This document shows, piece by piece, positions 1 to 64,000 of a stretch of DNA of 64,000 nt. The notes under the pieces were generated by a model. The model was not told where the DNA came from and made no database searches. It saw only the letters and a program-made list of their open reading frames with translations. The translations under genes were made by a program, and so were the position numbers. How positions within the stretch are numbered: the first letter of the stretch is position 1; the number at the start of each line of letters is the position of its first letter. Origin of the DNA: Tetradesmus obliquus (taxonomy: Eukaryota > Chlorophyta > Chlorophyceae > Sphaeropleales > Scenedesmaceae); NCBI GenBank assembly GCA_030272155.1, contig CP126197.1, forward strand, positions 744,001-808,000, given 5' to 3'.

Positions 1-149
1 CGCCGTATCACTGTGTTTATAAGGCTATAAACCACTCAACGCTATTGATACTGCACGAGCGTTTGCTGTCACCCGTGCACGCCCCTTCTTGCAGGCCCAG
101 GTTCAACAGTCACCCCTTTGCTGTCCTGCTGACACCCCTGCGTTGCACA

Positions 150-249
150 ATGCAGTGCCACTACAAGCACCCCCTTAGCTCCTCCATCACTCACCAGCAG
201 CTTGCCAGCAGGCTGCAGCACCAGGTGCAGCACAATCCACAGCGCCACC

Positions 250-298
<49 letters not shown>

Positions 299-1358
299 GG
301 CAGCTCTGCTAGTAGCTCAAGGCCTCAAAGAAAACGTTGCCAAGCTGGCAGCAGTAGACACCATCCAGCAGGTCACATTGCAGCCAGTTAACCACAGCAT
401 CCCTAATGCCCCTGGCAAACAGGCCAGTGTGGCGATCTATGCACACCTGGCGGCAAAGTATGGTGGCAAAATCAATGCAGATGCTGCACAGGAAGGACTG
501 GAGTTGTATGGAGAGTATGTGGAGGAGGCAAAGCAGGTAAAGGTCTGGGTTTTAAGCTTAAGTTTGACACCAGGGTTCAAGAGGAAGCACATGCACCAGC
601 GCGGTTTGTGTTGCGGCATTGGCCTGCAGCAGGTGCCAGGGATCAGGGCGTGACATGCGGGTGATGCGGGTAGGGTGCTGCCTTCTCCTCCGCAGCTTGC
701 AACCGGGTTCAGATGATATGTGGGTTGAAAGTAGGGTGCGGTCTACTAATGCGGGTAAGTACTCGGGTACTAGCTGGCCCTCGCCTGTAACAAGCTGCAT
801 GGGGGGTTGTGGAGGAGGCACAGCATGTGAAGAGGTTTTGAGGCTCGACAGCAAGCGCATGCAACAACCATTCAGCAGCGCACTGGGTTGCAACGTCAGC
901 GGCTGCTGCTGGTGACAAGGAGTGACTCCGAGGCGGCGCATGCAGGGTGATGCCTGCCGAGTGCAGCTGCACAAGCAGCGCTGGGTGTGCAGCATGCCGG
1001 GTTTATGCATGTCCAATGAGCTCAACAGCTTCGTTGTGTGTTTGCTCGTGGTGCCGCTAGCTCTGCCCGTCTGCAGCTGCGATGACAAACTGCTTGGCGG
1101 CGACTCGGGCTTGGAAATCGCTGGGCAGATATATGCGAGACCAAGATACTTCGCTCCCGGCTCTCAAGCAGCACACCAAGCCTGGTGCTGCCCACATATA
1201 AGTTCAAATAGGGAAGCATTCTGAGGCCCCAGCATCCTTCCTTTTACTGTCTGCCTTGTTATTTTGGTGGTGCGCCGCTGCAGGTGCCGGGCTCCCACCC
1301 CAACATAGATATCTTGCTGGACGTGCTCAGCAATGGCGAAGAGCTGACAGTGGATGTT

Positions 1359-1370
<12 letters not shown>
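150..1370 (+). CDS. Small conserved protein, DUF2322-like, 2 exons
   Basis: Exons 150-536 and 1284-1370 join in phase 0 across a GT...AG intron and give a 156-157 aa protein ending at the TAG of 1368-1370. The N-terminal ~40 residues are basic and Ser/Gln-rich and run into poly-Gln (about 252-297), so they could be an organelle-targeting extension. The core contains SIPNAPGKQASVAIYAHLA, then GGKINADAAQEGLELYGEYV, and exon 2 supplies PGSHPNIDILLDVL. From memory this pattern resembles the short bacterial DUF2322 proteins, whose function is unknown to me; a profile search would settle it. The poly-Gln lies outside the conserved core. I chose the ATG at 150 as the first ATG in the open frame. A possible acceptor near 93 means an upstream exon could exist outside the window. 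Confidence 0.6.
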
Positions 1371-1395
<25 letters not shown>

Positions 1396-1997
1396 AACAG
1401 GTTGCGTGCAAGGGTCTGAGGGTCTCTTGCAATGTGTTGGCAGGCCACTCACTTAGCGTGGGGAGCGGTGGCCTTGGTGTGACTTGACAGCATAACCAAC
1501 CAGTCCAGAAGCTGTTCAATCATGTCGTTTATTCCGGTGCCACCGGAACAATAACTGAGTTATTATGTGCGAATGTCTGTCCTAGCTACAGCCGCTGATA
1601 CCGCCTAGAGGATGTGTTGGTTTGAATGTGTGCTGACCACACGGTGTTACTAGCGCTGGCACGGCCACGCTTGCACTGGTGGTGTTATTGAGATGATGAA
1701 CATGTAAAAGGACAAATATGTACAAGTCCAGGATACCAAAACGCTGGTAATGCATAGCTGCATGTCATACGAAGACATTATGCTGCCACTGGGCTGCAAA
1801 CAACCAGGCTGCGCACCTTCAAGCAACACTGGACATGTACGAACATGGTTAACATGGCTGTCCTGGCGCGCAACAGCAGATATCACAACTGGATCTGTGC
1901 CTCACAGACTACACAAATACATTATTTGTTGCAAACACATGCCAGGGTGAGCTGCGGTATTTGCCACAATGGGAGGTTACAGCCTCTTGCACACGAT
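1371..1997. other. Intergenic, nothing recognised
   Basis: This stretch separates two convergent genes, one ending at 1370 (+) and one at 1998 (-). A CAG run directly after the stop codon at 1368 continues to about 1393. I see no gene in the rest. Confidence 0.5.
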
Positions 1998-2053
1998 TCA
2001 AGGGCACAGCAATGCCAGTAACTCTTCGTCAGTAGCGTCCTCTCCCCCCACGA

Positions 2054-2095
<42 letters not shown>

Positions 2096-3069
2096 ACCAA
2101 GAATGGCTAGCCAGTACACCTTCAGCAGGTGCTTGAAATGCTGACAGCTGCTGCTGCTGGAGCTGATACACATTGTACTGAGCTGGCAGCGGCTGTAGCT
2201 GCGTCTGCAGCTGTGGCTGTAGCTGTGGCTGCAGGTGCGTCTGCAGCTGTGGCTGTAGCTGCGGCTGTAGCTGCGGCTGTAGCTGTGGCTGTGCAGTCCA
2301 AGGTGGTGCTGCTGCGTCAGCGGCATGTGCCTGCGGCGACAGGCCTGCCAGAGGCGCTGCTAAGCCAGCAGCGTGCTGAGCCTGCTGCTGGTGCTGCTCC
2401 TGCTGCTGCTGCTGGTACCACTGCTGCTGCTCCTGCTGCTGCTCGTACTGCTGCTGATCCCGTCGTTGCTGCACTTCAGCATCAATCCAGCTGTCAGCAA
2501 CAGCAGCAGCAGCACCACCACCTGCAGCTGCCTCTCCCCATGCAGCAGCACTGCTGTTCCCTGCTGCTGTGTCATCCCAGCTGTGTCCAGCAGCCCAAGC
2601 AGCAGCAGCACCAGTGTCATCTGCTCCAACACCAAAAGACCAGCCGCCCTGACCCGGCGTGAACTCGTCTGATTCTTCGTCGTCAGAGCTCTCAAAGAAG
2701 ATGTAATCCTCCAGCCTGAATGCACCAGGATTACTCACAGCGTCATCATCATCGCCATCTGCTAGCCAGCTGTCTGCTTCACTGCCAGCGTCAGCAGCAG
2801 CAGGCCTGGCAGCACCAGCGCTGCTGCTGCAGGTCTGCCTCTGTCTTGCGCTGCTTCGCCAGCTGCCGCTTTGCATTCTTCTTTGCAGCTTTTGCGCTCG
2901 CTGCAGCAGCAGCTGCTGCGTTGCGGCCCAGCCGGTCTCCAATCTGCTGCTCTGTGGTTGGCCTGCGCACACGAAAGTAAGCAAGACAGCAGTGCATGTC
3001 AAGCACAAGGCTTGTTGGGGTTGAGGAAGAGCACAGCCCACCTTGACAGCTTGGCAGCGCTGCTGCTGT

Positions 3070-3107
<38 letters not shown>

Positions 3108-3434
3108 CTGTGCCAATTGCAGGGTCCAAATGCAGTAGCTGTATGGAGATGGCTGCGTGCCCAAGCACAGGTGATGCAGCAGTAACACACACATTGTTGG
3201 TTGAGTTGGTGACGTTATGAAAAGCACAACAGGCCGTGCAACATGCGCAGGCTGCAAGTGCAATCCACAGCTCTACACTTACTCCACGCAGCAACCTAAC
3301 GCAATGTGTCAAGCACAGAAAGTACACATTCTACCTCCCACTTACGCGGCTTGTGGCTGTACCGCTGCTGATGCTAGCCGCACTGGCTTGCTGTTGAGCG
3401 ATGGCTTCTGAGGCTTCTGGGCTGCCTTGGGGCG

Positions 3435-3470
<36 letters not shown>

Positions 3471-3481
3471 CGGTGGCTTCT

Positions 3482-3532
<51 letters not shown>

Positions 3533-3600
3533 CAGCTGCTGCTGCTGGCGCAGCTGCTGCTGCTGGCGCAGCTGCCTTGGCAGGCTGCCTTGGCAGGCTG
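1998..3600 (-). CDS. Unknown low-complexity protein with basic and acidic segments
   Basis: On the minus strand an Ala/Pro/Lys-rich exon (roughly 3346-3600, with segments KKPPPRA and KPQKPSLNSKPVRL) ends at a strong GTAAGT donor. It joins in frame to 3042-3107 (Ser-rich, ending AAKLS) and then to an exon starting at 2962 (PTTEQQIGDRLGRN, then the basic stretch AKKNAKRQLAKQRKTEAD). An acidic segment (FFESSDDEESDEF), long poly-Gln and the C-terminus DATDEELLALLCP with stop at 1998-2000 follow. The basic and acidic parts lie in different frames, switching near 2785; I cannot tell whether that is a very short intron or an indel. The 5' end is not resolved. The basic-then-acidic layout suggests a nucleic-acid-associated protein, but I recognise no domain. 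Confidence 0.4.
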
Positions 3601-4936
3601 CTGGCTCTTGCGCAAGATCATTTTTTGGGCATAAGACACCTGGCAGCACAGCAGTATGGAGAGTTGCAGGAGCGACAGACTTGCAGGAAATGCAGTTGCA
3701 GGAAATACAGATTGCAATTGCTGAATGCAACCTTTCTAAAAAACACTGGCAGTTTCTGGGCATGGGACACCTGGCAGCTCAGAAGAGAGGAAGAACAAAA
3801 GTTGAACAAATATATAAATGTAGGTGAACAAAAGATCAGCCCAGCTATCTATGCGGTTTACGTATAATCATGCACAGCGGACTTGTTGTCTGCCACGCGC
3901 TACACCTGTACTGTGAGACTCACCAGTGCCCGGCATATGCCAGTGGTGCTGCCGCAGTCCAGCAAAGCATACTATGATTTCACAATCCACGCACACAAAC
4001 CATGCACGCACTACGATGCAGGCACAGCACTGCGCTCCCATATACTTTTTCAAAGTCCTGCTGCTCCTCAACAGGTCTGCACACGCACCCTGCTCGCGCA
4101 CACGAATGACACCTGAGTGCCTTTGCCCCTGCCTTTGGTGCATAAGAATCCTCCCTTAGCGCTCTTGTCCCTGAACAGCAGCGGCAAAAGCATACGTCAG
4201 GGTGATACAAAAGTATATTTTTGAGGTTCAGCTTTGAAAGCAGGGGGTTTACCCTGGTTTGCGCTCATGAGCGGAGTAGCAGCCTGAGGCAGATCTTAGT
4301 CCTGAGATGTACTGTGTTGTACTTGCGCTGGGGCGCAACATACGTGCTGCTGGCAATTCCTCGGCCAGCGCCTCTAGCTGGTGGTGTGAAGTTGGCTGGT
4401 GCAGAATGTTATGTGCTGCAGCCGCTGCGCGGAGTTCCGCCTGGTTCGCTGACAACAACTCGCTTGTTCATGTTCAAAATCATTTGAATTTGCAGTCACC
4501 TGTTTTGGCCGCCCATGCCCAGGTACTTGCATTTCCTGGCATGCTGCTGCAGGCAGTGCTCATGATAGATGTCGAGTCAAGTGGCGCGTGGCAGCGCGCA
4601 TAGCACACCACAGAGACGCACTCCTGCAAGCAGAAGAGCAGCACAGCAGCTGGCTCCAAGGGTGCAGGACTGCTGATCACCATTCATCCCACTCCTGTAA
4701 TGACTAGTTTCCACGATTTGCTGTAATTGAGTGTGCTGGTGCAGCATGCTGCTGCTTTTGCTGTTGCATACAGAGCACAGTTGTGTGCTGTGTGCTGTGC
4801 AGGGGGTGCTGCTGCGGAGGTTCCAGCATGCAGCATCAGCAGGCAGTCATCAGGTGGGACATACACACCTCATAACGAGCGTCAGCTTCTTTTAAAAAAG
4901 GGGGTTGCCGCAGTAATCGCACATCCTGGCTTCCCC

Positions 4937-4961
4937 TCCCTCCCTCCCTCCCTCCCTCGCC
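4937..4961. repeat. TCCC tetranucleotide microsatellite
   Basis: Five or six CCCT/TCCC units in a row, in non-coding sequence. Confidence 0.85.
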
Positions 4962-5754
4962 TGGCTCAGCAGCTGTGCTGCTCGCCATGTTGCTACTGGT
5001 GTTTCCGCTCTCAACGCAATGTTAACTAAAATAAAACAAGCCTTTAGTTATTAAAGGCAACCTTGGCGATCGATCAGCCCTAACAATAGCTAGAAAGCAG
5101 CTTGCCTTGAGTTTGGTGCAGAAGACTACAGCAGGCAAGCGAGTAGCGCCGGTTGCGCGTATAAAATAGCACCGTCAGTTGCAGCGTTCAGGTTTGGATC
5201 TCTTGCTTCGCAAGGGGGTGCCCCTGTGATGATCGATCCAAAAGAACTAGGGTTTTTGTCGGGTACAGCTGCAGGCGTCGTTGAATTTTCAGGTTGCTCA
5301 GCTAGCATAAGCTGTTGGAGTGTGAATTGCTGCTTGCTGCAAGCACAGTCCACATGAGCAGCACATGTGCTCCGGGCGCTGCACTTGCCAGGTGGGGAAT
5401 AGGATTTTGAGCCCCAGCTGTTTCTGTCATGTGACTCACTTCACAAGATGTTGCAGCTACACAACTTCAAAGCAGCTGCTTGATAACCCGAGGTGTATCA
5501 CTGTCAACGAGCAACCGCACCCACCATGCATTCAATCATGCTGCCACACTTCAAGTGTGAGGTGGCCATGCAACAAAGTGACGTCTCCAAACCATCAGTC
5601 AATAGTGTGCACATCACAGCAAACTCTCTTTGGACAGCTCAGCTCAACAGTGTTGCCAAACTGCGAAAGAAGCCGCGCGTAAGCGCAACAGTGCCTGGTT
5701 AGCTGTGAACGACTTGCTGCCGTACTAAGATGGCGTCGCACCTCCAATGTTTGG

Positions 5755-5818
5755 GACACATGCTGCGTTGTCGCACACATTCTGCCTTGACACATGCTGC
5801 GTTGTCGCACACATTCTG
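5755..5818. repeat. 34-bp-period direct repeat, two copies
   Basis: A 30-base sequence beginning GACACATGCTGCGTTG at 5755 is repeated exactly starting at 5789. Only a four-base spacer separates the copies. No gene is associated with it. Confidence 0.85.
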
Positions 5819-6317
5819 TTTCACACATGTCTTCTTGAACGTATTTTAACCCCTCACCTCATTTGAGGGCCGCTGGTTGCAGCACTGCTGTTCAAGCAGG
5901 CATGAAGCTGTGTTACTTATGCTGAAAACAGCAGCTGCTGCTCGATGAAGAGCCATGGTGTTGCTTGCAACATTGCAACAGCTGAGCATCTGACGCAGAG
6001 TAGCGCTGCTGCCATACAACACAGAATGAAGGTGGCCACATGTGTGTGCACACTCATGCACAGCTGCAGAAACTGAACAGCGACTTGCACATGCTGCACA
6101 GCACATCCATCGTATGGCATAAGCGCTTAGGGCGTAAGCCCTTCTGCCCAACACCACTCACACGCATGCTCTGCATGCTAACGCGACTACTGCTGCTGCT
6201 GGGGCTGCTCTTACCCCTGCTGCTGTTATCAGATGGCACACCGTTGCTTGGAACACACGTCAGCATCAACGACAAATACCAATAGCATCCACTGCTGCCG
6301 CGCCTCCAGATCACACA

Positions 6318-6490
6318 CGGTGTCACACAGTGTCACTGCCCACATCACTTCCCACATCACACAGTGTCACTGCCCACACCACTGCCCACATCACACAGTG
6401 TCACTACCCACATCACACAGTGCCACTACCCACATCACTGTCCACTTCACACAGTGTCACTGCCCACATCACGCAGTGTCACTGCCCACA
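6318..6490. repeat. Minisatellite of ~21-22 bp units
   Basis: Repeated, slightly degenerate units built on CACATCACACAGTGTCACTG, with some shortened ones. The array stops right beside the stop codon of the leucine-rich-repeat gene at 6491, so it falls in that gene's 3' untranslated region. Confidence 0.85.
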
Positions 6491-7711
6491 TCATCTGCTG
6501 CTAGCCACTGCTGCCCAAAAGCCCCTCACAGCCTCATCTGTCACATCACCCCGCCTGTCCACCCCCAGCTGCTGCAGCCGCACCAGCCCTGTCAGCTGCA
6601 TCAGGCCCTGCCGCGTCACCCCAGCATTGCCCTCCAGCCGCAGCTGCGTCAGCTGACTCAGCGTGCCAATGTCAGCCGGCCACGCGCCGCCGGGCAGGCT
6701 GCAGCTGCTTAGGTCTAGGTGCTGCAGCTGCTGGCAGCTGCATGCCAGTGCTGCTGCAGCCTCATCCCCTACACCCGCACCCAGCCCTGCCAGCACCAGG
6801 CGCGTGAGGCCATTGAGCGCTGTCAGCGCCAGCGCATCATCACGCACTAGGCGCGAGCCGGGCAAGAAGCAGAGGTCTCGCAGCCTCGTCAAGCCAGCCA
6901 ATGCGCTGCATGCCTCAACTGCCGCCTCACGCCTAGACCGTATCACTGCCAGCAGGTCGAGCTTGGTGAGGCTGGTTGCTGCTGCCAGGCCCCGCTGTAT
7001 CGCCTCCCAGTCTTCCCTGCTGCTGGGTGTGTCGTTATAGTACAGTTTAAGCTCGCACAGCTGCGGCAGCTGCGCCCATATGGGTGCGGCTGCCGCTGCT
7101 ACCTCCAGGTCGTCAAACTGGACTGACAGCTGCTGCAGGGCTGGCAGCTGTGCCACTATGCGCTGCAGCTTCTCTTCGCTCCAACACACACATGTCAGGC
7201 CCTGCAGCTGCTGCAGCTGCGCCATTGCTGGCTCCTGTACACTTGCACTGCTTGATTGTCCCACGTCCAGCTGTCGCAGCTGAGGAGGGAAGCGCGTCTC
7301 CGGATGGAATTCGGCCCAGGGGCCGTTGACCAGCTCCTGCAGCTGCGTCATGTGGCAGAAGTCCAGCGCCGGCCAGTAGCCGCCGTCAATGGATGGGAGG
7401 CGCAGCGTCCGCAGCGTCAGCGGGGGCATTCCCGATGTAGCAGACAGCCAGCTTGTAGGATCGCCGCACATGTCATCTGTGTTTGCGAGCGTGAGTTGCT
7501 GCAGGCTGCTCAGCCCTGCAAGGGCCGCTGATGTCACTTCGCCATCCACTGAATATCCGTCTGCAGCACGCTGTCCTTTGGGGCAGCCCAGGTCCAGGTG
7601 CAGCTGCGTCAGGCTGTGAGCTGGCAGTGCAGCCAGCAGCTCTGGCGAGCCCCGCCAGCTGCTGCTGAAGTTGGCCAGGCGCAGGCCTGGCTGCTGCTGC
7701 TTCACTTCAGT

Positions 7712-7744
<33 letters not shown>

Positions 7745-8119
7745 GTTTGCTGCGTCTGCTGCAGCTGCTGCTGCCGACTGCAATGCCTCCTGCAGCAGCA
7801 GCCTGCCTTCCTCTAGGTGCTGCTGCCACGGCAGGCCATCAACCTCATCGACCGCCGGCTCTTCTGCAATGTAGCGCACGCTCTGGACCAGGCGAAAATG
7901 CTTGGGTAGCCACTGCACAAAGCTGCGCAGGCACGACAGCGGCGCGCTGGGGCGCAGCACAACTTCCACGCCGCAGTAGCTGCTCTTTTGCACAGCCTGC
8001 CTCAGCGCCTTGCATGTGGTGGCTATTGCACACAGCACACTTAGGTTGTCGCAGAACACTGCATTCCTACAAGCTACTTCCAGTACGAGAACAGCCACAT
8101 CCTGCAATGAAATTTGCAT
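6491..8119 (-). CDS. Leucine-rich repeat protein, possibly F-box type
   Basis: A single uninterrupted exon encodes 542 aa from the ATG at 8117-8119. The first ~60 residues (LEVACRNAVFCDNLSVLCAI, then TCKALRQAV) look like the small helical F-box-like start common in algal leucine-rich-repeat proteins. A spacer with a poly-Ala run follows. From about residue 170 there are repeated leucine-rich units such as SLTQLHLDL, SLQQLTLANTDDM, CQQLQHLDLSSC, SQLTQLRLEGNAGV and RLQQLGVDRRGDVTDEAV. Such proteins act as binding scaffolds and, if the F-box is real, as substrate receptors of SCF ubiquitin ligases. The lack of introns contrasts with the other genes here. The repeat family call is firm; the F-box and substrate are inference. 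Confidence 0.8.
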
Positions 8120-8382
8120 TGGAATCCATGCATCAAGGGGCGGTGGTGGACGGACAGGTTGCAGCAGCTGTTAGCTGTGCAGCAGCAGCATGTTGGGGTC
8201 AGGGGAAGCTGCACATGCGCATACATGACCATGCCAGGCAAAGCTCGCAGCATCTAGATCATATTATTTGAAGGGTGCAGATAGCCTCGCCATCGTGCTG
8301 CAATTAATCTATTGTCACTGAGCACGCTGCAACTACAGGCCTGGTACTGCTCACCTGCTGGTGGTTCTCCATGACAGACGGC

Positions 8383-8885
8383 TCAACCAGCACAAATAAC
8401 TTTTGTCCTAAGCAGTTTGTTCGATATGTTCGATATGTAGAAGATGTTTTGGCTCTTAAAGCCCTCAGGGCCTGGCTCGATGGCTTCGTCAAGCAAGCGT
8501 CCGGTTGCAGTAGCACACCAGCGCACGAATCTCAACGCTGCTGCATGATTATCCAGTTTCGTGTGCTAAACGTGACAGTAGCAGGCACAATAAATAGATC
8601 GAGAGCTGTTTCAGCGAAGTCAACGACACCTCAGCGGGAAGGCTTTGATCAGACAATCTGCCAGCGATGGATGCCAGTAAGGGGTTCTGTTTGCTTAGCT
8701 TTCATACATACCGTCCAGAAATGCAACATCAACTGCATGCTGCCAGCCAGGCGGCAGCTTCTTGTATACCCGCACGTACCCATGGTTACCGGGGCCGCAG
8801 CTGACCTTCCGGGCTTTGCAATTGTTGTATCATTCCGTGTACATAACATCTCAAGTTGAAGCTCACCTGTAAACGACAGTAGCAT
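8383..8885 (-). CDS. Tentative small three-exon gene of unknown function
   Basis: Three minus-strand pieces close in frame: 8867-8885 (ATG, MLLSFT), 8712-8813 (contains CGPGNHGYVRVYKKLPPGW and ends at a GTATGT donor) and 8383-8540 (contains LLDEAIEPGPEGFKSQNIFY, then SNKLLRTKVICAG and TGA). The sum is 93 codons. The composition is balanced and free of triplet repeats, unlike random frames nearby. The first intron would be only about 53 nt, and the true first exon may lie further upstream. I do not recognise the family. Confidence 0.35.
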
Positions 8886-9048
8886 GATGATACAGAATCA
8901 TGTGCAGAGCAAGTACCCTGGTGATTTCTTGGATTTTGTCAGCCCCCCTGTCTTCTAGGCATTTATCACGCCGTGATACGGCGTATGCCTGTCTTACATC
9001 AAAAAGCCTAGGGCCCCTGTCTGCCCTACAAGTCGGCCTTGACCAGCC

Positions 9049-9219
9049 ATGCTGAGCAAATTCGTGAGATTCTGCTCCAACACTGCGTTGAAGGCTTTTG
9101 GTCGCACGCTTGACCCGTTCAACACCTATGAAAGGATCACCACACGCAGCAGAGTGGCCAGTTTCCTGCAAGTGACCTGTAAAAAGCTTGCATTGGCATG
9201 TAAACACAGTTTGCAATAG
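9049..9219 (+). CDS. Small open frame, possible mitochondrial N-terminal exon
   Basis: A 56-codon frame starts at the ATG of 9049 with MLSKFVRFCSNTALKAFG followed by DPFNTYERITTRSRVASF. The start is hydrophobic and basic without acidic residues, as in a mitochondrial presequence. A possible donor (GTGACC) near 9170 would make this the first exon of a longer gene, but I could not place later exons. It diverges from the tentative gene starting at 8885. Confidence 0.3.
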   Translation: MLSKFVRFCSNTALKAFGRTLDPFNTYERITTRSRVASFLQVTCKKLALACKHSLQ

Positions 9220-10284
9220 CTGAATGCAACAGTTGCTCACTCACGCATCTAGGAGACGCCCCCTGCCACCATGGCTGCTGTCTTCAACTTCATATATTCT
9301 GATGTGCTGCTCCTCCTGCTATTACTTGTTCTAGTATTACCTGCAATCACAATAAAACCTGGTCAGTGCTGTTCCCGCAGCAGCCACGATGACTAGGGGG
9401 AACGAGCACTGACGGTCTTCTGGTCCTTTGTAGTCTGAGGTAGCCCTGGTGTAGTGTTGTCAGTGACACGCTCAGGTCGTCACTTTCAGCACAGGTGTGT
9501 AGAGGGGTCGTTTTCCTCGCAAAGAGGCAGGAGAAGCAGCAGTGTGTTTGGTACATGTGGAGGTGGGGGGGCATGCATGTATGCCTGCCTTTCATTGGTC
9601 GTTAACTGCTGCAGTGAACAGGTGCATGTCAGGCTGCATTGTTTATGTTGCTGTCCTTTCCAGTCCTGCGCGTGCTGGGCCTGCCATCCCAGCTGGCAAT
9701 CAGCACTGGCTGCTCTCTAAACAAACACGCATGGCATGAGCTGCTGCAACAGCAGCTGTGCCTGCTTGGCCTGAAATGAAAATGACAGAGCCACCAACCA
9801 TTTCCTCAGCATACCATATGCTGCCGGCTATTCCCAATGCGCAGCAGTGGGCTATCAACGCTTCAGCAGCACAATGCAGCAGCAGCAGTAGCTGGACATC
9901 AGATATTCATGTTGACGCATATGCATGCAGATGATTGGTTTGATCATACAGCGCAGCATGCTGCAGCAGCGGCGCAGCAACCCCATGTGCGCGAGCGCAT
10001 CAGCAAAACAACAGAACCGGCCATTTCTATGCCTGATATGGTGGGCCCCTACCCATATCTCTGCAACACATCGTGCTGTATGGTACAGTTTGCAGGAACA
10101 ACTGCACCCTTCATCTGGCTCGCAACAGACGTGCACAGCTCATGTGTGTTCTTCTGACACACGCCAATCAACTCAAAACAACCACTCTTTGTGCCGCGGG
10201 GTGCGGTGCGCAGCATACACAAAGAACTTGCAACCAATTGGAGCACACCATGTCTTTCAAACGTTAAAACCCCAGGTTCAGCCC
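9220..10284. other. No gene recognised
   Basis: A short hydrophobic frame begins in good context near 9271 but stops after about 40 codons, and I see no convincing exon chain. The remaining open frames are short and unremarkable. Confidence 0.4.
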
Positions 10285-10350
10285 GTGCTACCACCCCTCA
10301 CTCTGCCACTGCAACTGCCACGTCAGCCACACTGATATCTGGCTCACTGT

Positions 10351-10387
<37 letters not shown>

Positions 10388-10726
10388 CGGATGCTGCAGC
10401 AGCAGTCTGGCCAGTCATTGCATCGCGTGGCACAGGCACTGGTTGATTGTGATGGGCGGGCTGCCGTCGTACGTTGCTTTTGCCACGTCAGCAGTACCAC
10501 AGACACCATCCCAGCAACATATACAGCGCCCCATTGCCTCAGCACAAGGCCTGGGGCACGTATTAAGAGCCAAGGGCAGTACCAGGCACCCGTCACTCCG
10601 CCACTGCACCTGCCACGTCAGCCTCACTGATATTTGGCTCACTGCTAGCAGCAGCAGCAGCAGCAGCACTGCTGCGGCAGCAGCCGCAGTGCCAATGTGC
10701 CAGCAGTCAGGCCTGTCATCGCATCC
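10285..10726 (-). repeat. Decayed copies of the 3' end of the formamidase last exon
   Basis: Just past the formamidase stop at 10727 the terminal coding segment (DISEADVAGAVAE and the preceding bases) recurs near 10585-10640 and 10285-10340. The ADVAKATYDGS-to-CLCHAM part recurs near 10430-10505. CAG triplets separate the copies. They lie downstream of the stop codon in transcript order. Confidence 0.75.
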
Positions 10727-11061
10727 TCACTCCGCCACTGCACCTGCCACGTCAGCCTCACTAATATCAGGCGCTGACCCGCTGCCGCTGCTGGCAGCAG
10801 CTGGCCCCGTCATCGCATGGCACAGGCACTGGTTGATTGTGATCGGCAGGCTGCCGTCGTATGTTGCTTTCGCCACGTCAGCAGTGCCGCGCAGGGCGAC
10901 GCCCTGGGGCGGGATCCCGCCTTTCTTGGGGCGCACATCTTGGTCGAAGATGGCTGTGGGGATAGCCAGCGTGGCCACTGCAGCATGACAGCAGCAGCAG
11001 CAGCAGCAACTCGTCAAAGATGGCTGTGGGATTAGCCAGTGTGGCCACTGCAAGCAAAAAT

Positions 11062-11112
<51 letters not shown>

Positions 11113-11159
11113 TTGTCAAAGATGGCCGTGGGGATGGCCAGAGTGGCCACTGCATGCGT

Positions 11160-11195
<36 letters not shown>

Positions 11196-11399
11196 GCAGC
11201 GGTGGCGGCAGCTGAAGTTCGGACATGGTTTTATTGTTGCTGCAGCAGCGGCTGCCAGTGATGCCGGGAGCCATGCAGTTTAGAGCTGCTGCAGGCTTCT
11301 AAGCATGCTGTCTCTGCAGCACCCCTCTTGGTTGCAGCGAGCAGCGCAACTTGCAGCAAAGAAGCAAAGCTGCAGGCTTGCTGGCAACATCAGCAGATT

Positions 11400-11430
<31 letters not shown>

Positions 11431-11663
11431 TGCAGCCGTACCTGCGTTGAGCACGTCCACCATGCTGCTCATGTGTAACAAAGCAAAGAAGCAAAACTGC
11501 ATACATGCTGGCAACATTGAATTGATTGAGATAGGATAGTTACATGTGGGTCCTGGCACCATCTTAGATGGTAAATGGCAGCCTTACCTGCATTGGGCAC
11601 GTCCACGATGCCGCTGATGCGGCCCTCACAGGGGCAGCACGACAGCAGCAGGTACACCTGCAC

Positions 11664-11726
<63 letters not shown>

Positions 11727-13058
11727 AGGGCAGTGGCAGCAGCAGCAAAGTGCAGGATGAGGCGAAGTGCAGGATGTGATTCTGGGCTTTGATTTTGCAG
11801 CTGCTCAGTAACAGCTAGAGATGCCGGCTCTGTCAGGCCTTCTGTCTTTGAGCACCATCAATACACGCCAGCCAAAATGCCCCGAGCCTGATTTGCAGTG
11901 CGCTGCCACCTCAGCTCTGCAGTACACCACAGTACAAGTTGTGCCCATGCTCCAGCAGCCCGGATGCCTGCTTGCAGTCACTTGCTCGCAACCTGCTCTG
12001 GGCTGTAGCTAAACCTGGCCAGGTAGTGGATGGCACGGAGCACAACACATCTCATGCTCAAACACACCCCTGCCCAACCCCCTTCACACATACAAACTGT
12101 GCTGGCAACCACTGCTCCTTTGTTCTGCCTGCTGACGTGCAACATGCAATCTCATGAGATGAGAGTGAGCTCACTGTCAACAAACAAACACGCACCTGCT
12201 CCGGGCTGCAGCCAAACTTGGCCAGGTAGTGTATGGCGTTGAGCACTGCTCGACACACGCAAGCCCCTCTCCTTAACCCCTTTAACCAACAACCACACAC
12301 ATACCAGTTACCAGTCACCAAAGTAGTTTCTTTATTGTGGGGCTGTGTGCCCGTTGTTGCCACAGGTCCAGCCACTACGGAGCAAGACAAGGCTCATACC
12401 TGCTCTGGGCTGTAGCCAAACTTGGCGAGGTAGTGGATGGCGTTGAGCACTGCTCGCTTGTAGGCCACAGTGGCGTCCAGGTAGTGCTGCTTGCCGTACT
12501 CGTCAACAGAGATGCCCTCAAAAACCAGCCACTCTGCAGACAGAAGGCAGCAGCAGCAGCAGCAGTATGCATGTTACCACGGTGGCATCCAGGTAGTGCT
12601 GCCTGCCGTACTCGTCAACAGAGATGCCCTCAAACACCAGCCACTCTACAGACAGCAGCAGCAGCAACGGTGGCGGCAGCAGCACGCTCTTGCGCCGCGG
12701 CGGCGTCCAGATTGTGCCGCTTAATGCACAGCATGAGCGCAGCTATGATGCTATGCAGCATAGACTGTGCAGCTGCAGCAATTGGACTCCTTGTATATTT
12801 TCAAGGGTTGAGTTATCAGATGCAGAGCGGCACACAAGCATGCACTAACGCCGCCAGGCCTATGTTCTCAAATCGCACAATACATGCAGCAAATGGTTGC
12901 TTTGAGAAAAAAATATGTTGAACACAACTTTCTCTGGCCTGCTCACCGCTGTAGCGTGGCTCCAGTGGTGAGATCTCAAAGATGGGGTTGACGTGCAGCT
13001 TGGTGGGGCCCATGGGGGTCAGGTACTGCTCCATGCCGCCCTTGATCACCTCACACCT

Positions 13059-13090
<32 letters not shown>

Positions 13091-13671
13091 GTTTTACGAG
13101 CAGCCCTTAGGGTTCAGCAGCTTGGTGGGGCCCATGGGGGTCAGGTACTGATCCATGCCGCCCTTGATCACCTCACACCTGCAGCAGCAGCAGCAGCAGC
13201 AGCAGCAGGGCTCAGAGGGTTTCATGCAAGGGTTCAGCTGCTGGTTCGAGATGCTCCACTTAACACTGTTTGTCTTTGTGTCCAGCATTGTGGCAAGCAG
13301 TGACCCGGTTGAACTGCAAATGACACGATGGCAAAAAACTGGAACATCAATCTAACATGTAACACTGTTATTAACATGTCACTCACTTCAGCTCCAGGAA
13401 GCCGCTCATCTCAATGGCCCCGCAGAATGACACCTCGCCATCACCCTGGCTGAAGTGCATGTCACCCATGGACAGGTTGGCACCCTCAACGAACACAGGC
13501 AGGTACACCCTGCGAAATGCAACACCAGCGGCAGCAGCAGCAGCACCTGATGACATTTGATACAGCAGCAGCAACAGGAGCAGCTGATGCAAGCGTCATG
13601 CATTGCATGTCGCCCATGCACAGGTTGGCACCCTCCACAAACACAGGCAGGTACACCCTGCCACAATAGGA

Positions 13672-13737
<66 letters not shown>

Positions 13738-13918
13738 TTTGTTTAGCCCATTGAAGGCCTCTCAGTTATGTTGGCAGGCACACCCTGCAGGTACACCGTG
13801 CAAGAACAGGAAGCAGCAGCATGTGATGCAAGCATTGCTTACATCGCACAAAGTGCATGCCGCCCATCGAGACTTTGGCGCCCTCAACAACCACAGGCAG
13901 GTACAACCTGAAATGGCA

Positions 13919-13968
<50 letters not shown>

Positions 13969-14142
13969 GCTGAACGCACCTGCAGCCGCGTGTGAGGTTC
14001 TTGATGTCGCAGTTGCCTCCATTCTCCCTCCCAGGCACGGTGCGTGCAGCCTCAGCAGCAATGCGGTCCCACTCCGCTGACCCAGGCTCCACAGCACCCA
14101 AACAGGCACCACGTGCTTCTGGCAGGCAGGCTGCAGTGCAGT

Positions 14143-14183
<41 letters not shown>

Positions 14184-14292
14184 GACAGCAACATGAATTG
14201 TGTCAGCAGCCTCAGCAGCGACGCCGCCCCACTCCGCTGACCCAGGCTCAATGGAGCCCAGGCAGGCGCCACGTGCTTCTGGCAGGCAGGCT

Positions 14293-14343
<51 letters not shown>

Positions 14344-14466
14344 GCAGTGACAGCAGTGACAGCAACATGATTTGTGTCAGCAGCCTCAGCAGCGACGCCG
14401 CCCCACTCCGCTGACCCAGGCTCAATGGAGCCCAGGCAGGCGCCACGTGCTTCTGGCAGGCAGGCT

Positions 14467-14502
<36 letters not shown>

Positions 14503-14625
14503 GCAGTGACAGCAGTGACAGCAACATGATTTGTGTCAGCAGCCTCAGCAGCGACGCGGCCCCACTCCGCTGACCCAGGCTCAATCGAGCCCAGGCATGC
14601 GCCACGTGCCTCAGGCAAACAGGCT

Positions 14626-14664
<39 letters not shown>

Positions 14665-16113
14665 GCAGTTGTGAAAGCAGCAGCGCTAGTGAATGCACAT
14701 GCGCTAACAGGTTGCTAACAGGATCAACAGCATCCAGGCAGGCCCCCTGTGCCTCAGGCAGGCAAGCTGCGGTGCAGCAGCAGCAGCAGTTGTGCGGCAG
14801 CAGCGCCATTGAATGCATATGCGGTCCCACTCCGCCGACCCTGGCTGCACGGAGCCCAGGCATGGGCCGCGCGCCTCCGGCAGGGCAGGCTGCGGCGCAG
14901 CAGCAGCAGTCAGCTTCAGCAGTACTGCGAAAGTTTCTCCGCACTGTAGTTGCCAGGCAATGCGTCCTCTGCCAGGGCAGGGCCACTCCCTTTCATGTCT
15001 GCTTGCTCTGCCAGGCAGCAGACAAAACAGCACAGCCTTGGCTACTGCATTAGTGAATGCTGCTGTACGCAAAACCTCGGCTCACCCAGCGGCCGCGTGT
15101 GCAGCACTCCCCCCAGTGTGGTGCCCTCTGGTCCCGCCTCCACCAGTGCTCCCTCACGGCTGTTCCAGATGTCCAGCAGCTCCTTGCTGGGGGCCGTGCC
15201 AATCAGGCCTACGGGCAGGGCAAAACATACAATGACAGCCAGTCTGCAATGAGAAACAGTGCCTAGGTGCTGCTGCTGCTGCTGCTGCTGCTGTCGCTGC
15301 TGCTGCTGGTGCTGCTGCCAGCCCACAGCTAGAGCCGCTAATATTGGCGCTCTACACGCCTGACCTGGGTGGATGAGCCCTGCAAAGCGCACGCCCTGGA
15401 TGTGCCTGCTGCTGGCGTAGATGCCGTCAAAGTGCCACACCGCCTTGGTGGCTGCGGGGAAGTGGTCGGTCAGGAAGCCGCCACTGCAAAAAAAGACACA
15501 GAAGAGGCGCAGAAGTGAGGCAGTGCATTAGATGCTGTGGTACAGATGAGTCACAGATGCCGTCAAAGTGCCATCCGGCCTTGGTGGCGGCAGGAAAGTG
15601 GTCGGTGAGGAAGCCACCACTGCAAATCACCAACCAAAAGAGGAACAGAAGCCAGTGCATGGTATGTATGCTTGAGCACAGGTGCCGTCAAAGTGCCACA
15701 CGGCCTTGGTGGCTGCTGGGAAGTGGTCGGTGAGGAAGCCGCCGCTGCAGCAGCAGGGCGAAAAGCAGGGGGAGAGAACGAGTGGCTGGGGTGGAGTGCT
15801 GCTGTTTTTGTGCAGTAAGCTGCAGCATGCAGAAACTACACAACTGGCAGTCAACTGCTGCTCAAGTGATTGTGCCTGCAGGCTTGGCGCCTCCGCTGCT
15901 CTTAGTGAGAGGTGCACTTGTGGCGCACAGCATTCAAAGATACCACAAAGTTCTCACAAGTTTGCATGGTCAAAGGAGCCTGTGAAAGCAAAGTTCACAG
16001 CGGTGTTCTCACCCGTTTTCACGGTCAAAGGTGCCTGTGAAGCCCCACTCGTCACCAGGCAGGGGCCCCAGGTTGCACAGCTCCACACACAGCAGGTCAC
16101 CTGCGGCGGCGGC

Positions 16114-16151
<38 letters not shown>

Positions 16152-16583
16152 AACCATGCTTTTCAGGCGGTAAATGATGCGGCCTACACCATACTAGCAC
16201 AGGTGATGTTTGCTGTAACAGTAGTTGCTGGTGTGCAGGCATGCATACATGATCAGTTTGCATGCGCTGGCTCCTGCAAGCTACTGTGTAGTGATGGTGG
16301 TGCTTAGTGAGGCTGAAGTTCAGACTGCTACCACAGCGATGCTGCTGCTGCTGCTGCTGCTACCACACCAATGCTGCTGCTGCTGCTGCTGCTGCTGCCT
16401 CACCTGGCTGTGCTGGTGCGCCGTCCTTGTCCAGCACACGGATGGGGCCTGACAGGTAGTGCACCTGCGGAGGGGGGCACACAACGATATAATAGGAATG
16501 TAAACCAAAGCACAGCTGATAAAGGCAGCACAGGCAATGCGCCTGCCAGATCACATGCAGTGCAGCACAGGGCTGCAGTCGCT

Positions 16584-16635
<52 letters not shown>

Positions 16636-17131
16636 GTTGGCCACCTGATGTACCACCTGGGTGGGGTCCAATGTCATGACGCCCTCCGCCATTTCTACAC
16701 CACATGGCCAGCGCTCCATGATAACCATAGTGGTCAGCAAGTCATTTGCATTACTCACTACCAGTGACAGTGAATCAATTTCAAAATCAGATTCCCACCT
16801 GGCCTAGGTCCACCATCTGGATGTCTTCTACCAAGTCACTGTTGCCGATCTGGCCGCCAGCCAACAGCATAACGATGTAACATGTTTCAAAACATCCCCA
16901 CCTGGCTGAGGTCGACCGTCTTGATGTCCTTTGCCGAGTCATTGTCACCGATCTGGCCGCCAAGCAGCAACATAACAATGTAACATGTAACACGTTTCAA
17001 AACATCCCCACCTGGCTGAGGTCCACCGTTTTGATGTCCTCTGCTGAGTCATTGTCCCCAATCTGGCCGCCGGTCCAGTCCACCGTCTCCACACGGAACA
17101 GTTCGCCCTCGCTGACCTCAGCCACCTGGCC

Positions 17132-17184
<53 letters not shown>

Positions 17185-17284
17185 AAAGGGACGTTGAAGA
17201 CGTTTCTGCCTCGTCTCCATAATCGCACCGTGTTCGGTGGATGCCGAGCAAGCGGCATGCCAAAAGGGGCTGCAGAGCTTACCA

Positions 17285-17316
<32 letters not shown>

Positions 17317-17856
17317 CACTGTGGTTGCTGGGAGCTGGCGTGATACCTGAGGCTGCTGCTTGGCTATGGCTGTTGGACGTGGCCTGCAGGACTGCACATG
17401 GAGTGCAGGCTCTGCTGAACTTCAGCTGCTGCTGGTCATTGCAAGGTACTGCTCACAGCAGGGTTGCAAGGGTGCCACTGCTGTGCTTTCCGGCGGGGGT
17501 GATGACTCACTATGTCTGTCTTCACGGTAATTCTCCTCACCACGAGTTGCGTATACAGTGCAGCATGTACCCTGTACACAGGACGTGTTCAACATGCCTG
17601 CATCATCATGGTCAAAGACGCAGGTATTGCACGGTGCACTGCACCCATACCGATACCTGCATCACTGATGCAGACAGGTTGAACATGTCCTGCGTACAGG
17701 GTACATGTCCTGTGTGCGCAGACATGTGCGTGGTGACCACGTGGTGCTCACCGCAGGGATGTCGGGGTGCCACCTGTTGTGCAGCGGCTTCTCCTGCTCC
17801 CAGGCCTTCTTAGTGATTTCCACACTGATGAGAGGGGTGGGCGTGCGGGGAGCCAT
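10727..17856 (-). CDS. Formamidase (acetamidase/formamidase family)
   Basis: This enzyme family hydrolyses formamide or short amides to the acid and ammonia, a nitrogen-scavenging reaction. Twelve minus-strand exons close in phase and give 482 aa: 17752-17856, 17012-17125, 16404-16464, 16013-16100, 15365-15483, 15086-15208, 13980-14130, 13387-13509, 12947-13056, 12400-12533, 11588-11657 and 10727-10977. Family landmarks run in order: GGQIGDNDSAEDIKTVDLSQ, VHYLSGPIRV, LGPLPGDEWGFTGTFDRENG, GGFLTDHFPAATKAVWHFDG, IGTAPSKELLDIWN, GRENGGNCDIKNL, VEGANLSMGDMHFSQGDGE, FCGAIEMSGF, LTPMGPTKLHVNPIFEISP, VFEGISVDEYGKQHYLDATV, LLSCCPCEGRISGIVDVPNA and LAIPTAIFDQDVRPKK. The length is somewhat above the usual ~410-450 aa because of a C-terminal extension. 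Most exons are accompanied by partial tandem copies of one edge, and introns are packed with CAG/CTG runs. Confidence 0.93.
11005..11160 (-). repeat. Two acceptor-side copies of formamidase exon 12
   Basis: Upstream (in gene direction) of the full last exon, copies of its first ~40 bases (reading VATLAIPTAIFD or VATLANPTAIFD) with their acceptor sites occur near 11015-11052 and 11108-11153. Each reads into a CTG run after the copied part. Confidence 0.85.
11436..11480 (-). repeat. Donor-side copy of formamidase exon 11
   Basis: A degenerate copy of the end of exon 11 (reading MVDVLNA for IVDVPNA) lies downstream of the real exon in gene direction. Confidence 0.7.
11985..12250 (-). repeat. 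Two donor-side copies of formamidase exon 10
   Basis: The last ~50 bases of exon 10 (AVLNAIHYLAKFGYSPEQ in the real exon) recur near 12195-12250 with FGCSPEQ and near 11985-12040 in more decayed form. Confidence 0.8.
12585..12655 (-). repeat. Acceptor-side copy of formamidase exon 10
   Basis: This copy repeats the first ~65 bases of the exon, reading WLVFEGISVDEYGRQHYLDA. It lies upstream of the functional exon at 12400-12533. Confidence 0.85.
13105..13195 (-). repeat. Acceptor-side copy of formamidase exon 9
   Basis: The copy reads CEVIKGGMDQYLTPMGPTKL behind a CTG run and an acceptor like the real one, then diverges. The functional exon is 12947-13056. Confidence 0.85.
13610..13915 (-). 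repeat. Two acceptor-side copies of formamidase exon 8
   Basis: Copies of the VYLPVFVEGANLSMGDMH segment occur near 13610-13662 and 13850-13912. They are separated from each other and from the real exon (13387-13509) by CAG/CTG runs. Confidence 0.8.
14220..14895 (-). repeat. Array of five acceptor-side copies of formamidase exon 7
   Basis: The first ~90 bases of exon 7 (PEARGACLGAVEPGSAEWDR) recur upstream with acceptor positions at about 14290, 14464, 14623, 14767 and 14890. The functional acceptor is at 14130/14131. The first three intervals are 160, 174 and 159 bp. The inner copies are close matches; the outermost diverge more. CTG runs (sense strand) precede each acceptor. Confidence 0.9.
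15550..15748 (-). repeat. Two acceptor-side copies of formamidase exon 5
   Basis: Copies of the GGFLTDHFPAATKAVWHFDG segment start at about 15619 and 15744, upstream of the full exon starting at 15483. Spacing is about 136 and 125 bp. Confidence 0.9.
16796..16965 (-). repeat. Two donor-side copies of formamidase exon 2
   Basis: The last ~60 bases of exon 2 (GGQIGDNDSAEDIKTVDLSQ in the real exon) recur with donor positions at about 16902 and 16799. The true donor follows 17012. The nearer copy has one residue change; the further reads GGQIGNSDLVEDIQMVDLGQ. Confidence 0.9.
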
Positions 17857-18849
17857 GCTGCTGCTGCTGTGCTGCTGCTGGTGCTGCTGATGCTGGTGTA
17901 ATTGCAGCTGTTGTCCTGAGATTTCCTGCAGACGGGGTCACCTGCAGTGTTTGAAGTATGGCAAATGTATGGTGCGTCAAAAAAACCGAGTGATCAGCCA
18001 GTTTGAGCGTGCTTGAAAGCTGAGCAGGGCATAGGATGAGTTCGAACAGGTCAGTGCAGTACAGACCACGTGCTCACGCGCATGCGCAATTTGCAGCGTA
18101 CAGGAGCAATTAGAGGCGCAAAATTACCTTAGGGGTGAATTCAACGTTGAAAGAGGCCGAGCAGAGCAGCAGGACACGGGGGCAACGCCCAAAGCTCAGA
18201 CAAGCACAAGTAACGGGATCGGGAGCCTGCGAGCACTGCCGCTGAAACGGGATGAACAGCAGGTGAAATTAACGTACACTTTGTGCCAATGTGCTATGTC
18301 CCTGCAGAATGTGCCGGGTGCGTGAGTGAGGTCCACGTGTTATCACGTAATTGAGCTCTAGTCACCGAATGTGCGTAGTTTTGCATGATTAAGAGCAGCA
18401 TTTACAGCTTGAACGGTGTATTTTGCTTTTTTAATCAACAGCATGCTGTTCACGCTCAGTGTGGTTTCAAACACATCAACGTCAGGACAAAACCACATCT
18501 GCCGGAGACGGACTTGGTTGCGTATGCTGCTTGGAAACCCCAAATTACCTTGTTGTAAACATCAACAGAAACTGGAGGCGTGCTAAAAAGGCCCGCAGTT
18601 GCCATGCACAACATTAGGGTTTGGCACAGGGGATTTGTGTCACATGGTAGCACTGCCATAGTACGCAGCGAGCTGACGCCATCAAGCATGATGGCATTAT
18701 GCAGTCAGGATTCGATAGGCAGCAGCACAATGGCCTGCACTACAAGCACGTCGTGCTGGAGAAAACGGCCACACCACACCTTGAAACCACAGCAACATGC
18801 CGATACAACACCAGCATGAGGCTGCCTCACATGATGCTAATCAATGCTG
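17857..18849. other. Intergenic: formamidase upstream region
   Basis: This lies between the formamidase start codon (17856) and the end of the next minus-strand gene (18850). It is free of triplet repeats apart from a CTG run at 17857-17890 near the start codon. It should hold the formamidase promoter, but I see no specific site. Confidence 0.5.
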
Positions 18850-19975
18850 CTACTGCTGCTGCTGCTGCTGCTGCTCCTGTAGCATGCCAACCGGCAAATT
18901 ACTGATCGTCATCTGCCCCAGGTTGATCACGGCGCCGCTGCTCACTGCTGCTGCTGCTGCTGCCGAGCGCGGCCAGCTGCCAGCCAGCTGCCGCGCTGCT
19001 GCTCCTGCCAGCAGCGTGTGCCCAGTGAACTGCAGCTGCACAAAGTCTGGCTGCAAGCCCAGGCTGTCCTGCAGACGAAAAGACACAGCAGCCGAGGGCA
19101 AACAGGGCAAACAGTAAAGCAGCAGGATCATCAGAAAAGGATGTGACCAGTGAAATGCAGCTGCGCAACATGCGGCCGCAGGCCCACGCTGTCCTGCAAA
19201 GCACAAGACACAGCAGCCGAGGGCAAACAGTAAAGCAGCAGAACCATCAGAGGAGGATGTGACCAAAGAACTGCAGCTGCACAAAGTCCGGCTGCAAGCC
19301 CAGGCTGTCCTGCAGGGCGGCAATTGAGCAGCAGTCAAAGCAGCACTTTGTCTGAGTACGGCATGACAAGAGCAGCTGCCAGTTGACATTCCATCGCAGG
19401 ATCTGGCGAGTAGCACAGGCTGTCCTGCAGGGCAGCAGTGGCGCAATGGCAGCAGCAGCAGCATGCTGTAGAAGTGTTACAGTGACCTAGAAGCAGCTGC
19501 CAAATGAAAGTCAAATGGAGTGTCTGGTGGCCCTATCAGTCCCGCAAAAAAAAAGACGCAGCATGGTGGTCTGGTTATGCCCACATGCACCCTGCACAGC
19601 CGGCGCGCAGGGGGGCTTGTTATTCAGCATTGCTTGCAGGTGAACGGTTGTGCATTTACCATGCCTAAAACTGTCAGATTACAGCCATACACCTGCATCC
19701 TACAGCAATCAAGACTATACCCACCCACCTGCAGTATAGCTGCTGCCGTGTCCTCATCATCCACATCATCCACATCAGCAAATGCCCGCCATCATTCTCT
19801 CCCGTCAAGCCTGAGCGAAATAAGCAGTAGTCGCACACCCACCCACCTGCAGTATGGCTGCTGCTGTGTCCTCGTCATCCATATCAGCAGGCTCTAGGGT
19901 CACCAGGTCACCCCCGCTGCGCTGCACCCACGCCTGAGCCTCAAATTCAGCTTCAGCTTCCATGCCAGGCCCCGC

Positions 19976-20021
<46 letters not shown>

Positions 20022-20505
20022 TCTGCTGCTCCTGGGGGCCAGGCATGCACCCAAGCCTCAGCCTCAAATTCAGCTCCACTAAACCCAGCCACTCCAGGCC
20101 CGCCAGCTGCTGCTGCTGCTGCTGCTGCTGCAAAGTGGGCTGCTGCATCATGCTCTGGTGACTCCACAGGGCCTGGTGTGCTGTCTTGCTGCTGTTGCTG
20201 CTGCTCAGCAGGCTGTTGCTCAAGGCACGGCCGCTTGGCTGCTTGTTGCAGCTCTTGGTTTGCCTCCTGCAGTTCCAGCTTCACCAAACTGTGTCTTGCC
20301 TTCTCAGCACTGCTGCTGCTGCTGTTACTGCCAGCACAGCCATCTCTGCTGCTGCCGCTCCTGCGGCGTTTGCTGACACCCCCAGTGCTGCCGCCGCTCC
20401 TGCTGCTGCGGTACTTGATCACTGACATCTGCAGCAGAGCCCATTCTGGGTCTCTGTAACAGGAGTGGATGCCAAGCACTTGCCTGCCTTGCAAACCCAG
20501 GTACA

Positions 20506-20557
<52 letters not shown>

Positions 20558-21040
20558 GGCCTCGCTGCTGCTGCCGCCAGCAAAGGTGCCAACAAAATGG
20601 CCAGAGATGCTGCCAGAAGGGCGCAGCAGCAGCACTGCATCGCCGCGCAGCTCCCTGCAGGACTCCTGCTGCTGCTGCTGTTCCTGCAAGCGCTGCAGTG
20701 CTGCTGATGGCTCATCTTCGTCAGCTGCTAGCAGCAGCTGTGCCAGCAGCAGCGCTGAGTCACCACCACCAGCAGCAGCAGCTGCAGGTGCATGGCGCTG
20801 CTGCTGCAGCTGCTGCTGCAGGTGGCTGTGTGGCTGATCGTCCTCCATATCCTGTGCTGCAGCTGTTACTGTAGTGGATGCATCATGTGCTGCCTCCAGC
20901 ATCGCTGCTGTTGATGCGGCATCACGATGTTGCGTGTGTTGCTGCTGCGTGCCCTCGTGTGCAGCTGCAGCGATGCTGTGGGGTGGGCTGGGGGCTGTGC
21001 GCTTGGGCCGCCTGCGGACCTGATGCCAACCACTGGCAGC

Positions 21041-21106
<66 letters not shown>

Positions 21107-21379
21107 ATGTTGTTGCTGCTGCTGCTGCTGTTCTTTCGCAGGCTGCTGCTGCCGGCCCTCTGCTTCCCGCATGGTGCTGGTGCCCACAGAGCCTTCTGCT
21201 ATTACTTCTGTTATTACTGTTGCATCTGCGAGCATTACAGAGTACATGCATGGCGCTGCGGTTGCTGCTGGTGTTGCTGCAGAGTGTTGTGCACCCTCTT
21301 TGGTCCCTTTCTTTGTGATCCATGGAGAGACGGCAAGCTCTTGAATAGTCTGACCCCGCTTTTCCCGGATACGCGGCAT
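18850..21379 (-). CDS. Large Gln/Ala-rich protein, function unknown
   Basis: Two minus-strand exons, 19847-21379 and 18850-19068, join in phase 0 and give about 583 aa from the ATG at 21379 (MPRIREKRGQTIQELAVSPW). Long poly-Gln and poly-Ala blocks alternate with ordered islands: SGWHQVRRRPKR, ELRGDAVLLLRPSGSISGHF, GLQGRQVLGIHSCYRDPEW, ALLQMSVIKYRSSRS, a basic SKRRRSGSSRD patch, and the junction EDTAAAILQ|DSLGLQPDFVQLQFTGHTL. The basic patches with poly-Gln suggest a nuclear regulatory protein, but I know no domain that fits. The junction is supported by a good donor and a TTTCGTCTGCAG acceptor. Further introns inside the long exon cannot be excluded. Confidence 0.55.
19135..19445 (-). repeat. 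Acceptor-side copies of the last exon of the Gln-rich gene
   Basis: Copies of the DSLGLQPDFVQLQFTGH segment occur near 19141-19200, 19258-19330 and, shorter, near 19410-19440. All lie upstream of the full exon starting at 19068. A copy of the preceding exon's donor side (EDTAAAILQ) sits near 19730-19775. Confidence 0.8.
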
Positions 21380-22169
21380 GTTGAAGTCAACTGGCGAGGC
21401 ACCCACGGCAAGGATAAGTATGGCAGCTTGGGAGTCAGGCAGCACAAGGAGGGTGTGCAGCCTTGGACCGGAAAGAACAAGCGTGGCAGAGCTGAAGGGT
21501 ACGCGTCGGCCGCACTACAGTCACAACATGCACCCAAAAGAATTCAAAGCATCATATCAAAGGCCAAGCGTGCCCCAGCAAAGGCTTAGGGGCCATGCCA
21601 GAACCCCAGCGGGCTGCTTCAGCTGAAGCGGCTGTGTGCCAACTGATGCTCACCACCTAACTGTAGTTTGAGCTTACAGGCCACATACAACCTCTTCACA
21701 CGCCTGCAGCCCTGTTGTTCTTGTGTGCTCCATGTGAATTTGCTTGAAGCGTGCCCCGACTTTGCAGGATCTCATCAGGTGAATATTATATGTTGATAAT
21801 AAGTCTGAATAGAGGGCGTCATTGTCATCCTGTGCACCTCGGACAAGGGAAGCACCGTTTCGGGTGCTGAGTGTGTGTACGATGCAGCTGTGACTGTTGC
21901 TTGCATTTGAATGAATGCGCCGGAATATAACAGCGTTTATGCATGGAAGCGGCACATGTATAAGGGCTTCACCTGCACTCGAGTTCCAAGGCACTGAGTG
22001 CAGACCTGGCAGAGCAAGAAGCAGCAGCATCCAGGCACCGACCCGCCTGCTTCGTGCATCTGTTTGTATTTCTGATCAAAACAGGCACTGAAGGCGGGGT
22101 ACTGTTGCAGGAGGTGCGGTCACTGGCACCTCTGCAGCGCATTTGCGGTCGTGCCCGCAGCAGCACACG
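21380..22169. other. Intergenic between divergent genes
   Basis: This stretch separates the start codons at 21379 (-) and 22170 (+). It is low in triplet repeats. I see no further gene; it presumably contains both promoters. Confidence 0.5.
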
Positions 22170-23649
22170 ATGATCGCAGCATCGGCTAGCCCAGGGCGCG
22201 AAGAGATGCGGCACCTCTCCCCAAGCAAAGCAGCTGGCTTGCTGCATGATAGCTCCTGCGCGAAGCAGCTCAGGGACCAGTCCCCTAAGACACAACGCAA
22301 CGTAGTGCAGCCTGTCGTGTCGTTCAGCGGCCATGGCGCAGTCATAACAACAGCAGGACCTGTTTTGAGCCCCGGCAGCCCTCGAGGAAGCCAGCAGCAG
22401 CAGGCACCACTGTCATATCTGGCAGCAGCAGTGGCGCCGCGGCAGGTGCTGACAAGAGCAGTAGGCGCCAGCCCTGGCACAGCAGTAGCCCCTGCACCAG
22501 AGCAGCAGCAGCAGCAGCATGTGGGCGCGGCTGCAGCAGCAGGAGCAGCTGTGGCAGCAGCGGGAGGCAAGCGGGCTGCAGCGCTGATCCGTGGGCAGCT
22601 GGAGAGCAACAACAGCTTCACTGCGGCACAGCGGGCGCCCAAGCACCAGGTAAGAGGGCTGCATTGCCTTTACTAAAAAAATGACTGGAACTCCAGTTTT
22701 GGGTCCTTGCTTTACCAGCATTGTTGCTTCAGAGATAGGGCTGAGGTGCAGCGGCACGTAGTTATCCACCCATTGAAGGCGTGGAGGCGCATGAGGTGTC
22801 CTCATCGCCACACACGCCCCCTTCCTCAATTTTTGCGGGTGTTGATTGTGAACACACCACGCGTAGCTCATTCAATCATTCATTCCACCCATTGTGGCAC
22901 GGGTGCAAGAAGCAGTACAGCTGGTGTTGCCCAGATAACTGGATCAGCTGACGGCAGACGTACATGGCTGTTGGTGCACAATTATTGGTGTCGTTGCCGG
23001 GTCGGGTGCATGTTTTTCCGTTCAACTGCACACTTTACCAGCACTTTCACTGCTGCTGCTGCCGGTGGCCTCTTTGATGATAACAAGGGCTCACTGGACA
23101 TGCCTCGGTGCTGTTTGTCGCACTGAGTTAGCATACCCTGCTCTGACTTCAAGCTTGAACAACCCTGCTGCTGCTGTTGAATCAATCTGCTGCGGCTTCC
23201 TCCTGTCTGTCTCTTAACTGCAGGCACTGGACCCCTCAACAGCAGCAGCAGCAGCAGTGGCTGCTGCCTCTCTAGAACCTGCAGGTCCTGATGTACAGCA
23301 GCAGCAGCAGCAGTGGCACTCGCAGCAGCAGCAGGCTGCTGACAGTGACACGCTCATGTCAGATGCTGTTGACCAAGAGCAACAACCGCACCAGCAGCCG
23401 CGCAAACAGCGGCAGCACCAAGAGCAAGCAGCAGCAGCACAGCTAGATCAGCAGCAGCAGCAGCAGCCAGGTCAATCAGACAGCAAGTCAGTGCTGCTAC
23501 ACGGCCGCTCCTCGCTTCCGACACCCTTCTGCGCTGTCGGCGCAGATGCAGCACCTTTCTCCTCATCCCCAGAGCAAGAACTGGACAGTAATCTTGCAGC
23601 AGGATTACACAGCCTCAACAGCGCTGGATCAGGTGGCAGCCCCACAGCT

Positions 23650-23687
<38 letters not shown>

Positions 23688-24911
23688 GCTGCTGCTGCCG
23701 CCATCAGGCCTGGGCCGCAGCGGCAGCAGCAGCCGCATGCCGCCGCCAAGCGGTGCACCTGGTGCCAGGCGGCTGCTGCCCAGAGGAGACTCCCCATCAT
23801 CCAGCAACGGCTCCCCCACTGCTGCTGCTGCTGCTGCTGCTGTAGTGTCTGGCGGCTCGCCACGCCGCAGCAGCCTAGATGAAGCAGCAGCAGGGCCGGC
23901 GTGTGGGTTAGATCCAGTTTTCAAGGAGCCGAGTTTGTCGGTTGATAACATTTTGGCGTGCAGGGCAGCGATGAGCAGCGCAGCGAGCTTAGAAGGCTGG
24001 CTGCCGAATAGTGCGATAGCAGCAGCAGTGGCAGCAGCAGTAGCGGAGAACCAAGCTGCTGGCGGGAGTCCGCGCGCAGCAGCGGCAGCAGCAGCAGCGG
24101 CTGCAAACAGCCTGCTGCGCAGCGGCAGCACTGCCAGTGTAGGGAGCTTGGGGCGGCAGGGTAGCCTGGTGTTTCAGCTGCCACTGGTCAACCCAGCAGC
24201 AGCAGCAGCAGCGCCAGGTCAGCAGCAGCAGCAGCAAGGTGGCAGCAGCAGCGGCAGGGCAGTCAGTGCTGCTGGGTTGGAATCAGCTGGCAGCTTTGCT
24301 GGCTGGCCCGGTGCTGCTGCTGCTGCTGAGGCTGTAGCTGCTGCTGCTGCTGGGGTTGAGGGTTCAGCGGGTGGCTTATTCCATGAGGGCAGCTTCAGTT
24401 GGCCCAAGGTGGCTGCTGCTGCTGCTGCTGCCAAGGGCGTGGCTAGGCAGGACTCGCTGCAGTTGGACATCCAGGTGAGCTGCTGCTACTGTGGTTGGTT
24501 TTGATGGTCCTAGTAGGTTTTTTATATTTTATGACGTATATCAAATTTAAATGAAAAAATAAAAGGAAAAAAATTAAATACCCTCTGTTGTTGCATGTGA
24601 GGTGGGCCGCTTGCAAGGTGTTTTTGCTGTCGATCGGCTGTTTTAGCTGGTAGGTGCAGCGTGTCGTTGCTGCTGTGGTTGGTTCCAATGGTGCTAGTCC
24701 CTCTGTAGTTGCATGTGAGGTGGGCCGCTTGCAAGGTGTTTGTGCTGTCGACTGGCTGGTTTAGCTGACAGGTGCAGCGTGTGGACAGGACATGCTGCAC
24801 CTTTCAGCTAAACCTGTGATCGACAGCTTGGTCTTGAGACTGTTGCTGTTCTGCATCGTGGATGCAGCCAGCTGCTTGCGCCCGCCAACACCATCGGGAA
24901 GTACGCAGAGA

Positions 24912-24962
<51 letters not shown>

Positions 24963-25459
24963 AGATGCTGGCCCCGGTCACTACGAGGAGTACCCTGAAA
25001 GTCAAAATACCTCTTTGAGTGTGGTTCAATGCTAACCTGTTTTCCCTGCTGCTGCTGCCGCTGCTGCTGCTGCTGCTGCAGGTGCTGGCCCCCGTCATTC
25101 CCGAGGAGTACCCCGAGGAAGACCCTGCCAGCCCACTGCAGCAGCAGCAGCAGGCAGCCATGCTGGCACATCTGCAAGCGGCACGCGAGGCGCAGCAGCA
25201 GCAGCAGCAGCACGGCGACCGCGCATTCTTTGCTAAAGTGGCTGCATGGGAAGCTGAGCTTGTGGGGATGCTGGAGCAGCAGGCGGCGCCGCTGGCGATT
25301 CGGCAGATCGTGTCGGTGTTTAAGGATCGGATCAATACAGAGCGAGATAAGACGGAGTTCAAGGCGATTTGTGACAAGTGGACGAGTGTGGTGGAGTTCC
25401 CGGTGGGAAGTGGCACCAAGTGCCTGGCCATCAAGAGCTGGATGCGCGGGCAGCTGTGA
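22170..25459 (+). CDS. Gln/Ala/Ser-rich protein with possible TFIIF-alpha-like C-terminal winged helix
   Basis: Exons 22170-22649, 23224-24474 and 25082-25459 join in phase 0 and give about 702 aa. An upstream start is possible because an acceptor-like site precedes 22160. The first two exons are disordered, with many Ser-Pro motifs (LSPSKAAG, SPRRSSLDE), poly-Gln, poly-Ala and short ordered patches (DPVFKEPSLSVDNILACRAA). The last ~70 residues look folded: FFAKVAAWEAELVGMLEQQ, then IRQIVSVFKDRI, DKTEFKAICDKWTSVVEF and a final GTKCLAIKSW. That order resembles the C-terminal winged helix of plant TFIIF-alpha, but the typical N-terminal part is not evident, so this is a weak assignment. Confidence 0.55.
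24581..24785 (+). repeat. 118-bp tandem duplication inside an intron
   Basis: The sequence starting CCCTCTG at 24581 recurs at 24699 with a few changes. An AT-rich stretch, about 24515-24580, precedes it. Both lie in the intron 24475-25081. Confidence 0.85.
24905..25000 (+). repeat. Acceptor-side copy of the last exon of the 22170 gene
   Basis: A CTG run ending in CTGCAG is followed by a copy of the beginning of the last exon (bases encoding VLAPVI-EEYPE, altered). The full exon begins at 25082 behind a second CTG run. Confidence 0.8.
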
Positions 25460-27573
25460 CAGCTGTTATAACAGCTGTTATGACAGTTATAACATGCATG
25501 AAGTTTTCAAATGACAGATTGTGGTGCAGTCGGCGGTGGCTAGTTGTGGCACTGCTTTTGGATGTACAACTCAGCAGCAATGAGTATGGTGTGGCGCAAA
25601 GAAGGAGATGTGGCTTGATGTGGCGGGCCTCGAGCCATTGATGCGGGATGTATAGTAAATGCAGCTGTGCTTTCCAGCAGCACAGCGGAATGTTTGCAGT
25701 ATGGTGGCTGGCTGACAACGCTGCCTCATCACCGCAGACGGAAGCACCCGGCTGCAGCAGCTGCAGCGCTGAGCATTTTCACTGACATGCCCTGCAATCA
25801 ACTTTGCTACAATACAACGACCTGCAGTAGCTGTTGCTGCGAGGTGTTTTGTTTCTGCTGGTGGGAATGGAGTGGTCAGGGTGGGACTGGAGGTCCTGAC
25901 TTTTGGAGATGTCACATAACAGTCACATAACAGTCAGCAGCAGCAGCGGCAGCCTGGCCTGGTGTTTGACTAGTTGGCAGTACGATCTGCAACGGCAGTT
26001 GCGCCTGCTCTGTGTGCAAGGCAACTTGGGATGTGCTTGGACTGTCTTTTCAGCTGTGTTCAGCTGTTCTACTGCTGACATCATCGCGTTTATCATGCTG
26101 GTCACGCCAAATGTGCATAGGGGTTGATAGTAGCTAGCATGGTGGAGCAGCACACAGCAGGGCTGGCAGCGTGTCTGCAGCACCTGCCTGCCTGTTCAGC
26201 GTCCACAGCATGGCTGTTGCTCACCTCACGCAGTGCATGCTGTGCTTACAACTTTTGCCCTTATGTTCCACGAGGAATGCGATAGGCAGTTTCTGGTTGG
26301 CAGCTGAGCTGCACAACTTTATCTTTTCGAGTCCTGAGTTATTGTCTGCACTGCAGTGCCCAGTCAGCACGCTAGAGCGACTTTGTCTGGGGTCTGGTAT
26401 TGTGCTGCTTGTGGCTATTGATCGCCAAATGCCATCCTGAATTGACTGGGTTCATGGCGTATCGCGCTGGACCTGCATGCTTTTTGTGTGTTTGAAATTG
26501 TCAACGGCGCGCATGCCTTGACTTATCATCTTGTTGATCTGGCGTGTATCTACGCAGACTTGCCGACATCACTGGTAGAGGTGGTGTGGGGTGCATGCTG
26601 TGTCAGCGCATGCCTGCATGTCGTGCACAGTGAGCAACGCAGCTCGTGTGCCATATCATTGGTAGAGTGGTTGCTCAATGAGCCTGTCATGAACCCCAAT
26701 GAGCCTGTCATTGGCTCGAAAACGGGCTGTGTTCCCGTTGTGTAACACACAAATCGTGGTACTGAGCTGTGAGCAGTGGTCGGCTGGTTGGTGCTAGTCA
26801 GGTGCTGTTCAACTGGAAGGTACAGTACTTCTGCTGGGTGCACCCAGCAGACTGTCGCATTGTTCTGTCAAGTAACATGGATTGTGCCGATTGCTTGCCG
26901 AGCTCTGGTGTGAAGTCTGCGGGTTCTTGACGCTGTGAGCAGACCCCTTCCAGCTATGTGGCACACGCGCCGCTGAGCACAACCAAAACATGTTGGCTGG
27001 TCCGGTTCGATGAGCTAGACGCATCCTTCCACGGGCATCGCTTGAATACGGGCATCGCAGTTTTTGACTGCGATCTAGCAGTGGAGTGGAGGGCTAGCCG
27101 CACTTGAAGCTGGGACCAGCAGCACCTGCTGCAGCTGCAGGGACTAGGGACTTCCTACTCAAGTGCTGGATCACCCACACCAGGCGCAGCGCGTCCCAGA
27201 ATGTACCCATCCACCTCTTCACTTGATAAACATTGCTTGTGACGACAATTGCGGTGTTTGAGCCTCAGGGCGTTCTTGCGTTGAGTGACCGCGAAGATGG
27301 TGGTATGTTCTTTCCCGCCCTGGCTGGTGGCAGCATCGCTCCCAGATGGCAACTGTAGTATACGTTGATATATTCATTCTGCCTAGTAAACAAAGTAAAT
27401 CCTCGGATACACTTGTTGCTGTCGAGGTTGCAGTAGCTCTGTACTGCTGGGTGACTTTCGCGCGCACGCAGGCAAACCATTCAGCATCATTATATACCAA
27501 AATCAGACTTGGACAAAAATAAAGTGTTTTTACTCATCGTGCTGGTGACGGAGCGCAGAAGGTGGTGACCACG
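25460..27573. other. Long intergenic region, nothing recognised
   Basis: About 2.1 kb between two plus-strand genes. Open frames are short with no family resemblance. The sequence has few triplet repeats. A 13-base element (ATGAGCCTGTCAT) occurs twice around 26679-26712. Confidence 0.5.
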
Positions 27574-27734
27574 ATGGCGCGGCGCTGCTGGTGCCTGGCA
27601 GCTGCGTTGCTTTGCCTTTACGCAGGAGCAGCAGGTAGGTTTTTTTATTACGGACATTTATTACTCAGCACGCACCCTGCATGTGCTGAGCGCTGGTGTG
27701 AGATTCCTACTGCCGCAGCAGCAGTGGCAGGACT

Positions 27735-27790
<56 letters not shown>

Positions 27791-30700
27791 TGCGTGACCA
27801 CTGGCTTGTTGCTGTGAGTAAAACACACATTTGACACAAAGTTGGCAGATGTGCCACAAATCATGCTGTGTGACTGACCAATGCTGTCTGCTGTTCCGCC
27901 TGCAGCTGCAGAATCAGCACGGGCTGGCTGCATATCAGACATAGCCGGGTACTCACAATTCCTGGGCCTCAAAAAGGCGGGAGCAAAGTTTGTTGACTAT
28001 GCACCCCTCGCAAAGAATGGCCATATCAAGCAGATCTCACTTTATTTCAACAAGGCGTCTGGCTGTGTGCGTGGAGCAAAGGCAGCATTTGGGCCGCTGC
28101 CAACGCCAGGCATGATTGGAAGCTCGGCAAACACGACAGAAGTGGCTCTCAAGCTGAAAGATGGGGAGCACGTGACAAAGGCAGAGTTCAAGGCAAAGCA
28201 GTGAGTTGCTGGTGAATGCAGTTCAGCTGTGCTGTGGAGTGGTGCTTGCAGATCATGCACTGCCTTGATGTGTCTCGTGCTGATGGCTGTGTTGAAGGCA
28301 CAAAAAGTTTGAGTCCACGTCACAGACACAAGCTAGCTACAAGCAGCAAGGTCAGTCACATGCTTATGTTTGCCTCATTCAATAACGACAGCATGCGGGT
28401 CTGGTTCTCTCTACCCCTGTTCTAACAGGCATTGCTTGTTATTCCTGCAGGCGCATTGACTACCTCGAGCTGGTCACCAACACTGGCCGCTCCTAAAATC
28501 AAAAGCACTGTGCTTCTGTGTAACGTACCATGCTGAGTAGCACCTCTCATCTGCTGCCTGCCGCAGGTGCATTGGCTACCTGAAGCTCAGCACCAACACA
28601 GGCCGCTCCATCTCAGTGGGCAGTGCCAGTGCCCCTGGTAGCATGGCGCAGTCGGCAGCCAACAAGACTGGCGGGCACCTGGTGGCTCTCAGGGGCTTCC
28701 AAAGCACAGCAGGTGAGCAGGCAGGTGTATTGTATTAGGTATTCTGTCCGTGAGATCTTTGCCTGCCAGCATCTCCTGGCTCTGAGGGGCTTCCAAAGCA
28801 CAGCAGGTGCGTGGAAGGGCACTAGTACCCAGCCCCTGCACTTCCCAGTCGGTTGTCATGGTTTTCGGATCCATGTGTGCCAGCAGTTGACTGGCGGGCA
28901 CCTGGTGGCTCTCAGGGGCTTCCAGAGCACAGCAGATGAGCAGGCAGCTGTGTTTATCAGTAGTTCTGTGTGAGAGACAGCAATTGCCCTGCAAGCTTCA
29001 TTGGAACATGCATGCTGGCAGAGGCCTCACACCTTGAAGGTGGTGCTGCAGCAGCTCATTGCTCATTGACGATGCCAGGGCTGGCAGTTCATGTCATGAG
29101 TGTATACCAAGACTACTGCATGCAGCGCAGTAATCGACGGTGCATAACCTTGGGGGTTGAAGCGGCGCCAGCTGTCAACATCAGCACTCTGTAGCTGCAA
29201 CAGGCAGGAGGGAGATGCTCACTCCCGTGTGCTGTCTCGCTCCTGACTGCGCTGCTGCAAACAGATGGCAAGCCAGGCCCGCTGCAGCAGCTGCAGTTTG
29301 TGTGGGGCACCTCGCAGTGCCCCAGCACAGCAGAGCTGCTCATGATGGAGACCGGCAGTTTGACCGTTGACCAGCCGGGCCGAGCAGCAGTCAACGCAGT
29401 CAACGACGACCCTTCCGTATGTGCCCCGAAGCCGGAGATGTGCAACGAAAAGGCATCGATGAACTCCTTCAGCTACTGCGTGTGGAACGCACCATTCGGC
29501 CGGCCGTCCTGCAAGGGCGGGTGCTGCTTCAGCAGCGGCAAGTGCGCGAGCAGCAGCTGTGCCATCTCTGGAGTGGGCCGGGACGTCGCCAACATGATCT
29601 GCTACGGAACCAACGCCGGGTTTGGTTTTGGAGGCAGCAACTTGTGCGCCGGCCTGGCGTGCAAGCTCGCAGTGCCGGGCTGTACCACCGATGCTTTTGG
29701 CGGGAACTGCGTTGGAACTGTCGTGGCGTTCGGCGATAAGTCGACGCTCAACCCGGCATCTCAGAAGTACATCGGCGCGCCCTGCCTGGACGCAACTCCT
29801 TCTGACACAACCTTGGACGAGCAGGGCAACCCTGCCGGCATCAGCGGCGTCTATATGGGCAAACTCTGGACGATCTGCGACTGCGCAGGCAACCCCGGCA
29901 TGCTCGAAACGCCCGCGCACATGCTGGTCAACCTAACAGCCACCAGCATCGGCAATTTGACCAAGAATGACGTGCTGCTGGCAATCAGCCAAGTGCTGCC
30001 TAAGGTCAACCTCTCGGAGGCACTCAATGCCACTCGCACCACTGAGCTGTTCCCCAGTTTCACTGAGATGTTTAAGATGCCTGAGATGCCAAGCATCCAG
30101 CTGCCAAGCTTCCTCACACATGGATCTAACAGCAGTGACGAATCCATTCAGATCAAGCTGCCAGATCTGGGGCAGCTGCTGGGGTCCCTGGCAGCCAAGG
30201 CCAACAATGCAACTGCTGAGGTGAATAAGGCAGTCGACGGAGCAGCCGCCCCCGACAGCAGCAGCAGCAGCAGCAGCGACACACCTAGCAGCAGCCCAGC
30301 AGCTCCTAAGATCAAGCTTCCAGACTTTGGCAAGCTGTTGAGTTCATTCACTTCCAAGGCCGCCGATGCAAGCAGGAGCAGCAGCAGTGCAGCTGTGCCT
30401 GCCGTCAGCACACCAGTGTCAGCTGCATCTGTCTCAGAGCCCAACCCCAGCACCCCACCCAGTAGCAGCAGCAGCGATGGCAGCAGCGACAGCAGCAGCA
30501 GCAGCAGCAGCAGCGATGCTAGTAAGACACAAGCAGAGGCTCTTGAGAACTGGAAGGAGTTCCTCGGCAACCTCAAAACCATAATCCCCAATCTGAATAA
30601 GGCCAACATTACCACCAGCAGCAGCACCAGCAGCAGTGACGCCCCTGCAAGCAGTGACGCCCCTGTGGCTGCTGCTTACAGCGACCCTGCTGCAGCACCA

Positions 30701-31291
30701 GTGCCAGATGCAGCAGCAGCAGCAGCAGCAGCAGCTCCAACAGACAAGCCGGAGTCTGGCACCCTGATGCCAGAGGTAACAGCAGCAGCCCCTCTTGCAG
30801 AGGCTGTTCCTGCAGCTGCTGCACAGCCAGCTGAGCAGGCTCCTGTGCCTGCTGCTGCTGCACCAGTGGAGCAGCAGACCCTTGAGCCCGCCGCCGCAGC
30901 AGCAGCACCAGCACCCGCTCAGCCGGTGCCAGCGGAGCCTGCACCCTCAACACCAGCAGCAGCGGCAACTGCACCAGCAGCAGAGCCTGCAGCAGCACAG
31001 CCAGCAGCAGCAGAGCCTGTGCCAGCTGAGCCTGTTGCAGCAGCAGCATTGCCCGAGCCTGTTCCTATGCCCGCTCCAGCCCCCAGGCGCTTCACCGGTT
31101 TCAGCAGAACCTTCAGCGCAGTGGACCAAATTGTGAGCACGCCCGGCATGCTGCCACCCTATGACCCAGCAGCAGAAGCTGCAGCACAAGCAGCGGCAGC
31201 AGCAGCAGCTGAGCTAGCAGCAGCTGAGGCAGCAGCAGCTGCTGCCCCAGCAGCTGAGCAAGCAGCAGCTGCTGCTCCGACGGCAGCCTAA
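27574..31291 (+). CDS. Secreted jacalin-like lectin-domain protein with Cys-rich and Ala/Pro-rich regions
   Basis: Exons 27574-27634, 27906-28200, 28567-28712 and 29265-31291 close in phase and give 842 aa. Exon 1 is a classic signal peptide (MARRCWCLAAALLCLYAGAA). Residues ~25-165 resemble the jacalin fold: HIKQISLYFNKASGCVRGAK, TTEVALKLKDGEHVTKAEFK, YLKLSTNTGRSISVGS, then HLVALRGFQS and QLQFVWG. A Cys-rich module follows (CNEKASMNSFSYCVW, SCKGGCCFSSGKC, NLCAGLACKL, CDCAGNPGM). The tail has repeated amphipathic IQIKLPDLGQLLGSLAAKA-like segments between Ser-rich spacers, then several hundred Ala/Pro/Glu residues resembling algal cell-wall glycoproteins. A secreted or wall-bound carbohydrate-binding role is inferred. 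A partial copy of exon 3 at 28451 carries an in-frame stop. Confidence 0.65.
28451..28496 (+). repeat. Acceptor-side copy of jacalin-like exon 3 with a stop codon
   Basis: This copy has the same acceptor (CCTGCAG) and phase as the real exon 3 at 28567. It reads RIDYLELVTNTGRS and then TAA at 28494-28496. Use of this site would truncate the protein inside the lectin domain. Confidence 0.85.
28755..28940 (+). repeat. Two donor-side copies of jacalin-like exon 3
   Basis: The exon end (HLVALRGFQSTA) with its flank recurs at about 28765-28808 and 28891-28936, downstream of the true donor at 28713. Confidence 0.85.
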
Positions 31292-32119
31292 TCGGGTGGA
31301 TCCTAGCATGATGGGGTGCAGTGCCGTGCTACGGTCTTTGTAGCACATGTAGTAGCTGGTAGTGGCAAAGCGCAGTTGCGGGTGATAGTGTGGATAAGAA
31401 TTTGGCCCAGTGACAAGTGTGAGGTCTTCATCAGGATGGTATAGAGGCCCCTGTTGGGCGCTTGTCACTGCTTGCAATTGTGCTAGACTAGTACTTGCGC
31501 GGGTAGGTTGCATAGGATGTGCACTGCATGCTGGTAGTCGACTTAGGTGTCACAGTGTAACACACGTGTTGGCAAGTTGCTCAGCGTCAGTGACGCAGCG
31601 GCACAGTCTTGGCCAATGGGCGCTGTGAAAGGTGTGAGTGCCCCATGGCTGCAAGCCTGGTACAAGATCGGCCGGTACATTGTAAACATGGAATTTGCAG
31701 AGGTTATAAGCTTGCAAAGCAAATGGATCAACATCGTAGTGGTCACGGCTTCCTCTGTGCCAAGGATTCTACGCTGTGCCAGCGGCGGCTTTTGGCAGGA
31801 ATCGTGGAGCACCTGCCAAGTCAACGGTATACAGTAAGAAGGCGCAGTACGGCGCAACTCGTGCACAGGGAACACGTGTTACGGTGGCATGCTGTGGGTC
31901 GTAGACAGCTGTAAGTTGCACTTTGATTTGAACTGGATCCACCAATGAAAGTTAAAAAATCGACGAGCTTCAGCGCCGAAACGGCACACACAAGGCGCCG
32001 CGCTGCGCTCACAAAGCGCGCACCGCGCTGGCCCCACTTTCATGGGGATACCCTGGCCCCCTAATCTTGCAACAGTCCTAGATCGTAGCAGCAACGGCCG
32101 CACCAGGACACACACTAAA
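31292..32119. other. Intergenic between convergent genes, nothing recognised
   Basis: This is the 3' flank of the secreted-protein gene. No credible reading frame is visible. The block at about 31930-32080 is unusually GC-rich and free of triplets, but I cannot assign it to an element. Confidence 0.4.
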
Positions 32120-32485
32120 CACACTTGCGGTGCACTGCGCTGGGCCCCACTTCTTCATACTCTGCTTTGATCATGAAGTGCCCCTGGTGCGCCACCAGCT
32201 TGGCCATCACTGCGCCGCCAATACACAAATGGACGCCACACCATTAACTCTCTCACTGCAGACAAGCAGCCACACCGGGCGATGCTGGGCCACACTTGTG
32301 GTGCATACTTCTGGTGCACTGTGCTCGGCGCCACTCCACAAGGCTTGCAACTGCTGAACCTCTGTGCCCTAATCTAAGCGCACTTGCGGTGCAGTGCGCT
32401 AGGCCCCACTTCTTCATACTCCGTTTTTATCATGAAGTGGCCCTGGTGCGCCACCAGCTTGGCCATCACCACACTGCAGCTGCCC
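32120..32485 (-). repeat. Two copies of the 3' coding end of ARP7
   Basis: The last ~90 coding bases of ARP7 (VMAKLVAHQGHFMIKAEY, then VGPSAVHRKC) recur at about 32125-32222 and 32385-32480, past the real stop at 32569-32571. Both remain close to the functional sequence. Confidence 0.85.
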
Positions 32486-32568
32486 AGCACAGACTGGATT
32501 CTCAATGCAACACAATCCTTCACACTGCTGATCAAGAGCCAAAGTGGCAATGCCAGGCCTAGGCTACG

Positions 32569-35182
32569 CTACGCGCACTTGCGGTGCACTGCGCTGGGCC
32601 CCACTTCTTCGTACTCCGCTTTGATCATGAAGTGCCCCTGGTGCGCCACCAGCTTGGCCATCACTGCGCCGCCAATCCACGGGATGTACTGCTGCGACTG
32701 CACCGCCATGTACTCCGGAAGCTGGCACAGCGCGGGCACCAGGCTGTTGGGCAGTTGGCCGCGCATGTCCTGCAGGGGTCGTTAAACATACAGTCGCAGC
32801 AAAGAAGTATGTAAGTGGTAAAGGCAGAAGTAGCAGCAGGTAGTTGGGCAGCTGGCCGAGCATGTCCTGCAGCGGTTGTTGTGCAAACCGTTGCAAACAA
32901 AGAAGTACGTAAGTATGCAGGCTGACGTGGCACCAGGCTGTTGGGCAGCTGGCCGCGCATGTCCTGCAAGCATGCGAGCAAGAGATGTGACATGCAGATA
33001 GATTGTTGGCCATGCAAGATCAAGAGGTGGTGGGACAAGACTGCACCGCCATGTACTCCGGCAGCTGGCACAGCGCAGGCACCAGGCTGTTGGGCAGCTG
33101 GCCGCGCATGTCCTGCAGCTGTGCAAGAGAGAGATGCAATAGCGATATACAGTATTATATATGCGTTTGAATATGCCGCGATTTGCAGAAATGCGGAGTT
33201 GAGAAGGGGCAGATGGCACAGCGCAGGCACCAGGGTGTTGGGCAGCTGGCCGCGCACGTCCTGCAAGCATGCGAGCGAGAAATGTGACAGGAAGGTAGAT
33301 TGTTAGCCATGCAATAACAACAAGTGGTGGGACAAGGCTGCCGCAATGTATTTGAGCAGCTGGCACAGCGCAGGCACCAGGCTGTTGGGCAGCTGGTTGT
33401 TGGACAGCTGGCCACGCATGTCTTGCAAGTGTGCGGTTGGGAGGTGCAACACCTACGTGTATGTATATCATGTGGTTTCAAGGAAGGCATATCCACACAG
33501 ACAGCATGCAAGCACAGCAATGCCACACACTGCGTGTTTCTGCTCTCCTAGCAATGCTTGGGAGCAGAGACAAACAGGATGACCAACACCAAAGCACACA
33601 GGAGAGTATTCAAGAACGCAGGTACTGACGTGGTGCATCCAGTGCACAACAACAGCAGCAACAGCAGCAGCAGTAGCGCCACCTGCACTCCCTCCCCAAG
33701 ACATGGGATACAGCAGCAGCCACATCACAAACATCAGTGAAGCAATGTGTATGATTCACCATCATAATCAGCAGCCGCACCTGCAGCACGCGCTCGCCCA
33801 GGCCGGGGATGCAGCCGCCGCCTCCTTAAATCACATTAGTGCATTGACATCTTCAACTAACATCACATCACAACCATCAGCAGCAGCCGCACCTGCAGCA
33901 CGCGCTCCCCTAGGCCCGGGATGCAGCTGCTGCCACCATAAAGCACAGTGAGGTGACACAGCACATTCAACTATCATCATCGTCATCATCAGCCGCACCT
34001 GCAGCACGCGCTCGCCCAGCCCAGGGAAGCAGCCACCACATCACAAATAACACTGAAGCAATATGTACGAGTCACCATCACCACCATCATAATCAGCAGC
34101 CTCACCTGCAGCACGCGCTCGCCCAGCCCGGGGATGCAGCCGCCATCATCACAAATAACAATGCAGCAACAAAAGCTTCATCATCAGCAGCAACTGCCGC
34201 ACCTGCAGCACGCGCTCCCCTAGGCCCGGGATGCAGCCGCCGCCTCCGCAGATGAGCACGCTCTCCACGATGCTGCGCTTGAGCGAGGGGTCCGGGTGGT
34301 CGGTCAGGCTCTGCACGATGCAATCCACCAGGCCTGTGCGCAACAGCAGAAAGCAACAAATTTTGGGGACATGGGGCATGACCAATGCTGAGCTTGAGCG
34401 AGGGATGCGGGTGGTCAGTCAGGCTCTGCACAACGCAGTCGACCAGGCCTGCACACAGCAGCAGAAAGTGACTAGGATGATGATATGTGAGACGTGATTG
34501 ATGGCTGCTTGAGCGAGGGATGTGGGTGGTCAGTAAAGCTCTGCACCATGCAGTCGACAAGGCCTGTGCAGGGCAGAAATCAATGATGAAGCAACACAGG
34601 AAGGATGGTATGTGACGCATGACAGATGCTGCGCTTAAGCAAGGGTCCGCGTGGTCGGTCAGACTTTGTACAATGCAGTCCACCAGGCCTGCGTGCAGCA
34701 GAAAGTGCAATCATCATGATGGCACCAACAACGCCGCAACAGCTGCTAGCTGGCAGAAGTGCGCAGCTGCTGGCTTACACAAGGGCTAGCAGCTAGCTGG
34801 CAGAACTGCTTAGCTGCTGCTGTTTCTGCTGCTGCTGCTGCTGTTTCTGCTGCTGCTGTTGTTCAACAAAGGCGATAAATACCTCTGTAATGACCTGCCA
34901 GCAGCCACATGTCACTCGCCTGGAGTGTGGTGCCCCAGCAGAATTAGTCAAGCAGCACCTCTGTCACCTGAAAGCCGGCATCAATGCTGAGCTGCTGCTG
35001 CTATGTGCAGTGACTTGCATTGTATTTAAGTGGCCGCTTGCCAGCAGCCAAGTCTTGCCACTGTACCTGGAGTGTGGTGGCCCAGCAGGGTTGGGTCAAA
35101 CAGCGCCTCTGCTAGTTGGTAGCCCTCCGTTGTCACTGTGAACTTCGAGCCATCAGGCAGTGTGAACTCCTCTGGCACCCCC

Positions 35183-35218
<36 letters not shown>

Positions 35219-35247
35219 GTTGTGCCGCCTTCGGGCCCTTGCGAGGG

Positions 35248-35279
<32 letters not shown>

Positions 35280-35967
35280 AGCTGCTGCCGTTAGCCTGCT
35301 GCAGAGGATCCATCAGCTGCCGATACACATCTGCAGATTCTGCTGCCCTGCAGCATTGCACTTTCAGGGCGCTCAGCTGCTGCAGCTGCAGCGGCTGCTG
35401 CTGCTGCTGCTGCTGCTGCAGCAACTGCCCCAGGTACTGTGTCAGCTGTTCTCCTGCAAAGCTTAGTCGTACTGCTCCTGGTGCGTTGGTAGTGCCTTCA
35501 GACACTGTTGCTACATCTATCTTGCCGTGGCCTATGTCAATAGTACAGCCGGACAGCTTGCCTGCTGCAAATTGAGACAGTACTGCTGCATCATGCACAA
35601 AGAGGCCCATGACGTTGAACCGCTCAAACAGCAGCTGCACAAGCTGCTCCCGCTCCGACTTGCCCACAAACATAGGCTCTACAAACAGCACACTGCCTTC
35701 CTCTCCAATCACCCAGCCTAGCTGCTCGTAGAACAGATAGTGCAGCATGGACTCAAGGTGATCCCAGTTTGCTACAGCGCCCCTGTCTATGACCCTGTGC
35801 TGCTGCTGCTGTTGAGTCAACGCGTCCGTGCGAGCGCCTCTGCTGTTGACTGTTACTAAAGAGGGCGTGACCATGCGTGGCTCATGCTCACTAGGCACTT
35901 GAGAGGCATAGCCAGCTTTTATGCTCTCACTGCCTAGGTCTATCACAACTGGGTTTTCCGTGCTCAT
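32569..35967 (-). CDS. ARP7: Actin-related protein 7 (ARP7-like), SWI/SNF subunit
   Basis: Plant ARP7 is a nuclear actin-related subunit of SWI/SNF chromatin-remodelling complexes. Exons 35067-35967, 34203-34333 and 32569-32769 (minus strand) close in phase and give 410 aa. Landmarks are VVIDLGSESIKAGYA at the start, then NWDHLESMLHYLFYEQLGW, LFVEPMFVGKSEREQLVQLL, FNVMGLFVHDAAVLS, SGCTIDIGHGKIDVATV, TEGYQLAEALFDPTLLGHH, VDCIVQSLTD, LICGGGGCIPGLGERVLQ, WIGGAVMAKLV and the actin-type end EYEEVGPSAVHRKC. Arabidopsis ARP7 is about 363 aa; the excess is two Gln/Ala-rich insertions between about residues 180 and 265. The start ATG at 35967 diverges from the methyltransferase start at 36511. Exon 2 and exon 3 are flanked by large arrays of partial copies. 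Confidence 0.9.
32840..33425 (-). repeat. Array of five acceptor-side copies of ARP7 exon 3
   Basis: Copies of the exon start (DMRGQLPNSLVPALCQLPEY) begin at about 32866, 32963, 33112, 33260 and 33422. The functional exon begins at 32769. Intervals are about 97, 97, 149, 148 and 162 bp. Several keep the CAG acceptor. Confidence 0.9.
33775..34150 (-). repeat. Array of donor-side copies of ARP7 exon 2
   Basis: The exon end (IPGLGERVLQ plus donor) recurs near 33780-33820, 33890-33925, 33990-34030 and 34105-34145, downstream of the true donor at 34202. Confidence 0.85.
34385..34695 (-). repeat. Array of acceptor-side copies of ARP7 exon 2
   Basis: The exon start (LVDCIVQSLTDHPDPSLK) recurs near 34393-34455, 34515-34565 and 34625-34690, upstream of the functional exon starting at 34333. 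Confidence 0.85.
34905..34965 (-). repeat. Donor-side copy of ARP7 exon 1
   Basis: A diverged copy of the end of exon 1 (the TEGYQLAEALFDPTLLGHH region) and its flank. The true donor follows 35067. Confidence 0.75.
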
Positions 35968-36510
35968 CTTTGCACTCCAAATTAATCAAGTAACTTAACA
36001 GCTATTAATGGTTGTATTAATGCATCGTATGGGCCTTGATCATGCGAGTACAGTGCGAACAGCGAGCCAGAGGAGATAGGGCGCAGCAATTGTTGGCTGT
36101 CCGATCTGTATGTCTGCTGGGGTGATCCGAAACGCACTTCGAAACCAAGGCATTTCCTAAAGCTTTGGTGTTGCACAGACTGCTGCCACGGTCGTACTGG
36201 CCATGCTGTAGTCATGCTGACTGTCATTGACAGTGTCACTAGGGTCTTGCTGTGGCTGGACCTGGTCGTAGTTCTGAGTTCTGAGCAGGTCACGACTTGA
36301 TGAACAAAGTTGCGGAAGCCGAGGCAGTGCACATGGAAGTTCCAGGCACTGCTGTTCTGGAGAGTACTCAAGCCTGCTGTCAGTGCCCATAACCAGCAGC
36401 AGCAGCAGCAGCAGCAACAGCAGAAGCGTGCTGCCAGCCGCAGCAATAGAAGTAGATCGTCAACAAGGCTTATACATTTGTAGGTTCCACGTACACACAA
36501 GTTGCACCAT
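35968..36510. promoter_or_regulatory. Divergent intergenic region, ARP7 / methyltransferase
   Basis: The two start codons face away from each other across 543 bp, so both promoters and 5' leaders must lie here unless there are further upstream exons. I see no clear TATA box or defined factor site. Placement is by geometry only. Confidence 0.45.
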
Positions 36511-38741
36511 ATGGATGCACAGCTGTCCCTGCAACTGCGCCTGTGGCAGCAACAGCCAGGCAAGCAGGTGGGCCTCACAGAAATTCAGCATCTGAAATCA
36601 GCTATTGCATGAGCCACGTCGCCTGTTGACGCGTTACTTGCAGCTGCTTGGTTATGAGTAAGACAGCGCAGCAACCCTCCTGATCTGCGCACTTGATCAT
36701 ATGTACTTGCATGTGCCAGCTGCCCAGCAACACACAGCTGTGTCCCTGCATACGATCTACCAGCACAGCAACGTGGTGAACCAACTTTCCGGCCCATCAG
36801 CACCAGCAATGATGTGACCATGCTGCCAATTACACGCACAAAACAGGTCCTGGAGGCACTGCTCGCCTGCAGCAGCAGCAGCAACCACAGCAGCAGCAGC
36901 AGTGACGATCACCCCAAACTGGGCCCACATTCCCAGTCGCTGCTGCTGGCAGCACTGGCCAGCCCCTTGAGCCGCGTTCTGCCACCCAATGCACAATACA
37001 TCACACGCCTGGCCAAGCAGCTCATTGCAGCAGCAGAGGGGTCAGGGCAGGAGCTGGGGGAGGCCCTGCTGCAGCTGTACACTGCGCTGCTGCTGGTGGC
37101 AGAGGTGAGATCTGGTGGTAATGTCCCTCTTATAGGACCAGCGATGCATGGTTTTCTTTGGTTGTTTGCTTCTCTGCCAAATGAGCCTGTCACTGCCTCC
37201 CCAGACGGGTGAGGTCCCCTGTGGACTTCTAAATAATGCGAGTACAATCAGAATGGCAGGGCAGCAGCTAGTGGCAGTGCAACTGAGGCATGGCGCAGCA
37301 CTTGCTCAGGCAGCAGTGCATGCACAAAAGTGTGGCGCAACACAGGCACGCATCAGTAGCTGCAGTGCAGCTGGTGACTGCACGCATGATGCTTTTTGCT
37401 GTTGCTTGGTGAACAGCAGCTCCATGCAGCAGCGGAGAGTACCTTCCAGCACTCCTGCATCGTCCTGCTTTGAGCAAACTAATCGTGATACAGTATCGTG
37501 CCGGCTGCTGCTGCTGCTGCTGCCGCTGCTGTGGGCGCAGGATGACGATGCAGTGCCGTGGCGCTACAAGACGTTCTACTACAGCAGCAGCCCCAGCTGG
37601 CACCAGCTTCAGCAGCTGCAGCAGCAGCAGGTTGCAAACTGCCGGGCTGCCTGCCAGCCGTCACAACTCACAGAGCAGCAGCACCACCACATCCATCATC
37701 ATCATCATCAGCAGCAGCAGGATGAAGATGCAGAGGGGTGCAGCGGGCTTGGTATGCCACTGGCGCAGCTGCAGCAGCTGCAGGCCAGGCAGCAGCTGAT
37801 GTCAGAGCTGCTGCTGGCAGCAGGGCAGCTGCAGCTGGAGGACTGCAGCCAGCAGAGCACGCAGCAGCACCGGCAGCAGGCCAACGGCAGCTCACCTCAG
37901 CACCACCGGCAACAGCAACAGCAGCAAGAGAATGGCAGTCCGCCTGAGCAGCAGCACTGCCAGCACGTGCAGGATAAGCAGCAGCAGCAGCAGCAGCAGC
38001 AAGGCAACGGCTGCTCACATGTGCAGCAGCGGCACTGCGCTGGCCTGGTGTCTGTGCACATGAGCGCCAACCTGTTTGAGGGAGGCACGGGCTGCCACAT
38101 GTGGGACGCTGGCTTCCTGCTGGCGGAGTGGCTGCTCAACCACCAAGGCATTATTGCAGGTGTGCGTGTAAGAGCGCGGACGAGCGTGCGTGCGTGTGTG
38201 TAGGAGTGGGTGTGTTTGCACAGCAGTTGCCTGCATACGGGCATGACTCTGATTGTGCTGCGCTGCGCGCCTGCTGCCGCACTGCCCTGTGTCGCCGTAT
38301 GAATCGCTGCCCCGAAAACGTCTTGCACTGTGGCTGCATGCCTGCAGGCAGGACTGTCCTTGAGCTGGGCTGCGGGCCTGGCCTGCTGCTGCACAGTGCT
38401 GCATACCTCAAACATTGCCAACAGTAACTTTGCGCTGGGTTGGCCTGCCTGCAGGCAAGAGTGTCCTTGAGCTGGGCTGCGGGCCCTGCTGCTGCACTGC
38501 AATAATATGCACCGGTACATGTACGCTGCACTGCACTGTCACGGCCTGCAGGCAAGACGGTCATTGAGCTGGGCTGCGGGCCTGGCCTGGTGGCTGCCTG
38601 TACGGCCCGGCTGCAGCCCGCCTGCCTGCTGCTGACCGATGGGGACCCGCGCACGCTGGTCAACTGCAGCAGCAACATGGCGCTGAATGGGCACTGCGTG
38701 AGGCTGCTGGGCAGCTGGCAGCAGGGCACGCAGCTGCTGGC

Positions 38742-38789
<48 letters not shown>

Positions 38790-39564
38790 AGGTGTTGTAG
38801 AGCAAAACAGCCAGGTCGGTTGAGCGGGTTGCTGCCCCTGCTGCTGTACACACCTGCGGTTGTGGTGCTGTGCAAGTGCTGCAGCTGTGCATGCTGTTGC
38901 ATCGGGATGCAGTTGGGGTCACAGCAGAGCTGTTGGCACGCGGCAGTCGCGTGGTCATTGTGACATACCAGCAAGGCGCGGTGGCTTGCAAGCCTGCAAG
39001 CCTGATCGTGCTATACATGCAGGTGTGCCATGAGTATGCACAAGCAGAATAATACAGTGATCTTGTTGAGCACTGGCTGGTGGCTGCTGCTGTTTCTGCT
39101 TGCAGGAGCCTGAGCTGCTGGCGTGCCCTTTAGACTGGAGCGCAGATGTGCCAGGGCTGTGTGCAGACGTTATTCTTGGCAGCGATATACTGTATGACCC
39201 AGCAGCAGTGCCCAGCGTAGTGCGGCTGCTGACGCAGCTGCTGGGTGCACACAACGCGCCAGGTGCAGCTGCAGGCAGCAGTGCAGGTGCAGCTGCAATT
39301 TCTGATACAGTGCTGGCCAGGCGAAGGCGTAGCGCTGCTTACCTGTCCACAACCAGGCGACAGGCCAGCACACTTCAGCTGTTTGAAGACTTGGCGAGAG
39401 AGCACAGGCTGCTGGCACAAGAGTTGCCCATGCAGCCCAGCAGCTGGTGTGGAGCAGCAGAGGCAAGGAGCAGTAGTGCTGAACAGCCAGTGATGTTTCA
39501 AGACCTGCCCGCCCTGGATGCTCAGGACAGCAGGTACATCCTCCATCGTGTAACAGCAGTATAA
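36511..39564 (+). CDS. FAM86/EEF2KMT-type protein-lysine methyltransferase
   Basis: This family uses S-adenosylmethionine to methylate a lysine; the characterised member EEF2KMT (FAM86) acts on elongation factor 2. Exons 36511-36567, 36847-37104, 37541-38159, 38552-38814 and 39106-39564 close in phase and give 551 aa. The N-terminal half has the FAM86-like SRVLPPNAQYITRLAKQLI segment, then a long Gln/His-rich insertion (including poly-His near 37695). The catalytic domain shows GGTGCHMWDAGFLLAEWLL, motif I TVIELGCGPGLVAACTARL, LLLTDGDPRTLVNC, the CPLDW motif, DVILGSDILYDPAAVPSVV and AYLSTTRRQASTLQLFEDLA. An in-frame open segment at 38885-39022, with splice sites at both ends, could be an optional exon. 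Two truncated copies of exon 4 lie just upstream of it. Substrate identity is inferred. Confidence 0.85.
38347..38551 (+). repeat. Two acceptor-side copies of the methyltransferase motif I exon
   Basis: Copies of the start of exon 4 (GKTVIELGCGPGL) begin at 38347 and 38455, before the functional 38552. All have CTGCAG acceptors in the same phase. The first reads GRTVLELGCGPGLLLHSAAY and soon stops; the second has a short deletion in the motif and also runs to a stop. Confidence 0.9.
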
Positions 39565-39836
39565 AGACTTTCAGCGCCTTCGATTATGGATTGCACCCCA
39601 AGGCCCTAAACACCGGCTGTTCGTTTGAATGATGGCATCAAGGTTTGCATGTAGCACTTTCACGCACCCGACGCAAAACACATCGTTTGGTGTGGTTCAA
39701 GATTATTGCTTACTGCTGGTCGGGCGTTGCGTCACAAGTCGCGCAAGTCACAGTTCAAACAACCAAGTGCAAAACAGGATCTCAGCTGGTTCTGGCGACC
39801 TTGATCACTACCTGAAAGACATACACGTTCGATCAA

Positions 39837-42800
39837 ATGATGCTGGGCAGCATGCAGGCGCTAGCCAGTTCGCACCGTGTTGCAACTCCCATGGCGCCCA
39901 GCTTTGCTGGGCTTGCTGCTGGTCCACGATCGACCAGGATGGTTCACAGGCGTACCAGCAGGAAAGATATGCACAGCCTGCGCGCAGAGGTGCAGCAAAA
40001 TGCGGGCAGCGGGCTGTGGCTTCCTCCCCAGCGTCCCGAGCGTCGCTCTGTCAAGGCACAAGCAGCAAACAACTTTTCAGCAGCCCAGATCAAGGTCGTT
40101 GGTGTTGGTGGAGGTGGCAGCAACGCCGTGAATCGTATGCTGTCTAGCCAGCTGCAGGGAGTGGAGCTCATGGTCATGAACACAGATGCACAGGTGAGGG
40201 AGCAGTAGCAATGCTAACAAACGTCTGTATCTACGCAGCAACGCCTGCTTGAAACAGCCAGACGTGCACGCTGGCAGCATGGCTGTCAGTGCCAATGTTT
40301 GACTGCAGCGCTACTGCCACTGCTGCAGGCGCTGACATCCAGCCCTCTGCCAGAGAAGTCAAAGCTGCAGATTGGAGGCAAGCTTACTCGTGGTCTGGGT
40401 GCTGGCGGCAACCCAGGCGTGGGACTGGTGCGTGTCCACTAGATGTGGGCTGCCTTGGAAGTTGACTGCTTCGGCATTTGTGCATTTGAAATACATGCAT
40501 GCCTGTCTGCGGAACCCACCGGCAACCTGCGCAATGCGTAGTGTCGCTGCGTGCGCATTAAGCATGGGTTTGCGCGCATGCATACACTGTAAACGTATAC
40601 GCCAAGGGCTCCCTGTTGTATGCAGTGTGCAGCCCATCCATGCACTACGGTGTACTTGACGCAGCAGGCAGCAGGCCTTTCATGCAGGCAGGCAAGCGGC
40701 CATGTCTGCTGTCAAACAACGCATCAATCTCCCTTGCAGCCAAGATGCCCAGTGCTACGGCAGGTTCAGCAAGCTAAGCTCTCCCGTGCTTTGGTTTTCT
40801 TTGCACTTGTTGCATTTGCAGCAAGCTGCGCAGGAGAGCAGGGAGGAGGTGCTCAGGGTGCTGCAGGGTGCAGACATGGTCTTCGTCACGGTGAGTGCTG
40901 CAGGAACAGCCGCAGCAGCAAGTGCAGCAGCAACGGCTCGTACAGCAGCAGCGAGGTGTGGCCTTCATGTGTGGGCGCTTTCGTTCGCTTATGTGCCTTG
41001 ACTGGTCTCCGTTGCGTACATGCATTGGGTCATCAACTGCATGATGTTCTGCGACCTATGCTTGCACTTCCATGGTAGGTTGCACTTGTAGGGCACTGTT
41101 TGGGATGTGCTGTCTCGCAGAAGTTCTTTTACCACCAGTGCTGCTGCTGTTGCCGCAGGCTGGCATGGGTGGCGGCACCGGCAGCGGCGCAGCGCCCGTG
41201 GTGGCTGCTGCTGCGCGTGAGCTGGGCATCCTGACAGTGGGCATTGTGACGCTGCCCTTCACCTTCGAGGGCAGGCAGCGCAAGAACCAGGTGGGCAGCT
41301 CGTTGTTGCCGGTGCTGTTGCATGCATTGCTGTGTGTCTGGGCTATTTGCGGCTTGTTGCACAGGCAGCATCTAGCAGCACAGGCAGCACAAGACCAGGT
41401 GGGCAGCTGGTTTTCGAGTGCTGTTGGTGCTGATGCATGCATTGCGGTGTGTCATGTCACCTTTGGTGCGTTGCACAGGTAGCATTTGGCAGCACAGGCA
41501 GCAGCGCCCGCCCCTTGCTCTGCTTGCATGCTGCACCTTATGCCGCAGTCACATGCGCTGCAGATACCGTTCTGAATTCGTTTGCACTCCATCTTCAACA
41601 CATGTGTCATCTGTGCCTGCAGGCGACCTCAGCAGTGGCAGCGCTGCGTGACTCTGTGGACACACTCATTGTCATCCCCAACGACAGGCTGCTGTCAAGT
41701 GAGTGGGAGCGTCTGTTTTTATTGACCTGGCTGTGTGGCACAGTGCACAGCAGAGCTTGCAGCAGATTGGGCGGCACATGGCAACAACCAGCAGCTGTGG
41801 CTCGAGCCTGGCTGTGCAGCGTTCTGTCCTGCAGGCAGCCTTGATTGCTGGCCTGCTGTGTAGCTGAACCAGCGCCAAGCTCACTTCTCCTGTGCTCGGT
41901 CAGTGAGCAGCTGCAACCACGCACAGCTGGTCTGACTGTGCGCTGCATGCCTACGTGCTGGTGCTGCTGCTGGTTCACCAACAATCTGGTCGTTGTGTGT
42001 CGTCTGCTGCTGCTGCTGCTGCTGCCGCAGCCATGGACCAGAACATTCCCATGACGGAGGCGTTCCGTGTGGCTGATGAGGTGCTGCGCGCCGGAGTGAG
42101 GGGCATCAGCGACATCATCACGGTGCGTGCGGCGCTGCATGTTACATATGTTACGTAACATAAGACGGCAGCAGCAGAAGCAGCAGCGGCAGGAATTAGT
42201 AGTGCTGGCGTGAGGGGCAGCAGCGACATCATCACGGTGTGTGCGACGCTGCATGTTGACGTAACATAAGACGGCAGCAGCAGCAGAGATCAGTAGTGCT
42301 GGCGTGAGGGGCATCAGCGACATCATGGTGCGTACATGCTGCTGGATGCAATGGTTTGTTGTGTCCCCGGCTAGTGCCGCAGCTGGCTGTCACGGCCTGG
42401 AGAGTCCTGTTGTTGGTGATGCAGCTGTTGGTCAGTCGAAGCATTGGCCGGAGGGTATCCACTTGTACTTCAACCCGTCACATCATCATGCCCCCTACGG
42501 CTGCTGCTCCCAGTGACTGACTCTTGTATGTGGCTGCGGTCTCTGCATCTGATGTCTTTGCTGCAGGTGCCTGGCCTGGTGAATGTGGACTTTGCGGATG
42601 TGCGCGCGGTGATGACCAATGCAGGCAGCAGCCTCATGGGCCAGGGCAGGGCCAGCGGGCAGGACAGGTGGGCAGGAGCGGCAGCAGCAGTGCTGTGTAG
42701 AGTCAATGCAACCGATAGGACGAGTTTCACGTGCAAGGCAGTAGAGAGCGCTGCTGGTGAAGCAGATTTGGGATTGGTGGTTGAGCATGCAATGCAAGCA

Positions 42801-44509
42801 TACTCATCAGCAGATGCATTGTGATGCAAGGAGATCAACCACCACATGCTGCCTTGCTGGTGAAGCATGTGTATTGAAAAAGGCTGTTGCCACTTTGTGC
42901 AGCACTGTGCGGCATGCTCAGGTATGTCGTCTTTTGCTTGCCTTCAGTCAGGTGTTCCTTGCCACGCCGAGCTCAACTCACCTGCTTGTTGACCTGTGTT
43001 TGCTGCCTACAAGTTGCCCCCTGCATACGTTGAGCTTCCTCACACTGTGCTGGCTGCAGGGCTGTGCAGGCTGCGCTGGCCGCCACTGCCAGCCCGCTGC
43101 TGGAGGTGGGCATCAACCAGGCCACAGGCATCGTGTGGAACATCACGGGGCCACCAGACATGTCCCTGTTTGAGGTGCGCACATGTTGCTGACAGATCAA
43201 TGACCCACTTGCATATGCTGGAGCAAAGACTTCATCCATGCATGCAGTTCAATCAAGCCACATGTATTGTGTGGAACACCACAGGGCCACCAGACATGTC
43301 CCTTTTCGAGGTGCGCACATCTTGTTGACGGTTTGAGGACTCGTTTGCATAAGCTGGAGCAAAAAAGTTTGTATGCATTCATAAACCTGGCTACTGGCAT
43401 CGTGTGGAACATCACGGGGCCACCAGACATGTCCCTGTTCGAGGTGCGGGCATTTTGTTGACGGTTCGATGACGCACTTGCATATGCTGGAGCAAAGACT
43501 TCATCCATGCATGCAGTTCAATCAGGCCACATGCGTTGTGTGGAACATCACGGGGCCGCCAGACATGTCCCTGTTCGAGGTGCGTTCAGGGGGGTTATTG
43601 GTGGCCGGGCCTTGGCCCTGCATTTGCAGGACCTGATACTCCACCGCTGCAGGGTGATTGCATGTTACACATGCATATGAATCTGCTGCTGCAAGCTTCT
43701 CGTGGTTCAGGCGGGAGCAGCACTTGCAAACGTAGTTTAGTAGTTTATGCATACGCAAAGTCCTTAAACCAGCATTCTACTAGCACAGAACCGTGCAGCA
43801 AAAAATAATTCCTTCTGTGCAGTACTGAACTTTGCAGGTGAACGAGGCCGCCGAGATCATCCACGACCTGGTGGATCCCGATGCCAACCTCATTTGCGCA
43901 ACTTCACACTGACCCATACAAACTTCCCGCTGTGAATTATCAAACCTCCTGCAGGTGAACGAGGCTGCCGAGATCATCTACGACCTGGTCGACCCAGATG
44001 CCAACCTCATCTGCGCAACTTCACACTGATCCACACAAACTTCCTGCTGTGAACTTCCTAACCTCCTGCAGGTGAACGAGGCTGCCGAGATCATCTACGA
44101 CCTTGTGGATCCTGATGCCAACCTCATCTTCGGCGCAGTGGTGGACCCATCCATGCAGGATGAAGTCAGCATCACCCTCATCGCAACAGGCGTGGGGCCA
44201 AAGGACCCTGCCTATGCACAGAGCCTGCACCTCACCCAGCAGGCTGTTGCAGCACCTGCAGCTCCAGCATCCGCATCTTCCCGTGCCACATCACCTGCTG
44301 CAGCTGCAGCGGGGCAGAATGGGAACGGCCACGCGCCCGTGCGGCAGCACATGCCTGCGGAGCAGCAGCAGCAGCAGCAGGCTGCAGCTGGCAGTAGGCC
44401 TAATGTGGTGGTGGAGAGGCCTGCTGCTGCGCAGTCTCGTGTGAGGGCTGATGTGCCCACTGGCGGTGTGGAGATTCCTGCCTTCCTGCGCAGGCTGAAC
44501 AAGAAGTGA
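39837..44509 (+). CDS. FTSZ: Plastid division protein FtsZ (FtsZ2-like)
   Basis: FtsZ is the tubulin-like GTPase that forms the chloroplast division ring. Nine exons close in phase and give 492 aa: 39837-40193, 40329-40427, 40822-40890, 41159-41290, 41623-41698, 42031-42122, 42567-42667, 43060-43174 and 44072-44509. The first ~80 residues are Ser/Arg/Ala-rich, as expected for a transit peptide. The GTPase domain shows [27 protein letters not shown], the tubulin signature [37 protein letters not shown] and VRGISDIIT, followed by [20 protein letters not shown]. The C-terminal subdomain has [20 protein letters not shown] and [14 protein letters not shown] Gln/Ala-rich linker leads to a conserved tail, [13 protein letters not shown]. 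The tail and the [13 protein letters not shown] region favour the FtsZ2 type. Exons 6, 8 and 9 have partial copies. Confidence 0.95.
42187..42332 (+). repeat. Two donor-side copies of FtsZ exon 6
   Basis: The exon end ([11 protein letters not shown] plus flank) recurs with donors near 42238 and 42328, downstream of the true donor at 42123. Confidence 0.85.
43245..43580 (+). repeat. Three donor-side copies of FtsZ exon 8
   Basis: The last ~60 bases of exon 8 ([18 protein letters not shown]) recur with ends at 43310, 43443 and 43579, after the true end at 43174. Intervals are 136, 133 and 136 bp. All three keep the GAG|GTGCG donor context. Confidence 0.95.
43838..44071 (+). repeat. Two acceptor-side copies of FtsZ last exon, each with a stop
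   Basis: Copies start at 43838 and 43955, exactly 117 bp apart, and the functional exon starts 117 bp later at 44072. Each has a TGCAG acceptor and reads VNEAAEII, then [15 protein letters not shown] and TGA. Both are in the same phase as the real exon. Confidence 0.95.
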
Positions 44510-46163
44510 GGGGTGGAGAGGCACCCTGCAGTAGTGCGGGTGGCTGCTAGCGGCTGGTTGCAGCAGTGATGCACAAGGGGAAGTGCAGCATGTTATGTGC
44601 ACTTTATGTATGTGTTGCTGGGTTTGCTGTTGGGCTGCAGCTGCTAACAGGCTGGCAGTGTTTTAGGTACTGTAGGGGTGTATGTATCATGACACATGTT
44701 GGAGGTCTGTCCACATCTTGTGCCATACTGTTAGCACATGTCTAGGTGCGAGTCAAGCGTGGGTGTGTCTGTGCATTCACAGCATTCACAGCAACTGTGT
44801 AGCTGTCGGAGGCTGACGAGCCTTACTGTATAGGCCTGTCAGGTTGTCATAGCGACTGTTCATGCCGTAGCGCGATGTGGTGATGCAAAGCGATGTGATT
44901 AAGCTATTTTGAGCAAGAGTGTGACAGGGCTGGAGTCTGCTTGAATTCAGTGAGCAGCAGATAAGTCTGGGCAGCAGATAAGTCTGGGCAGCAGATAAGG
45001 CGAAGCAGCAGATGAATCTGGGCATCTGGCGGCTTGAGTTGGCCCATGATGAGGGTAGCCACTGCTGTGAGTGCAGGGGTGACAGTGCTACAGGCAGCAG
45101 AGGACATTTCAAGTATGCTGAGCTGTGCAAGGTACCCCAGCCCTGTCTGTGGAAGGCTGCTGTGGTCTATCGTGGATGGACTATTGTGTTGCTGCACTTT
45201 GCAGATGCTGCATCGTTGTGATCGTGACGTTTGCATGTTGCAACCGAGCAACTGTTCGCTTTGCACCCAGTTGCTGTTGAATATGTGTGCGTGCACGCGT
45301 GCAGCTGCACATACCGCTGATGTATCTATGGTTCTGCATCCTAACGCCGTATGCAGCTCACCTTGGCACAGGCGTTGCTTGGTCAACATCACCCGTCTGT
45401 TCATCATGGCATGGCTCGCAGGAGTCCAGAGTTGTGGAACCATGGAACCTTGCAGTAGTGCCTCCTTTTATGCACTTGGTTTGGGGGCGAGCTTTCATGG
45501 GTCGAGGCAGTCACTGGTGTAACTGTGCTGAGTCAGATCGCAGCATGTGCAGCATGTTGAGGTTGTTCAGGTACGCAATGGTGCGCTGAGTGGGTCGCAT
45601 TGTTTCGGCAGCTGTCCAGGCATGCTGGCAGAAGGCCACGCGGCAGGTTGCCATACATTTCAGCCTTTTGTAACAGCTATGTAGTTGTTCTTGTTCAAGT
45701 GCAGCAGTTCGTGTCCTGAACCACACACCATGATGTTGCTGACCAGTCAAGTAGGAGGGAAACCCTAGTCATGGATCTAATCCCAACGTTGATGCCTGTG
45801 CCTGCAGCACATGGTGACATGTTTCATCTACCAACATATTTGCACGTGAGCAGCAGTGTAACTCCAAGATCAGCGCCCTTCATCCAGCTGTTGCTTAGGC
45901 GCCTTCCCAACAGTCGTTCATACTGCAGCTGCTGCTTCCATTCAGCAGCACGGATGTAATTCAACAATAACGCACTCAGGTAACTTGTTAAAGTATATGC
46001 TCGAAGATCCCGCTGACTCTACCAGCCCAGTCCCTCCTGATTCGACACGCTCATGTTGACAATCCGAAGCCTCGTTGATGATCATGCACGATCCTTATAG
46101 TTTTAGGCATATTGCACCATTATCTACTGCCACAGCACCACGCAGTCAAGGCCAGCTTGCACC
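44510..46163. other. Intergenic, no gene recognised
   Basis: About 1.65 kb between FtsZ and the asparaginase gene. Apart from a short tandem repeat (listed separately) I see only short frames without family resemblance. Confidence 0.5.
44954..45023 (+). repeat. Short tandem repeat, ~16-bp units
   Basis: Units of GCAGCAGATAAGTCTG recur head to tail about three times, followed by two diverged units. Confidence 0.85.
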
Positions 46164-48511
46164 ATGCTCCTCCATGCGCACTGCAGTACACTCATCAGCA
46201 GTGCTCGCCCGGCCTTGCCCCGGCTGCACTGCCTCCAGGCACGTCAACATCGCTATCCGAAACAAATCAAGTCAACTCTGGTCATACCCATGAGCTCCAG
46301 TACTGCCAGCAAGCAGGCTTGTGCTAGCAGCAGCACAGCAGCAAGCGATGCAGCAGCAGCGACAGCAGCACCACCACCTAGGCCACAGCAACCACTGCGC
46401 TATGCCCTGGCTATCCATGGCGGTGCTGGCGTAATCAACAGCAGCAACAGCGTGTGGATCGGCTCTGCCAAGGAGGGCCTGCAGGCTGCACTGGATGCTG
46501 GCCATGCAGTGCTGCGGGCTGGGGGCTCTGCAGTGGATGCTGCTGTGGCATCTGTGGTAGTACTGGAGAATGACCCGCACTTCAATGCGGGTGAGCCCAA
46601 GCTGCATTTGATGCATAGTGTTCTGCAGGCGAAATGGCATTGATGGCACAGCAGTACCTCGACAGCCTGTTGGACGTGTTCATGGCACATCGAATCTAAA
46701 GCGTTATTCATGTGCCACATTCTAGTACTACTAGTTCAACCTTTATCATGCTGCGGCTTTGTATAGCAAAGGGAAGAATCGGCGTGTGTCCTTGCCTGCA
46801 GGTGTTGGCTCTGTGCTGACTGCCAGCGGGCAGCACGAGCTGGAAGCATCCCTCATGAGCAGCAGCGGCAGCGCGTGTGGAGCTGTGACACTCATCAAGC
46901 AAGTGGCAAACCCCATAGTGCTGGCCAAGCATGTGAGTGATGCTGCCCACAGCATGTTATGTATCGGTGGTTCAGCAGCAGGGCACACAACGCTGGGCAA
47001 GCTGTCAATCTCAATGTGCAGCAGTACAAGTCGAAGCTGCTGCTGCAGCATTCATGCAACTTCTTACCCGCACTCAGCGCTGCAGGGTGCACAAAGCAAT
47101 ACTATGCAGAAAGTCCCCAATCTGCATCTGACCTAGTTCTGACCATAAAACGTACTTTACTGTGGGTTGCCACTCCAGGTGATGGATCACACCCCGCACA
47201 TCTTTTTGTCTGGCCCAGAAGCGGAGCAGTTTGCTGTGCAGCAGGGCATGCAGCTGGTGGACAATGCCAGCTTCACCACGCAGCAGCGCAAGGAGCAGTG
47301 GCAGCGCTACGCGGCTGAGCAGCGGCTGGCGCCTGCAGATGAGATCGTGCAGAAGATAGGCGGCCCTGCTGACACAGCAGCAGCAGCAGCAGGACCTCAA
47401 GCAGCAGCAGCAGCAGCAGCGGCAGCAGCAGCAGCAGCAGCAGACAGTAGTAAGGATCACTGCCAGACAGTTGGAGCAGTGGCAATTGACAGCCAAGGGA
47501 GGCTTGCTGCAGGTGGGCGGGGCTGCCAGCAGCAGCAAGATACATGCTCTGGGTGGCAGAAAGCGGCATGCACAATCCTGCTGCTTTGCATACCTGCCAT
47601 GTCCCGTTCAATCCTTGGGTACAGGCAATGATGCAAGCACTACAATGATGGGGCAGCAGCCGCGTTGCAGGAGGAGGCGTGGCATTCTTGTAGGTGTTGC
47701 AGTTGCTGGCCTGCAGGCACAGCAAACACGTGACATGTGAAGTTTGGCTGGGCTCTGACCTGCCTGCAATGTGTGTGGGATGCTGCTGCCTGGTGCTGCT
47801 GTTCTGTATCACTTGCACGGGCAGCTACCAGCACTGGCGGGCGGACCAACAAGTGGGACGGGCGCATTGGCGACACACCCATGATAGGAGCAGGTGGGAC
47901 CTTGATAAGTGGGGAGGGCTGTTGTGATGGCTGGCAGATGCATTGCCTAGACAGCCAGCAGCTGCTGTGGAAGCAGTTGCCACGGCTCGGCGCTGGCTGT
48001 ATTTTTGTGTTATACCTTTACAGGTATGAAATGCAGCGGTGCCAGTACTGTGCTTGCTGTGCAGCGGCCCTGTAGGATGGCACCCCCGCACTCCAGCTTT
48101 CACACACTGTGGATGCCTGGTGATCACTTGCACACTTTCTGTATGTACAATTACTGTGATGCAGGCACCTGGGCTGACATCAACTGTGCAGTGTCGGGCA
48201 CAGGCGTAGGCGAGGAGTTCATCCGGCGTGCTGCTGCACATGATGTGGCAGCACGCATGGAGTACAAGGGCCTCAGCCTGGCAGCAGCAATGCACGAGGT
48301 GGTGTGGCAAAGCATGGCAGAAGGCGATGGCGGTTTCGTGGGTGTGGATAGAGACTACAACTGTGTGATGGACTTAAATAGTGTAGGGATGTACAGGGCA
48401 GCAGTTGACTACAGGGGCAATTGTGTGCTGGCTGTGTTTCCAGATGAGGTGCAGCAGGAAGAAAAGCAGGACGGCAAGCAGCAAGAGAAGCAGGAAGGGC
48501 ATGGGAAGTAG
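46164..48511 (+). CDS. Isoaspartyl peptidase / L-asparaginase (Ntn-hydrolase)
   Basis: These enzymes hydrolyse L-asparagine and isoaspartyl dipeptides after self-cleavage into two subunits. Exons 46164-46590, 46802-46932, 47179-47512, 47825-47893 and 48165-48511 close in phase and give 435 aa (393 aa if the ATG at 46290 is used; the longer form adds a basic, possibly targeting, N-terminus). Landmarks are YALAIHGGAGVI, GGSAVDAAVASVVVLENDP, HFNAGVGSVLTASGQ, NPIVLAKHVMDHTPH and LVDNASF. The new N-terminal threonine is Thr283 (TVGAVAIDSQGRLAAATSTGG), followed by GRIGDTPMIGAG, CAVSGTGVGEEFIRR and the C-terminal ARMEYKG. The linker before Thr283 carries a 14-residue poly-Ala run. The Gly usually seen before the cleavage threonine is Gln here. 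All core catalytic motifs are present. Confidence 0.93.
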
Positions 48512-48999
48512 GACTATGTGCACGCAGGTTTATCTTCTGGAGGGTTTTGTGGGGATTCGTGTCTCCGTGTGATGGATGGTAAGGAGTTCACCAGTGGGTC
48601 TGGTGATCCTGTCCAGCAGTGCTGCAGGATTGCTGTGTGGGCGTCAAGGAGGTCTGCCTATTGGCCGATTAGCGCAGAGTGACTAAGGTTTATTGACGGG
48701 TTGTTTGGAGCGAACGTCGTTGCAATCAGGCCGTGGAGTAAGCGAACTACTAAATTACGTGTTTAGGCTGTACTGCTGTGGCGCGCGCGAACTGTTGTTG
48801 CAGCTGCCTCCTTCAGTGCCAAGACCCGATGTACTGGTTACATCAAGTAGTGTTTAGAGCATTTTTGGGACCGTGCTGTGCACAAATTGAGCCGGTTGAG
48901 GCAGTCAAGTCGGTACCAGCGATGTAGGCAATTCAAAGTCCGAACAGCAAAATTTAGATTGAAACTCAGAATCTTCAATAGGCATCGCAGATTGCAGCC
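48512..48999. other. Intergenic, upstream of the FAM161-like gene
   Basis: No open frame of interest. The stretch likely contains the 3' end of the asparaginase transcript and the promoter of the following gene. Confidence 0.5.
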
Positions 49000-51865
49000 A
49001 TGGCGTCGCCAGACGCCAGGCTTGACAGTAAACTGGCAGCTCGCTTTGGAGGGGGAGCTGTGGCACAGCAGGCAGCCCGACAGGTGAGATGCAGCACGAT
49101 AAAGAAGGACGACCTACATGTATAGCTGTTAAACATAGCCCAGTTGGGCAGTGCGCTGCGTTGGCATCATGCTAGGCAGCAGGCATCTCGCTGCTGTTGA
49201 CAGCAGTATCACAGATGTTGCTGCCTGCATCCTGCACACAAGCAGGCCTTGCGCACTCGCAGCAAGCACCAAAAGTCAGAAGGATTGGAGTTGCCTGATT
49301 CCCCAGCAGCAATGGCACACGGTGGCAGCAGCCCTCTCTGGTATCTGCCTGTGGGCTATCAACTGAGCCCAGGCTCAAAAGCATCCTCAACTGGAGAAAA
49401 GTCCCCTACGATTCCAGGAGTGCAGTACCAAGAGTTCAGGAAAAGGCACGCAGACACGTGCAGCCCTGGCAGCAACAGTGTCTCACAGTCCTTGGAACTG
49501 CACTGCTCAGACTTGAGGGAAGGAAACGAGCATGCATCAGCAGATGATGAAGCCGCTGGTCCATCAGCTCATGTGCAGTCAACACAAAAGCAGGCAGCAG
49601 CAGCAGCAGCAATAGGACCCAGCTCTGCTGCTTCCAGCCCTAGGGCTACCAGCTATGGCCAGCGGCACACAAACCAGCAGCTCCAGCGGGCCTTAGCAGC
49701 CGCAGCAGCTGCTGCGGCAAGCAGCCCCCGCCGCAGCAGCCAAGCAGCGAAGGAGCTCAGCAGCTCAGACATGGACGAGATCCTGGGCGTGATGGATGCG
49801 CTGGGTGCTTGCAGGAAAGATGATGTGCCTGCAGTAAGCGCTCCAGCAGCTGCTAATGAGCAGCAGGACAGCCCTGCAGCTGCTGCCGTGGCAGCTGACA
49901 ACAGCTCGCAGCAGAAGCAGCAGAAACAGCAGCCTGAGCAGCAGCAGACCAAGCAGGAGCAGGTGCAGGAGCAGCAGTCACCTGCAGCAAGCCCCCGTGG
50001 CAGCACACCACATGGCCGCCCCACCCGTGCCTCCATGCTCAGCAGCAAGGTGCTTGCAGGAAAGGGCCCAGTGGTGCCAGTGAAGCCTGCTGTGTTCAGC
50101 TTTGATGCAGCACACCCTGGGCTAGCTGACAAGCACTACCTGCGCACAAAGGAGCAGGACAGGTGCGGCAGCGGTAGCTGGCAGATCAGGCATTGCTGGT
50201 CATTGTATTGGGCTTGCTGCTTGCTGCAGCTGGCAGACGAGCACTGTATCTAATAGATGCCTGGTGCTGCACATGCAAGGCCTGGAGGTTGTGGTGCATG
50301 TTGCTGTCACATCGGGTAAATAATATGTTTGTTCCTTTCCCATATTGTATGCAGGGCACTGAGCACGCTGGAGGGCGGCCGGCCAGCTTCCTGCGGCTCG
50401 CCAGAGCTGCGGCAGTCACTGCAGTTCCGCGGCAGCAGCAGCAGCAACGGCATCTGGGGCTCGCCTCGTCGGCAGCAGCGGCAGCAGCAGCAGCGGCCGC
50501 AGTCTGCACAGCCACATGCGACAGGTGCCCTGCTGGGCTCTCAGCGCAGGCATGCAAGCAGCAGTGAGGCGCTAGGAGCCCGTGCAGCATCAGCGGCGGC
50601 ATCCAGTGGGGTCATGCTTGGGAGCACCGCTCGCTGCAGCAGCGCACTGGACTGGGCCAGCAGCAGCAGGGTGGCTGAGCGCATCATGCAGGAGGGCGAG
50701 GCTGGTGCCGGCAGCAACAGCAGCAGCAGCGGCGGCCTTGCCGCACGGCAGGAGCTGCTGCGTGTGATGCAGCAAGCGCAAGCCGCGATGGCTGCATCTG
50801 CACATTTAAGGACGCGCCAGAACACGCACCTGCCGGCTGCCAGCAGCAGCCTTGCGAGCCGCGGCTCGAGCGCTGCTGCTGCAGCTGCTGCAATGGCAGC
50901 TGATCTGCTGGCAAGCAGGGGCACTGCTGTTGCTGGCAGCAGGAAGGGTGCTGCTGCGGCAGCTGCTGGTGGTGGCAGCAGCTGCAGGGGCAGTCCAGTC
51001 ATGCGCAACCGGCTGGAGGATGAAGAGCAGCTGGCATCTGCCAGTAGTGCAGCAGCCGGCAAGGACGAGTGAGTACTGTACTGCGTCCCACAACAGCTGT
51101 TGAGGGTGTTGTGCTTTGAGATGTGGTTGAGGCAAGACAGCCTGCTTATGTTGAGCTTGGCAGCCGGCCATTGAGGCAGCACATTGGCGCTGTGTGTGCT
51201 GTTTCCAAAAGCGCGGTCAGTGCATAAATAGCATGTGCTGCTGTTTTGCCGCTTGCAGGACAATTGAGGAGCTGAAGAGCAAGGTGGCCAGCTTGCAGGA
51301 GGGACTCAGCCTGCTGCTGTCTGCACAGTCCCTGCCAGCTGACACAGCAGCAGCACTGCAGGCTGCGCTGTGCAAGGGTGGCATGCTGAGCACCCAGCAG
51401 CTGGCAGCAGCTGGAGAGCCTGCTGCTAGTGCTGGTGCTGGTGCTGGTGCTGGTGCTGGTGCAGAGGGCAGGGGTGATGAGCTGGAAGAGTTTATTAACG
51501 CCATCAACAGGGTGAGCATCGATTGATCAGCAATCATGCAGGCTGTCGGCGCTGCTAGAGTGCTTACGTGCTATGTTACCGCTGCACAGATGCTGCAGCT
51601 GTGGCGTTAGTTTGCGGACATGCAGGCGCATGTGCCAAAGTGATGGGATGCGGTGGAGGGAGCAGGTGGAGGTTTCTATTGCATAGGTCAAGCTTGGCTG
51701 CAAGCAGGTGGCTGGCCTCATCAGATGCTGCAGGCGCGCTGTGCTGATGTTGCTCACTTCATATGCTCATGGTACATCAAAAGGCCTGCTGGTTTCCGTG
51801 CAACACATGCAATGCTGCAGGATGGAGGGTTGGAGCAGCTAGAGGGACCCAGTGCAAGAAAGGGC

Positions 51866-51905
<40 letters not shown>

Positions 51906-52360
51906 TGCCACAGGATGATGCTGCCAGCTCTGATGCATCCAAGCAGGAGAGCAGCAGCAGCAGCAGCAGCAGTTGCGTCAACAGCCCCAAGGCTGACGCA
52001 AGTGCAGCAGCAGCGGTGGCTGAGGATGCTGAGTGTGAGGCGCAGCTGGCCTGTGCTGCGTTTGACCCAGCCAGGTTTGAGGAGTTCAACAAGCAGGTGG
52101 GCAGCCGCACTGCACAGTACCAGCTGCATGACGACCGGGGCACAGATACCAGCTGAAGTGCAGCATAGCGCTACAGCCCAGGCATTCCGAGCAGGACTGC
52201 AGCTGTCACAAGCAGCTCGTGTTTCTGGGGAAGTTGCTTGAAGGAAGAGAGAAGGGCTCAGCATCTAGCCGTGTGCTCTGGTCATGCCACGCACTGCTGC
52301 TTCTCCCGGTACAATGCTGCTTGGGTTGCTGGGCGACTGCACCACGATCTCATCCGCCCC

Positions 52361-52432
<72 letters not shown>

Positions 52433-55400
52433 TACTGCCTGCCAGGTTGACGCTGACATGGCGCGGCGTGCAGCAGCGCAGGACTACGACTCAGACCTGG
52501 AGCAGGAGGCGGAGGAGGCACGCAAGTGAGCTGACGGAGCAGCAGCAGCAGCAACAGGCAGCCCGCAGCTGTTGCATCGTGCAGTGTGTTACTGCATTAG
52601 CAGTGGGCACAGCTGGTGGCAGTGCAGCACTTGTAGCAAGCAAATTATGGCGAGCGTGATGCTAACCATGACACGACAGTAAGTTGCCCCTACTGTCTCT
52701 CATTGCTGCTGCTGCTGCTGCTGCAGCGCGTCTGGTGAGGCTGCTGCTGCGCTGCGTGAGCTGCAGGAGGCGGAGCGCAAGCTGCAGGAGATCAGCAGCC
52801 AGGAGGCGCAGATGAAGGTGAGGGCGCAGGGCATGCACAGGCGATGCTGCAGCTTACTCATGTCAGTGTCAACGCCAGCTGTCGCTTTATGTGTGATGTG
52901 CAGCACATGCGTGCGTGCGCTGTTGTGTGCAGCATCAGCTGGGGTGAAGGCCTTGCAGGATGCTGGGCTTTTGTCTGATGTTGCCGATGCATGTGTACTG
53001 TTGTGCTGCAGGCTGCCTGGGCAGAGCAGGATGAGTGGATGAATGCCTACAGGAAGTCGTCAGGCCAGCAGCAGGAGCAGCAAGCAGCAGTACACTCAGA
53101 TCTGGAGGAGGAGGAGGAGGAAGAGGAGGAGGAGGCAGCGTATGACAGCGGCAGCCAGGCAGACGATGAGCAGGAGGCAGAAGACCAGGAGGATTCACAG
53201 CAGCGACTTAGTGCTGCTGCTGCTGCAGGCGACAGAGCAGCTGCCAGGGGCAAGGCAGCTGCTGAGGCTGCAGCTGCTGCAGGTGCAGCGCGTGGCAGCC
53301 AGGCTGCGATGGCAGCTAGCACCAGCCCTGGCAAGCAGCGCCAGATCGGGCTGTCGGCAGCGGATGAGCAGCTGATTCAGCAGCCGTTCATCCCGCGTGC
53401 CTCTCAGGGCTTGCCCGAGCATGCAATCATTAGTGAGGCCCTGGCGCCGAATAGGGCCTACCAGCAGCAAGTGATGAGCAGCAGCCCCACACGTTACCAG
53501 CAGCAGGATGAGTGCCTAGATGAAGGTAACCAGCATGGCGCTACAGGCGCTGATGCCGACTGCTACCACAGCGCAGACGGCTATCAAGCCTCAGGCAACA
53601 CACGCAGCAGCAGCGGGGGCGCCAGCTCGCCGTTCAAGACCACCATCGCCAAGCCGTTTGAGTTTGAGGCTGCTGCAGCGGCGCGCCCAAAGAGCATTGC
53701 TGCTGTAAAGCTGGAGCAGGACCTGGTGCTCAAGGCGCAGGAGGAGGAGGCACACTACAAGCAGAGGTGGGTCTGCTCTTCTATGCCTGTGTCTGTGTCA
53801 ACCAGGCATGTATCAAGAGTGCACCGGGGTGCAGTGCATCCTGCATTGTATCAAATTGCTTGTTTGAAGAACTAAACCTTTGAATCGATTCAAGCTCATA
53901 CGCCATGCCACCGGTGCTCTCCGCATCCAACCCTGTGCCCTGCTGCTCGCAACAGGTTTGTGGCCAGCCCTATTCCTGCTGCCACGCTGGAACCGCGCTA
54001 CCAGCACATCATTGCAGACCAGGCAGCCAAGCGCGCAGCCAGCAGGTCACGGTGAGCCACATGCAACACTCAGACGGAACCAAAAGCCTGTCTGGCAGGC
54101 CTTGCAGGCCACCCCTGCCAGCTGAACATACTTTACCAGACATGGCAGCCAGGGTGCAGCGCAAGTTTGCACTGTGGCTGCATCACTGCTTTTGTCATCA
54201 TGGCGGATGTATATAATTTGGTTCCGCTGCCAGGCACCTGCGAATTCTGACATGGATTGACCTGAGTGCTGTGCAAATGTGTGGTGGCTGCTGCAGGTAC
54301 AAGGAGCTGCTTGCTGCCAAGGAGTGCCCCTTCAGCTTCTACGAGCGGGACAAGGAGGCGGCGACAGCAAAGGCGGCACGCCGCGCAGCTTTGAAGGACC
54401 CAAACAGGTTCCAGGTGAGACAGCGGTTGTGATTTTTGGCATTACTTTTTGAGCACAATTGCAAGATGTAACACATCAGGGCAGTGACATGACTAGGCTG
54501 GACTTGGCACCTTGCATCTCAACCAATGGCTGTGAGTATCCTTGAAGCCAGTGTTGTGCAGCCCATGGGACGCCTGGAGGATGCATGTTCTGTGCTGCCC
54601 CTGCTGCGCTGCTGTGCAGCAGCATCGCGTGCTCAGCATTATGTCTCATCTGCTGCGCTTGCTCTGCTGCTCCTGTCCTGCAGCAACCCTTCAAGGCCAA
54701 GCCGGTGCCTGGCCACGTGCATGAGCAGCGCTATGAGGCCACTGTTGTCGTTCTTTGTGCTGAACACGATACCTGAACCTGTCTTTCACCTGCCCTGCAG
54801 CAACCCTTCAAAGCCAAGCCGGTGCCTGGCCACGTGCACGAGCAGCGCCACAAGGCCACTGCCGCATTTTTTATGCAAACAACAATGCCTAACCCTGCCT
54901 ATTGTCTGCCCTGCAGCAACCCTTCAAGGCCAAGCCTGTGCCAGGCCACAAGCTCGAGCAGCGCAACAAGGCAACTGCCAATGCTTCTTTGTATCATGGT
55001 GTGCTGAGAACTGATGCTGCACCTTCTGTGGCTTGCCGGTTCCCCCTGCAGCAACCCTTCAAGGCCAAGCCCGTGCCAGGCCACGTGCACGAGCAGCGCT
55101 ACGAGGCCACTGCCGCATTGTTTATGCAAACAACGGTGCTAACCCTGCCTATTGTCTGCCCTGCAGCAACCCTTCAAGGCCAAGCCTGTGCAACACCATG
55201 TGCACGAGCACCGCCACGAGGCCACTGCCATGCTTCTGTGCAGCAACGTGTGCTGAAATTCTTGCCTTCTGCCTACCCTGCAGCAAGCCTTCAAGGCCAA
55301 GCCTGTGCCTGGCCACGTGCATGAGCAACGCTATGAGGCCACTGCCGTGGGCGTCGAGGCGGCACGGCTGGCCGCCAAGGTGCGAGCAGAGATGGCGCGC

Positions 55401-57696
55401 GAGAAGGCGGCAGCAAAGCTGCAGGAGGCCTACAAGAAGAGGTGAGGGCGGCAACAGATCCTAGTGCACACTGCTGAGCTTGCAGGAACATACACTGCTG
55501 TGGGCCGCATGGCTATATGTGTGCTGGATGGCTGTTGACCAGAGTGGCAGACGCAGTGCAGTGTCGTTGGCTCCTGACTGGGGTTCCCACTCCTCGTTGA
55601 GTGGAGCATGTAATGTAATGTAATGTATGCAGATCACCAGGCCACAGGACCGTGTGTGTGTGGCGCAAGTTAGTGCAGCTCAGTATGCTTCAGGGCCCTG
55701 GCACGCACACAGCCGTGTATCTGGTCATGCGCAGGCGCAGGCGCATCAACCGCCAGTGTGTTATTGTGTCATCTGTTTGTTTTCTGACACGCAGGCAGGT
55801 GCTGGCGGAGAAGGCGTACCAACAGCGCCTGGCTGCCAGCAGCCTCAGCCCCTGCAGGGCCAGCCACAACCACTCCGGCTCCCTCAGCAGCAGCACCGGC
55901 GCCGGCATCCCCCACAAGCAGCTGGGCCGCTCATCCTCTGCTCTGCGCAGCCAGCCGCACCCTCAGGAATATGTAGGCCTGCGGCATGGCAGTGGCTCAG
56001 CCGGTAGCTTGCCGATTCGGCGTGTGAACTCAGCTGGAGCCTCCCCTAGGCCTGGCTCCAGCACTGGGCATGTGAGGGGAGGTGGATCGTCCGGTTTGAA
56101 TGTGCCGGACTTCCGGGCGCTGCATGCGCAGTGGCAGGCGCAGCAGGCGGCAGTCAAGGCGGCAAACAGAAAACGTGTCACGGTGCCTGAGGTGGGTCTT
56201 CGCTTTACCTGTAACTGTACAATGTGCCACATCTTGCTGCTGTTCAGCCCTGTTGCTGCGGGTGTGACGGCCTTGCTTCATGGCAGTTGGCTGGCTTATA
56301 CATATGTACCACTCCATGCGAATAAGCATTGATCTCCACCGTCTTTGCTGTGTGCTGTATGCCCTTGCAGGAGTTCAGCATCAACGGCAGCACGCCGCAG
56401 GAGCAGGCCGCCCGCGCGCAGAAAGCCGCGGAGCGCCGTGCCCGCATCATCGCCAGCATGCAGGAGGATGCGCAGCAGCTCAAGGAGATGCGCTGGCCAT
56501 ACGTCAGCAGCAGGGCACCCGTGCAGCCCACACCACCACCCCACCAGCACTTGCAGCAGCATGGCGAGGGTGGTGGGGTGGGGCAGCATGGCCAGGGCAG
56601 CGGTGCTGCTGCGCCGCAGGTTGGGGCCACGCTGGCTGCGCAGCTGCGGGCTGAGGTGACCAAGCAGGCGATGGCGTCCGGCAAGTTTGACACGCGCGAG
56701 GAGAGGTGAGGCAGGCAGCACGCACGGGTGACGGGTTTGGCTGTGCAGAGAACACAGCTGCGCTTGATTTGGATGTGCACCGGTTGTGGCTCACCAGGCC
56801 GGCAGGAACTTGGTGAGCGACAGTTGTGGTTGCTTGGGAGTGCTGCTGGCGTATGGATGACTAACACAATGCAACACTTCCCACCCTGCAGGGAGCGCAA
56901 GCAGTGGGAGCAGATGAAGGCGGAGCAGCAGCAGCGCCAGCAGCAGTGGCAGGCAGTGCAGGCCGGCGAGCTTCGCAAGCGCCTGGAGCAGCACCAGCAG
57001 CAGCTGCAGCAGCAGCGGCAGCAGCGGCTGGAGCAGGGCCTGCCTAGCACCTCCACATCAGGCGGAGGCAGCACACTGGAGCAGCACACTAGTGCTGCTG
57101 GTGGTGCTGACTCACCAGCAGTAGCAGCAGCAGCAGCAGCAGCAGCAGCAGGTGAGCTAGGCTCCAGGGGTGTCTCCTGCGGAGGCGTGGATGTGGATGC
57201 AGCAGCAGAGGCAGCAGGGCGGCAAGCTGCTGCAGCTGCAGCGCAGCAGCAGGGCGGCGCTGCGCCGCTGCCATCTGCAACTGAGGTGGCAGCGTACCTT
57301 GACAAGCTGCTGACTGGCAAGGTGGCAATTCGGCCTGCAGAGCAGCTGGGGCAGCGTGCGGCGAGTGATGTTGGCGGTGTTCGCAAAAGCGGCAGCAGCA
57401 GCAGCGGCGGCAGCGCACCCCACAAGGGCTGGCTGCGGCGCGTGGCTGGCAAGCTGCGGCAGCGGGAGAGCAGCATGCCGAATGCACCATCTGGGAAGGA
57501 AGCAGCAGCAGCAGCAGCAGCAGCTGGTCTTAATGAGTCAGCGGTGCAGCGGCGTGCTGGGTTGGCTGGCAGGGGCGAGGCGCCGCTGATGCACATTGAG
57601 GCGCGGCATGCGCAGGCGGAGCGTGCTGCTAAGGAGATGGTTGAGGCCGCGCTGCTGCAGCAGGGCATGGAGGCGTACCGCTATGTTGAGGGTTAG
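49000..57696 (+). CDS. FAM161-like centrosomal/ciliary protein, 14 exons
   Basis: FAM161 proteins are coiled-coil, microtubule-associated components of centrioles and the ciliary base. Fourteen exons close in phase and give 1690 aa: 49000-49083, 49246-50162, 50355-51068, 51259-51511, 51821-52096, 52446-52525, 52727-52817, 53012-53766, 53956-54045, 54297-54414, 55284-55441, 55795-56191, 56371-56705 and 56892-57696. The N-terminal third is disordered and rich in Ser, Gln and Ala. Exons 6-8 form a charged coiled coil (QEAERKLQEISSQEAQMK, a poly-Glu run). The FAM161-type core is in exons 8-11: SPFKTTIAKPFEFE, RFVASPIPAATLEPRYQHII, KECPFSFYERDKEA and FKAKPVPGHVHEQRYEATAV. The tail is again coiled coil (AARAQKAAERRARIIASMQ, REERKQWEQMKAEQQ). 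The assignment rests on the ordered PF.F and KPVP-type motifs; a TPX2-like relationship is an alternative. Confidence 0.75.
52362..52445 (+). repeat. CCTG tetranucleotide array running into a 3' splice site
   Basis: About 17 perfect CCTG units (52362-52432) are followed by TTACTGCCTGCCAG and then exon 6 of the FAM161-like gene at 52446. The array occupies the position of the pyrimidine tract. Confidence 0.95.
54684..55240 (+). repeat. Array of five acceptor-side copies of FAM161-like exon 11
   Basis: Copies of QPFKAKPVPGHVHEQRYEAT with CTGCAG acceptors start at 54684, 54801, 54917, 55052 and 55167. The full exon starts at 55284. Intervals are 117, 116, 135, 115 and 117 bp. The copies differ at a few bases each and lack the second half of the exon. 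Confidence 0.95.
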
Positions 57697-59619
57697 GCGG
57701 TACGTCTGAGCTGGCTGACTGTACAATGCACCTTGGTGGTACTGCAGGGGTGAGTGGTGAGGTGCGTCTTGTGAACTGTAGTGTAGACTGAGTGCAGGGG
57801 CTGGACTGGTTGATGGGTGCTGTTAGTCCACTACGCTGCAGCCGGCTGTAGGGTTGGGTGGTGCTGTTTGAATGAGGTAGGGTGAGGCGCCTAAGTTTGC
57901 TAGGCCGAGCCGATCTCTAATTATGATAGTTGAGCTTGATCGTGATGCTGGCTAGCAATAGAGATATGGTGGAGACGTGGCTGCGTTGTGTGGGTCCGCT
58001 GACGGGCGTTTGGAAGTTGTCCAATGCAGTGTTACAACGAAGTGGGCAGGCGTGCATGACTATGGTTTTATGTATGACTGGTGTCGCTTGCAGGTGCTGC
58101 GAACAGGCAGCTGTATGACTTTCACACACTGCTGATTTCCTACAGCATGGCGCAGCGCAGCCTGCTGGGTGCAGTCTGTTGCCACCGTGTGCTGTATAAT
58201 GTAGACGAGTGCAGGCGGCAAGGCATCGTCGCCTGCAAAATGCTGCTGCTTGTTGCCCATTGCCATGTGCTTTGTAGGCATGCTCAATCATAAGTATCTG
58301 CATGTGCAAGGATATTTCAGTGCAGAGGCTGCGGAGTTCGCGTGTGTTGTGGTAGAGACTACACCTTTTTTATTATTGTACACTGGCATGCTCTCTTGCT
58401 TTCTTGTAGCTGCATTCAAGTTATCTGAGGCTGTGTCGCACAACAATTCAACCTGCCTTTAGTGTATCATGTTCTGTGTCAGTAGCTGCTGCTGCTGCTG
58501 TCAACGTGCAATGCTTACTTGGTGTGTGCAAGTCGATGGAGCTGAGCAGGCTTTGACCCTTGCCAGCCTGCCTGTGCTGTTGTGTGCCTTATGAATTCGG
58601 TCCGTAAGCCCGTGTGCGTTCCTGCGTCTGCCCAATTGCAAGAGACATATGAGGTATGCATGCCGTTGTGTATGCTGCACGTCTTGTGCATGCTGGGCTG
58701 AGCCAGTGGAGCCTAAACACATGCACATCAAGCAACTGTGCAGGCAGCAGCCAAACTGCAGGGCTTGCAGCACCAAGCGCAGTTGAGCCATTGCTGTGGT
58801 TTCCTGGCCTGCTGGTGTTGTCACCTGGCAGGTGCTGCCGCCTGCAGCAGGTGCAGCGAGCTATAGCAGCATTGCGGCGTTGTTTATAGTTGTACTGCAT
58901 ATGGCGATGCAAGAAGTGCATGCAGCCCTGGATGCAGATGTGTGCCCCTTGCCAATTCATTGTTGGGATCTGTAATGCAGCCAGTAACAGGTGGAGTACT
59001 TGCTGGCATGGCGCAGGCAACACAAGTAGAAGAAGCCCGGCTCTGGTGTGTTCTTTTCCTGGTTCGCATGAACGTGCATGGACTCCTCAGGGCATGTGCT
59101 GTGAGGCCGGTGAAGCTGCCAACATGCTATGGACATGGACGATGTAGATAATGGTAACAGTATGTATGGCTTGAGTGTCCATGTAACACCGTAGCACTGC
59201 ATGTTGTGCACGCCTGGATGCCATCCCTCAGTGAGCTGCCTGGGCAGTGCATGCCTCACCTTTTACAGGAGCTGCCTGGATGACACAACTTGCGTCGACA
59301 GATATTACTAAGGCTAAAGGTGATGAGCGAGGCCACTGTCGCTGAACTTGTAAGACGCCGCAGCTGCCACTGCCCAGGCCGGCCCGGTGTCAGTGTCACC
59401 AGAAGCCATACCTGACGAGACAAGTGTGACCTCGATACAGCCTGCCTAAGTCACCCTAATTGTTCAAGTTTTGAATTGTATGGTCCTTGAACGGTTTGAT
59501 CCATCGTCTGGCACCGGGAGCGGTGGCGAGGAAATGCAAACTGCTTCTGCCGAGAGTTGCTAATGAGGTGCCAAAGGACAGGCTTGAAGACTAATTTAAA
59601 GTACCGCAGATAGTTCTAC
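57697..59619. other. Intergenic, no gene recognised
   Basis: About 1.9 kb between two plus-strand genes. Open frames on both strands are short and show no repeats of known motifs. A short CTG run lies near 58482-58500. Confidence 0.5.
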
Positions 59620-60089
59620 ATGCCCAGATGTGTAGGGCTGCTGGCGCTGTTCAGCAGCTTGTTGGGCGTGCTGCTGTTTGGGCTTCCCGGCGCCTGCAGC
59701 CTTTCGCTGAGCGGTGATTTGGCGCTGGATGATGCTATTCACATCGATCAACCGACAGTGGTCGGTTCGAGCAATAGCCTAGGGCCCAGAGTTACTGTCA
59801 CCTGTGGGGGTGATGGTCACGCTTTTGTTGTGAGGTGAGCAGGCAGCAGTTGCAAGCAGCAAGGGCAGTACTGGCCAGCAGCTCGTGTGTAATGCATTAT
59901 CAGAGGCCGATAGAATTGCCTGGACGTGCGCTTTACAAGCCATGTGAGCAGTGGTGTTGTGGTGTCGTCATGCAGTACATAAGCAATTTGGACAAGGCAG
60001 CCTCTGTTTCATCCACCCCAGTCACTGCATGCAGCATGTAACCATCTGCAGTGCTGTGTCAAGGTGACCATCATCATCATCATCATCAT

Positions 60090-60141
<52 letters not shown>

Positions 60142-63100
60142 GGCTCGTGCTAATTGCAGGCAGACATCCCTGGTCTTACAGAATGTAGTACTCTCAAACT
60201 GCAGCAGCGCTGCAGTCGTGCTGCTGGGACCAGGAGCCTCTCTGGAAGGTATTGATGTTACTTTGACCGGCAACAGCAATGCCCAAGGGGTTCAGGGCCT
60301 CATCATTGCAGCACAGCAAGCATCTGTTACGCTGCGGCGCGTGACAATCAGCGGCAACGCAGCAGGAGGGGCTGCAACAGCACCTGCTGATGGCCAGCTA
60401 CAGCACCCAGCTTGCAAGGACAGCTCACAGACAGGTGGCGTCACCATGCAGTCCCCAGCAGTCACCAGCAGCAGCAGCAGCGGTTTCAGCTTTCAGCCGC
60501 CAGCATGTGGGTCACCTGTGTTACGCAGCTCTCTCATTTTCCTGCAAGACAGCAGCCTCATTGCTGAGGCCACCAGCATTACCAGCAACACAGCAGATGC
60601 ACTTATCACAGCCACTGGGTCTTCACAACATTCCCTACAGCTGCTTGCAGGAACAAAGCTTGTTAGTAACAATGTAACATGGTTAGTAACAGCCGACTCC
60701 TGGCCAGCAGATGCAGTGGGTAGGACCAACATGATGGCTCCACAGCCGAGTGAGAATACAAAGACGTTCAACATGCAGCCCCCTTTCACAGCTCGAACTG
60801 CTATGGGAGGTATTCGGGAGATGATTGCAAGCAGCGCGTCTGCTGTTGCAGCTGTTGCTGCTGGGATGGAGAGGGTGCAGGCGTTTGTGGGTGCTGCGCC
60901 AAAAGGCCAGGTAGGGCTGTCATTCATGGAGAAGTATCTTAGGGCTGTGTTGCGCTGTTGATACCTGCAGTAACAAAGGTCCATACCAGAATATATGCAT
61001 GTATGGGCTGTGCAGGGATTGCTGGTTTGGTAAGCTAGGTGATCTGGCCAGACTCGGATGTGTGTAGGCAGCGACAGCAGGCACGATAAGCAGCAGGTAA
61101 CCCCAGCACATGATACAAAGTCGTACTCATTATGCCACTTGCCATAATGAGCATCTACAGCCCTTGAGTAGGCCAAGTCAATCCATTGACTCTGTGCTGA
61201 GTCCTGGCACCTGCCTGCGCTGCTGTGTTTTTGTACGATCATTGCACCTTGCAGTCGCCCCTGCAGGTGCTGCTGCAGGATGCCGTCATCAGCAGCAACA
61301 CAGCCAGCCAGGGCCTGCTGTGGCTGCGGCTGGTCAACAGCAGCATGACAAATGTAAGAGTTACAGGCAACCTCGGCACTGGCAGCAGCGGCAGCAGCAG
61401 CAAGAGGGCAGCAGCAGCAGCAGAATTGGGTGCTGTGGCGCCGCCGGGTCCTTGCGACGTTGGCGCGCTGCACAGGGCGATGGTGCAGGTGCATGGGCCT
61501 GCAGCATTTGAAGTGCACAGGTGCGCATCTAGCAAACTGGCAGAAAGGAATGCAGATCAATGGTCACTGATCGTACTGGTGCATGCCGCAGCAACAAAAG
61601 TAGTACTAGTAGCTGTTGGTGTTCCACTCTGCAGCGCCTATTATGTTCTTGGATTGATGTTTGCCTGCAGAAGTCAAGCTGCCGCTGCAGAAGCCAGGCA
61701 GACAGCATCACCTGCTCGGCATGCAGCAGCATGGCAAATGTAACAGTTACAGGCAACCTGTGGTTGCTGGCTCACCATCAGCAGCACCCAAATCAGTCAA
61801 CTCTCACTGTTGACAGCCATCTTCACATGCTGGTACATCTGCTGCTGCATGCACAGGTGCCGCTTCAACGGCAACAAACACCGCTCAGGTGCCCTGATCC
61901 GCGTCACCGACGGCTTCTCTTTAACCAGCCTGCGCAGCAGCAGCTTCCGCTGCTTCTTGTCAATGACAAGATATACTAATACATACTGGCTGCACGCTTC
62001 CTGCAGGTGCAACTTCAGCGGCAACGTGCACCGCTCAGGCGCCCTGATCGGCATCACTGACGGCTTCTTTTTTACCAGCCTGCGCAGCAGCAGCTTCTGC
62101 CGCTCTTCTCATCCCTGACCGGATCTACCCATTCATATGTTTGCCCGCTCCTTGCAGGTGCCGCTTCAGCGGCAACATGCACCGCTCAGGCGCCCTGATC
62201 CGCGTCACTGACGGCTTTGCCCTAACCAGCCTGCGCAGCAGCAGCTTTGACAGCAACACTGCCACAGCTCTGCTGCGCTTTGAGGGCCGCACCTGGGTGC
62301 TAGACACGGCGCAGTTCTTCAGGGCTTCGCAGTACCTGGATGTGCTGTACTATACGGAGTACGAGGGCAGCAGCAGGGGCGCATACAGCTATGCGCAGAA
62401 GCAGCATGCGGCAGAGCTGGTGAGAGCGTGTGACACATCAGTGTCTGCAGGGATATGTTTAGGTGGGCTGTAGAACTGGCCCTTTGCGTTGCATGTTTCT
62501 GCTAGACTTTCAAAAAGCAGCACGCAGCAGAGCTGGTGAGCACCCTGCTGGATGAGCACCTGCCGGGTGTGGTTGGCAGACGCTTGTGTACATGTGTTTC
62601 ATGCGCACAGCTACGCGCAGAAGCAGCATGCGGCAGAACTGGTAAGTTGCTTATTTGGAGCAGAGCCTGCAGGGCTGTGTTTGGCGGATGCGTGTTTTGG
62701 CTGGCCACAGAATGACCCTTCTCTGTCTGTTCCTGCAGTGGTGCCGCTTTGCTACCAGCATGCACACAAGTACCACAGGCATCAACTTTCAGCCTGCTGT
62801 GCACTTCCCACTTCTGAGCATGGCCAGCCTCAGGATGGCTGAAATGTTGACGATCTGTGCTGCCCTCCTGCAGGCGCGCAAGGAGAGCAGTTCAGTGGAC
62901 GCCTTTTGGCTGCTATCAGACTGTGCCCTCACCAACAACACGGTATTCCATGCGCTGCTGCTATCAGTCGGCAACCGCACCTCATGGAGAGAGTACATCA
63001 CACGAAAGGCAGATGTCCTGGAAGCTGGAGCGGCTGGCAATTCCCCACAAAGTGCAGAGCAGGTTGCAAAAGCCCTACCTCTTGACAATTATGCTGCCAG

Positions 63101-63728
63101 TTGGTGGGTCACCGGGTGCAAGGTGACTGGAAACAGGCTGGCGAGCCAATCTACTGCTGCTGCTACTGCTGCTGCTGCGGGAGGTGGCAGTACAGCTGCA
63201 GCAAAGCAGCGCAGGAAAGCAGCAGTACATGCGCCAGCAGCGGCTAACAGCAGCAGCAGCAGCAGCAGCGGCAGCTGGGCCGAGTGGGAGGCAGCAGGCC
63301 CTGGTGCAACATACGAGGATGCTGTCAGCGTTGTTATAACAGCGGGGCCAGATCTGCAGCAGAAACTGGCCCTTGGAGGAGCCAAATGTGCTGCTGCATT
63401 TGCTGAGGCTTATCGGGAAATGCAAACAGGGCTGCAGCTTCGTCGAGCTACACATGCCCGCCTGCCGGCTGTTATTTGGTCAACTTTCAACCAGGGCTAC
63501 CTGTCTGCAACAGAATTTGAAAATAACACGGGATTCAGCCACGTGTTACGTCATGATAACACGTTACTAACGTGGTTGGATGTGAAGTTGCGAGGCAATG
63601 CAGCTCAGGGGAGTGTAGTGGATTTGTGGTATGGCGACTTTTGGGCGAGGCAGGCGCAGCTGGTTGGCAACACCGCAAGCAATGGCAGCATATTGGATCT
63701 GGAGTCATTCATTGGCTCCTTTGACCAG
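59620..63728 (+). CDS. Secreted right-handed beta-helix (pectin-lyase-fold) protein, 3' end outside window
   Basis: Exons 59620-59834, 60160-60910, 61255-61520, 62158-62419 and 62739-63728 close in phase and give 828 codons so far. A donor follows 63728, so the gene continues past the window. Exon 1 is a signal peptide (MPRCVGLLALFSSLLGVLLF, cleaved near GACS). The rest has the short alternating strands of a parallel beta-helix: SLVLQNVVLSNCSSAAVVLL, SLEGIDVTLTGNSNA, SVTLRRVTISGNAA, VISSNTASQGLLWLRLVNSS, TNVRVTGNL, SLRSSSFDSNTATALLRFEG, ALTNNTVFHALLL and KLRGNAAQGSVVDLWYG. The asparagine-rich turns fit this fold. A cell-wall or extracellular role is likely; no catalytic residues for a lyase are evident. 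The acceptor of exon 3 could also be at 61267, in the same frame. Confidence 0.65.
60069..60141 (+). repeat. ATC run followed by CTG run at an intron end
   Basis: An ATC microsatellite (60069-60089) and a CTG run (60091-60140) end about 18 bases before the acceptor of beta-helix exon 2 at 60160. Confidence 0.9.
61857..62157 (+). repeat. Two acceptor-side copies of beta-helix exon 4
   Basis: Copies of CRFSGNMHRSGALIRVTDGF and ALTSLRSSSF start at 61857 and 62007. The full exon starts at 62158. The spacing is 150 and 151 bp. Both have good acceptors and lose the frame or stop after the copied part. Confidence 0.95.
62500..62650 (+). repeat. Two donor-side copies of beta-helix exon 4
   Basis: The exon end (YAQKQHAAEL plus GT donor) recurs near 62510-62537 and 62610-62645, downstream of the true donor at 62420. 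Confidence 0.85.
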
Positions 63729-64000
63729 GTGGGCTGCTTGATGTCTTAATCAGCTTCAAATCCGTTGTGATCATCGTCATTTGTATATTTATTATCATTA
63801 CCTTGCCAAATAGCGTCGCCAACAGCATGTGGCTCTGTTGAGCATGTGAGGCGCTTTGCGCTGAATTTGAATTTGAAATAACAAGCTATCAGGTTAATAA
63901 CATGCAGCTGGCATACGGCTATGCTGGCACAGCTGCAGCCAACATTGTCCATAAGGATGAACTGGTACACACTTACTGCGCTGCCCGCGAAACTTGCTTA
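63729..64000 (+). other. Intron of the beta-helix gene to the window edge
   Basis: The GTGGGC donor at 63729 is followed by AT-richer sequence. I cannot place the next exon within the window. Confidence 0.5.

Follow-up and report, generated by a model that had tools for sequence, protein, structure and literature searches.

The 64-kb window of the Tetradesmus obliquus genome, by which we mean the whole stretch of DNA that was analysed, contains genes for FtsZ, an actin-related protein (ARP), a formamidase and other proteins. Local repeats are present in these genes, and many of them are copies of one edge of an exon, including its splice site, that lie within the adjacent intron (Table 1). 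Twelve arrays with units of 97-159 bp were found in the window by TRF. On reading these arrays, acceptor-side copies were seen before the full exon and donor-side copies after it, which confirms the observation of the original prediction; its argument that this order necessarily follows when one breakpoint of a duplication falls in the exon and the other in the intron is sound. In the window families that were read, the copies are partial exons and not whole exons with both splice sites. No Rfam match was found in the window at gathering scores.

Table 1. Exon edges and their copies in the window (functional, the edge of the working exon; reading, inspection of the sequence).
Feature	Coordinates	Strand	Evidence
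CAG-run array of putative exon relation, TRF periods 159 and 333	14046..14668	.	TRF, reading
Start of a functional exon at 15420-15485, copied twice on the acceptor side	15419..15749	-	TRF, reading
Formamidase: end of the functional exon (17012-17071), copied twice on the donor side	16794..17071	-	TRF, reading; Pfam FmdA_AmdA on 17012-17146
Start of a functional exon (19021-19068), copied twice on the acceptor side; another, decayed copy seen by eye near 19425	19017..19315	-	reading, repeat scan
Two-copy donor-side case of X Y X form; identity 92% over 50 nt at a lag of 118	19719..19886	-	repeat scan
Terminal ARP exon end, functional 32569-32664; two downstream copies (32374-32469, 32115-32210)	32115..32664	-	repeat scan, reading; Pfam Actin on 32572-32763
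Acceptor-side copies of next ARP exon; copies end at differing exon points by eye	32735..33435	-	repeat scan, reading
ARP donor edge (34203-34244) of exon starting at 34278-34334; four donor-side copies downstream	33756..34247	-	TRF, reading
ARP functional exon start (34278-34334), preceded by three copies on the acceptor side	34277..34707	-	TRF, repeat scan; Pfam Actin on 35026-35985
FtsZ functional exon end (43115-43174), then three donor-side copies from about 43251, 43384 and 43520; period 136	43113..43584	+	TRF, reading; Pfam FtsZ_C on 43055-43174
FtsZ innermost intron stretch I0, last donor-side copy to first acceptor-side copy	43585..43832	+	sequence reading, genome search
FtsZ functional exon start at 44072, preceded by two acceptor-side copies whose exon parts begin at about 43838 and 43955; period 117	43833..44129	+	TRF, reading; Pfam FtsZ_C on 44072-44506
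Five acceptor-side copies (54684, 54801, 54917, 55052, 55167), then functional exon start 55284; differing spacers	54672..55346	+	TRF, reading
Functional exon start at 62159, preceded by acceptor-side copies at 61858 and 62013; period 151	61854..62247	+	TRF, reading

In the FtsZ gene, the two exons that flank the arrays match the FtsZ_C profile back to back, at positions 15-53 and 54-94; the coding sequence thus runs straight from one exon to the other, and the copies in between are surplus. In the ARP gene, the similarity between the terminal exon and its copies stops at the stop codon rather than at a splice site.

Local repeats were sought in 344 kb of the genome, made up of the window and 28 additional samples of 10 kb each, with a cut-off of 22% divergence between copies; 80 kb of this material, fetched after the main sample, served as a replicate. 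The scan yielded 236 local repeat pairs of at least 40 nt, compared with none in one dinucleotide shuffle, and such pairs were present in the window and in 17 of the first 20 sampled loci. In the 344 kb, 122 events were counted, or about one local duplication per 3 kb. Satellite-like stretches (samples L017 and L004, and parts of L011 and L015) were removed before the counts of exon edges (73 pairs) and of substitutions in automatically chosen pairs (50 pairs) given below; for the count of 96 events, parts of L005 were removed as well. Splice-site weights were set by hand and untrained in the automatic pair selection, the exon-edge count and the replicate. A home-made gene finder was dropped because it over-split exons or merged genes. 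A threshold on codon usage left two events, and the annotation-free codon periodicity of mismatches was modest (z about 5, 60 pairs).

The commonest form of these repeats is X Y X, in which a copy of an exon edge is followed by an unduplicated spacer and the exon edge itself, and the arrays have the form (X Y)n X. Fractional copy numbers between.4 and.6 were found for 11 of the 12 TRF arrays (nine at 2.4-2.6, one at 3.5 and one at 4.6), the twelfth being at 3.1. Tandem arrays of more than two copies thus exist in the window, yet the single X Y X pair is the commonest among the 96 events, for which the ratio of span to lag was 1.2-1.6 in 57, 2.3-2.7 in 17, 1.7-2.1 in 16 and larger in 6; the corresponding numbers for the 26 events of the replicate were 14, 4, 5 and 3. 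The lag peaks at 105-130 nt and is often about 115 bases. The original prediction of tandem duplication of an exon edge together with adjacent intron therefore held in the arrays read as far as the sequences involved are concerned, but the spacer is mostly unduplicated and head-to-tail units are not the commonest form. None of the 21 listed pairs with at least 93% identity (not de-duplicated within arrays, L004 and L017 left out) had a span/lag ratio of 1.8-2.2, so the missing flank cannot be attributed to age alone. Simple tandem duplication followed by neutral decay was rejected as a general account, since young pairs lack full-unit spans; single exceptions exist, such as L006:1759-1971, which is near-complete and fairly young (1.9 copies, 94% identity).

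The placement of the repeats was compared with that of mock pairs. Of the 73 two-copy pairs, a set that retains some redundancy within arrays, 28 had a strong exon edge, compared with 13.7% of 1460 shifted mock pairs, an excess of about 2.7-fold; in the replicate, 7 of 20 pairs had one, compared with 13.0% in its shifted control. This comes close to the test by which the original prediction of boundary-crossing duplications was to be judged, and both its many separate cases and a genome-wide habit were supported. Its description of such arrays in nearly every multi-exon gene was overstated; the region 44132-54672 contains no listed exon-edge repeat pair, yet an asparaginase exon (Pfam) and further open frames lie there. 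Splice sites were mostly kept, as predicted: the splice dinucleotides are intact in the copies of 17 of 19 acceptor-type pairs and 22 of 26 donor-type pairs, where two of the 26 are copies of the ARP stop codon that were mistaken for donors; the donor consensus is 5.46 vs 5.65 of 6. About five of the 26 donor-type pairs have a copy with a different but good donor. The similarity ends within 10 nt of the splice site in 17 of the 28 strong cases, compared with 31% of the mocks, and in 2 of 7 in the replicate; among the 16 pairs with at least 92% identity, all 8 strong events have a boundary this close to the junction. A donor motif in the proper orientation was found at 19 boundaries of the 96 events and at 5 in the mirrored control. 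In the same 96 events, CAG at the acceptor-type boundary was no commoner than in the mirrored orientation (42+43 vs 45+42), and the proposal that CAG/CTG sequences drive the breakpoints found no support here. Several copies include 6-33 nt of intron, and no donor was consistently seen by eye at the inner end of the acceptor-side copies that were read.

No second place was found in the 104.66-Mb genome for either the FtsZ stretch I0 (query 43585-43835) or the L019 spacer. Since each occurs at one locus only, no mobile element is seen at these sites, and introners, in which the same intron sequence appears at many places, were rejected for these two sequences. Of 133 spacer or flank queries, 19 matched elsewhere in a 264-kb sample, but most of these matches were short or due to simple repeats.

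Changes unique to one copy were near neutral (52 synonymous and 62 not, where about.31-.36 synonymous is expected), and the real exon differed from all of its copies by 21 synonymous changes and 4 that were not. Over all differences, the copies looked more constrained than neutral in 53 copies from 23 hand-picked families (187 synonymous vs 98) and in the 50 automatically chosen pairs (154.5 vs 118.5); the 13 pairs of the replicate showed no synonymous excess (28.5 vs 34.5). For the hand-picked set, the working copy was also required to have the following exon residues, and the ARP C-terminal family was left out. Part of the constraint signal probably stems from the choice of families, since it is stronger in the hand-picked set than in the automatic selection and the replicate. 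Gaps were present in 4 of the 53 copies and stops in 1.

The best reading of these observations, which we hold tentatively and would put a little short of an even chance, is that template switching creates an X Y X duplication, which is then subject to unequal exchange and near-neutral decay. A frequent short-range process, for which template switching in replication or repair is the likeliest candidate, would copy 40-100 nt and place the copy roughly 35-110 nt off, giving X Y X and not a head-to-tail pair. Where the copied X is an exon edge and lands in the neighboring intron, the real exon would remain joined to its functional splice site, and the gene would survive if the original junction is still used. 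The direct repeats X around Y would permit unequal exchange or slippage to (X Y)n X; the copies would then change almost neutrally, with the real exon remaining constrained, and selection against copies landing in exons may explain part of the exon-edge excess. The span/lag ratios, the lack of full spans in young pairs, the lag peak, the varied ends of ARP copies, the absence of a mobile element, the near-neutral unique changes and the exon-edge excess all speak for this reading. Against it stand the head-to-tail case in L006 and the 16 events at ratios of 1.7-2.1, the different good donors in some copies, the excess constraint over all differences (though not in the replicate), and the ending of similarity near splice sites or the ARP stop codon, which random copy ends do not predict.

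The main rival, which we consider distinctly less likely, is that these are old, ordinary tandem duplications of intron edge plus exon edge, in which recombination with the functional exon (by conversion, by unequal exchange, or by exchange with contracted alleles that use the outer junction) keeps the exon parts alike; copy numbers of n + 0.5 would then arise because the intron parts drift beyond recognition. Similarity does often stop where constraint stops, the splice sites are mostly intact, and synonymous differences are in excess in the hand-picked and automatic sets. A resemblance between outer intron and spacer persists in 10 of the 23 families, as expected of old tandem duplication and contrary to the template-switch reading; however, all 10 have at least two copies, and the likeness was found in none of the 5 single-copy families, which include pairs at 94% and 98% identity. 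Moreover, among the 15 informative site pairs from 7 families, a single one was incompatible in the manner of a conversion mosaic, no more than in simulations, and the synonymous excess is absent from the replicate. That selection acts on the copies when they are converted into the functional exon was set aside by argument only, because their synonymous divergence would mean that exchange is a few times as frequent as mutation.

It appears rather unlikely that either the duplication process recognizes coding boundaries (splice junctions and stop codons) or selection retains the copies as spare junctions, which take over as the working edge whenever an array contracts; in either case the genome would hold thousands of second splice-competent exon edges. 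A duplication step directed to coding boundaries, in which copies start or stop at a junction, for example because DNA repair is templated by splicing intermediates or transcripts, would account for the boundaries of the most similar pairs and for the oriented donor motif; we nevertheless regard it as improbable in view of the intron included in several copies, the terminal ARP exon that ends at a stop codon, and the lack of clearly precise ends in the replicate. Selection for copies as spare or regulatory junctions (poison or alternative edges) seems similarly improbable: the splice sites are mostly intact and gaps and stops are few, but the inner ends lack a consistent donor and single-copy changes are near neutral. 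Repeat arrays are a usual site of assembly error, but an assembly or sequencing artefact is hardly credible for copies that differ by up to the 22% cut-off, have distinct spacers and recur in 17 of the first 20 loci sampled.

Serial replication slippage, FoSTeS and MMBIR can yield local duplications that are short and spaced and that lack complete head-to-tail units; to our knowledge, they have no preference for exon edges or for a spacing of 115 nt. Minisatellites have a similar unit length and grow by unequal exchange, but the arrays described here have half-unit ends and one of their copies is a working exon edge. The copies in the window families read also differ from mutually exclusive or tandem whole-exon duplications in being partial.

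In Rogers's model of intron gain by tandem genomic duplication (reviewed in PMC3443670), duplication of an exonic AGGT creates a new intron. The algal repeats likewise involve local duplication within genes, with splicing preserving the coding sequence, but their copies sit inside existing introns, and the whole-unit head-to-tail duplicate is mostly absent (exceptions such as that in L006 notwithstanding). Stwintrons, in which a splicing element is interrupted and whose proliferating members have terminal inverted repeats (PMC8469720), are introns within introns, and the FtsZ stretch I0 is similarly nested, as a putative inner intron, between copies of its own exon edges; in the alga, however, these edges repeat in direct orientation.

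The published exon-edge duplication that we found is a single case, the potato RdRp gene, in which an intron was gained by tandem duplication across an intron-exon boundary (PMC4974935). There, as here, the 3' side of an intron and the 5' side of an exon were duplicated, splice signals were inherited and part of the first copy's exon became intron; unlike the potato case, which concerns one gene and in which part of the intron was duplicated too, the alga's spacer is mostly unduplicated and the events are many. No genome-wide description of the pattern was found among the titles and abstracts listed by paper searches. Exon-edge copying may explain part of the long introns of Tetradesmus obliquus, whose mean of 462 bp exceeds that of the other four algae in Table 1 of PMC5966456. 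Single cases of exon-edge duplication are thus known, and a genome this full of them looks unusual; it would be a natural laboratory for questions of intron growth, of the choice of splicing among several equal junctions and of how new introns may start.

On reading the sequence of the window (G+C about 57%), we found exon edge and adjacent intron repeated together in arrays and in the order of the original prediction, with acceptor-side copies before the full exon and donor-side copies after it. TRF returned 118 rows for the window, including 12 arrays with units of 97-159 bp; nine of these held 2.4-2.6 copies and the others 3.5, 4.6 and 3.1. Exons were matched to FtsZ, actin, formamidase, asparaginase and leucine-rich repeat families of Pfam, and exon edges beyond the Pfam-supported genes were defined by open frames and splice signals. 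CAG/CTG microsatellites are dense all over the window, many of them inside open frames reading poly-Q or poly-A. Sampling was not random: the window was combined with 28 further stretches taken at round coordinates of the genome, which totals 104,662,953 bases over 17 contigs. A single fixed self-comparison (BLASTN, length at least 40, identity at least 78%, low-complexity removed) gave 236 repeat pairs in 344 kb, versus 0 after this sequence had been dinucleotide-shuffled once.

Features located in the window and in sampled 10-kb stretches of the same genome (L004 to L017)
Locus	Position	Feature
Window, FtsZ	43174 (exon end), 44072 (exon start)	Consecutive in the protein profile (Pfam); in the interval, 3 copied ends of the first exon, intron sequence and 2 copied starts of the second
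Window, FtsZ spacers 1 and 3	43175-43520	Second halves identical by eye, first halves about 30% different
Window	44132-54672 (10.5 kb)	Asparaginase exon (in 46107-46643) and more long open frames; no local repeat pairs of the kind studied listed in the self-comparison
L004	about 2340-2920	ATT/TAA repeat stretch, strongly AT-rich (genome about 57% G+C)
L006	1759-1971	Near-full pair, 1.9 copies, 94%
L006	5402/5515	Similarity stops about four bases past a TAG
L015	5798-6157	Minisatellite, about 96% alike; its unit includes an apparent exon end and donor (CAG then GTGAGT), present many times
L017	16-6039	Satellite DNA in two long arrays, with 14.2 copies of a 279-bp unit and 5.5 copies of a 345-bp unit

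The usual event has the form X Y X, in which copies of a repeated segment (X) flank a spacer (Y); growth of the arrays follows the pattern (X Y)n X. A fresh head-to-tail duplication leaves a repeat span of 2.0 lags. Among 96 non-redundant events the span was 1.2-1.6 lags in 57, 2.3-2.7 in 17, 1.7-2.1 in 16 and larger in 6; the corresponding counts for the 26 events of the second sample were 14, 4, 5 and 3. None of the 21 pairs with identity of at least 93% and a lag of 70-260 spanned 1.8-2.2 lags, in a list not de-duplicated within arrays and with L004 and L017 excluded. The near-full pair of L006, absent from this list, shows that head-to-tail events do occur. Lags of two-copy pairs peaked at 105-130 nt (24 pairs, versus 9 at 80-105 and 12 at 130-155), and their number rose again at 205-255 nt (27 pairs), where every-other-copy pairs of arrays may account for part of the increase. 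The pattern of FtsZ spacers 1 and 3 is possibly a short conversion tract.

Each two-copy pair was scored for a splice signal adjoined on its exonic side by open coding sequence; mock pairs shifted by 150-3000 nt, scored likewise, served as control. Strong exon edges were present in 28 of 73 pairs in the first sample (13.7% of 1460 mock pairs) and in 7 of 20 in the second, of 80 kb retrieved later (mock 13.0%, largest replicate 25%). A repeat end within 10 nt of a splice site was seen in 17/73 (mock 4.2%, largest replicate 9.6%) and 2/20 (mock 3.0%, largest 10%), respectively; the sharp end holds in the first sample and is weak in the second. Half of the 16 pairs with at least 92% identity had strong exon edges, and all 8 of these ended within 10 nt of the splice site, as did 3 of the 12 strong edges among 30 pairs below 86%. 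Donor motifs at repeat boundaries were properly oriented in 19 cases versus 5 mirrored; CAG at these boundaries showed no such difference.

Splice dinucleotides are largely kept in the copies (GT in 22/26 pairs, AG in 17/19), some rows coming from one locus and two donor rows being stop-codon copies of the actin-related protein (ARP) gene. Donors match 5.46 of 6 consensus positions in copies and 5.65 in the working exon, and the pyrimidine share is.63 in both versus.53 further upstream. In 10/26 donor rows the match runs on through 6-10 identical intron bases and then breaks off; in about 5/26 the donor of the copy is different but good. At the terminal ARP exon similarity ends at the stop codon in two downstream copies (93% and 97% identical to the working exon), and the L006 pair ending past a TAG is possibly a second case. 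With simple CTG runs left unmasked, the outer intron resembled the spacer beyond the between-family null in 10/23 families, all with at least two copies, and in 0/5 single-copy families.

Compared with the working exon, 53 copies from 23 hand-chosen families carry 187 synonymous and 98 other changes (63, 31 and 191 by codon position); gaps occur in 4 copies and a stop codon in one. For neutral copies of a constrained exon, synonymous changes are expected to make up no more than about.47 of the total. Automatically chosen pairs (n=50) gave 154.5 versus 118.5 (share.57), and 13 pairs of the second sample 28.5 versus 34.5 (.45). In families with at least two copies, changes unique to one copy were 52 synonymous versus 62 other, and those distinguishing the working exon from all its copies 21 and 4. 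From these counts we read the copies as mostly neutral. The synonymous excess may reflect how the families were selected by hand, repeated copying from an exon that was itself evolving, or some past period as working exon.

Genome searches found no other site for the innermost FtsZ intron stretch between the copies (I0, 251 nt) or for the 78-nt spacer of the L019 array, in which X is present in three identical copies. Given these single-locus spacers, Y would most simply be original intron sequence, with X as the inserted copy. A template switch would have put X into the intron, followed by unequal exchange. Alternatively, both junctions, the copy's and the working exon's, may once have been in use. 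The splice sites kept in copies, some with a different good donor, and similarity halting soon after the donor and at the ARP stop codon favour this alternative; for that reason we hold the template-switch reading tentatively, at somewhat short of an even chance.

No published account of such a pattern was found in the part of the open-access literature searched. In potato RdRp, a tandem duplication spanning an intron-exon boundary gave rise to a new intron (PMC4974935), and the general tandem-duplication model of intron gain is reviewed in PMC3443670. Compared with both, the alga differs in the number, spacing and half-unit form of its duplications.
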